DNA from: a virus
Reading direction: 5' to 3' (one strand)
DNA: 35,751 nt
Virus record (IMG/VR): IMGVR_UViG_3300009285_004675
Coordinates: 1-35,751 of that record
Part shown: piece after piece, positions 1 to 35,751 of the stretch
How positions within the stretch are numbered: the stretch's first letter is position 1
Layout: each line of letters opens with the position of its first letter
Program-made: the position numbers and the translations under genes
Notes under the pieces: generated by a model
The model's database searches: none
Told to the model about the DNA's origin: nothing
The model's input: only the letters and a program-made list of their open reading frames with translations

Positions 1-1011
1 GTAGATGTGGGAAAGCCTGTCAAACAAGTGAGGGCCTGTATCACAACCTTCCTTAATCACGGCAAGCCCCTGCCGCTCTGGTTGTTCGAAGGCGGGGGAG
101 AGACGCTGGATACAGGTATGAAGGTAGCGGCCCCAATCTATCGCCGCATCTACCACACTTGGGCCTGCCACATTATCACGTAGCCAGGCGCACATCACCA
201 ATACCGTCTTTAGTATCTTCTCCGGGATACGGGCGGCCATCGTCCGGGCGAAAGGGGTGGACTTTATCTGAACCTGGGTAAACTTATTGTAGAACACAGC
301 CCATACATCACGGGCTTGTTCGTCAAGCTGAACCTCACCCTCAAAGTCCAGGATGGGAGTCCACTTAAACTCAGACCAGTCAGGCGGGGGGGGCCAATCT
401 TTTTCTTGCCGAGGGTCGCCCAACACGAATACCATACGGTTTCCAAAGCCTGCCATCAGGTCGGATGCGGTCAAGTAGGATTGGAGCCACTCAATCGTGC
501 TACCACTGAGGATGGTGAGGAAGATGTTCTCTACCACTATCGGGTCATAGCGGGTGTAGTTGCCGGCGGTGGAGGGGCAGCTATACAACTCCACTATCCG
601 GCTGAGAAGGTCGGCGGCAAAATCCTGACGCTTCTTACTCAGGAGAGCGGCCATCTCATCCAGCCATAGGAGTGCCCTCCCCCCGCCAGTCAACATAGCC
701 TGGAGGAGGCCCTGTTGGGTCGTTACATTACGGGTTGGTGGTATATCGCTAACCCCCCGCATGGACTCAATGCCGAGGGACATCGCCGTGGACTTGTGGG
801 TTATACTGCTATCGCCTACCAAGCAGGTGTAGTAGTTGGGGTATATGGGCGTGGCGTATCGGATGCTGGTGCGCCGTCCCAACAGATGACCACTCAGGGT
901 TAGGAAAGTTGCGTAGACGTAAGCATATGGGTAATTACTCACCCCTGCCACGGCATCTGCATAGCTCTCTGCGGCGGAGAACCACCCCCGCCGGGACATA
1001 TCGTAGTCCAT
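1..1011 (-). CDS. DUF3987-like replication ATPase (C-terminus outside window)
   Basis: The frame stays open for 337 codons from the ATG at 1011 to the window edge, so the C-terminus is missing. Residues 66-75 read GDSSITHKST, a P-loop-like nucleotide-binding motif with His where a Gly usually precedes the Lys. Residues 114-119 read LLWLDE, a Walker B-like strand. The order N-terminal helical region, P-loop, DE box, then a helical region with FGNRMVF near residue 200 resembles the DUF3987 helicase/primase-associated ATPases of phages and plasmids. A role in replication is inferred from the family. The start overlaps the stop of the upstream gene (TAATG), so translation is probably coupled. The P-loop family call is fairly safe; the exact family is from memory. 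Confidence 0.72.
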   Translation of the reverse strand, partial: MDYDMSRRGWFSAAESYADAVAGVSNYPYAYVYATFLTLSGHLLGRRTSIRYATPIYPNYYTCLVGDSSITHKSTAMSLGIESMRGVSDIPPTRNVTTQQGLLQAMLTGGGRALLWLDEMAALLSKKRQDFAADLLSRIVELYSCPSTAGNYTRYDPIVVENIFLTILSGSTIEWLQSYLTASDLMAGFGNRMVFVLGDPRQEKDWPPPPDWSEFKWTPILDFEGEVQLDEQARDVWAVFYNKFTQVQIKSTPFARTMAARIPEKILKTVLVMCAWLRDNVAGPSVVDAAIDWGRYLHTCIQRLSPAFEQPERQGLAVIKEGCDTGPHLFDRLSHIY

Positions 1012-1343
1012 TACTCTCCGATGTCGAGATACGGCGCTATCTCGGTAAGGGTGGGTCGCACATGCTCAAAGAATTCGTTAAATTCGGCAGGAAATAGAAC
1101 CGCCGAAATTACAAGGTATTGGTGGATTCCCACCATCGTGTCAGCGCAGTATGCGTGCTGGGCGATTCCCTCACATCCGCTCAGGCCATAGAAGATACCC
1201 AGAGCGTGCGACTTTTTAAGGTTTACGTCCTTTGTCACATCGTTGAGTTTCTGGGCGTTATTGTGGATGAAAACTTCGATTTCACCCCGTAACCACTTTG
1301 CCTTGGCCTGGATTTCCTTCAACTGGATTTCATTGATTTCCAT
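1011..1343 (-). CDS. hypothetical protein, 110 aa, helical
   Basis: I do not recognise a family. The protein is soluble and mostly helical at the N-terminus (KEIQAKAKWLRGEIE) with a second half rich in Phe and Tyr. A GGAG-type SD lies a few bases before the ATG. It is the last gene before the DUF3987-like ATPase and overlaps its start by one base (TAATG), so it may work with that ATPase; that is inference from position only. Confidence 0.7.
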   Translation of the reverse strand: MEINEIQLKEIQAKAKWLRGEIEVFIHNNAQKLNDVTKDVNLKKSHALGIFYGLSGCEGIAQHAYCADTMVGIHQYLVISAVLFPAEFNEFFEHVRPTLTEIAPYLDIGE

Positions 1344-1354
1344 GCTTCTCCTCT

Positions 1355-1519
1355 CTATAACTCTCTATATGAGAGTGTGTAGTCCCCACACTTACACTGT
1401 CGTTCGGTGTATGTCATCCGGTCTTTTATGTCACACTTAAATACCTTATGTTTGTGACCGAACAGTAGGCACCACAGCACTCTGGGGAATCGGCCTCTGA
1501 TATGATGTTCCTCAGTCAA
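1355..1519 (-). CDS. zinc-knuckle miniprotein, 54 aa
   Basis: This short frame fills what otherwise looks like a 170-base gap. It starts at a TTG (1519) that overlaps the end of the upstream gene by 8 bases and stops 11 bases before the next ATG. The protein has W-C at 16-17, then GHKHKVFKC (21-29) and RQCKCGDYTL (40-49), a Cys/His spacing typical of small phage zinc proteins. No ATG is available until codon 35, which would remove half the zinc ligands, so the TTG is favoured. The function is unknown; nucleic-acid binding is a guess from the fold class. Confidence 0.6.
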   Translation of the reverse strand: MTEEHHIRGRFPRVLWCLLFGHKHKVFKCDIKDRMTYTERQCKCGDYTLSYREL

Positions 1520-1733
1520 GGGACTTCGCTATCTCGGCGGCCTTCTCCACCGCCTTTGCGTATTCCAGGGCCATGTCGGGGGTTAGCTCCCGTTTGCTTG
1601 ACAAGTATATCTTGGAGGGTAGTAACCCATTTGTCCCCCTCCACTTTGCCACCATAATGAAGCTATCGTTGTTAAACGGGTATAGGTAATAAACCCTCTC
1701 CCCCCGCCCAAACTTTACATCCTCAATAAGCAT
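1512..1733 (-). CDS. hypothetical protein, 73 aa
   Basis: The start is set by a strong SD (GGAGGAGG) seven bases before the ATG at 1733; a longer upstream frame exists but would bury that SD. The N-terminal half is beta-rich (RGERVYYLYPF) and contains KWRG; the C-terminal 25 residues form an Ala/Glu/Lys amphipathic helix. I do not recognise the family. It overlaps the SprT-like gene by 11 bases and belongs to the same transcript. Confidence 0.7.
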   Translation of the reverse strand: MLIEDVKFGRGERVYYLYPFNNDSFIMVAKWRGTNGLLPSKIYLSSKRELTPDMALEYAKAVEKAAEIAKSLD

Positions 1734-2283
1734 TGCTAACCTCCTCCACCTTAAATTGCTCGCCACAGTAGCATGTGGGGACTCCCACAGAAATCCACTG
1801 CCGGGTGGTGCGGATGATATAGCCACACTCGCACATTAGCTTGACCATACGGGTGGTCTGCTTCTTCTGTATAGCAGACGGGTCAAGGCTGGCATGGGGG
1901 TATTGGCCAAGCTTATCTGCTATGGCATCCAGTTTCAGGGAGAGGTCATCACCGACATTACTCTTGGTAGGTTTGCCCACCATACCCACAGAGCAGAATA
2001 CCTCACGAAACTCCTTCTTGTGTCCATACTCTACCCCCACTACGGTATGGCATAATTCATGCACCAAAACAGCGATGATTGTTCCCGGCTCGTCCACCTC
2101 CGGGGATATAAAGATTTCGTGGGTCTCGTCATCGCTGGAGAGGGGACTCCAACACTGACCAGTGGCCTTGCCTTTGGGCCACCCACACGATACCCTCACC
2201 TTTTCCGGCACCTTCCCCTCAAATATCGGCCTTATGAGGTTTACCGCCTCGGTCAACCAGGACTCCCGAACGGTGTATTTCAT
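1723..2283 (-). CDS. SprT-like zinc metalloprotease
   Basis: Residues 75-79 are HELCH, an HExxH zinc site in the helix VLVHELCHTVVG, followed by GHKKEF (88-93), the placement seen in SprT/Spartan-type proteins. Residues 151-173 carry two CxC pairs (CECG and CYCG), matching the C-terminal zinc ribbon of SprT-like domains. Total length (186 aa) fits the family. Cellular Spartan proteins cleave DNA-protein crosslinks; phage versions are common but their targets are mostly unknown. The start overlaps the preceding miniprotein by ATGA. Position beside the replication ATPase fits a DNA-metabolism role, which is inference. Confidence 0.85.
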   Translation of the reverse strand: MKYTVRESWLTEAVNLIRPIFEGKVPEKVRVSCGWPKGKATGQCWSPLSSDDETHEIFISPEVDEPGTIIAVLVHELCHTVVGVEYGHKKEFREVFCSVGMVGKPTKSNVGDDLSLKLDAIADKLGQYPHASLDPSAIQKKQTTRMVKLMCECGYIIRTTRQWISVGVPTCYCGEQFKVEEVSNAY

Positions 2284-2399
2284 TCTTCCCCCTCTTCAAA
2301 ATCTTCGCACTCACAGTCCCAGGATATATGTATTGTGTGTAATGCACATCTTTTCTTATCATTGTTTACACACTCTATAAATTCACATATGACATTCAT
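2280..2399 (-). CDS. cysteine-rich miniprotein, 39 aa (DUF1540-like spacing)
   Basis: A 39-codon frame sits exactly between two neighbours with ATGA overlaps at both ends (2396-2399 and 2280-2283), strong evidence that it is translated. Cysteines at 5, 10, 18, 29 and 31 with VICEFIEC, an Asn-Asn turn, KRCALHTIHI and CECEDF resemble the small DUF1540-type cysteine proteins. That resemblance is from memory and loose. The tail is very acidic (EDFEEGEE). Metal binding is likely; function unknown. Confidence 0.65.
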   Translation of the reverse strand: MNVICEFIECVNNDKKRCALHTIHISWDCECEDFEEGEE

Positions 2400-2671
2400 A
2401 GCACTCTCGCTCCTTTCATACTGCGGTGGGCTTGACGCAACTGTTTCAACGCCAAGTCGTATTCCTCTACCGCTCCGAGGTATTCCCCCCGCAACTTACC
2501 TGCGTGGTTGTGGGAGATAGTGAACAATTGCCCTCTGGCCTTTCTTGCTACTCCGAGAGCCATTGCGTATTGCTCTCGTTTGTGTTTGAGACACTCCCAC
2601 GCCTCCTTGATACGGGTGAGGGCGAGGTCAAAGTCACCCATCGTTTTGGTGGTGGACTGGAAGGTTTTCAT
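2396..2671 (-). CDS. hypothetical helical protein, 91 aa, first gene of unit 4
   Basis: The sequence is rich in Ala, Leu, Lys, Arg and Gln with long helical stretches and several candidate heptads, so it is probably a small coiled-coil protein. No family recognised. AGGAG lies five bases before the ATG. A TTGACA/GACAAT promoter lies immediately upstream (2681-2709), so this is the first gene of a unit that ends with the DUF3987-like ATPase. Confidence 0.7.
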   Translation of the reverse strand: MKTFQSTTKTMGDFDLALTRIKEAWECLKHKREQYAMALGVARKARGQLFTISHNHAGKLRGEYLGAVEEYDLALKQLRQAHRSMKGARVL

Positions 2672-2680
2672 TACACTCCT

Positions 2681-2709
2681 ATTGTCTCATGGATTTTGGG
2701 GATTGTCAA
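2681..2709 (-). promoter_or_regulatory. sigma70-type promoter for unit 4
   Basis: On the minus strand TTGACA (2704-2709) is followed by a 17-bp spacer and GACAAT (2681-2686, 4 of 6 to consensus). The -10 ends only nine bases before the ATG at 2671, so a normal start site would give a leader of a few bases at most. Confidence 0.6.
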
Positions 2710-2719
2710 GACATGGATA

Positions 2720-2812
2720 TTCTTTTCCGGTTTTGATGGGGAAACCCCTATCTGACGATTTTCCCCCTTAGTTCTTCTCTTCCGGTTTTGGTGGTCTAAT
2801 GTTGTATCTGAC
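2720..2812. repeat. imperfect tandem repeat of about 55 bp upstream of unit 4
   Basis: TTTTCCGGTTTTGATGG (from 2723) recurs as CTCTTCCGGTTTTGGTGG about 55 bp on, and each copy is followed about 10 bases later by TATCTGAC (2749 and 2805). The two copies lie just upstream of the -35 of the unit 4 promoter. Between 2672 and 2931 I see no gene; the interval holds this repeat, the promoter and a terminator-like hairpin. Confidence 0.65.
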
Positions 2813-2900
2813 CCTTTTTTGCCCCATCATATATAGTAAAAAAAAACTATAGGACATAAATTACTGCTTTGGTGTGAGGATAACCCCATCAAAAGTAGTA

Positions 2901-2923
2901 ATAAAAGTCTCAAGAGGGAAACT
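2901..2923 (-). terminator. weak intrinsic terminator at end of unit 3
   Basis: Read on the minus strand, AGTTTC and GAGACT form a six-pair stem (one G-U) with a six-base loop, followed by TTTTATTA. It lies 9 bases after the stop of the last gene of unit 3. The stem is short, so termination may be partial. Confidence 0.45.
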
Positions 2924-2931
2924 CTGCCTGC

Positions 2932-3117
2932 TCAGTCCGGCAGAATTGCCCGTATCTCAATCTCTATTACGTGGGGTTGACCGAGCGTATCCCACACCTT
3001 CTTACTGATGTAGGGGTAGGGAAAGTCGTGGTTGCGTATGGCCTCCCCCTTCCCCGTAATAGCCACGAACCGCACCATCCTGGCCGTGAACGTATCCAAC
3101 TCGTATCTATACTTCAT
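2932..3117 (-). CDS. hypothetical protein, 61 aa
   Basis: The ATG at 3117 overlaps the upstream stop (ATGA) and has GGAGG six bases before it, so I prefer it to the longer frame starting at 3129. The protein is beta-rich with a short basic centre (ITGKGEAIRNHDF) and ends in alternating hydrophobic residues (VIEIEIRAIL). No family recognised. Last gene of unit 3, directly followed by a terminator-like hairpin. Confidence 0.68.
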   Translation of the reverse strand: MKYRYELDTFTARMVRFVAITGKGEAIRNHDFPYPYISKKVWDTLGQPHVIEIEIRAILPD

Positions 3118-3419
3118 TTCTTCCTCCACACCTTTAGCGACCAGAAACCAAACTCACCCCCTGACCAACGCACCTTGAATCGTGGGTTCCGTAATGGGAA
3201 GTGTCCCGGAGTTCTTTCGGTTTCCTCCAAACACACCCCATTCTCATTGCTTGGGTTGAATGTCGGCCCATTGATATATCCCATAAGTTTATCCCAAACC
3301 TCAATGAATCCACCCAATTCTCTCACAGTGGGTTCTACCCTCTCCCATCCATCCCCCACTATGTGGGGGCGCACCTCCCCCCGCCACACCTCTTTCTCGT
3401 TAACCATTACCTTAAACAT
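3114..3419 (-). CDS. hypothetical protein, 101 aa
   Basis: A soluble beta-rich protein with many Trp, Gly and Glu residues (for example GDGWERVEPTVREL and RWSGGEFGFWSL). I do not recognise it. An AAGGAG SD precedes the ATG, and the start overlaps the end of the zinc protein upstream while its stop overlaps the next start by ATGA, placing it firmly in the unit 3 operon. Confidence 0.68.
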   Translation of the reverse strand: MFKVMVNEKEVWRGEVRPHIVGDGWERVEPTVRELGGFIEVWDKLMGYINGPTFNPSNENGVCLEETERTPGHFPLRNPRFKVRWSGGEFGFWSLKVWRKK

Positions 3420-3591
3420 TAGACTCCTTTCTTTTCCACACCTCTAACGCCTCATCCCACATTTCGTCCATCATCCAGTCATCAAAGTCGTCAGAGCGCC
3501 CATCCATGCTCTTGGCCCTCCCCCCGCAAAGCTCACACACTCCTACACTGGGTCGTATAAGGTTCCCGCAAGCGCACAGGAATTCACTCAC
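3412..3591 (-). CDS. zinc-ribbon miniprotein with acidic tail, 59 aa
   Basis: Starts at a GTG that overlaps the upstream stop as GTGA (3588-3591) and ends inside the next start. Residues 6-22 give CAC...CELC, a CxC-x12-CxxC zinc ribbon; residues 29-46 are highly acidic (DGRSDDFDDW), followed by MDEMWDEAL. The pattern of zinc ribbon plus acidic tail suggests a protein-protein or DNA-mimic interaction, but that is speculation. It was hidden because it is one codon under a 60-residue cut-off. Confidence 0.68.
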   Translation of the reverse strand: MSEFLCACGNLIRPSVGVCELCGGRAKSMDGRSDDFDDWMMDEMWDEALEVWKRKESNV

Positions 3592-3800
3592 CGAGCCTCA
3601 CCATTGAGTCCTCTGAGAAACTCGTTCGTCCACCCACTTGCTATTGATGTCGTAAAGATTCTCCCCAAGGCATAAGCGTCATCAAGGTAGTCTTTCCACT
3701 CACCACTAATGGATTTTATCTCTTCGTTGGATGACAGGAGAGGAATGTGGATAGGCCCCTCATAATATGTTTGTTTGCAATGCTCACATGTCTTTTTCAC
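3588..3800 (-). CDS. hypothetical protein with N-terminal CxxC, 70 aa
   Basis: Starts at GTG 3800 with AAGGAGG eight bases upstream. Residues 5-8 are CEHC, a lone CxxC pair; the rest is soluble and acidic to neutral. No family recognised. The same GATAGAGTG start context occurs in the gene before it (4150), so the two probably share initiation strength. Its stop overlaps the next GTG. Confidence 0.65.
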   Translation of the reverse strand: MKKTCEHCKQTYYEGPIHIPLLSSNEEIKSISGEWKDYLDDAYALGRIFTTSIASGWTNEFLRGLNGEAR

Positions 3801-3812
3801 TCTATCCTCCTT

Positions 3813-3856
3813 ATATCTCAGATTTGTTCTCTACATATCTCAGATTTGTTCTCTAC
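3813..3856. repeat. perfect 22-bp tandem duplication
   Basis: The unit ATATCTCAGATTTGTTCTCT plus AC is present twice without any mismatch (3813-3834 and 3835-3856). It covers the 3' end of the gene at 3818-4150 and the SD-proximal spacer of the next gene. Confidence 0.95.
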
Positions 3857-4150
3857 TACCTCCTCAGCTTCCCTCATCAGAGCCACGTCGGAGTCTGAGA
3901 TTCTATATTCTATGCATTCTATTCCGCCGATGATGGAGAGTAAGCCCTTGATAATACGCTTACTCTCAGTATCACGTAGTTTATGTAGCAGGTCTTTGAG
4001 GGAATAGGTTGTTTTGTTTCCCAACCCAATTCTCTCCTTAGACATATCATAGGTGTGGATAAACGCCCCATTTGGGTATTTGGAGACATCAATCTCTATC
4101 CCCCCAATATCCTCCTCTACATATGTGGATGTTATATAGCTGTATTTCAC
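3818..4150 (-). CDS. hypothetical protein, 110 aa, C-terminus altered by duplication
   Basis: The GTG at 4150 overlaps the upstream stop as GTGA and has AAGGAT before it; a frame start at 4177 would overlap the upstream gene more and is less likely. The protein is mixed alpha/beta with IGGIEIDVSKYP and a later IIGGIECIEYRI, possibly an internal repeat of the IGGIE motif. No family recognised. The 22-bp tandem duplication adds five residues (CREQI) and a new TGA; without it the protein would stop at a TAA right after SEI. Confidence 0.68.
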   Translation of the reverse strand: MKYSYITSTYVEEDIGGIEIDVSKYPNGAFIHTYDMSKERIGLGNKTTYSLKDLLHKLRDTESKRIIKGLLSIIGGIECIEYRISDSDVALMREAEEVVENKSEICREQI

Positions 4151-4464
4151 TCTATCCTTCTTAATTTCGCTTTGCACAGGTTAACCAGGTCACGTGCTGC
4201 CTGCACTTTATCTTCATCGCTATCTGGATTTGACCACCTGTCATACGGTGCCCCGTCATCGTAACAATGACGGTAATTACCCCAATCAACTGGGCACGCA
4301 CGGCAGTGATAGCAGTCGTGGTCAACTAATGAGGCGGCGTATCCACACAGGAAACAGTCGTTCTCAACCTCCTCTTCCCATTCGGGCCACTCTCTCTTCC
4401 CACAGTGGGGGTGGTCTGCTAACCACTCCCAAAGCTGTATAGTTTTCCGTAGTGCTTTTTTCAT
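4147..4464 (-). CDS. Cys/His/Trp-rich zinc protein, 105 aa
   Basis: The ATG at 4464 overlaps the upstream stop (ATGA). The N-terminal part has LWEWLADHP and REWPEWEEE, then NDCFLCGYAA, HDCYHCRACP and a late HCYDDG with YDRW. This run of CxxC, CxxCxxC and single Cys is a layout I remember from many uncharacterised phage proteins. It probably binds one or two zinc ions. Function unknown. Confidence 0.7.
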   Translation of the reverse strand: MKKALRKTIQLWEWLADHPHCGKREWPEWEEEVENDCFLCGYAASLVDHDCYHCRACPVDWGNYRHCYDDGAPYDRWSNPDSDEDKVQAARDLVNLCKAKLRRIE

Positions 4465-4763
4465 TGTTCTCCTTTCAACCATCTGGGCAACCTCAATCCA
4501 TCAATCTTATTTGACTGGGGTATGTTTAAACAGAGTATAGGTTCTCCTTTCTTCAAGTGGGATGATGGGAACCCGTATGCCTTCGCCCGTTCTGGCGAGT
4601 CTGTCTCCAGGACGATGGTAGCATGTGCGCCCCGCTTCCACGTAAGGTCGTAGTCAAACATCGCCAGAAGAGTCGCCTGTAGCTCTGGGGGCAGGCGGCG
4701 TAGGTTATGGCGCTGTTTCCGAGTGACCCTTATAACCCTCTTCTGAATAACCCTTTTCTTCAT
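4461..4763 (-). CDS. basic hypothetical protein, 100 aa
   Basis: The first 27 residues are strongly basic (KKRVIQKRVIRVTRKQRHNL), followed by a mixed domain with TIVLETDSPERAKAYGF and a Lys/Arg-rich end. A basic head could contact nucleic acid. The ATG has GGGAG four bases upstream. No family recognised. A shorter low-confidence frame overlaps its first 59 bases. Confidence 0.68.
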   Translation of the reverse strand: MKKRVIQKRVIRVTRKQRHNLRRLPPELQATLLAMFDYDLTWKRGAHATIVLETDSPERAKAYGFPSSHLKKGEPILCLNIPQSNKIDGLRLPRWLKGEQ

Positions 4764-4839
4764 GGTTCTCCCATCCGCAATCTCTGCATTGGAACCACCT
4801 GCCCAGTATCCCTATGTAGATGTAACCACCATAAAACAT
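4705..4839 (-). CDS. possible zinc-ribbon miniprotein, 44 aa
   Basis: A 44-codon frame fills the 77-base gap between its neighbours and encodes RWFQCRDCGWENHE, a plausible zinc half-site. It has no clear SD and its last 59 bases overlap the next gene in another frame, where its sequence (EEKGYSEEGYKGH) looks low in information. It may be a true overlapping gene or the remains of one. Confidence 0.35.
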   Translation of the reverse strand: MFYGGYIYIGILGRWFQCRDCGWENHEEKGYSEEGYKGHSETAP

Positions 4840-4840
4840 A

Positions 4841-5026
4841 TCATCGTCTACATCTCACGCACAGGCCGCCCTGTGTGTAGGTGCCACATACTGGACACTT
4901 GGAGGTCTGACTATCGTAGGAACAGGCGAATGCTACCTTGTCTGCCAACCTCCTCCACCTACACTCTCCAGGTTCGTATTGGCAGTATTCTACATGCTTA
5001 CACTTATTGCATTTCAACACTGTCAT
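4841..5026 (-). CDS. multi-cysteine zinc protein, 61 aa
   Basis: Ten cysteines in 61 residues: CNKC (6-9), two single Cys near 15 and 22, one near 35, then CPVC (44-47) and CVRC (56-59). Two zinc sites are likely, the second being a rubredoxin-like CPVCG...CVRC pair. The start lies within the end of the previous gene (23-base overlap), with AGAGG immediately upstream. Function unknown. Confidence 0.65.
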   Translation of the reverse strand: MTVLKCNKCKHVEYCQYEPGECRWRRLADKVAFACSYDSQTSKCPVCGTYTQGGLCVRCRR

Positions 5027-5171
5027 CCTCTACGATGATGGTTCTGTTACCACCAAGCTGGAATTGCTCTGCGGCTTTACGGGCACGGGGGTAGTCCACA
5101 GTCTGAAAAACCTTTTGGGCTAACCACCTATCCCCCATAGCATTTTTATTGATAATGATGATGATTGTCAT
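5004..5171 (-). CDS. hypothetical protein, 55 aa
   Basis: Read from ATG 5171 this frame gives a beta strand (MTIIIIINKNA) followed by GDRWLAQKVFQ, DYPRARKAAEQF and a second strand NRTIIVEDDS. It covers what would otherwise be a 120-base gap and overlaps both neighbours. An internal ATG at codon 12 is possible but lacks an SD, while the first ATG has AAGGG at a workable distance. No family recognised. Confidence 0.6.
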   Translation of the reverse strand: MTIIIIINKNAMGDRWLAQKVFQTVDYPRARKAAEQFQLGGNRTIIVEDDSVEMQ

Positions 5172-5355
5172 TCCTCTCAACCCTTTCCCAATGTTCTTTT
5201 ATGATACGGTAGTATGCGTGTTCTGCATGACCAAAGTCTACATGAACGTCGTAGTTGGGTTTGCACCTCACACAATAGTATTCTTGTATTTTAGCATCCT
5301 TGATTGCGCTCTCAGTAGTAACCTCGTGCATCTTGGATTGAATAACCCTCCGCAC
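5146..5355 (-). CDS. hypothetical protein with CxxC, 69 aa
   Basis: The GTG at 5355 has AGGGAG eight bases upstream and is preferred to the ATG at 5331, which has no SD at a good distance. The protein carries YYCVRCK (27-33) and several His (HAEHAYY, HHHYQ at the end), possibly metal-binding. No family recognised. It overlaps a 41-codon frame upstream by 88 bases, so only one of the two may be fully functional. Confidence 0.55.
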   Translation of the reverse strand: MRRVIQSKMHEVTTESAIKDAKIQEYYCVRCKPNYDVHVDFGHAEHAYYRIIKEHWERVERNDNHHHYQ

Positions 5356-5393
5356 TTAACACACTCCCTATATCCTATATATTCGGCTTTCAT
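5268..5393 (-). CDS. possible zinc-knuckle miniprotein, 41 aa
   Basis: The ATG at 5393 overlaps the upstream stop as ATGA and has GGAG before it, the usual gene-junction signature of this operon. The product has ECVKCGG (10-16) and a basic tail (RLLLRAQSR). Its 3' two thirds overlap the next gene in another frame. It could be a complete miniprotein, or the broken front of a longer zinc ribbon whose second CxxC now lies in the next gene. Confidence 0.42.
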   Translation of the reverse strand: MKAEYIGYRECVKCGGLFNPRCTRLLLRAQSRMLKYKNTIV

Positions 5394-5584
5394 TTCTTCT
5401 CCGCCACCCACCCAAATCCAGCAAGGAATGGTCGGAATGACCACCCCTGCCTGAGTAGGGCAGCAGCGAAGCTGCTTACCCTATACTCTTCTGTGAAGGG
5501 GAGTTTAGCTCTGCCTACAAGTGATGCGTTCTTGCCGACTCGTATAACGATTTCCCCATCAGCATGGAAGCACTGGATTAACAT
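5390..5584 (-). CDS. hypothetical protein, 64 aa
   Basis: A small beta-rich protein (GEIVIRVGKNASLVG) with an aromatic C-terminal half (QGWSFRPFLAGFGW). No family recognised. Its ATG overlaps the upstream TAA (TAATG) and its stop overlaps the next ATG. Confidence 0.62.
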   Translation of the reverse strand: MLIQCFHADGEIVIRVGKNASLVGRAKLPFTEEYRVSSFAAALLRQGWSFRPFLAGFGWVAEKK

Positions 5585-5862
5585 TATACCCCCCTTGATG
5601 TTATTTTGAAACCATTAGTGACAAAGAACACCTCTTCCTCACCAAGCCGGTGCATCTCAGAGCATATCTCATTGAAGTTTATACCCTCATGCACCACCTC
5701 TACTACAAACACCGGCTCCACCTGGTTATGCCAGTGTCCCTCAGCGAAGTAGACGGTATATCCCCCAGCTTCCCTCATAATATCCGCAAGTTGGGCCGTC
5801 AACTTGTGGTATATCATGGCAGGGATATACAACCGAGTTGTGCTTACCCTGACACCTTTCAT
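5584..5862 (-). CDS. hypothetical protein, 92 aa
   Basis: The ATG at 5862 overlaps the upstream stop (ATGA) and is preferred over the longer frame from 5988, which lies inside the upstream gene. The protein looks like a compact alpha/beta domain: two helices (AMIYHKLTAQLADIMREA) and strands around GYTVYFAEGHWHN and PVFVVEVVHE. No family recognised. Confidence 0.68.
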   Translation of the reverse strand: MKGVRVSTTRLYIPAMIYHKLTAQLADIMREAGGYTVYFAEGHWHNQVEPVFVVEVVHEGINFNEICSEMHRLGEEEVFFVTNGFKITSRGV

Positions 5863-6347
5863 TTCTCCACCACCTTTCTTATCAGAGCCTTGAGGTCTAA
5901 TTCCCTCTCCGCTACTATAAACTCCATAAATGTTGCCATTGACACCGGTGATGTCACCGTCCTCTTTGCTGCCGCCCGTATATCCCACTTGACAGATTTC
6001 CCAGAGAATGCTGTCTGGGCGCAGAGTATGGCAAATTCTACCCTCTGCTTGGTAGTCACTATAGGCACGTTCACCTCACATATAGTAGTTACCGCCTTAG
6101 CCCCAAACTTCGTGCCGTGGTCAGAGTATACTTGACCCTCCACCGCTATCTCCCACATCCTTTTTCCGTAGCCAAACCTTCCGTGCATAGGATTGAAGAT
6201 TTCGGCCAGGTGGGGGTCGTCATAGAAGTGGATGAGGTCGGCAGTGCAAAACTTATGCTCTGACCCGACCGCTATGTGACGTATGCCCGGCCCCCATTGG
6301 GTGAACCCATAAGTCTGACCCTTGGGGTCGGTAAGTTTATAATACAT
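5859..6347 (-). CDS. hypothetical protein, 162 aa, first gene of unit 3 (DUF7666-like layout)
   Basis: The N-terminal half (YKLTDPKGQTYGFTQW, then C..ADLIHFYDDPHLAEIFNP and later GQVYSDHGTKFGAKAVT) has the order of motifs I associate with DUF7666-type phage proteins: a substrate-like 'what the reader sees' N-terminus, a Cys/His/Tyr patch and a later KxxAxx strand. The match is from memory and weak. AAAGGGGG lies five bases before the ATG, and the best minus-strand promoter of the window is just upstream. Confidence 0.65.
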   Translation of the reverse strand: MYYKLTDPKGQTYGFTQWGPGIRHIAVGSEHKFCTADLIHFYDDPHLAEIFNPMHGRFGYGKRMWEIAVEGQVYSDHGTKFGAKAVTTICEVNVPIVTTKQRVEFAILCAQTAFSGKSVKWDIRAAAKRTVTSPVSMATFMEFIVAERELDLKALIRKVVEK

Positions 6348-6368
6348 AAAAACCCCCTTTCTGTTTAT

Positions 6369-6397
6369 ATCATACCGTTAAACAGTCATCTTGTCAA
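6369..6397 (-). promoter_or_regulatory. strong sigma70-type promoter for unit 3
   Basis: TTGACA (6392-6397) is followed by a 17-bp spacer and TATGAT (6369-6374, 5 of 6). The leader continues with CAGAAAGGGGG before the ATG at 6347. The spacer contains GTTTAACGG, similar to the GTTTAAAC element at two other promoters. Confidence 0.8.
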
Positions 6398-6404
6398 GTC
6401 ATAT

Positions 6405-6767
6405 CTACTCCCTTTTTACACACGGACGTATATACTCTTCCAGCATTATACGAACGGACTCTTCATTCCCAAGTGCATGCGTGTATGACCCAATGCAATG
6501 CTCTATGTAGTGAAACTCAGATTCGTTTATGGGTGACAGTCCCCTCACTGCCAGTATCCACGCCGCTATCTCACACGATACGGTTTCCAGGCAATTCCAC
6601 CCATACCCATTAGGGATAGGCAATTCCGTGTGGGCAATCTCATGGGCAAGGTCAACCCTGAGTTTATCAGCCCTGGAAATATCTGGCCTGGGCTTTGCGC
6701 CAAGGGATATTATATATCCCCCTTCTATATAGCTTATAGTTGAGTTGTTGTTAATCCGTATTCTCAA
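6405..6767 (-). CDS. ImmA/IrrE-like HExxH protein
   Basis: Residues 42-46 are HEIAH within VDLAHEIAHTE, followed 15-25 residues later by CLETVSCEIAAWILA, which supplies Glu residues for a third zinc ligand. This is the arrangement of the ImmA/IrrE (peptidase M78) family, here only 120 residues. In other phages and mobile elements such proteases cleave repressors; a role in switching is possible but no repressor gene is visible nearby. The start is uncertain: TTG 6767 overlaps the upstream stop (TTGA), and TTG 6785 is an alternative; neither has a good SD. Confidence 0.7.
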   Translation of the reverse strand: MRIRINNNSTISYIEGGYIISLGAKPRPDISRADKLRVDLAHEIAHTELPIPNGYGWNCLETVSCEIAAWILAVRGLSPINESEFHYIEHCIGSYTHALGNEESVRIMLEEYIRPCVKRE

Positions 6768-6949
6768 TAATGGACAACCTGACAATCATCATACTTCGCA
6801 TCACGTTTGTCATAGCACGAAATATGTGATATAAGAAACCACCCCTCATCCTCCGAACACCAGAAACCATCTTCGTCTACGGTGCCGAGAGTTGTGCCGA
6901 TTGCCTTTCCTTCAATTGGTTTACCACAAATCGTGCAATAGGTTTTCAT
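6764..6949 (-). CDS. zinc-binding miniprotein, 61 aa
   Basis: N-terminal YCTICGKPIEGKAIG (CxxC) and a later WCSEDEGWFLISHISCYD supply four Cys and one His, a treble-clef or LIM-like spacing. A strong AAGGGGGAG lies before the ATG. The in-frame sequence upstream also encodes two CxxC pairs but has no start codon. Confidence 0.68.
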   Translation of the reverse strand: MKTYCTICGKPIEGKAIGTTLGTVDEDGFWCSEDEGWFLISHISCYDKRDAKYDDCQVVHY

Positions 6950-7037
6950 TTCTCCCCCTTTTTTCTCTTTACACTGAGAGCATAGTTGTTTGCCTGAACA
7001 TATCTTACATCCAGGGACTCCATACTACCTTACATGA

Positions 7038-7640
7038 CTACACCTCCATACGTATTTGGGCGGGGGGTGCCCATAAGAAACTATGCGACTCCACATGACC
7101 CCGTTTCCAGTCCCAGACCGCCCACTGGTAGACAAACGGGGGGAGTCCAACCTGTGCGGCTTCCTTCACCACCAGCGATTCCGCACGCTCATAAGCGGGA
7201 AGTGAGTTGGCTTTGACCCCCAACAATTGTAGCATGTGAGTGTCAAGGCACACGACATCGCTTTCAAGGGGCTTCCATAGGGCCAAGGCGAAACTCAACT
7301 TGGCAGGGCCAAGTCCTGGTAGCTTATATTGACGGCGATACTCCGAGAACGGCAAGGCGGGGGGGGGAATCGGGGTCTCACGCAGCTCCATAAGCAGGGC
7401 CGCCTTCCTGTATCCGGAGCCGCAGGGTTTGAGGGCGACGATGATGTCATGTGCGGTCTTAGCTACCAGAGCACGTTGCCACGCCGTAACTGCGGATTCC
7501 AGGGTGCAATGGGCACTGATTAGGGCAAACTCAAACCGCTCACGTAGTGTGTATGGGCCGGCCTGGAGTCCCCCCGCATATGAGAGATACCGCTCTCTCT
7601 GGTGGTATGCCCATTCCTGGCGGTCAATCGTCGCTATCAA
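7038..7640 (-). CDS. HhH-GPD DNA-glycosylase-like protein
   Basis: Residues 107-119 (LPGLGPAKLSFAL) form a helix-hairpin-helix, and CLDTHML (131-137) supplies the Asp (133) at the position of the catalytic Asp in endonuclease III/MutY/OGG-type glycosylases. The Lys that marks bifunctional glycosylases (LPGxGxK) is displaced by one residue, so a lyase activity is unlikely. No iron-sulfur Cys cluster is present at the end. Length 200 aa fits a minimal HhH-GPD core. It starts at TTG 7640 with AGGTG upstream and overlaps the phosphoribosyltransferase gene by 17 bases. Family members excise bases; the pyrophosphorylases of some phage hypermodification pathways are, as I recall, also in this superfamily. 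Confidence 0.78.
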   Translation of the reverse strand: MIATIDRQEWAYHQRERYLSYAGGLQAGPYTLRERFEFALISAHCTLESAVTAWQRALVAKTAHDIIVALKPCGSGYRKAALLMELRETPIPPPALPFSEYRRQYKLPGLGPAKLSFALALWKPLESDVVCLDTHMLQLLGVKANSLPAYERAESLVVKEAAQVGLPPFVYQWAVWDWKRGHVESHSFLWAPPAQIRMEV

Positions 7641-8025
7641 TTAACACCTGCTTGTGTATGTCAGTAAATTTGACGTATCGGGAGTCAGTTGTAGTTAGAA
7701 TACGGACGGGGATTAGACCGTATTCGCTACAGAAGTTTAGGCACCGTTGGATTGATGCGCCCGATACGCAAAAGTCGTCAACGATGACAACCTCCGTGCC
7801 CACTGCTGGATTATCTCCGGCATGTAGAGAGTGCGCATTCTCACCAGCTTTACGGATGTAAAGGTGGTTGAGTTCTGATAATACTACCATGGCGCTGGCA
7901 ATGGCACAGCCGGAGGAACCCGTAGATACGATGTAGTTGACGTTGGGCGGAATATGTAGTAGATAGGCTTTTGCCCACTTTTCCAGGTCGTGGCAGTATA
8001 GGGAGTGTCCATATTCAAGACGCAT
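7624..8025 (-). CDS. phosphoribosyltransferase-like protein
   Basis: Residues 79-91 read VVIVDDFCVSGAS, the PRPP-binding loop of type I phosphoribosyltransferases (two acidic residues, then a small-residue loop). YIVSTGSSGCAIASA (31-45) fits the upstream pyrophosphate loop. Length (133 aa) is short but covers the Rossmann-like core. Such enzymes exchange a free base for pyrophosphate on PRPP. It overlaps the upstream gene by one base (TGATG) and the glycosylase-like gene by 17, so the three are coupled. A base-salvage or base-exchange role with the glycosylase is inference. Confidence 0.82.
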   Translation of the reverse strand: MRLEYGHSLYCHDLEKWAKAYLLHIPPNVNYIVSTGSSGCAIASAMVVLSELNHLYIRKAGENAHSLHAGDNPAVGTEVVIVDDFCVSGASIQRCLNFCSEYGLIPVRILTTTDSRYVKFTDIHKQVLIDSDD

Positions 8026-8348
8026 CAGTCCCCCTTCGCTATGATATAGTCCATACGGGCTTTAGCTTCCCGTTCCTCTTTGTCCAGCCACCAATGGGAG
8101 TGCAATGCTCTGTGGCACGGATGACACACATAGCGGCTAATCTGGTAGAGATAGCTTTCGTGGTGACGCACCCCCTGTGTGGTTTCCATACCGCACTCTG
8201 TGCATACCGTGCCCATCATAACCCCATCATGCCGGATACGGGCCTTTCGCCGACTTTCACATTCCCGCTTTTGACGGCGGCGGTCGTCCAGATTCCGTGC
8301 GTCATGGGCACGGGAGTATTGGCGGTTGTAACCTGGGGGTTTAGGCAC
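8025..8348 (-). CDS. HNH-like zinc protein, 107 aa
   Basis: The C-terminal half has VCTECGM, then VRHHESYLYQ and VCHPCHRALHSH: two CxxC pairs around an HH motif, the layout of small phage HNH-type nucleases and their inactive relatives. The N-terminal half is very basic (DDRRRQKRECESRRKARIR). Start chosen at GTG 8348, just after the previous gene; a TTG far upstream (8498) would add sequence that looks like the shadow of that gene. Whether it cuts DNA cannot be told from sequence. Confidence 0.62.
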   Translation of the reverse strand: MPKPPGYNRQYSRAHDARNLDDRRRQKRECESRRKARIRHDGVMMGTVCTECGMETTQGVRHHESYLYQISRYVCHPCHRALHSHWWLDKEEREAKARMDYIIAKGD

Positions 8349-8478
8349 TGGGCACCCATAAAGGGTTGCCGTTGGAGAGGGAAACGGTAGCCAGGGGGTC
8401 ACACCACCTACATGAGCGGATACCTTGGCCTTGGAGAATCTCACCTGGCGACAGGTGATGACCACAGCATTTACACAT
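8341..8478 (-). CDS. zinc-ribbon miniprotein, 45 aa
   Basis: Encodes MCKCCGHHLSPGEI and later RSCRWCDPL, a classic four-Cys zinc ribbon. It has AAAGGATGG upstream of the ATG and overlaps the next gene by 8 bases. The frame is different from the longer open frame that covers this interval, and the ribbon motif makes this the better reading. Confidence 0.62.
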   Translation of the reverse strand: MCKCCGHHLSPGEILQGQGIRSCRWCDPLATVSLSNGNPLWVPSA

Positions 8479-8531
8479 TTGAAACCATCCTTTCCCAAAT
8501 CTTTGGATAACGCTTTATGCCATCCACACTT

Positions 8532-8705
8532 TCAGGTTGCCCCCATCACTGCGGTGGACATGTTGGAGTGACCACAGACGGTGAATCTTGCGGGGATATT
8601 GGGCCTGCGGGATGTCAAGGCTTGGAAGCACTTCCACACGCCGTTTATGTCCAGAATAATCCGGCGCATCGTTCCCCCACACTTGGGACAAGTTGACTCT
8701 AACAT
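8532..8705 (-). CDS. zinc-ribbon-like protein, 57 aa, first gene of unit 2, possibly truncated
   Basis: The ATG at 8705 sits behind CAGAAAGGGG and a promoter. The product begins MLESTCPKCGGTMRR and continues GVWKCFQA, then loses the pattern: a second ribbon CxxC would be expected after WKC but the frame gives FQALTSRRP and a late VCGH. It ends at a TGA, after which the same frame stays open. A frameshift or a degraded zinc ribbon is possible. Confidence 0.52.
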   Translation of the reverse strand: MLESTCPKCGGTMRRIILDINGVWKCFQALTSRRPNIPARFTVCGHSNMSTAVMGAT

Positions 8706-8720
8706 CGTTAACCCCTTTCT

Positions 8721-8734
8721 GCCGTTTAAACGGC
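8721..8734. promoter_or_regulatory. 14-bp palindrome in unit 2 leader
   Basis: GCCGTTTAAACGGC is a perfect palindrome placed between the -10 and the SD of unit 2. Related GTTTAAAC or GTTTAACGG sequences overlap the -10 of unit 1 and the spacer of unit 3. An operator is a reasonable guess. Confidence 0.5.
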
Positions 8735-8744
8735 TTTTGACTCT

Positions 8745-8773
8745 ATGGTATCAGACTTTCAGGATGTTGTCAA
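8745..8773 (-). promoter_or_regulatory. sigma70-type promoter for unit 2
   Basis: TTGACA (8768-8773), 17-bp spacer, TACCAT (8745-8750, 4 of 6). The -35 is preceded by GGAC as at the unit 1 promoter. It lies directly after the radical SAM gene, with no terminator between. Confidence 0.65.
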
Positions 8774-8782
8774 GTCCCTACC

Positions 8783-9889
8783 TTAGGACATTGACGCTAT
8801 GGCCGTATCGTATAGGCGCTGGAAGCCGTAGCCGGCGTATACCTGTGCGGCTGGTGATTGCCAGGATTTTATGGGAGTCTCTTCGGATGCGTCCTGGCCG
8901 CTACTCTCGTAATCCGCAAGGCAGAACATGTTGAACCAGCCCAGGTTGGGGACACGTTTCATCCAGTCGGATGTCTGGTCATAGGTGTCAGGTGCTTCAC
9001 CATCAAGACCCACGATGATGTTGGGGCATACGAGCATACCCGCTCTTGCTACCATGTGTGTGGCGACATCTATTAAAGACTCGGTAGCGGGCTTGCGGTA
9101 GATACGGAGAATAGAGTTGTTGTAGCTTTCAACCCCTATCTCTACGGCGATGACGCCCATGCGTTGCCACTCACGCATGGTATCCATGCCCATCTTGACA
9201 ATCTGGGTAGCGGTGGTTTGGACTACAAAGCCGGCGGGGTGTATCCAATCGTTGATAGTGGCTATGTAATCCCAGTCACACTGACCGAAAGTCTTGTCGT
9301 CCATGTAAACAACGCCTACCTCACGGCTGTAGAGGGGCATTAGTTGGTCATAGATACTGGATATACTGTTCTTTACGGCGGGGTGTGGCACTGTGCAAAA
9401 GGTGCATTGGTGGTTGCATCCCGTAGAGAGTTGTAGCCGGACACCGTTGAGGACAGGGCCGTTGCGGGGATAGGCACGGGAGTTGTAGATTTTAGGGCGC
9501 GGTTCACCCTGTAGGTAGGCGATTGTGGCTATCCCCCCCTCTATGGTGTCAAACCATGTGACATTGGGGCCGCCTATGGGTTGACAATACCCCCCCAAGT
9601 AGAAGTGGGTGTTTGGTTGGGATATTGTCAGGTATTTCCAGTGGTTGCGGTTGGCTTCCATCACGCTGCCCAGGACGATGTTGTCGGGTATGGATTCCCA
9701 TGTGTCAAAAAGGCGGAAGTTGGGGTGTTTCATGTAGGGCATAAGGCGGGTGGCCCAGGTGGGAACGTCCCAACACCCTGTGGCAAAGGGAAGGTAGCCG
9801 TGTTTGGCCTTTGCCGCAAGGTGTGCCCTTATGTATTTCCCCAGGGTTGTATTGCCTTGTGACTGTGCTCTGATTTGTGCCAGTATCAT
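8783..9889 (-). CDS. radical SAM enzyme
   Basis: Residues 158-165 are CNHQCTFC, the CxxxCxxC motif that holds the 4Fe-4S cluster; YMDDKTFGQ (195-203) and VEIGVES (249-255) match later strands of the radical SAM barrel. The N-terminal 150 residues include GGYCQPIGG and FDTIEGGIATI then PRPKIYNSRAY, which look like a reduced form of the front domain of B12-binding-type radical SAM enzymes; no DxHxxG cobalamin motif is seen. The substrate cannot be assigned. The start has GGGGGAAG six bases upstream. Being in an early-type operon suggests modification of nucleotide, DNA or host RNA rather than virion assembly. Confidence 0.88.
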   Translation of the reverse strand: MILAQIRAQSQGNTTLGKYIRAHLAAKAKHGYLPFATGCWDVPTWATRLMPYMKHPNFRLFDTWESIPDNIVLGSVMEANRNHWKYLTISQPNTHFYLGGYCQPIGGPNVTWFDTIEGGIATIAYLQGEPRPKIYNSRAYPRNGPVLNGVRLQLSTGCNHQCTFCTVPHPAVKNSISSIYDQLMPLYSREVGVVYMDDKTFGQCDWDYIATINDWIHPAGFVVQTTATQIVKMGMDTMREWQRMGVIAVEIGVESYNNSILRIYRKPATESLIDVATHMVARAGMLVCPNIIVGLDGEAPDTYDQTSDWMKRVPNLGWFNMFCLADYESSGQDASEETPIKSWQSPAAQVYAGYGFQRLYDTAIASMS

Positions 9890-9892
9890 GTT

Positions 9893-10144
9893 TTACTTCC
9901 CCCTTTTCCACACTACCTTACCTTGCCACAGGCAGTATTCGGGATGGTCATAGAGGATGTAGGGTTGGGGCTTGTCATAAGCCCATAAATCCCCTTCGTC
10001 GTCCACTACTACCCATGGTGTTTTATCCACCCCAATCGTAAGGGTGCCGTGTGTATATCCCACATACCCCACTTCCAAGTCCTGGAAAAACACTACTTCC
10101 CCACTCCCAAGTAGCGCCACATCCAATGTTTCAAACTTTACCAT
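9893..10144 (-). CDS. hypothetical protein, 83 aa
   Basis: A beta-rich soluble protein with SGEVVFFQDLEVGYVGY, TPWVVVDDEGDLW and PYILYDHPEYCLW. No family recognised. A GGGGGG SD precedes the ATG; three bases separate its stop from the radical SAM start, so the pair is cotranscribed. Confidence 0.65.
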   Translation of the reverse strand: MVKFETLDVALLGSGEVVFFQDLEVGYVGYTHGTLTIGVDKTPWVVVDDEGDLWAYDKPQPYILYDHPEYCLWQGKVVWKRGK

Positions 10145-10174
10145 TGTGTCCCCCCTCTTGTTTCCATGTGATTA

Positions 10175-10450
10175 TCATACGCTTTCCTCCCTCAGAAGTA
10201 TAAGCAGTCCCTTACCGTTAGTAGCGATGATGGTATCATCCTTCTGTAACTCAAAGGGATATGGGACGCCGTATCTTGACGCCGCTTCCTTCGTCAGTGA
10301 GACCCACATCAGGCGGGTAGCGTGTAGGTGCTCAAGTTTGGAAATGAATTCGGGAGTGATGCCCAAGTCATTCTTGTTTTGTTCGTAGCGCACTACATCG
10401 GCGGCGCTACCATTGTGGATGAATCCCGTGGGACTACGCCAAACTATCAT
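10175..10450 (-). CDS. hypothetical protein, 91 aa, first gene of unit 1
   Basis: Mixed alpha/beta protein; the middle (EFISKLEHLHATRLMWVS) is helical and the end (DTIIATNGKGLLILL) beta-rich. No family recognised. It follows CAGAAAGGGG and a promoter, and is the outermost gene of the minus arm. Confidence 0.65.
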   Translation of the reverse strand: MIVWRSPTGFIHNGSAADVVRYEQNKNDLGITPEFISKLEHLHATRLMWVSLTKEAASRYGVPYPFELQKDDTIIATNGKGLLILLREESV

Positions 10451-10488
10451 GTTTACCCCTTTCTGACCTGTTTTTCAAGGTCAACCAT

Positions 10489-10517
10489 AGTTTAAACGGT
10501 TTGTGGTGGTTTGTCAA
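10489..10517 (-). promoter_or_regulatory. sigma70-type promoter for unit 1
   Basis: TTGACA (10512-10517), 17-bp spacer, TAAACT (10489-10494, 4 of 6). The -10 overlaps the palindrome GTTTAAAC (10490-10497). Confidence 0.62.
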
Positions 10518-10622
10518 GTCCCTATTCAAGCCATATCTGGGGTCAAACTCTTCACGTGAGGTATATGGCGGGGGGACACCCAGGTGCCTATGTGCGCTCA
10601 ACCCTAACGTATGATACGACGG

Positions 10623-10827
10623 TAGCATGTGAGCGATGATAGCATGTGAGTTGCGAGCTACCCATTACGTATAGCGGGAATGATAATCATTACTATTATT
10701 GTTGAGAATGGCTCGCAACAAGGCGGAAAGAGTTGGAATATGGTGTGAATATTCCGTATCTGGTTATTGCCAAAATGGGAAGCGTTTGCAAGAGTAGGAA
10801 GCGTTATTAACGGGCATGACGTTATTA
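10623..10827. repeat. repeat-rich control region between divergent arms
   Basis: No convincing gene lies in 10451-10978. The region holds TAGCATGTGAG twice (10623, 10640; 17 bp apart), GGAAGCGTT twice (10778, 10797; 19 bp) and CGTTATTA twice (10802, 10820; 18 bp). It also has a 9-bp inverted repeat GTTGCGAGC/GCTCGCAAC (10650, 10711), a 13-bp palindrome AATGATAATCATT (10679-10691), and GGAATAT/ATATTCC (10735, 10749) with a 7-base loop. Repeats spaced by about two helical turns suggest a regulator-binding region or a replication origin. Confidence 0.6.
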
Positions 10828-10833
10828 GGGATG

Positions 10834-10861
10834 TTGACAAGGCCTGAGAATGGACTATACT
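10834..10861 (+). promoter_or_regulatory. sigma70-type promoter, first plus-strand unit
   Basis: TTGACA (10834-10839), 16-bp spacer, TATACT (10856-10861, 5 of 6). The first credible start codon follows about 110 bases later, and the leader holds no gene I can support. Confidence 0.72.
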
Positions 10862-10978
10862 TATGGCAGGTTCAACGCAACTTAACAAGCGAATACGGCA
10901 GATACGGCCAAGTGGGAATTGACGTATGTCAAGGAAAGGGGGTTAGGGCTACCCACACTGCCAATAGAAAGGGGTAAA

Positions 10979-11128
10979 GTGAAAAAGCAAGCTATGGTAG
11001 ACCAACCATATCAACGCTGTGGAGTCCACGGTTGGCATCTGGGGCATATCTGCCCTTGGTGTATATCCAATGCCAAAGGGGTTGCGGCCACGCTGGCGTG
11101 GTGTCGCCGCATAGGATATAAGGGGTAA
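10979..11128 (+). CDS. zinc-knuckle protein, 49 aa
   Basis: Start placed at GTG 10979, preceded by GAAAGGGG; a longer frame from TTG 10919 has no SD. The product contains RCGVHGWHLGHICPWC, a CxxHx(n)CxxC zinc site. The next gene has the same motif (CDVHGNF...CPYC), so the two are related. Function unknown; gene order suggests early expression on the plus arm. Confidence 0.62.
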   Translation: MKKQAMVDQPYQRCGVHGWHLGHICPWCISNAKGVAATLAWCRRIGYKG

Positions 11129-11131
11129 GCC

Positions 11132-11545
11132 ATGCGGTCAATGACAGTAGGTGGCTACTGTGATGTGCATGGCAATTTCAACGGTTTCCTCACGTGTCCA
11201 TATTGTGCTAAGGTTAAGGCGCATGTGGACGAGTCCAAAGCAAAGGCAAGCGCTATGCTACGAGAGAGCAAGCGCATAAAGAAAGGGGTTACAATGGCAA
11301 AGAACAAGGTCAATGCAGAAGTAAAAGCAGAAGTAAAATCTGAGCGTAACCGCAAGCTAAAAACCTATGTGGCCAACCTGGACGGTGACCAGGATGCGGC
11401 CTATCAGGCGTTCAAATTACTGGAAAAAGAGCACAAGGCGGAGGTTGCCATCCTGCGCACGTTCTGGAAGTCACACTACCTGAGCGTAGGCCACCGGTGC
11501 CTTGGTAAAATGCTCGTAGGTAACTTCGGTAAGGTGGACAAATAG
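11132..11545 (+). CDS. zinc-knuckle protein with helical domain, 137 aa; possible internal start
   Basis: Residues 10-25 carry CDVHGNFNGFLTCPYC, like its neighbour. Residues 55-137 form a basic helical domain (KNKVNAEVKAEVKSERNRKL, later YQAFKLLEKEHKAE). An ATG at 11294 (codon 55) has its own GAAAGGGG SD at ideal distance, so a second, 83-residue product lacking the zinc knuckle is plausible. No family recognised. Confidence 0.68.
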   Translation: MRSMTVGGYCDVHGNFNGFLTCPYCAKVKAHVDESKAKASAMLRESKRIKKGVTMAKNKVNAEVKAEVKSERNRKLKTYVANLDGDQDAAYQAFKLLEKEHKAEVAILRTFWKSHYLSVGHRCLGKMLVGNFGKVDK

Positions 11546-11546
11546 C

Positions 11547-11621
11547 GTGGACATCGTCGTTACCGCTCTCGTGTTTGCGATAGTGTTCCTTGGCGTGCTG
11601 GCTATAGCCAGTCACCGCTAA
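11547..11621 (+). CDS. single-span membrane miniprotein, 24 aa
   Basis: GTG start, one base after the preceding stop; the product is MDIVVTALVFAIVFLGVLAI plus ASHR, almost entirely one transmembrane helix with a positive end. It is followed at once by a strong terminator hairpin. The AAGGTGG SD is a little far (about 10 bases). Phages often carry such peptides; a role at the membrane is all that can be said. Confidence 0.48.
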   Translation: MDIVVTALVFAIVFLGVLAIASHR

Positions 11622-11623
11622 GC

Positions 11624-11663
11624 GGGGGGGGGCAGTAGTCGGGTTGCTGCCCCCCCTTCCTTT
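11624..11663 (+). terminator. intrinsic terminator closing the short plus-strand unit
   Basis: GGGGGGGCAG (11626-11635) pairs perfectly with CTGCCCCCCC (11647-11656) across an 11-base loop, followed by TTCCTTT. Ten G/C-rich pairs make it very stable, although the T tract is interrupted. Confidence 0.75.
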
Positions 11664-11785
11664 GCCCAGCGTTAATGCGAATGATAATGGGAAGCATTGG
11701 CAATACCCATATCTGTTTAGGTATGGGGGGGGTTGGGTCACGACCTCTGTTCTATATGGGGGGGCTTGTCTGGCAATTACCTAAA

Positions 11786-11986
11786 TTATTTTTTGATTTT
11801 TAGTCCGAATTTGAAGTTGCGTTTAAACGCACCGAATATCCCCCGCTTCATCCGCTTCACCTCTTTGGCCTTCAACTCTTGTCCCGTTAATCCCTGTGTA
11901 GGCACAAAGGGCATACTCCCACCCCGCTTCAACGCCTCCCGTATTACCAGGTCTGCCCCCGTATATGTCTGTAGTCCGCGTGCCAT
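11786..11986 (-). CDS. lone basic protein, 66 aa
   Basis: The only minus-strand gene inside the plus arm. Start at ATG 11986, six bases after an extended -10 promoter element. The protein has TYTGADLVIREALKRGG and a strongly basic end (KRMKRGIFGAFKRNFKFGLK). It could be a small regulator or DNA-binding protein of the divergent terminase promoter, but no helix-turn-helix is clear. An upstream start at 12016 would lie before the promoter element and is rejected. Confidence 0.6.
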   Translation of the reverse strand: MARGLQTYTGADLVIREALKRGGSMPFVPTQGLTGQELKAKEVKRMKRGIFGAFKRNFKFGLKIKK

Positions 11987-11992
11987 ACTCCC

Positions 11993-12001
11993 ATTATACC
12001 A
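11993..12001 (-). promoter_or_regulatory. extended -10 promoter for the lone minus gene
   Basis: TGGTATAAT on the minus strand (11993-12001) is a perfect -10 with TGn extension. It ends six bases before the ATG, so the transcript would have almost no leader. Confidence 0.6.
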
Positions 12002-12009
12002 CCGGGGGC

Positions 12010-12038
12010 TTGACAAATTCCTCCAGGTGTGTTATACT
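12010..12038 (+). promoter_or_regulatory. sigma70-type promoter for the late operon
   Basis: TTGACA (12010-12015), 17-bp spacer, TATACT (12033-12038). The -10 ends seven bases before ATG 12046, so the terminase message is probably leaderless or nearly so. It overlaps the divergent promoter region of the minus gene. Confidence 0.75.
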
Positions 12039-12045
12039 CATGCTA

Positions 12046-12375
12046 ATGAGTAGTATTACAGTCTCCAAGGGCCAACTCGCCGTCATCCGGTCGAAGATGG
12101 CCTATGACTACCTCCCCACCGCTCTAAACCGTATCATCCTTGCCATGTCAAGCGCCAATGAGCGCATTGCCCTGGAAGCCTCCAAGTGGATGGCCGAAAT
12201 GGTGCTGGGTAAGCCCCGCCAGGTGGAGGAGGACACCGCCTCCGATAAGGAGACCGCCCTGCTCCTGGCTAAAACCCTACGCCAGGTTATCGAGAACACC
12301 TCTCCCCACGTTATCGATGTAGTCCATCGGGGTATTCTTAACTCCCCCCCCGCCGTGGAAGAGTTTGATGGCTAA
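12046..12375 (+). CDS. putative terminase small subunit
   Basis: A 109-residue helical protein directly before, and overlapping by 8 bases, the large terminase. LPTALNRIILAM followed by SANERIALEASKWMAEMVLGKPRQ has the shape of many small terminases, where a helical repeat ends in a G-K-P segment. Small terminases bind the packaging site and load the large subunit. The promoter position selects ATG 12046 over ATG 12040. The call rests on position and general pattern. Confidence 0.62.
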   Translation: MSSITVSKGQLAVIRSKMAYDYLPTALNRIILAMSSANERIALEASKWMAEMVLGKPRQVEEDTASDKETALLLAKTLRQVIENTSPHVIDVVHRGILNSPPAVEEFDG

Positions 12376-13924
12376 CACCACCCGTGAGCAGACCCAGGAA
12401 TATGCTCAATGTGCTGCCGACATGTGGCATTTTATCTCCACCTACGTCTACATCCTCGACCCCGAAAAAGGTGTAATCAAATTCGAACCTTGGCCCCACC
12501 TCAAAGTCCTTGTCGATACTATCCTCTCTAATGACAGAGTAGTTATCCTCAAAGCCCGACAAATAGGTATTACCTGGCTTATATCCTGTATTAGTTTATG
12601 GTATTGCCTCTTCCGTGTTGGAGCCAATATCCAGATGTATAGTAAGGGTGAGAAGGAGTCCAGCGACATCCTCGCCAAAACCAAATTTGTTTTCTCCCGC
12701 CTTCCCGGATGGATGCAACAACCCACTGGCAAATACAGCGATACCAGCGTAACCTTCCCCACAATGAATAGCATCGTCCAATCATTCCCGGCCACCGAAG
12801 ATGCCGGACGTGGTGGTAGTGCTACCCTCGTAATTCTTGACGAGTGGGCCTTCCAGAAGTATGCACGCACGAACATTTCCAGTATCCTCCCCCTCGTGGA
12901 GCACGGCAAGCTCATAGGCATTAGCACTGCCAATGGCAAGGGCAATCTCTTTTATGAAACCTACGACAAGGCCCTGCGGGGGACTAACTCATTCCTCCCC
13001 GTCTTTATCCCCTACACCGCCCGACCTGGCCGCACCCACGAGTGGCGTGAGAAACAGAAACAGGATATGCCCACATACCTCGCCCTGCAAGAATACCCTG
13101 AACAAGAGAAGGAAGCCTTTATCATCGCTGGAACCTGTATGTTCAAGGTCGATGCCCTCAGCGACATGCCTATACGTCCCCCCGCCACTACCCTCGGCTA
13201 TATGGAGATATACTCCCACTACGATAGCACCCACAGCTACATAGCCGGCATCGACACTGCTCTTGGTATAGAGGGCCGTGACTATAGCGTAATGCAAGTA
13301 ATCGATATAACAAGTGGCGAGCAGGTCGCCCGTATACGCACCCAAATACCCATAGAACAATTTGCTGAGGTAGTAGCCGATAGCGTAGAATACTACAAAG
13401 CCCGTGTAATAATCGAGGAGCAACCCCAGGGACGTGTTATCCACAAAACCCTTATTGACCGCAAATACCCGACCCACCTTATCTATCATCGGAGCAAGAA
13501 TGTTCCGTGCTGGGCTACATCCGTTACAAACCGTGCCCGTATCCTATTCGAGCTTGAGACTGCAACACGCACAGGCACCCTCATCCTCCACTCCCAAGAA
13601 ACAGTCGATGAGATGCTCTCCTTTGGTTATAACGAAAAGGACAACAAATTCGAGGCCCTGAGCGGCCACGACGATGATGTTATGGCCCTTGCCCTCGCAA
13701 ACCACTTGGCCCATGCTGAACCCCCCCGCATGACCGACTTTACTACCAAGAAATACATTCCCTCATTCCACCTTACCGGATGGCGTGACATCAATTGGAA
13801 GAGCAGTGACCCCTTCAAACATGTAAACGTAGAGCGTTGCCCAGAATGTAAGGGTATGAGATACTCTAATAAGGGGCCATGCGAAGTATGTAGAGGCGCA
13901 GGAGTATGCCTAAGCAGTCGTTAA
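12368..13924 (+). CDS. terL: terminase large subunit with C-terminal zinc domain
   Basis: ATPase domain: KARQIGIT (62-69) as Walker A, TLVILDEW (153-160) as Walker B, and ISTANG (185-190) as coupling motif. Nuclease domain: GIDTALG (294-300), VIIEEQPQG (347-355) and GHDDDVMA (433-440) supply the acidic residues of the RNase H-like fold. The last 30 residues carry CPECKG (491-496) and CEVCRG (505-510), a DnaJ-type CxxCxG pair that I do not expect in this family. The motor translocates DNA into the prohead and cuts the concatemer. Start at ATG 12368, overlapping the small-subunit gene. Confidence 0.93.
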   Translation: MANTTREQTQEYAQCAADMWHFISTYVYILDPEKGVIKFEPWPHLKVLVDTILSNDRVVILKARQIGITWLISCISLWYCLFRVGANIQMYSKGEKESSDILAKTKFVFSRLPGWMQQPTGKYSDTSVTFPTMNSIVQSFPATEDAGRGGSATLVILDEWAFQKYARTNISSILPLVEHGKLIGISTANGKGNLFYETYDKALRGTNSFLPVFIPYTARPGRTHEWREKQKQDMPTYLALQEYPEQEKEAFIIAGTCMFKVDALSDMPIRPPATTLGYMEIYSHYDSTHSYIAGIDTALGIEGRDYSVMQVIDITSGEQVARIRTQIPIEQFAEVVADSVEYYKARVIIEEQPQGRVIHKTLIDRKYPTHLIYHRSKNVPCWATSVTNRARILFELETATRTGTLILHSQETVDEMLSFGYNEKDNKFEALSGHDDDVMALALANHLAHAEPPRMTDFTTKKYIPSFHLTGWRDINWKSSDPFKHVNVERCPECKGMRYSNKGPCEVCRGAGVCLSSR

Positions 13925-13926
13925 TA

Positions 13927-14202
13927 ATGGATAACTTGGAACAGACAATCCTTGCCAACTTCTGGAGATGTCTACGGGATGACCTTACGGGTTGTGGATG
14001 CACCTCCGATAGTCTACCCAACCCATACAGGAGACTTCCCTACTCTGAGCGTGCTATGATAGAAAGGGATATGCTACAAAAAGACGCCCTGGTTTTCCTT
14101 AACACCAACGAATTCGACATATGGGCCAGAGCATCAAATATAGAACCCCAGTATATGAGGCGGATGCTTATGGAGGAGTATAATGATAATTCTCAGAGAT
14201 AG
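13927..14202 (+). CDS. hypothetical protein between terminase and portal, 91 aa
   Basis: Small soluble protein, helical (RAMIERDMLQKDALVFL, PQYMRRMLMEEY) with a short CGC near residue 22. The start is unclear: ATG 13927 lies just after the terminase stop without SD, and ATG 13906 would overlap with AGGAG only one base away. It overlaps the portal gene by 20 bases. No family recognised; position suggests packaging or head assembly. Confidence 0.6.
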   Translation: MDNLEQTILANFWRCLRDDLTGCGCTSDSLPNPYRRLPYSERAMIERDMLQKDALVFLNTNEFDIWARASNIEPQYMRRMLMEEYNDNSQR

Positions 14203-15937
14203 GGCTGACCTGGTTAATCTCGACCAGGTAATGTCCGGCCACTTTGCCCCCCTCCACTCTGAGATACGCAATGACGATAAGTATTACGAGTTAGACTTTC
14301 GAGACCAGCTAAACCTACCTCGACAGTTTGAGGCACATGCTGTTGTTCTCCCTACCCTTCGCAACGTCATAGCCTCTGCCACAGAGCATATAGCCCCCAT
14401 ATCCCGGAGGGTTGTAGTCCCACGTCGGCGTATCGATAAACCTGCTACCGAACAGTCAAAACGCCTACAGAGGTTCTATGAGTCTCTTCTCACCTACCTT
14501 GAGAGACAAGGCCCCGAATCCATATACCATTCCGCAGCCCGTCACCTATGTATCTACGGCATAAGCGTGCTGAAATTCGGCTACGATGCTACCAAGTGGC
14601 AAGCCGAACCAAAGCGTCGGGCCAGTGAAAGCGACGAGTCTTTTAATGAGCGCCGGGCAGAGTGGCGTGTGGAGCGGGGGGAGGTAATGCCGTTCTTCCT
14701 GGGGCAAGTCCACCCAATAGAAATCATCTTTGACCCATTCAATGACCCGCCGGAGTGGGTTATCCAACGTAGCCAGAAATATGTCTACGATGTCCGCAAC
14801 CTGTATCCCGAATGGCCCAACTCCTCGAACAGGCGTGATACCGAAAAGGTAGAGACGGTCGAGTATTGGTCGAAGTCTCAACGTGCTGTTTTAGTCAATA
14901 ATGAGGCTACTTGGGATGAGTCTAAGGGTATCACCAAGAACCGTTGGGGTATCGTTCCCTACATAATAGTAGGTTCCGGGTTCGGACATGACAACTGGCA
15001 GCACGAACCAGAACACAAATACGTCGGCCTCATCCGATTCCTCCGGGACGTTGCTATCTCCGAGTCCCGCTCCTTCTCTATGGAAGACATAGTAATTAAG
15101 GTATCGGGCTGGCCCATCCGTGTGGCAGAGGGCGAGCGTGCCAATGAGATGCCGAACCTCCGACTCGAATTCGGCGAGATTCAGCCCCTTCCCCCCGGTG
15201 TAACTATCCGTGACCTTAGCCCCGAAGTCCCCCCCAACATTGTCCAGAGCCACATGCTATTGGCTCAGCAATCCATATCAACTGCTGCTGCCCCTGATGT
15301 CCTCCAGGGTTCCAGCGTCACTGGTGTCCGGGCCGGTTTTGACCGTCAACTTATGATGTCCCAGGCCCGTATCCGATATACCCCACTTAGCGTAGCCATG
15401 CAGAATATGCTTATATCCATATGTCGTAAGGCAGCCGTCTTGATGGAGCGTGTAATCCCCGGCCCTATTCCTATCTCCCCCGGCACCGTCCAGGACGAGT
15501 TTGTGGAAATCTCCAAAAAGGACTTCGCTGGTAATCATGCCATCGATGTTCGTGTAAACGTTTTGGAGCCAGAGGATGAAGTCCGCAAGCACCAGGATGC
15601 TGCCAATATGGTGGCAGTGGGTCTTATGTCTCCGCAGACAGCAATTCACAAACTATTCCCCGACCTTGACCCGCAGAGTGAGATGGCCCGGATTATGGCA
15701 GCCCGCCTCATGTTCTCCGATGTAATGCAAGGCTTCCTGTCCCAGGCTGCCGCCCAGAAGGTGGCTGAGAATCTGGGCCTTGAAGAAGTCCTTGAGCGTA
15801 TCTTCGCCTCCATCGAACAGGGCGGTATTCAATCTGGCCGTAGACCCCCCGCCGAAACCGCCACTACAGGAAAGCGGGGTAGTCCCCAGGAACAGGGCGA
15901 GGAACGTAATATGAACCTCCAGACTATGGGCTTTTAA
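14183..15937 (+). CDS. portal protein
   Basis: 584 residues, the size of a portal, placed right after terminase. Features include HSAARHLCIYGISVLKFGYD (clip/wing-type helix and strand) and PIEIIFDPFNDPP (about 178-190). They also include VEYWSKSQRAVLV and the helical segment with SISTAAAPDVLQGSSVTGV near 365, like the barrel-side region of podovirus and siphovirus portals. Portals form a dodecameric ring through which DNA passes and which binds terminase. GGAGGAG lies before the ATG. The C-terminal 40 residues are polar and disordered-looking. Confidence 0.85.
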   Translation: MIILRDRADLVNLDQVMSGHFAPLHSEIRNDDKYYELDFRDQLNLPRQFEAHAVVLPTLRNVIASATEHIAPISRRVVVPRRRIDKPATEQSKRLQRFYESLLTYLERQGPESIYHSAARHLCIYGISVLKFGYDATKWQAEPKRRASESDESFNERRAEWRVERGEVMPFFLGQVHPIEIIFDPFNDPPEWVIQRSQKYVYDVRNLYPEWPNSSNRRDTEKVETVEYWSKSQRAVLVNNEATWDESKGITKNRWGIVPYIIVGSGFGHDNWQHEPEHKYVGLIRFLRDVAISESRSFSMEDIVIKVSGWPIRVAEGERANEMPNLRLEFGEIQPLPPGVTIRDLSPEVPPNIVQSHMLLAQQSISTAAAPDVLQGSSVTGVRAGFDRQLMMSQARIRYTPLSVAMQNMLISICRKAAVLMERVIPGPIPISPGTVQDEFVEISKKDFAGNHAIDVRVNVLEPEDEVRKHQDAANMVAVGLMSPQTAIHKLFPDLDPQSEMARIMAARLMFSDVMQGFLSQAAAQKVAENLGLEEVLERIFASIEQGGIQSGRRPPAETATTGKRGSPQEQGEERNMNLQTMGF

Positions 15938-16191
15938 TGATACTGGATGATGACACAATCCAACTCATGTCCGGTATTATAGGACGTGCTCTAACCATAA
16001 TCGACGAGAACGTAGGTTATCATGCCGAGGATACCTTAATAAGGCGCTTACGTGCAAATTATGATAAACTGAGTATAGAACAGATACAAGCTATAATGCA
16101 AACTATGGGCCACCGTTTAGGTGAGGAGAAGCCCTGTCCGGTATGCAAGATAATAGCCCAGAAAGAATACGCCAGAAGCGAGGCCATTTAG
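15937..16191 (+). CDS. hypothetical helical protein with CxxC, 84 aa
   Basis: Its ATG overlaps the portal stop (TAATG). Mostly helical, with LSIEQIQAIMQTMGHRL and then KPCPVCKIIAQKEY; a lone CxxC near residue 67. No family recognised. It is part of the late operon and may be a minor head factor. Confidence 0.65.
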   Translation: MILDDDTIQLMSGIIGRALTIIDENVGYHAEDTLIRRLRANYDKLSIEQIQAIMQTMGHRLGEEKPCPVCKIIAQKEYARSEAI

Positions 16192-17364
16192 ATGTCACAG
16201 AGATTGACGGAAGAAGAAATCCGCCGTATGCGGGAGGAAGCCAAGACACGTCAGTTGCTTGGTATTCGTCTTACAGGCAAACCACTGACTCTTCCAATCC
16301 GACCCGAAGAGCGCCGTGGCCGTATTGAGAGTGCTGGCACCGGATTTCTCGGAACAACCCTCCGTGGGTTGGGAGCGGGATTGGGTGGGGTATTGGGGGG
16401 TATATTCGGAGCAGCTTCTGCCCGGCCAGGCCAAGCTACCGAAACACTTGAACGGGCAGAGGCCCGTAGAGTAGAAAGAGAAATTACCCCAGAAAAAGAG
16501 CTATCACGGGATGTTATGAAGCGTGTAGGTGCTCTACTTGATTCTATAGAAGACTCCACCGACCTCAATGAGGTCAACAAGGTTATCTCTATGGTCGGCT
16601 CCCTTATGGTGCAGGTTCCACCCGGCCCTGACCGTGAAAGGATTGCTGAACGTCTTGCCAGAATATCCAATCTTGTTGTAACTCCTCTCCGGGCTGCTTC
16701 CCCAAAGTTGCAGCAGGGTAAGGAGGCTATTACCGGAGCAGGCGAGGTAGAAGTTGATGAGGAAGTAGAGCTTCAAAAGCGATACAACGAGCTAAACCTC
16801 CAACTTCTTCAAGCTCAGATTGAAGAGATACGGAGGAGGGGCCAGCCAACCCCACCAACATCAGAGGAAAAACTTATACAACAGTTACAAGCCGGCCTCT
16901 TACAAGCACAAACTGAGGATATAGGAAGGAAGAGACAACAGGATATTGCTGAATTCATAACCGCAATAGCTGCATCCCCGTCTCAACAGCAGAGACTATT
17001 GGCGTTGTCTGCCAAGGAACGAGGATTGCCCGAAGTCCCCACAGGTCGCCAGACCGGAATCTTACAACAGCTTTTCCCCGGACTGGGGGTTCCAGAATCC
17101 GCAGCCGTAGAGGGGCCAGAAATAACCTCGCTCATCGATGCCATATTCGGTGGTGTTACGCCCGGCGGGGGGGTGCCGTTTGAGGGAGTATCAAGGGAAG
17201 CTCTCCCGTCTGCCAAACAACTTAGGGAGATGCCACCGGAGGAGCGTGCTACCTTTGACCTCCTACTCGACATCTTAGGCGAGCGCCCTGGTGATATAGA
17301 GACTCGCCTTGCAAAGCGTGCGACCCGTAAACCCGGTTTTATGGGATTCGTAAGAGGGAGATAG
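16192..17364 (+). CDS. putative internal virion or head protein, 390 aa
   Basis: Starts directly after the preceding stop with GAGG eight bases upstream. The N-terminal 45 residues are charged; residues about 50-75 are Gly-rich and hydrophobic (RGLGAGLGGVLGGIFGAASA), like a membrane-active segment. A long helical region (about 190-260, Glu/Gln/Leu-rich) looks coiled-coil. Such features fit proteins ejected with DNA by short-tailed phages, but no family match is claimed. Confidence 0.65.
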   Translation: MSQRLTEEEIRRMREEAKTRQLLGIRLTGKPLTLPIRPEERRGRIESAGTGFLGTTLRGLGAGLGGVLGGIFGAASARPGQATETLERAEARRVEREITPEKELSRDVMKRVGALLDSIEDSTDLNEVNKVISMVGSLMVQVPPGPDRERIAERLARISNLVVTPLRAASPKLQQGKEAITGAGEVEVDEEVELQKRYNELNLQLLQAQIEEIRRRGQPTPPTSEEKLIQQLQAGLLQAQTEDIGRKRQQDIAEFITAIAASPSQQQRLLALSAKERGLPEVPTGRQTGILQQLFPGLGVPESAAVEGPEITSLIDAIFGGVTPGGGVPFEGVSREALPSAKQLREMPPEERATFDLLLDILGERPGDIETRLAKRATRKPGFMGFVRGR

Positions 17365-20300
17365 ATGGCTGACCCAATAGATATATTTGCAGAGCAATAT
17401 GGGGGGATGGATGAACGGGAAAAGGATGAATTCGCACAGTGGTTCTCCGACTGGGCAATATCCAATAAGGGTCTATCCGGTGCAATTCCCCTACTGACCC
17501 GTGCGGGAGACCTTGTAGGTCGAGACCTCACATCCGCTCTATTCCAGTCACCTAATGTTTCTCCCCTCCCACCGGAGGAGATAGAAGGCCGTATCACCGA
17601 AGCTGAGAAATCGTCTCCGTGGTATCGTCGTGGTATCCAGGGCCTCGGTGCTGCCTATAATGTGTGGGAGAATGTATTCAAAACCGGAGGTTCCATTGGC
17701 CTTCTCGCCGCCGCCAAATTGGTTCCGGGCCAACAAGAGATTGAACAACGCCTTGAGTTGGAGCTTCGTAGTAACCTATCCCTCAACTCCCAATCCTCCT
17801 ACTGGGAGAAGCTAAAGGCGCATAAGGATGCCCTCCGTGACGCTTACGATAAAACCGATACACCGTGGGGCGTAAAGGGTGCTCTTGAGCTTATATTTGA
17901 CCCCCTCAACTTGATAGGGTGGGGTATCGGTGCCAAGCTCCTGGCCCGTGCTCCCAAACTTCTTCGTCCTCTTATATGGCCCCTGTTCGCCATAGATGAG
18001 GCCCCAGCAAAGATAATCGGCACCTTCTTCAATGTAGCAAAAGCCCCCATAACCGGTATCTCCATAGGTGAAAGGAAGATACCGGGTGTGCTATCAAGCG
18101 CATTAAAACCCCACTGGACTACCGAGATAAAGCACCTCCAGAGTGAGATACGTTCTCGTTTCACATCCGAATTCGGTGCCGACGCCATTACACACGGCAC
18201 TTCCAGAATGACGAAGGAGTTTCTTAGCTCCTGGAACCAATACCCCCATGATACCGACCCCTACTCTATCCGCAGTGTTATGGATTGGGTATCGGAAAGA
18301 ATAATGGGAGTTGGCCCAGGAGAGACCCCCAAACCAGCAGGTATAGCCGCATGGGAAGAGAAGATTAAAATTTGGGGTGAAATGGAGCCGGGCAAATTTG
18401 CTGATATGCTATCCGAGTTTGTAGCCGGACTCGAAAGAGCAACTGTTATGCGGGGGGGCAAGAAATTTGCTGGTGAGGTTCTCGAAGGCACTATGCGACA
18501 GAGGCGTGCCGCCAGAATCCAGACCTTGGCTCAGCGACTCCGGCTCCAAGAGGAACAAGCCGCCAAAATCGGTCAGTCCCTCGATAATATAATATACAAG
18601 GTAATCGATAGGGGATACCTCAAGAAATTCGAACCCCTAATAATCCGGCCCTGGGCCACCGCTCATCTTGCATTTGCTGGGTTCTTTCCTATGAACATCT
18701 TAGAGGATATAGTTTCGGCGACAGTTGGAATGAGTGGTATCGGCCTTCGGGGATGGACTGATGCAGAATTCAAGTCGTCATTCAGCCACCTTATTGGTGG
18801 TGCTACTCCCCCCCTCCACATGTGGGGGGCCGAGAACGCAACTAAGTCCACCTGGGATTTGGCTATGGGCGTGTTCAAGCAGGACAAGAAAACTCCGATA
18901 GACAAGATAGCTTATCTTATGGGGGGGGTTTTCGTAGAAGCGTCTGGTAAGGGGGGGATGGCTTTAAGGAAAAACGCCTGGGTTAAGGATTACTGGGAGG
19001 AGCTTCCCAAGGTTCTCCGGGAGCTTGGAGTCCCTAATAGCGAGCTAAAGGCACTCAAGGAGGTAGTGCAGTCAGAGTTACCTGAGAGTCTGGGACACCT
19101 CCGTGAGGAAGTTGCTCAGAGGGTATGGGCGGTTATCCAGAGCGGAGACCCCCGTGCTGTAGAGACCCTTCGCAATACTATCACGGCCACCAGCATGATG
19201 AAGAAATTCCAGATGGATGCTGTCCGTGAGCTTAACCATATCCCTACCCAAGCCCTCCATATCCTGAGAAAAGCCATACAAGAGGAGGGCATCAACCGGG
19301 ATAATCTCCCCCGAATCCTCAATGAAATCCGTGAGGGTTTGATGGACTGGCACAAATTCACTCCCGAAGGACTTAAGGCCGGAGTAGGAAACTTAGTGCG
19401 TGTCCTGGCCTCTAAGCCCCCGGATAGCCAGGCCAATGCCATGAATTCCCTCCGTATGATACAGCACGCATGGGATACTGTATCCGAGTTACCCCGTGAG
19501 ATAAACGCACACTACCGTATTCTGGCAGACGCAACCGGTAGCCCATCCGAGAAACAGAAGCTGTGGGAAACCGCCCGTAAGATAGTTGATGAGGACTTGG
19601 GGGAAATCAGGGAGTCCCTAAACAAGGCTATGAAAGGCTCACGTGCCGGTATAAAGGCCCATATCTCCAAGGACGAAACCATATCCCGCACTGTTGATGA
19701 GATATTTGATGGATACAAGGGTATCTCCGACAACCTCCAATCCACGTGGGAGGAATACCGAAGATTCCTTACGGATAGATTTGACTCCGTTCCCCCCGCC
19801 GAACGGGACTCAGCTTTCTGGCAAGAGATACGTCAATACGGTGATGAGATATGGAGTCGAGAACGTAGGACTCGTGGCGACCTCGCCGACAAAGCTCGCA
19901 CGGGCTGGAATCACCTGTTCGTCAACACACCGAAGTCCCTGGCCCGGCGGGATAAGGAGCTATACAAGTATGGCCTAAACTCCACACTTGGTAACGTGGA
20001 GGCCAGGCTGGAAGATATAGCACACGACATCCGTGTGTTTGAGTCCACGTTCAATGAGCTTCCTGAAATCGCAAAAGTCTCCCGTCTCAAGGAGATTGAG
20101 GAGCTAAAACTAACTATCCTGAAATTGAACAAAGAACGTAGCGATTTAATGAGGAAGTTGGAGAGCTTTGGAAAGCCCAGTAGACCTGCAATCCCCGAAC
20201 GCATACGTGAGTATGATGATGCAATTCGGCACTTGCGGGGGGAGGTAGACCTGGCTCGTAAGGGGGATTCCCCCGTCCTGGCGAAGGTAGAGGAGCAGTT

Positions 20301-23300
20301 ACAGGCTACAATCGCAGAGCGTGAGAATATCCTTGCCGATTATGTTCCCTCATATATGAGGAAGGAATACGACGCCCTTATCGCTCGTCGCACTGCCGCA
20401 GAAGCAGCCGTAGGCCGGGTTGAGACGGAGGCACCCAGGCCCCCAGGCTCTGGGTTGTCCCCCAAAAAACGGGCACTTCGGGAGCAGTGGTTCAACTCCG
20501 AAAAGGGCACAAGGTATCAGGAATTAAAGGAATTGGGGACGTTCAGGCGTCCCCGTGAGGAAGCCGAGCTTGAAGCCTTGGGGGAGGAATTAAGAAATTT
20601 AGGGCTAACTCCCGCAGAAATACAAAAAGGGAAGTTGCTGGACAAACTGGAGGCTAAGGCAGAGAAACTTGGCGACCAGGTGGATAACATAGACCAGGCT
20701 ATTCTCGATTCGGAAGCGGCGGATACAACGGCCCTGGAAGCGAAAAAGGCAAAGCTCGAAGAGGCGCTTACTGCTATCAATAGCGAGATTAGAAAGTTAG
20801 AACCCCCCGCAGAGGTAGTCCCGGCTGTTGAAGCTGACCGCATCCTTGCTCAACGGGAGCTTAATCGGGCAAGGGCGGCATTGGGCCGATTCCAGCGCCG
20901 GGTTGAGCGCAATGAGGCTGTCTCGGAGGCCGACAATCTGACTGGGATAACCTCGGTATTGAGGGCCAAACTCTCCCATAAGTTTGATACCCTGCCTGGA
21001 ACAACGGATGACCTTACCGCCTCTCTACAACGTCTCGCCGACATAGGGGATGAGGATGCCGTGGAATTCCTCGCACGGACTACGGATGATACTGCCAGGG
21101 AAGCTATTGAGCAACTCTACACCAGCATCGCCGAGACTGTAAGCCGGCCACCCCTTGAGGCCCGTGTTATGGCTACCCTACAAAAGGCACAGATTCAGGG
21201 CGACATGTATCCTGACGCTACCCTCGTAAAGTTGGTGCAGGATGGATACCTGGACAACCCAACCCGTCTCCGCTCCGGCCAATGGCGTGTGGAGATTACT
21301 GAGAAGGGCCGGGAAGTGCTTGAGGCTGCTCCACTACCGGAGGCAGATGTAAACGCAATCCTATCAGAAATCCCGGATGTTCCGTTCCGCACCGTCATTG
21401 ACACTCTGATGGCCGATGTGGATAATGGTATGAACCGTCTGATACAGATTGCGGATGACCCACCCATGTCCCTGGTGCAGGAGAGGGAGGTGGGGGGGTA
21501 TATAAACAAGGTAGCGAAATACCTGGATGGTAGGACTGAGTTAAAGTCCCGTTTAAACGAGGCGGGCCAGATTACCGGGAAGCGTGTAAACGACCGCTAC
21601 AGCAAATTCTTTGTAAACTATGACAACCGTAGCAGTCTCGACTTTGTGATGCAGCGCCTGATGCCCTTCTGGATGTATGAAAGTCGTAGGTGGCCCCGTC
21701 TTATGGCTATGGCAGCGAAGCGTCCGGCCCTTGCCAGACAATTCACCGCCACTGTTACCGATTGGGATTACGGCTATGTCCCCACTCCTTGGGGGTTTGA
21801 ATTCAACCCGTTCAAGGGCACAATCGTAGGTGGCCTGCGCCGAACCTTGATGCGGGATTTCCCAGAGCTACATCCCGGCTGGCGGGGGAATATCGAAAAC
21901 GTCCTGGATGATTGGATGGGCCGGGGCGGGTTCTATCTCGCACCGCCCTTTACCGCCGCTATGAACATAGCGATGGGGGAACCTGCTGCTATTACCCCTC
22001 CCCCTATATCCGGTATTATCCACGGCCTCGCTGCTACCGGGTTAGACTTACCCTGGCCCCTGAGCCAATTTGCCTTTGACTCTCGATATAGCAATTTCAT
22101 CATCGACCAGGTGATTGCCGATAAATACGGTAAAGACCCGAAGGAGATACGCCGGCTGGCGGAAACCGGAACGGATGAGGGCATTGAGATGTTCGACCTG
22201 GCCCGCCGAGAAGCTGCCCTCCGCATGATTGTGATGAACCAGGCTTCGGTGCTGAGGTTCCGTCCTGAATCCAAGCGCCAGTATATCAAGGACTCACGTG
22301 ATGCAATAGAGCAATACCTGGGAATCTCCAAGGACGACCAGGATGACCTTCGCAAGCTCGCTATACCCATAGATACGGTAATACCCGTATCCCGTTTCCA
22401 ACGCAAACTAATGAAAGAGGCGGTTCCCAACTACGAAGCATGGTCTGGCTCCTCCCTCTCCCTGCGCCCGAAGATAGAGCAAGACGCCCTTCGTAAGGTT
22501 GATGCCTTCTGGTCAGAGATGGAGCGAGAACAGGAGAAATACGAGAAGAGCATTGACGACCTGAATCGCCGTTTCTATGCTGGATTTACAGTAGGCCCCG
22601 CCGTGCGGGAGGAGATTACTCAGTTACAACGTGCAAGGTCTGCCGTATTTGAACGTCTCCAACAGCTACCTGAATTCGACGGTGTTCCCCTAACAACAGA
22701 GCAACAGGCGGAGTGGCGGAAACGGTTTGGTTCCCCCCCGCCTATAGTCCATCCCCTGGATATGCTACTTGAGCGGTATTACTCTGTCTCTCCCGATATG
22801 TTCACTGACCCGGTATCGAGTGAGACTCGGTGGCACGAATTCTTTGAGGTGAGAGATAAGGTTTTGCGGGATGAGGGGGGGACTACCGAGGCTCTGGCGA
22901 GACAAGCGTTGAGAGTGTCCAGAACCCCGATGGAACAGGAGCTTGAGGCTGCAACCCCCTTGATACGGCAATACTATGCAATTCGTGATATTGTGATGGA
23001 ACAACTCGAACAGACTAATCCCAACCTGTATGCCGGCTATCGTGCCTACAAACAGATACAGGGACTAATCCAGATTACCACTGACCCGGCGGGGGTAAAA
23101 GAGCTTGAAAAGCAGGCAAAGAATCTACTTGCCCATAACCCGGAGTTGGCACTAATAGAGGGCAAGGTGGGTCGTGAGCGTGAAAAGATGCGGAAAGAAA
23201 ACCCGGAGATGGAGTATGTATACCAGAGATGGCTTTCACGTCCCACGGGACTTCCCACTCCTATATCCCCCAGGAGACTTCCACGTCTACCGACCTTGGG

Positions 23301-23322
23301 GGGACAATCGTTCGGAGGATAG
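17365..23322 (+). CDS. giant virion protein, 1985 aa (internal-virion or polyvalent-type)
   Basis: The largest gene of the window, between portal and scaffold. Residues about 172-225 hold LELIFDPLNLIGWGIG and a hydrophobic stretch with LLRPLIWPLFAI, a motif I associate with large internal virion and polyvalent phage proteins. Residues about 790-1195 are highly charged and mostly coiled-coil. Residues about 1269-1322 resemble a winged helix (LVKLVQDGYLDNP ... ITEKGREVLEA). Residues about 1413-1452 carry RLMPFWMYESRRWPRL, also a motif of that class. A proline-rich end follows. No peptidase or lytic motif (HExxH, SLT-type E..S) was seen. It is probably packed in the head or ejected with DNA. SD GGGAG precedes the ATG. 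Confidence 0.8.
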   Translation: MADPIDIFAEQYGGMDEREKDEFAQWFSDWAISNKGLSGAIPLLTRAGDLVGRDLTSALFQSPNVSPLPPEEIEGRITEAEKSSPWYRRGIQGLGAAYNVWENVFKTGGSIGLLAAAKLVPGQQEIEQRLELELRSNLSLNSQSSYWEKLKAHKDALRDAYDKTDTPWGVKGALELIFDPLNLIGWGIGAKLLARAPKLLRPLIWPLFAIDEAPAKIIGTFFNVAKAPITGISIGERKIPGVLSSALKPHWTTEIKHLQSEIRSRFTSEFGADAITHGTSRMTKEFLSSWNQYPHDTDPYSIRSVMDWVSERIMGVGPGETPKPAGIAAWEEKIKIWGEMEPGKFADMLSEFVAGLERATVMRGGKKFAGEVLEGTMRQRRAARIQTLAQRLRLQEEQAAKIGQSLDNIIYKVIDRGYLKKFEPLIIRPWATAHLAFAGFFPMNILEDIVSATVGMSGIGLRGWTDAEFKSSFSHLIGGATPPLHMWGAENATKSTWDLAMGVFKQDKKTPIDKIAYLMGGVFVEASGKGGMALRKNAWVKDYWEELPKVLRELGVPNSELKALKEVVQSELPESLGHLREEVAQRVWAVIQSGDPRAVETLRNTITATSMMKKFQMDAVRELNHIPTQALHILRKAIQEEGINRDNLPRILNEIREGLMDWHKFTPEGLKAGVGNLVRVLASKPPDSQANAMNSLRMIQHAWDTVSELPREINAHYRILADATGSPSEKQKLWETARKIVDEDLGEIRESLNKAMKGSRAGIKAHISKDETISRTVDEIFDGYKGISDNLQSTWEEYRRFLTDRFDSVPPAERDSAFWQEIRQYGDEIWSRERRTRGDLADKARTGWNHLFVNTPKSLARRDKELYKYGLNSTLGNVEARLEDIAHDIRVFESTFNELPEIAKVSRLKEIEELKLTILKLNKERSDLMRKLESFGKPSRPAIPERIREYDDAIRHLRGEVDLARKGDSPVLAKVEEQLQATIAERENILADYVPSYMRKEYDALIARRTAAEAAVGRVETEAPRPPGSGLSPKKRALREQWFNSEKGTRYQELKELGTFRRPREEAELEALGEELRNLGLTPAEIQKGKLLDKLEAKAEKLGDQVDNIDQAILDSEAADTTALEAKKAKLEEALTAINSEIRKLEPPAEVVPAVEADRILAQRELNRARAALGRFQRRVERNEAVSEADNLTGITSVLRAKLSHKFDTLPGTTDDLTASLQRLADIGDEDAVEFLARTTDDTAREAIEQLYTSIAETVSRPPLEARVMATLQKAQIQGDMYPDATLVKLVQDGYLDNPTRLRSGQWRVEITEKGREVLEAAPLPEADVNAILSEIPDVPFRTVIDTLMADVDNGMNRLIQIADDPPMSLVQEREVGGYINKVAKYLDGRTELKSRLNEAGQITGKRVNDRYSKFFVNYDNRSSLDFVMQRLMPFWMYESRRWPRLMAMAAKRPALARQFTATVTDWDYGYVPTPWGFEFNPFKGTIVGGLRRTLMRDFPELHPGWRGNIENVLDDWMGRGGFYLAPPFTAAMNIAMGEPAAITPPPISGIIHGLAATGLDLPWPLSQFAFDSRYSNFIIDQVIADKYGKDPKEIRRLAETGTDEGIEMFDLARREAALRMIVMNQASVLRFRPESKRQYIKDSRDAIEQYLGISKDDQDDLRKLAIPIDTVIPVSRFQRKLMKEAVPNYEAWSGSSLSLRPKIEQDALRKVDAFWSEMEREQEKYEKSIDDLNRRFYAGFTVGPAVREEITQLQRARSAVFERLQQLPEFDGVPLTTEQQAEWRKRFGSPPPIVHPLDMLLERYYSVSPDMFTDPVSSETRWHEFFEVRDKVLRDEGGTTEALARQALRVSRTPMEQELEAATPLIRQYYAIRDIVMEQLEQTNPNLYAGYRAYKQIQGLIQITTDPAGVKELEKQAKNLLAHNPELALIEGKVGREREKMRKENPEMEYVYQRWLSRPTGLPTPISPRRLPRLPTLGGQSFGG

Positions 23323-23330
23323 TATATAAT
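23301..23330 (+). promoter_or_regulatory. possible promoter before scaffold and capsid genes
   Basis: GGGACA (4 of 6 to the -35 consensus) is followed by 18 bp and a perfect TATAAT (23325-23330), overlapping the end of the giant gene. It could add transcripts for the abundant scaffold and capsid proteins. The -35 is weak. Confidence 0.38.
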
Positions 23331-23347
23331 ACAAGGTGGAGGAATAC

Positions 23348-24004
23348 ATGGCTGACGACATCACTGGTGGAACGCAGCCTGGGGGAAACCCTGGGCAAAC
23401 TGGGGTAGCCCCAGAACCTGAACAAAAGAATATAGAAGCGGAGTTTCAGAAGCGGATTGAGGATGCGGAGAAGCGGGGGCGGGAGGTCGGACGCACTGAA
23501 TCCTATCGCCACTTTCAGTCGATAGCTGACAAGCAGATTGCAGAGGTGAAGGAACAGGCGAAGAAAGAAGTCATCTCTGAAATGAAGCGAGAGCAGCTTA
23601 AATCGCTCGACCCGGATGAACGTTATAAGGCTATGGTTGAGGAGGTTTATAACAAGATGTTCGAGGGGACTACTACTGTTCCTGAGAAACTTGTCACCCC
23701 TTCACCCGAAACCAACGTATCTGTTGACGATGGCGTGGAAGAGGCACGCAAGAAGATTTCTGCTACCCTCGAAAAGAGGGGGATTGACACCTCTAAGATA
23801 AATTGGGGAGACGGACTTGACCCCGGTGAGGCTATCGGAGTTTTTATTGACTCTATAACCTCCCAGAAGCGAGAAACCAAACCCCAGGAGGAACCTCTGA
23901 TGGACACATCCCGTAGTGCTTCTGGGGTGATGGACATACTCAAAGCCGACCCTGTGGATATTATAAGACGTGGGGCTGGCCGGGTAAGAGGCACATTTAA
24001 TTAG
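23348..24004 (+). CDS. scaffolding-like protein
   Basis: 218 residues from ATG 23348, which has GGAGG six bases upstream (a start at 23336 lacks that). The sequence is charged and helical with a Gly/Pro/Gln-rich head, a long coiled region (FQKRIEDAEKRGREVGRTES), and an Asp/Lys-rich tail ending in RRGAGRVRG. It sits just before the capsid gene. These are the usual features of phage scaffolds, which guide capsid assembly and are then lost. Confidence 0.72.
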   Translation: MADDITGGTQPGGNPGQTGVAPEPEQKNIEAEFQKRIEDAEKRGREVGRTESYRHFQSIADKQIAEVKEQAKKEVISEMKREQLKSLDPDERYKAMVEEVYNKMFEGTTTVPEKLVTPSPETNVSVDDGVEEARKKISATLEKRGIDTSKINWGDGLDPGEAIGVFIDSITSQKRETKPQEEPLMDTSRSASGVMDILKADPVDIIRRGAGRVRGTFN

Positions 24005-24015
24005 GAGGAAATGAA

Positions 24016-24963
24016 ATGTCTATGACCCTGCTTGACCAGGCAAGGGGCATGAAAGACCAGGTGATGGCAGGCATTGTCCTGCAATTCGCCCGTGAGGGTA
24101 TGGTTTTTCAGAAACTGGGGTTTATGTCTGTCGATGCCCTGACCCTAAAAACCTGGCAGTTGGAGAGTGTCACCGATGCCGTATACCGGACAATCGGCAA
24201 CACATACTCTGAAACCAAGGATACCTTCACCGAGAAATTCGAAGGCATATACCTTCTGGGAGGTAAGATTGATATTGACCGGGCACTGCGTCTCCCCGGC
24301 CAGAAAGAGATTGACGCATACGCCGAGAACCTACTGTTGCAGAGTAAAAGGTTCATGTATGGGTTCATGGACACTTTCGTCAATGGCGACCGGAGCGTAA
24401 ACCCCGACCGGTTTGACGGAATTAAGGTTCGTGTTACTGCTGTCGGTGGAAACCAGGTAGTTACCGCAGCCACCAACGGCCTGGACGTGTCTGCTTCTGC
24501 TGCTAACCAGCACACCTTCCTTGACAAGGTGAACCAGTGTATCTTCGACACGGGAATGGACTCTAAGCCCGACTTCATCGTAACCTCCCGGCAGGGCTAT
24601 CTTACCCTACAGAGTGTGGCCCGTCGGCTTGGACTTCTGGATATTACCAAGGACGCCTTTGACCGGCAGATATTCGCTTATTCGGGTATCCCCATTCTGG
24701 ATGTAGGGACAAAGGGAGACCAGAGCACCCAGATAATCACGAACACCGAGACTGTGGGCACCTCAAGTGCCACTACGAGCTTCTACTTTATAAGGCTCGG
24801 AAAACAGTATCTCACTGGTATCCAGATGCACGAACCCCGGCGCATCTTCGATGACATCACCGATGATGGTGTCACACACCGAGTAGTATTTGAATGGCCC
24901 GTTGGGTTGGCGACCTTCCACAACAAGAGCATCGTCCACCTTAAGGGCGTAATTCCCATATAG
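24016..24963 (+). CDS. major capsid protein (HK97-fold, inferred)
   Basis: 315 residues behind a strong AGGAGG. The order of segments fits an HK97-type coat: an N-terminal helix region, KFEGIYLLGGKIDIDRAL (about 77-94) as an E-loop-like strand, FMDTFVNGD (about 117-125) as the spine-helix end, DFIVTSRQGYLTLQSVARR (about 184-202) as A-domain helix, then YSGIPILDVG and strands near the C-terminus. Position after a scaffold and before decoration-like proteins supports this. Exact lineage is not recognised. Confidence 0.78.
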   Translation: MSMTLLDQARGMKDQVMAGIVLQFAREGMVFQKLGFMSVDALTLKTWQLESVTDAVYRTIGNTYSETKDTFTEKFEGIYLLGGKIDIDRALRLPGQKEIDAYAENLLLQSKRFMYGFMDTFVNGDRSVNPDRFDGIKVRVTAVGGNQVVTAATNGLDVSASAANQHTFLDKVNQCIFDTGMDSKPDFIVTSRQGYLTLQSVARRLGLLDITKDAFDRQIFAYSGIPILDVGTKGDQSTQIITNTETVGTSSATTSFYFIRLGKQYLTGIQMHEPRRIFDDITDDGVTHRVVFEWPVGLATFHNKSIVHLKGVIPI

Positions 24964-24983
24964 TTTGAAAAAGGAGGAAATAA

Positions 24984-25370
24984 ATGCCAGGCCCCAGAGA
25001 TAATGCACTGGTTCTCCGTGACGGTTCGAGTGACCTGACCGCTACCGAGACCCTTACCCTGACCATGACGGGGGGACACCCCAAGGATAGGATGTTGGCG
25101 GTAAACGTCATCGTGCCCTCCCAGTCTGGAACCTCGCCGACCCTTACGGTAACGGCGAAGTTTACCGACACCAATAAGAAGATAGAGGTCACTCACACCG
25201 ACGCTCTAAGTGACGCCAGCACCTATCCCAAGCGTCTGATTATACCTCTACCCCCCACTACGGCGGCCTCGCTGAGCGTTGTGCTGACGGTTGGTGGGAC
25301 TTCACCCGACTTCGGTGCTGTGCAGGTGTGGCTTGAATTGGCGGAGTATGCCTCCGTGAGTGCGGCGTAG
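24984..25370 (+). CDS. putative capsid decoration protein, 128 aa
   Basis: A beta-rich protein of alternating Thr, Val and Leu (ETLTLTMTGG, SPTLTVTAKF, SLSVVLTVGG) consistent with a single Ig-like or jelly-roll sandwich. AAGGAGG precedes the ATG. Its place right after the capsid gene suggests decoration or head completion; I recognise no family. Confidence 0.62.
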   Translation: MPGPRDNALVLRDGSSDLTATETLTLTMTGGHPKDRMLAVNVIVPSQSGTSPTLTVTAKFTDTNKKIEVTHTDALSDASTYPKRLIIPLPPTTAASLSVVLTVGGTSPDFGAVQVWLELAEYASVSAA

Positions 25371-25382
25371 GAAAGGAGCGAA

Positions 25383-26060
25383 ATGGCAGTATCAGGAATC
25401 CCCGGAACCCTCGCCCTCTCTGATGTGACCCCCGGCACCGTAGCCGCCGAGAAGGTTATAATCCCCGACAAGAATAAGGGTATCGACCTTATCTACGGAA
25501 AGTCTGGGTCACACCTCGTAATCAGCACCAACCCGACAAGCTCGGATGACAAGAACGTCCGAATAGGTAGCCGTAATATTGTTCAAACCTCCGGCTCCCA
25601 TAGTGCCGCTCAGATTAAGCCCAACCAGTCAGTAACCGGCACGGCCAGCGTAGTTGGCTTGGAGGTATCCCCCCGCTTCGCCGCCGGTATAGCGGGTGCA
25701 GACCTTGTGGCTATTAAAGCTGACCCCCTACTTAAGGCCGGCACAGGAAATCTTAGCGGCAAGGTGGCTGCGGTAGAAGCCAACATTGACTTTGGCACCT
25801 CCGGCACCCGCACCATCACAGGCGATGTGTCCGCTTTCGAATCATTCCTCGCTATCCCCAGCACCTACACCTATAGTGGGGACATCTCATTCCTACGGGT
25901 GCGGGCGGTCAACATTAAGGCTTGGGGACAATTCCTTAACCTCGATGATACTGCTACGGGAGTAGACACCGCCTCTGACCCCAGTGCCGCTACTCAGGAT
26001 AGGTGGCTAAAGGTCATGGTTGGTAGCACTCAATACTACCTGCGTATGTATACCGCATAG
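25383..26060 (+). CDS. beta-rich virion protein, 225 aa
   Basis: Repetitive short strands and turns (GSHLVISTNPTSSDD, VRIGSRNIVQTSG, GTASVVGLEVSP, SGTRTITGDVSAFES) suggest a beta-solenoid or sandwich surface protein, perhaps a head fibre. AAAGGAGC precedes the ATG. A strong hairpin follows the gene. No family recognised. Confidence 0.62.
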   Translation: MAVSGIPGTLALSDVTPGTVAAEKVIIPDKNKGIDLIYGKSGSHLVISTNPTSSDDKNVRIGSRNIVQTSGSHSAAQIKPNQSVTGTASVVGLEVSPRFAAGIAGADLVAIKADPLLKAGTGNLSGKVAAVEANIDFGTSGTRTITGDVSAFESFLAIPSTYTYSGDISFLRVRAVNIKAWGQFLNLDDTATGVDTASDPSAATQDRWLKVMVGSTQYYLRMYTA

Positions 26061-26074
26061 TAACCAAAGGCTTC

Positions 26075-26101
26075 TGGGGGTTGTGCCTTAAACAGCCCCC
26101 A
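26075..26101 (+). terminator. strong stem-loop between capsid and tail cassettes
   Basis: TGGGGGTTGT pairs with ACAGCCCCCA (ten pairs, one G-U) around a seven-base loop. No T tract follows (ATATAAGG), so it may act as an RNA-stabilising or partial-termination structure that sets capsid message levels rather than a full terminator. Confidence 0.45.
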
Positions 26102-26115
26102 ATATAAGGAGGAAC

Positions 26116-26292
26116 ATGATAAGCAAAGAGCTTGTCCAAGGCAGAATCCATACCCTAAAACAGCAACAGGCAGATAGTCTCGCCAACTATCATGCAGTCA
26201 CTGGCGCAATCCAGGACTGTGAGTATTGGCTATTCGTAATTAGTGAGGGAAAAGATGATAACCCAGATTCTACTGGCGATGACAAAGTATAG
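26116..26292 (+). CDS. small helical phage protein, 58 aa
   Basis: Behind AAGGAGG (ATG 26116). The product begins MISKELVQGRIHTLKQQQAD and continues AVTGAIQDCEYWL, a helix ending in a Cys-Glu-Tyr-Trp-Leu cap that I have seen in many small uncharacterised phage proteins. Helical throughout. It overlaps the next gene by 38 bases. Function unknown. Confidence 0.68.
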   Translation: MISKELVQGRIHTLKQQQADSLANYHAVTGAIQDCEYWLFVISEGKDDNPDSTGDDKV

Positions 26293-26542
26293 TCCATCAC
26301 TTACCCCCGCAGAAGTAGCAGCCCAAACCATCGCCGAGGAAACGTTCACCGTAACCGGCCTCAAGACTACCGATGTAGTAATCATAAACGGCCCGGCAGA
26401 TTCCGGCTCAGTGGGTATTGTGGGTGCCCGTGTCACCGCAGCCGATACCCTTGGCATCCGGTTCACCAACCCTACTGCTGGTGCCCTGACTCCCACCGCC
26501 GGCACATACGTAGTCTACGCTCTGGGGGCACTTAATGGCTAA
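26255..26542 (+). CDS. small beta-rich virion protein, 95 aa
   Basis: Start set at ATG 26255 by GAGGGA upstream. After a short N-terminal helix the sequence is a series of strands (ETFTVTGLKTTDVVIING, GIRFTNPTAG, GTYVVYALGAL), the pattern of small virion domains common next to capsid genes in environmental phages. No name assigned. Confidence 0.65.
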   Translation: MITQILLAMTKYSPSLTPAEVAAQTIAEETFTVTGLKTTDVVIINGPADSGSVGIVGARVTAADTLGIRFTNPTAGALTPTAGTYVVYALGALNG

Positions 26543-26777
26543 GGTTACAACAAAAGAGCGGAAGTCCCTACCCCGTGGGGACTTTGCACTTTCCCCCGGT
26601 ATGGAAGAGAAGCGCCGGGGAATAGCCGGGCGTTACCCCATCCATGACGAAGCCCATGCCCGCAACGCCCTGGCCCGTGTATCACAGTTTGGCACCACCG
26701 ATGAGAAAGCAAAAGTGCGTGCGGCTGTGAAGCGGGAATTCCCCGACATAGAACAAAAGCGCACAAGAGGTAAATAA
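26535..26777 (+). CDS. DUF6582-like small protein, 80 aa
   Basis: Contains LPRGDFALSP, RRGIAGRYPIHDEAHARN and ALARVSQFGTTDEKAKV followed by KREFPDI. This order (LPxxxFAxP, YPIxDxxHARNALARVxQxGT, FPxI) is a small phage protein type that I remember as DUF6582. Role unknown. It overlaps the preceding gene by 8 bases. Confidence 0.65.
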   Translation: MAKVTTKERKSLPRGDFALSPGMEEKRRGIAGRYPIHDEAHARNALARVSQFGTTDEKAKVRAAVKREFPDIEQKRTRGK

Positions 26778-26778
26778 T

Positions 26779-26976
26779 ATGGCACGACATATAGACCACT
26801 ACAATGGCCCTGACAAAAACGAAATGCGCCGGATGCAGGCCGAGAGTATGGCTACCGACGCAATCCGTGGCTCCTCCATACACAAGTCAATGGCCGGAAT
26901 GGCCGAGAAGATGATGAAGGACATGGAAAAGGCCATGCAGTCTGAGCTAAAAGAAAGGCAAAAACGGGGGCGCTGA
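26779..26976 (+). CDS. hypothetical charged protein, 65 aa
   Basis: Met- and Lys-rich amphipathic helices (SMAGMAEKMMKDMEKAMQSE) with a basic end. No family recognised. It lies one base after the previous stop and overlaps the next ATG by one base (TGATG). Confidence 0.62.
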   Translation: MARHIDHYNGPDKNEMRRMQAESMATDAIRGSSIHKSMAGMAEKMMKDMEKAMQSELKERQKRGR

Positions 26977-28628
26977 TGCCCCAACCCGATAACCGATACA
27001 ACATCAAGGTTCCAGGAAGACTAACCTTCCTCTCCCGGCATCCGTCTGCCCTTAGCCCTGACCCCGACTGGGCACAGGTCGTAATTGTCGCCCAATCCGG
27101 CGGCGATTTCACTACTATCCAGGCCGCCATAGACTCCATCACCGACCAGTCCTCTACCAAACGCTATACCGTCCTCGTTATGCCCGGTATCTACGATGAG
27201 GCCGTAGCCATGAAATCCTATGTAGATGTCGTAGGAATTGATAGAAAATCAGTGCAGATTGCGGGTGATGGTTTATCAATAACTGTTACTGGAGATGACG
27301 ATTGTCTATTGACTAACCTCACCATCAACCCTACAGACGTAACGTTTTCTCCCCTATCAAATGCCTCTGGAAATAACGATTTCCATGTTGAGGGTGTAGA
27401 TATTTTGGGCAGTAATATATTATTTACAAGTGGTCGGATGATAGATGTCAATATAGAAGGGGCTACCAGCGGGGGGAGAAACATAATCAATATCGGGAGT
27501 AATGGGAGTAGTAACGTCCCCATATTCCACTATTGTAATTTCATACAAACCGGTGCAGCGTCAAACGGTGAGGCAGTTATGAAGTTGACAACCACCTCGT
27601 CATGGTCAGAGATATACCACTGTCTGCTCAAAAGCTCTGCGACAATTAACAACTCAGTTGTCCTTTTAACTGCTGCGCTCCCCACGAGACGGCAATTGAT
27701 GGTATTTAACTCTACACTTCTTTCATCTATGAACCATAATGATGCTCTCAATAATAGACAAAATATCATATTCCACAGCGTAGGAGAATTCTATGGGTGT
27801 GAGTTTATAGGGTATGCTCTGGGACAAGCCGTAACGCCGGCTATAGTCGGTAGTGTAGGTAACGGCGGGGCCTACTTCCACGGATGCGACTTTAGAGGTG
27901 CAACACCACTCACTATCTGTAGTGGTGGTATCTTCATGCGTAACTGTGCAATGGATATACCTATCTTTGTCCAACTTAAAGAGACTTCTGGATTCTACAA
28001 CTGTAGTGGAGTTACAGTAGATAGCCTCAACGCCTCCGGCTCAAAGACGCTGGATATAGTTGAGGTGGGTAGAGTAGCCGGTAATTGGACATATACAGCA
28101 GGGACATGGAGTATACGACTTGACAGCAATGGATACAGTAAAAGCTGGGGCCTAAAAGGTTCTGCCAATCAAACCTTTCTTGGTAGTGATGTTAAGGAGA
28201 TGTTCATTCCCCCCTCCGCCCTGGGCACCGGACTTCATACCCTATTGGGAAATCACTCGGTTATGAGGCTTCAAACAGGTGGGACTGTGGGGTTTGAGAT
28301 ACCAGTAGAAAGCCAAGTGATAGAAATACTGGATGTAGAGTTTGTATTTACCCCAGACGCTACTGGCACTTTTAATTGGTCAATCGAAACCGACGGCGGT
28401 AAGGCAACAGAGTCCAGAGCCGCACATATTGACTCTGATAGTGGAGCCGGTGAATCAGGGACAGCAGACCGGTTAGACAGAGTCTCCTGCATAGATGCCT
28501 TTGACCTATTTGAGGATGACGATTTCATAGGTGCGGTTCTCACCGTAGATACATTTACTACAATCACCATAGTAAATATACTCGGCATAGTTGTAACCTA
28601 CATAGGAAACAAGTGGAATAGTGCTTAA
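26976..28628 (+). CDS. beta-helix tailspike-like protein
   Basis: 550 residues. Residues about 37-85 (IVAQSGGDFTTIQAAIDSI ... YTVLVMPGIYDE) are the entry motif of pectate-lyase-like right-handed beta-helices. The following 300 residues are short Asn/Ser/Gly-rich coils such as CLLTNLTIN and FHYCNFIQTG. A distinct C-terminal sandwich begins about residue 405 (FIPPSALGTGLHTLLG). This is the usual build of receptor-binding tailspikes, which may also degrade surface polysaccharide; no catalytic residues are assigned. From about 27235 to 28190 the DNA is clearly richer in A and T than its surroundings, suggesting an exchanged receptor domain. Confidence 0.78.
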   Translation: MPQPDNRYNIKVPGRLTFLSRHPSALSPDPDWAQVVIVAQSGGDFTTIQAAIDSITDQSSTKRYTVLVMPGIYDEAVAMKSYVDVVGIDRKSVQIAGDGLSITVTGDDDCLLTNLTINPTDVTFSPLSNASGNNDFHVEGVDILGSNILFTSGRMIDVNIEGATSGGRNIINIGSNGSSNVPIFHYCNFIQTGAASNGEAVMKLTTTSSWSEIYHCLLKSSATINNSVVLLTAALPTRRQLMVFNSTLLSSMNHNDALNNRQNIIFHSVGEFYGCEFIGYALGQAVTPAIVGSVGNGGAYFHGCDFRGATPLTICSGGIFMRNCAMDIPIFVQLKETSGFYNCSGVTVDSLNASGSKTLDIVEVGRVAGNWTYTAGTWSIRLDSNGYSKSWGLKGSANQTFLGSDVKEMFIPPSALGTGLHTLLGNHSVMRLQTGGTVGFEIPVESQVIEILDVEFVFTPDATGTFNWSIETDGGKATESRAAHIDSDSGAGESGTADRLDRVSCIDAFDLFEDDDFIGAVLTVDTFTTITIVNILGIVVTYIGNKWNSA

Positions 28629-28674
28629 ATATGACAGGACTAACTGGCTCGAATTGTAGTATAATGAAAGTATA

Positions 28675-29526
28675 ATGGCAACAGCACAGCAGGCCAGAGC
28701 GCAACTGAGCAAAGACCTTGGAGACTATTTTGCCAGTATTACCACGTCGGCTGCGGGGGGAGCCACTACGCTCGTTGATACCCGTCTCACCGATGAGGAT
28801 GATGATGAATTTGTCACGAAACGGGCCACCTTGTGGATTCTGGGGGGACAGACCGGAGGCCCTACCAGTGACGAGGAGCGGGGACTATCATCCAAGTCCG
28901 GGGCCACCGCCACCATGAAGCGTGGTTGGTCTGTCACAGTCCAGGGCAGTGTAAACTACGAGGCGCACAGGCTATTCACCGCCGAGGAGAAAGACCGGGC
29001 CATAACCGATGCCCTGAACCACATCACCGGGGTTATCCTTTTCGAGCGTCTCACTTCCACAGTAACCACTGTCGCTGACCAATACGATTACGACATATCC
29101 TCTAAGGGCTACTACCGTAATACCCCCCGCCAAGTCCATCTCGTCGATGCTGATGACTCGGAGATTACAGAACCCCTCTACGATTGGGAAATCCTCAATG
29201 GGACGACCCTACACCTGAACACCAAGATTGTAGCGGATAAGACTCTCCGTATGTTTGGTCATAAAGCATCCACCCTCACCAACCTCACTGACGGCAGTGG
29301 CCGATTACTCATACTCACCGCTTATGCCGCCACTATCTTGATTAACCAGGCTATTATGTCGTCTCCCCTCCAACAGGTAGGGAGATGGCAAACCGCCCTA
29401 CAATCAATGCAGGCAAGGTATATCGAACGCCTGACCCGGTTCATGGAGATAGGCTATGCTCAGCACGTCTATAGCGATGCCCTACACCGCAAAACCACCG
29501 GCGATATACACTGGAATGTGGTCTAA
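28675..29526 (+). CDS. putative head-tail connector or adaptor
   Basis: 283 residues; helices near the N- and C-termini and a beta-rich centre (ATMKRGWSVTVQG, RQVHLVDADDSE, DKTLRMFGHK). The order of N-terminal helix, beta barrel and helical end (ILTAYAATILINQAIM, LQSMQARYIERLTRF) recalls connector proteins that join portal to tail, and it stands between spike and tail genes. ATG 28675 has no SD but a TATAAT lies nine bases upstream. Function is inferred mostly from position. Confidence 0.5.
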   Translation: MATAQQARAQLSKDLGDYFASITTSAAGGATTLVDTRLTDEDDDEFVTKRATLWILGGQTGGPTSDEERGLSSKSGATATMKRGWSVTVQGSVNYEAHRLFTAEEKDRAITDALNHITGVILFERLTSTVTTVADQYDYDISSKGYYRNTPRQVHLVDADDSEITEPLYDWEILNGTTLHLNTKIVADKTLRMFGHKASTLTNLTDGSGRLLILTAYAATILINQAIMSSPLQQVGRWQTALQSMQARYIERLTRFMEIGYAQHVYSDALHRKTTGDIHWNVV

Positions 29527-31343
29527 TGGAAGCTGATTGGGACGTAAAGATAACCCTCAGTGGCACCACCCGTAAGCTCAAGCTCCTCCAAACCCGTGAA
29601 GGTAAGGCATGGACGGTTAGAGAATTACCTCCCCCCGCTACTCCAAGCGAGGCCCAGGCCAGTAGGGAGGGTTCCAGTATCAACAAACTTCCCTTCCATA
29701 TGGAGGACTGGTCATGGGGTGCCGGCCTCCAACGCTTCGGAAATAGAGACCTGCCGGGTCACAAATTCCGCCTTGATGACGGGTTTGGTATAGACCTTTC
29801 AGACCCCGGATTTATAAAGCATGGCCCCGTCGGAACGACCGTTGGCACCTTCAACTCCGCCGCAGAACAAGCTATCATGTTCCTGAATAAGGTCTGGTTC
29901 ATCACCAATACCCGTGTCTATAACTACGACGGCACTTCCCTTACCCAATTTGAGGACATGTTCGTTACCCAAGCTATCAACGACATCATCGATATAGTTA
30001 CATTCGGCTCCAATATCTTCGTCTCCACCTCCGATGGGGGGGGGAAGAAATACTGGAAATCGAATGGCACTGCCGCTTTCGCCGAGGTGAAGAACGTGGC
30101 AGCCTCACTCCCAACCGACTTCTTCCAGATAGTTGGGCAGAACATATGGAGAGCCTACAATCCCAGTAGCACAGCCCCCACCCTCATTCAGCGTAATGAC
30201 GACCCTACGGATGGGACGGGGTGGGAACCGGCGGGGGGAATCCAGATAGGTTTTGCTGAGGGAATCAACTCCCTCTTCACGCTATCTGGGTTGTTGTTCG
30301 TGGGAACACAGAGTAGTATCTACGTGGTAAACAGCGAGGACGAACCCATAGAGTTTAACAGTAAGATGCAAACACGGCGGGGGGCGAGGGCCAATGCCGT
30401 CGTATCTAATATCGGAACCGATGCGTGGATTTCGGATGAGATAGATATAGACCGTATCCTACCCATCGACTTCGAGGCGTTCGACATTCGTCCGGCGGGG
30501 CCATTCTTCGGTTTCGACCCCGTGCCCTATACCTCCTCCACTAAACTCTCCATTACGAGTATCGCCCAAGACATGGATTTTGTATACGTGTGCGTGGATG
30601 ACGGTGCATCCACATTCGTCTACAAGGGCAAAGAGGTGGAGCGGGGTCTATTCGTCTGGTCGCCACTCGTCAAAGTTACGGGAACAAACAACTTTGCGGG
30701 GGTGTTTAAACTTACCGGAGACTCTACCCCATTCCTGTATATCGGAGCCGCCCTTACTGTAGTGAAGTATGCGCTGCCCTGGACTACCTACGCTGCGTCC
30801 TGGGAGGCCATCACACCTCAGTTTACGGCGGGCGTGGAGGAGTGGGATAAGATGTGGCACACCCTTCGGTGCTACGTGGAGAATAGCGGCACAGCCAATG
30901 CTAAGGTCACTGTATATTACCGTCTCGATAACAACACCAGTTGGACTCTATTCGGTAGCACGGGCGAATTGACCGCAGACGGCCTGAATAGTATTGCCCT
31001 TACCGCCCCTATAACCGGCAAGAAGGTGCAACTGCGATTCGTAGGTTCTACCACTAATAGTGGCAAGCGGGTGAACATCCGTTCGTTTGACCTGCGTGGG
31101 ATGGTGCGACCTCCCCATGCTCTCACCTATGACTTTACCGTTGTGGTGGACAACAAGGGCGACTCCGACTTCATCTATAGCCTCCGAACCAACACCTCCG
31201 CCTTCATCACCGTCGAGGATAGGTTCGGGACGGCCAAGACAGTATTCGTTCACCCCGGATACCCCATAGAGCAGGAAATGTATGATGAGTTGTTTAAACG
31301 TCCGACAAGGGCATACAATATCGTAGCCGAAGAAGTAGTATGA
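29526..31343 (+). CDS. beta-rich tail protein, 605 aa
   Basis: Repeats of the type WFITNTRVYNYDG, IFVSTSDGGGKKYW, LLFVGTQSSIYVVNSED, FVYVCVDDGASTFVY and FLYIGAALTVVKYAL suggest a beta-propeller, followed by a sandwich domain (VTVYYRLDNNTSWTLFG). Similar proteins form tail tubes, hubs or adhesin platforms in short-tailed phages. ATG overlaps the previous stop (TAATG). No precise family recognised. Confidence 0.65.
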   Translation: MEADWDVKITLSGTTRKLKLLQTREGKAWTVRELPPPATPSEAQASREGSSINKLPFHMEDWSWGAGLQRFGNRDLPGHKFRLDDGFGIDLSDPGFIKHGPVGTTVGTFNSAAEQAIMFLNKVWFITNTRVYNYDGTSLTQFEDMFVTQAINDIIDIVTFGSNIFVSTSDGGGKKYWKSNGTAAFAEVKNVAASLPTDFFQIVGQNIWRAYNPSSTAPTLIQRNDDPTDGTGWEPAGGIQIGFAEGINSLFTLSGLLFVGTQSSIYVVNSEDEPIEFNSKMQTRRGARANAVVSNIGTDAWISDEIDIDRILPIDFEAFDIRPAGPFFGFDPVPYTSSTKLSITSIAQDMDFVYVCVDDGASTFVYKGKEVERGLFVWSPLVKVTGTNNFAGVFKLTGDSTPFLYIGAALTVVKYALPWTTYAASWEAITPQFTAGVEEWDKMWHTLRCYVENSGTANAKVTVYYRLDNNTSWTLFGSTGELTADGLNSIALTAPITGKKVQLRFVGSTTNSGKRVNIRSFDLRGMVRPPHALTYDFTVVVDNKGDSDFIYSLRTNTSAFITVEDRFGTAKTVFVHPGYPIEQEMYDELFKRPTRAYNIVAEEVV

Positions 31344-32239
31344 TAGAGCTTATACCAGGAACAATAAGAGTCACGGCCCCCAGTAAAGTATCATTGTATG
31401 ATGAGGATGTCCTTATTGGTAGATTCTCCAAGGTAAACTTTACGGGAGTAGGAGTCACCGTTACCGACGGTGGTGACGGTATTGCTGATATTACTATTCC
31501 AGGAGCCGTTGCCGCCGCTCACGACCTGGGTGGGAGTAGTCACAACGCTGATACTCTTGCCAATTTGAACACCAAAGTCTCGGATGCCACCCTCGATGAT
31601 TCTTCTGCCTCTCGCCCCCCCTCCGGCAGTGCTGGGGGTGAGTTAGGGGGCACTTACCCCAACCCTACCATTAATACCGCACACAGTGGTTCGGCCCACC
31701 ATGACGCTGTTACCGTTCCAGATGGACAGCATTCTCTTTCCACCCAAGCACTATCGGGCGTGGCAGCTTCACTTACCCAAGTAGGTCATGTTGAGCTTGA
31801 TACCACCGCCGAGATAGATGCTGGAACGGATAGCATACGGGCCATGCCAGTTGACCAGTTTGTGGCCTCCACCCGTAATGTGCGCTACATCCTCTGCAGA
31901 GTGCTTGACAAAGACACTGCCCACACTGTAGATACTACGGTTGGTGGAGACATAGAGTTAACGTTTACAGGAACCATAACTGAGATTGGTGCCTACGTGG
32001 ATACACCAGGGACAACTGGACTCGCCACCATTGATGTCCACCTCAATGGCACAACTGTGATGACCACAAACAAGATAACCATTGACTCCACCGAGAAATC
32101 CTCTCGCACCGCCGCAACTCCTCCTGCGCTAACTACCACAGCAGTTACAGTAGGAGACATAATCACCGTGGACATAGATGTTATCCAAACCACTGCGGCT
32201 AAAGGTCTCACCTTAAGGCTTGGCGTGAGGCTGAGTTAA
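31340..32239 (+). CDS. tail fibre protein, 299 aa
   Basis: Contains the motif GGELGGTYPNPTI (about 99-111), a hallmark of trimeric phage fibres, flanked by HNADTLANLNTKVSDATLDD and a His-rich region. The C-terminal 120 residues form a beta sandwich (GDIELTFTGTITEIGAYVD, TIDVHLNGTTVMTTNK). ATGA overlap with the preceding gene. It probably joins the tail to the receptor-binding tip. Confidence 0.75.
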   Translation: MIELIPGTIRVTAPSKVSLYDEDVLIGRFSKVNFTGVGVTVTDGGDGIADITIPGAVAAAHDLGGSSHNADTLANLNTKVSDATLDDSSASRPPSGSAGGELGGTYPNPTINTAHSGSAHHDAVTVPDGQHSLSTQALSGVAASLTQVGHVELDTTAEIDAGTDSIRAMPVDQFVASTRNVRYILCRVLDKDTAHTVDTTVGGDIELTFTGTITEIGAYVDTPGTTGLATIDVHLNGTTVMTTNKITIDSTEKSSRTAATPPALTTTAVTVGDIITVDIDVIQTTAAKGLTLRLGVRLS

Positions 32240-33579
32240 TGTATCTCAACTTGGCACCCTGGGAGTGGGCAACCCAAGAGGACATGTCCTTCTGGCGCGC
32301 CCCTGGTGGGAATGCCACGGGCTGTCTGGACATGCGTTCCCTGCCTCAGTGCGGGAAGCCTGGGCCTACGGCAGAGGGCTACGGCATCTTCGCCTATGAA
32401 ACTGACCCTGGTAGCATAGGCTATAAACTCGGAGACCTTGGCAGCCTGGTGAAAACCCCCATGAAGAACAGTCTGAAGGCTGCCTTCGGCTTGGGTGAGA
32501 ACATTGTTGCGGATACCCCAGAAGGTATCATTGCAGAGGTCTACAACCACCATGCTGACCCTACAGGGCTGCTGCGGTGGAAGCCCATCCGTGGCTCACT
32601 ACGCAAGGGCAGCAAGATAACTTTGGCGGGTAAGACCATCTGGCTTTCTAAACTCACGGCCAACATCCTGTCCAACACCGTAGCGGTATTCCAGGCTGAT
32701 TACCGCCGCAACAAGGCTGTGCCCGATACTCTCAGCGGACTGGACAAGGAAGTCTGGATTCAGGGCTTCCGCACGAAGGAAGAGCGCGCATCCGATACCC
32801 GCCTCACCGAGGTTCAGGCCAGGGAACGCTGGGATGATGTTCTGCGCCGTTGGACTGGCTCGGAGACGAAGAAGCTCTTCGGGAAGATGTCCGATGAGCT
32901 GTCAGCCCAGATATTGCCGCCTGAATACGCAGGTGATAAGTGGCGGGTGCCGAAGACGGTGATTGGGGATACGTTCGTTGAGGCTGCTGGGGATGTAGCC
33001 CTTAACCTCCACACTGCCACAGGCCCGAATGGGGGGTTTAGTTGGACACACGTTGATGGCGAAGCGACTGTGCTTGCTGCTTCTGATGATTTGAAGGGGC
33101 CTATTGTTGCGGCTACAGGCAACCCCTCAAGTTTCCGTGCCGAATTACCATTATCATCAGACGAGCATTATGTGAAGGTGGGTGCAGTCTTTTTCCAACT
33201 CTCAACGTCTTACGCTGGGGTGATGCTTCGGTTTTCGCCAAGTGCAGAGACAGGCATTCTTTTGTGGGCACGGAACACTGCCTCTTATGGACACTTCATC
33301 GGTAAGGTAGTCAATGGGACACTGTCAGAACTAATTAAAGATGCTATTGCAGGAGGGTCACCACCCTGGATAATAAAGGGTGATGTTGACAGCGCTGACC
33401 TTATCACTTTATACATGGACGGGTCTCCATATTTCACATCTACAGACACAACGGGGAGTGGTAACTTGTATACAGGTTTAGCACTAAGCAATGCCATAAC
33501 TCAGTGGTCAAGGGTGGACAACTTTGAGGCAGGGGATTTGGGCGGGGTGACATTTGTTCCAAGGGTGATGATATTTTGA
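32239..33579 (+). CDS. tail appendage protein with lectin-like C-terminal domain, 446 aa
   Basis: The first 230 residues have no recognisable fold (begins LNLAPWEWATQEDMSFW). From about residue 240 the pattern DTFVEAAGDVALNLHTATGP, VGAVFFQLSTSYAGVMLRF and LITLYMDGSPYF fits a concanavalin/LamG-like sandwich of the sort used for sugar binding. TAATG overlap with the previous gene. Base use differs from neighbours in the first half (few A/T-ending codons), hinting at separate origin. Confidence 0.65.
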   Translation: MYLNLAPWEWATQEDMSFWRAPGGNATGCLDMRSLPQCGKPGPTAEGYGIFAYETDPGSIGYKLGDLGSLVKTPMKNSLKAAFGLGENIVADTPEGIIAEVYNHHADPTGLLRWKPIRGSLRKGSKITLAGKTIWLSKLTANILSNTVAVFQADYRRNKAVPDTLSGLDKEVWIQGFRTKEERASDTRLTEVQARERWDDVLRRWTGSETKKLFGKMSDELSAQILPPEYAGDKWRVPKTVIGDTFVEAAGDVALNLHTATGPNGGFSWTHVDGEATVLAASDDLKGPIVAATGNPSSFRAELPLSSDEHYVKVGAVFFQLSTSYAGVMLRFSPSAETGILLWARNTASYGHFIGKVVNGTLSELIKDAIAGGSPPWIIKGDVDSADLITLYMDGSPYFTSTDTTGSGNLYTGLALSNAITQWSRVDNFEAGDLGGVTFVPRVMIF

Positions 33580-33815
33580 GAACACCTAATGTTGAGGCGT
33601 ATCTACGAAAGAGGGGATATAAGATTCACCTTCAATCCGGGGTAATAATATCCAGAGACACTATACCCGAACATGTGTTAAAACATATAGGTGTCAGGGT
33701 TATTATCAAACGTAGAATACTGGACAAGATACGTGATATAATAAAAGGAGGATTCCTATGTCTATATACGTGGACGCAAAGACTATTACTACCGCCGGAA
33801 CACCGGAGGCCTTGA
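33576..33815 (+). CDS. small basic protein, 79 aa
   Basis: TTG start overlapping the upstream stop as TTGA. The first 60 residues look like a real compact domain (VEAYLRKRGYKIHLQSGVII, RVIIKRRILDKI). The last 20, which overlap the next gene, look random, so the true protein may have been extended by loss of an earlier stop. No family recognised. Confidence 0.5.
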   Translation: MRTPNVEAYLRKRGYKIHLQSGVIISRDTIPEHVLKHIGVRVIIKRRILDKIRDIIKGGFLCLYTWTQRLLLPPEHRRP

Positions 33816-34030
33816 CTGACCGCACAATCGTGTGTAGTGCCGTAACTATCCGGGCAAAGTCTGACAATACCGGGGTGGTGTATATCTGTGATGACAGTGA
33901 TAACACGAAGCTCTTTCCGGCAAGCGGCCTTGATGCGAGAGAATCGATAACCCTACCCATACAGAACCCCGCCGCCGTAACCATTGATGTCTCGGTGAGT
34001 GGCGATGGGGTGGACTGGATAGCGGTGTAA
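33758..34030 (+). CDS. small beta-rich protein, 90 aa
   Basis: Strong AAGGAGG before ATG. The sequence alternates strands and turns (IVCSAVTIRAKSDNTGVVYI, VTIDVSVSGDGVDW) as a small barrel or sandwich. Proteins of this kind sit among head and tail accessory genes. The stop overlaps the next ATG. Confidence 0.65.
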   Translation: MSIYVDAKTITTAGTPEALTDRTIVCSAVTIRAKSDNTGVVYICDDSDNTKLFPASGLDARESITLPIQNPAAVTIDVSVSGDGVDWIAV

Positions 34031-35085
34031 TGGATTACAATGCTCTCGCCCAAATTATAGGCCAGAACCCTACCCCCATAGTCCTCACCACGGCCCAGCG
34101 TGATGCCCTGGTATCCCCCCGCAACGGCCTTATCATATACAACTCATCCACCGACCAACTCAATGTCCGTATTGCCGGTGCTTGGGAGACAATAGGCGAG
34201 AACGATGTTACCACCCACGCCGCCCTGACGACCGGTATCCACGGTGTCGGTGCGGGAGACGTGGTGGGCACCGGATTAACCCAGACGCTGACCGACAAGA
34301 CCCTAACCGACCCCACCATCCAAGGCACGGTAGGTGCCGGAACGGGCCTAACCCTTCCGGCCCTAACCGCCGGGGGGGTCATCACCCTGGGGGCCAACCC
34401 CGACCTTGCGGGGTTCCTGGCAACAAACACCCACGAGTTGTTCCGTGCCCTCATGCGGGAGACGTTAGGGTTCAATGATGCGAGCGAGTGGATACAAGGC
34501 TCTGCTTTAAGCTCTGGTTCCGGTGTTGTAGCAGTGAACACCAACACCATATTTGTGGTGCAAACCGGTGCCACGCACGCCTCGTCGTATGGCAGATACG
34601 TTACCATGCGAGCGTTAAGTGGTGGTGGAAACTCACGTCTTGACTGGAACAGGAAGCTGTGGGTGGCCTTCCCCATCTACTGGGAGAGCGGGGGTAACGG
34701 CGCAAACCTTACCATGCGGGTCGTTATCGGCCAAAACAACACGATAGCAGACCTGGCGGCGCATGGCCTGGGGATGCAGACCAACGGTCTCAACATCAAC
34801 CTGGTAACGTATGGGGCAAATGGGGCGCTTGCCACCGTCTCCGCTGCCACCTCCCTGGTAACGTTCGCCAGGGTGTGGATACTGATTGAGCACGACCCCG
34901 CCAGTGCCGACCGCCTCTACATCAATGGGGTGCTCAAAGCCACGCAGTCTACGGCAGGCGACATCCCCTCCACCGAGCCTGCTGCTCCCTACTATATAGT
35001 GGGCAGCATCTCACGGTCTGGTGGGGTGGACGTTGGCAACGAGCGGTTCGCCATCGGGCGGGTTGCCCTGTGGCAGGAGTTTTAG
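34030..35085 (+). CDS. tail fibre protein with lectin-like tip, 351 aa
   Basis: Begins with a short helix, then QRDALVSPRNGLIIYNSSTD and VRIAGAWE, a common fibre N-terminal motif. Gly/Thr-rich repeats follow (GTGLTQTLTDKTLTDPTIQG). From residue about 150 a jelly-roll/LamG-like domain runs to the end (RVWILIEHDPASADRLYING, RFAIGRVALW). Likely a receptor-binding fibre; the third such gene in this cluster. Confidence 0.75.
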   Translation: MDYNALAQIIGQNPTPIVLTTAQRDALVSPRNGLIIYNSSTDQLNVRIAGAWETIGENDVTTHAALTTGIHGVGAGDVVGTGLTQTLTDKTLTDPTIQGTVGAGTGLTLPALTAGGVITLGANPDLAGFLATNTHELFRALMRETLGFNDASEWIQGSALSSGSGVVAVNTNTIFVVQTGATHASSYGRYVTMRALSGGGNSRLDWNRKLWVAFPIYWESGGNGANLTMRVVIGQNNTIADLAAHGLGMQTNGLNINLVTYGANGALATVSAATSLVTFARVWILIEHDPASADRLYINGVLKATQSTAGDIPSTEPAAPYYIVGSISRSGGVDVGNERFAIGRVALWQEF

Positions 35086-35094
35086 GAGACAGAC

Positions 35095-35355
35095 ATGAGG
35101 ATAGAGAAGGCTCCCAAAGAAGTCCCAGTGGCGGAGCAGGTGGCAGCTATCCTGGGTGTGCCCTCTGAGACTGTTATGGTCAGGGAGGGGCCGGATGGGG
35201 TAGAGGTGGAGATTTGCTTAATGGAAACCAGGAAGATAGCCCAGAAGGGTAAGAACCCTAAGATTAAAAGTAGCAACGTGGTGGTGGTGGGTGAAGTGCC
35301 AGATGAAAAGAAAGATTATGTCGAGGCGTGGGCCAGGAGACGATTAGGTGGCTAA
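35095..35355 (+). CDS. hypothetical protein, 86 aa
   Basis: Two strands and helices; AILGVPSETVMVREGPDGVE and SSNVVVVGEVPDEKKDYVEAW. AGGAGA precedes the ATG. No family recognised. It is followed by an overlapping membrane-protein gene. Confidence 0.62.
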   Translation: MRIEKAPKEVPVAEQVAAILGVPSETVMVREGPDGVEVEICLMETRKIAQKGKNPKIKSSNVVVVGEVPDEKKDYVEAWARRRLGG

Positions 35356-35584
35356 CGGTCAAATAGCACAGGCTATACATGAAGCGTCTGAACGGTTGGC
35401 GGCGGGGGGATATACCAATGCCGACTTGGGGGATGTTATGTTGGTCGGCTTCGGCTATATGGTGGACGAGATACGAAGGACATCCCGGTTCACCATCAAC
35501 TTCAACTCCCGGACTGCGTTTCCTTTGGGCGCTGTGTCCGCAGGAGCTTTAGCTGGCGTCCTTCGTGTATTAGGTATTCTCTAA
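35348..35584 (+). CDS. small protein with C-terminal membrane segment, 78 aa
   Basis: GTG start overlapping the previous stop. The first half is soluble and helical; the last 20 residues (FPLGAVSAGALAGVLRVLGI) form a plausible transmembrane helix. A holin or membrane adaptor is conceivable at this point of a late operon, but one helix and no partner lysin in the window leave it open. Its 3' end overlaps a convergent gene. Confidence 0.58.
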   Translation: MANGQIAQAIHEASERLAAGGYTNADLGDVMLVGFGYMVDEIRRTSRFTINFNSRTAFPLGAVSAGALAGVLRVLGIL

Positions 35585-35657
35585 TATCCCGTTTCAGTTG
35601 CTTCGCCATTGCCCGGCGCTCCGCCCTGTTCCCGATGAACGGCCCCTCTACTCGCAT
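35502..35657 (-). CDS. small basic protein, 51 aa
   Basis: Starts at ATG 35657 with GGGAAGG upstream, overlapping the partial gene before it. FIGNRAERRAMAKQLKR is a short basic motif of the NRAxRRA type that I recall from many small phage proteins. It converges on, and overlaps by 83 bases, the end of the plus-strand gene. It shows that minus-strand genes resume at the right edge. Confidence 0.55.
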   Translation of the reverse strand: MRVEGPFIGNRAERRAMAKQLKRDIREYLIHEGRQLKLLRTQRPKETQSGS

Positions 35658-35751
35658 CCTTCCCATCCCTGCTTCCCAACCTTGATGTAGATGTCCACGT
35701 TCGCCAGGTCGGGAACCTCATCCTCTTCGTCCAGGTAATAGATGTTATTAC
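35648..35751 (-). CDS. C-terminal end of an acidic protein (start outside window)
   Basis: The last 33 residues of a minus-strand frame (NNIYYLDEEDEVPDL ... IYIKVGKQGW ... GCE) are open to the window edge and overlap the next gene's start by 10 bases. Too little to name. It begins another minus-strand operon. Confidence 0.55.
   Translation of the reverse strand, partial: NNIYYLDEEDEVPDLANVDIYIKVGKQGWEGCE

Follow-up and report, generated by a model that had tools for sequence, protein, structure and literature searches.

Word-specific elimination of at least eight short DNA words, among them the non-palindromic GAACT, across a 35.7-kb viral sequence

The elimination of Type II restriction sites is a known strategy of phages, and it is commoner in non-temperate phages that carry no DNA-modifying genes (PMC6286503). 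A described case is that of the HF1-group haloviruses (HF1, HF2, Serpecor1, and Hardycor2), which lack GATC, CTAG, GGWCC, and 21 hexamers, losses that have been read as avoidance of diverse host defenses (PMC7230728). Here, we analyzed the virus record IMGVR_UViG_3300009285_004675 over positions 1 to 35751 (the window; 35,751 bases, 51.7% G+C), from which GATC, CTAG, and GGWCC are likewise fully absent, as are many six-base palindromes, and which shares the absence of GRGCYC with HF2 (40 kb). The resemblance is limited, however: the HF1 group consists of archaeal myoviruses, and HF2 keeps GTAC (136 sites) and GAACT (116 sites), whereas the window, unlike HF2, has lost GTAC, CYCGRG, CGCG, and BGAACT; HF2, for its part, has the larger number of eliminated words. 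When eliminated palindromic words were counted alike for all phages, using up to 40 kb of each, the window gave 8, compared to 19 for HF2, 8 for Thermus phage P23-45, 5 for coliphage T7, 3 for Nostoc phage N1, 2 each for Staphylococcus phage K and Helicobacter phage KHP30, and 0 for Microcystis phage LMM01 and Gordonia phage Nyceirae. P23-45, T7, and K resemble the window in having eliminated GATC together with other palindromes, but their word sets are otherwise different (kinship with them was compared through terminase and capsid searches). P23-45 and K are also devoid of some non-palindromic pentamers, so that even the non-palindromic loss of the window is not unique. Among the other loci of at least 9 kb that were examined, a set separate from these reference phages, none equals the window in missing palindromes of 4 to 5 bases. 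As an instance of this long-known phenomenon, the window is a strong one, and its Type III component is uncommon.

The window derives from a tailed bacteriophage. Its plus strand encodes a terminase large subunit (12365..13924; phrog_5989, 6.6e-26; phrog_2, 2e-24), which is related to the terminases of T4-like phages, a 584-amino-acid protein assigned as the portal by position only (14183..15937), a major capsid protein matching an epsilon15 gp7-type model (24016..24963; phrog_212, 1.4e-39; NF045672, 103.8 bits), a 1,985-amino-acid protein, and tail proteins. Small genes on the minus strand encode a radical SAM protein, phosphoribosyltransferase-like and SprT-like proteins, and an HNH-like endonuclease candidate. 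Of two relatives, IMGVR_UViG_3300005253_000047 (G001; 47.7 kb) shows 52% identity in the terminase, 60% in the capsid, and 45% in the protein at the portal position, with synteny across the structural genes; the other, IMGVR_UViG_3300036761_001269 (L114; 12 kb), matches at the portal with 46%. G001 possesses genes for a DNA polymerase, RNase H, uracil-DNA glycosylase, and an ERCC4 nuclease, and because these genes have no counterpart in the window, the latter is probably a fragment. The early region of the phage genome seems to be missing from it, and the missing part could hold a methyltransferase or some other gene that counters restriction. No integrase was detected among the scanned window proteins, which represent part of the open reading frames; like the lack of a methyltransferase hit described below, this may accord with the greater frequency of elimination in non-temperate phages. 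Strong Shine-Dalgarno sequences precede many of the genes, and a promoter scan returned two σ70-like TTGACA/TATACT promoters, one with a 17-base spacer on the plus strand (12010..12038) and a second at 10834-10861. These signals point to a bacterial host and bear out the impression recorded in an earlier note on this DNA that its promoters look bacterial.

The same note had reported the absence of GATC, GTAC, and CTAG from 35.7 kb, and exact counting returns 0, 0, and 0. A Markov model expects 88 to 148 of each, none near zero (order 1/order 2: 148/125 for GATC, 125/133 for GTAC, and 127/88 for CTAG). The loss was also evaluated against synonymous shuffles of the approximately 30.1 kb of coding DNA, in which codons are swapped among all genes while the proteins and the overall codon usage are kept. 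Here, the expected counts were 116.5 (GATC), 112.0 (GTAC), and 60.1 (CTAG), and the lowest values among 200 shuffles were still 94, 92, and 45. Since the shuffling restores all sites, those of the further words described below included, although proteins and codon usage are retained, selection must have acted on the DNA words themselves. The three words are also absent from the approximately 5.8 kb of non-coding DNA.

A scan of all degenerate palindromes, complemented by a greedy unsupervised search in which every degenerate hexamer was compared with the synonymous-shuffle null, extended the list to words that the earlier note had missed, among others GGWCC (0 observed, 96 to 105 expected), CYCGRG (0, 45 expected), GRGCYC (0, 50 expected), CGCG (4, 77 to 83 expected), and the non-palindromic GAACT. 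In the greedy search, enzyme-like words surfaced first (GATC, GTAC, CGCG, CTAG, GGWCC, CYCGRG, GAACT, GRGCYC, and CMGCKG). For the six words at zero (GATC, GTAC, CTAG, GGWCC, CYCGRG, and GRGCYC), 36 to 148 sites each are expected under the Markov and synonymous-shuffle nulls; these six, together with CGCG at an observed/expected ratio of approximately 0.05, fall within the elimination threshold of Rusinov et al. 2018 (a ratio under 0.1 where more than 15 sites are expected). CMGCKG (3 observed, 30 expected) and CTGAAG (1 observed, 16 to 18 expected) are depleted as well. Control palindromes, in turn, occur at normal frequency, namely CCGG (156 observed, 156 expected), GGCC (159/152), GANTC (102/105), and CATG (89/97), as do CCNGG and GTNNAC relative to the synonymous shuffle; the statement that GCGC, TGCA, CATG, GGCC, CCGG, ACGT, AGCT, and TCGA are present was right.

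At the codon level, the avoidance is visible as strict context dependence. Before a codon starting with C, aspartate is encoded by GAC 101 times and never by GAT, as the earlier note had seen, while elsewhere GAT (267) and GAC (203) are both in use. Isoleucine following a G is never ATC (0 of 122), while ATC accounts for 238 of 527 isoleucine codons elsewhere, and the observation that Glu-Ile pairs are written GAGATA or GAGATT rather than GAGATC holds with counts of 22, 12, and 0. Likewise, TAC is missing from the 46 tyrosine codons that follow a G, and GTA from the 121 valine codons that precede a C, so the avoidance also holds across codon junctions. The elimination is therefore word-specific, located at synonymous sites, and genome-wide across the fragment.

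Words might also be removed without any restriction if the host has a bias in composition or codon context, such as mutational pressure, codon-pair preference, or a mismatch-repair-like process. CTAG is indeed rare in many bacterial genomes, and when the named words are set aside, the remaining six-base palindromes pooled as a class still reach only 0.48 of expectation, whereas non-palindromes stand at 1.06. This broad depletion was left unsplit into specificities, each of which has few expected sites. Within it, GAATTC, GCCGGC, ATCGAT, and ACATGT occur at normal frequency, and the loss of six-base palindromes thus goes by word. Moreover, a bias of this kind would have to produce exact zeros where at least 100 sites are expected, would have to act equally in non-coding DNA, is not reproduced by shuffles that keep codon usage, and would have to spare relatives of equal G+C that retain most of the words. 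We therefore consider it highly improbable.

The comparison with these relatives shows that the avoided set shifts within the clade, as would follow from hosts that differ in the enzymes they impose. L114 is devoid of GATC (0 observed, 37 to 46 expected), GGWCC (0, 23 expected), and CYCGRG (0, 10 to 13 expected) and retains GTAC (60), CTAG (19), CGCG (78), and GAACT (30) near expectation. G001 is poor in GATC (23 observed, 199 to 237 expected) and GRGCYC (22 observed, about 60 expected), with GTAC (194), CTAG (131), GGWCC (151), and GAACT (155) all near expectation.

We attribute the pattern, with a probability of roughly 93%, to hosts with many restriction-modification systems that forced the elimination, the phage having purged the sites of these enzymes, which we infer, mostly through synonymous changes. 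Each missing word would correspond to a restriction enzyme of the host population, Type II for the palindromic words and a CinI-like Type III enzyme for GAACT; entering phage DNA that is unmethylated and bears a site would be cut, and site-less variants would then replace those that have the site. Known Type II specificities correspond to the words, including MboI (GATC), RsaI (GTAC), BfaI (CTAG), FnuDII (CGCG), AvaI (CYCGRG), and BanII (GRGCYC). For GGWCC, a published abstract names AvaII. The suggestion of the earlier note that restricting hosts had shaped the sequence is the best supported of its explanations, because the loss is synonymous, confined to particular known enzyme sites with control palindromes left untouched, and not the same from one relative to the next; its figure of three sites, on the other hand, was too low, with at least eight words eliminated.

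The competing idea, an activity linked to the phage itself, finds no support. One version holds that one or more nucleases, encoded by the phage or stolen from the host, cut up host DNA wherever these words occur and that the phage genome lacks the words for self-protection. The window does contain one HNH-like endonuclease candidate (8025..8498, minus strand; phrog_2340, 1e-4), which besides the terminase is the only possible phage nuclease recognized in it, and further nucleases might lie in the apparently missing early region. But eight different words are more than one nuclease could read, and at least eight unrelated words would demand many nucleases where one weak candidate is present; in addition, the relatives avoid different word subsets, and no N6/N4 methyltransferase (PF01555) was found in the window or in G001. 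We regard such nucleases as a very unlikely cause. Even less probable is that the genome was shaped by an archaeal host with the specificity set of Methanocaldococcus, which comprises CTAG, GATC, GTAC, GGNCC, and GTNNAC. Three of these five sites are missing, a resemblance to M. jannaschii that the earlier note had pointed out, yet no avoidance of GGNCC and GTNNAC as such is seen (GGSCC, 99 observed and about 125 expected; GTNNAC, 113 observed and about 127 expected). The archaeal set would also leave CGCG, CYCGRG, GRGCYC, and GAACT unexplained and sits poorly with the strong Shine-Dalgarno sequences, the σ70-like promoters, and a capsid that belongs to a family of bacterial phages.

Under selection by restricting hosts, the missing words (GATC, GTAC, CTAG, CGCG, GGWCC, CYCGRG, GRGCYC, and (B)GAACT) would be a fingerprint of the restriction systems in the host population, and combined with a methylome catalogue, they could reveal which host an uncultivated phage infects. 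Direct searches did not yield the host. No genuine spacer-like match, sought with part of the window per search, was obtained in 398 + 398 + 83 + 381 sampled genomes, drawn from a minority of phyla, or in plasmids; the Bacillota-type samples gave no match at all, and weak matches in one phylum sample were discarded, their surrounding sequence being devoid of CRISPR-like repeats. A query with the terminase as a single protein returned no close relatives, and a terminase alignment query returned, beyond G001, only remote terminases of approximately 24 to 32% identity. Among genome contigs, a capsid scan yielded no prophage and a terminase scan only remote relatives, mainly from Clostridia plus one gammaproteobacterial metagenome-assembled genome. 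The missing spacer matches and close prophages constitute weak negative evidence. A cyanobacterial host, prompted by the AvaI- and AvaII-like words, was rejected, as Nostoc phage N1 avoids a different set (GGNCC, GGCC, and RCATGY) and other support was lacking.

The loss of GAACT is less typical, because Type III sites are seldom avoided in surveys (PMC6286503), for which one proposed reason is that Type III enzymes need two inversely oriented sites (PMC8259958). Two m4C Type III systems, CinI (Carnobacterium inhibens) and Pmi29II (Proteus mirabilis), recognize GAACT (PMC8259958). The motif has also been described as methylated in Thermanaerosceptrum fracticalcis (PMC7988955) and, in gut phages, as a 4mC motif (PMC10711547). 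This recognition word is the sole non-palindromic pentamer eliminated in the window, where 4 sites remain of approximately 59 expected (3 of 58 in coding DNA under the synonymous shuffle). Both orientations are affected, with 1 and 3 sites left compared to about 30 expected each. The sole plus-strand site lies at 33328..33332, and the minus-strand sites (AGTTC on the plus strand) lie at 2770..2774, 3210, and 7871. All four survivors occur in the context AGAACT, an outcome with a probability of about 0.003 under uniform loss (14/59 to the fourth power), and BGAACT is absent against approximately 45 expected. The enzyme reading GAACT may therefore disfavor an A directly before it, or the word that is actually avoided may be BGAACT, which would set the putative cognate enzyme of the window apart from CinI and Pmi29II.

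In the T7/EcoP15I strategy, the remaining sites lie in a single orientation, a pattern that the survivors do not show, with three on one strand and one on the other. Their order (left, left, left, right) contains no converging pair, an outcome that arises by chance 5 times in 16, and in both arms the survivors are on the coding strand. We give about even odds to the proposal that the phage purged a Type III m4C site, or the site of another asymmetric defense reading BGAACT, in both orientations, in addition to at least seven palindromic sites. If true, this would be a clear, near-complete elimination of a Type III site, almost absent in surveys. The GAACT loss offers a way to ask whether systems of this type can push site loss to completion rather than only to a strand bias.

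Another observation concerns the sites that remain. The four CGCG sites lie at 9498..9501, 11977, 32296, and 32785, and together with GAACT, CTGAAG, CMGCKG, and CTGCAG they make up 13 "soft" residual sites. Six of the 13 fall within two plus-strand genes at 31340..33579 that have no match in G001, a cluster with a scan p of approximately 0.005 for site classes chosen after the fact. This segment likely represents recently exchanged genes.

CTGAAG, an AcuI-type site of the Type IIG kind, occurs only once in the whole window, at 32473, where 16-18 copies would be expected, even though Type IIG sites have been reported as not avoided. Residual copies of the scarce words CGCG, GAACT, CTGAAG, CMGCKG and CTGCAG cluster in two genes at 31340-33579, both of which lack a counterpart in the related phage G001, and this clustering suggests that the segment was exchanged recently. 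Elsewhere in the window, the head gene block encodes a 1,985-aa protein (17365-23322) that shares 35% identity with a 2,018-aa protein of G001 and has neither a PHROG nor a significant Pfam family. The radical SAM protein of the leftward gene block (8783-9889) found no match among 50,697 phage records.

Loss of non-palindromic pentamers was also seen in reference phages (observed/expected): with up to 40 kb of each genome counted, CGCAG (2/50) and GCTGA (4/54) are nearly lost from Thermus phage P23-45, and CCAGA (0/36) is missing from Staphylococcus phage K. Such pentamers could be targets of Type III or Type IIS systems, or of some other asymmetric defence. Compared with the window, avoidance is broader still in a remote relative by capsid (IMGVR_UViG_3300032266_001042, 1-13784), where GGCC (0/77), GCRYGC (0/30), GGYRCC (0/18), GRGCYC and CYCGRG are all absent and six-base palindromes as a class stand at 0.14 of expectation.
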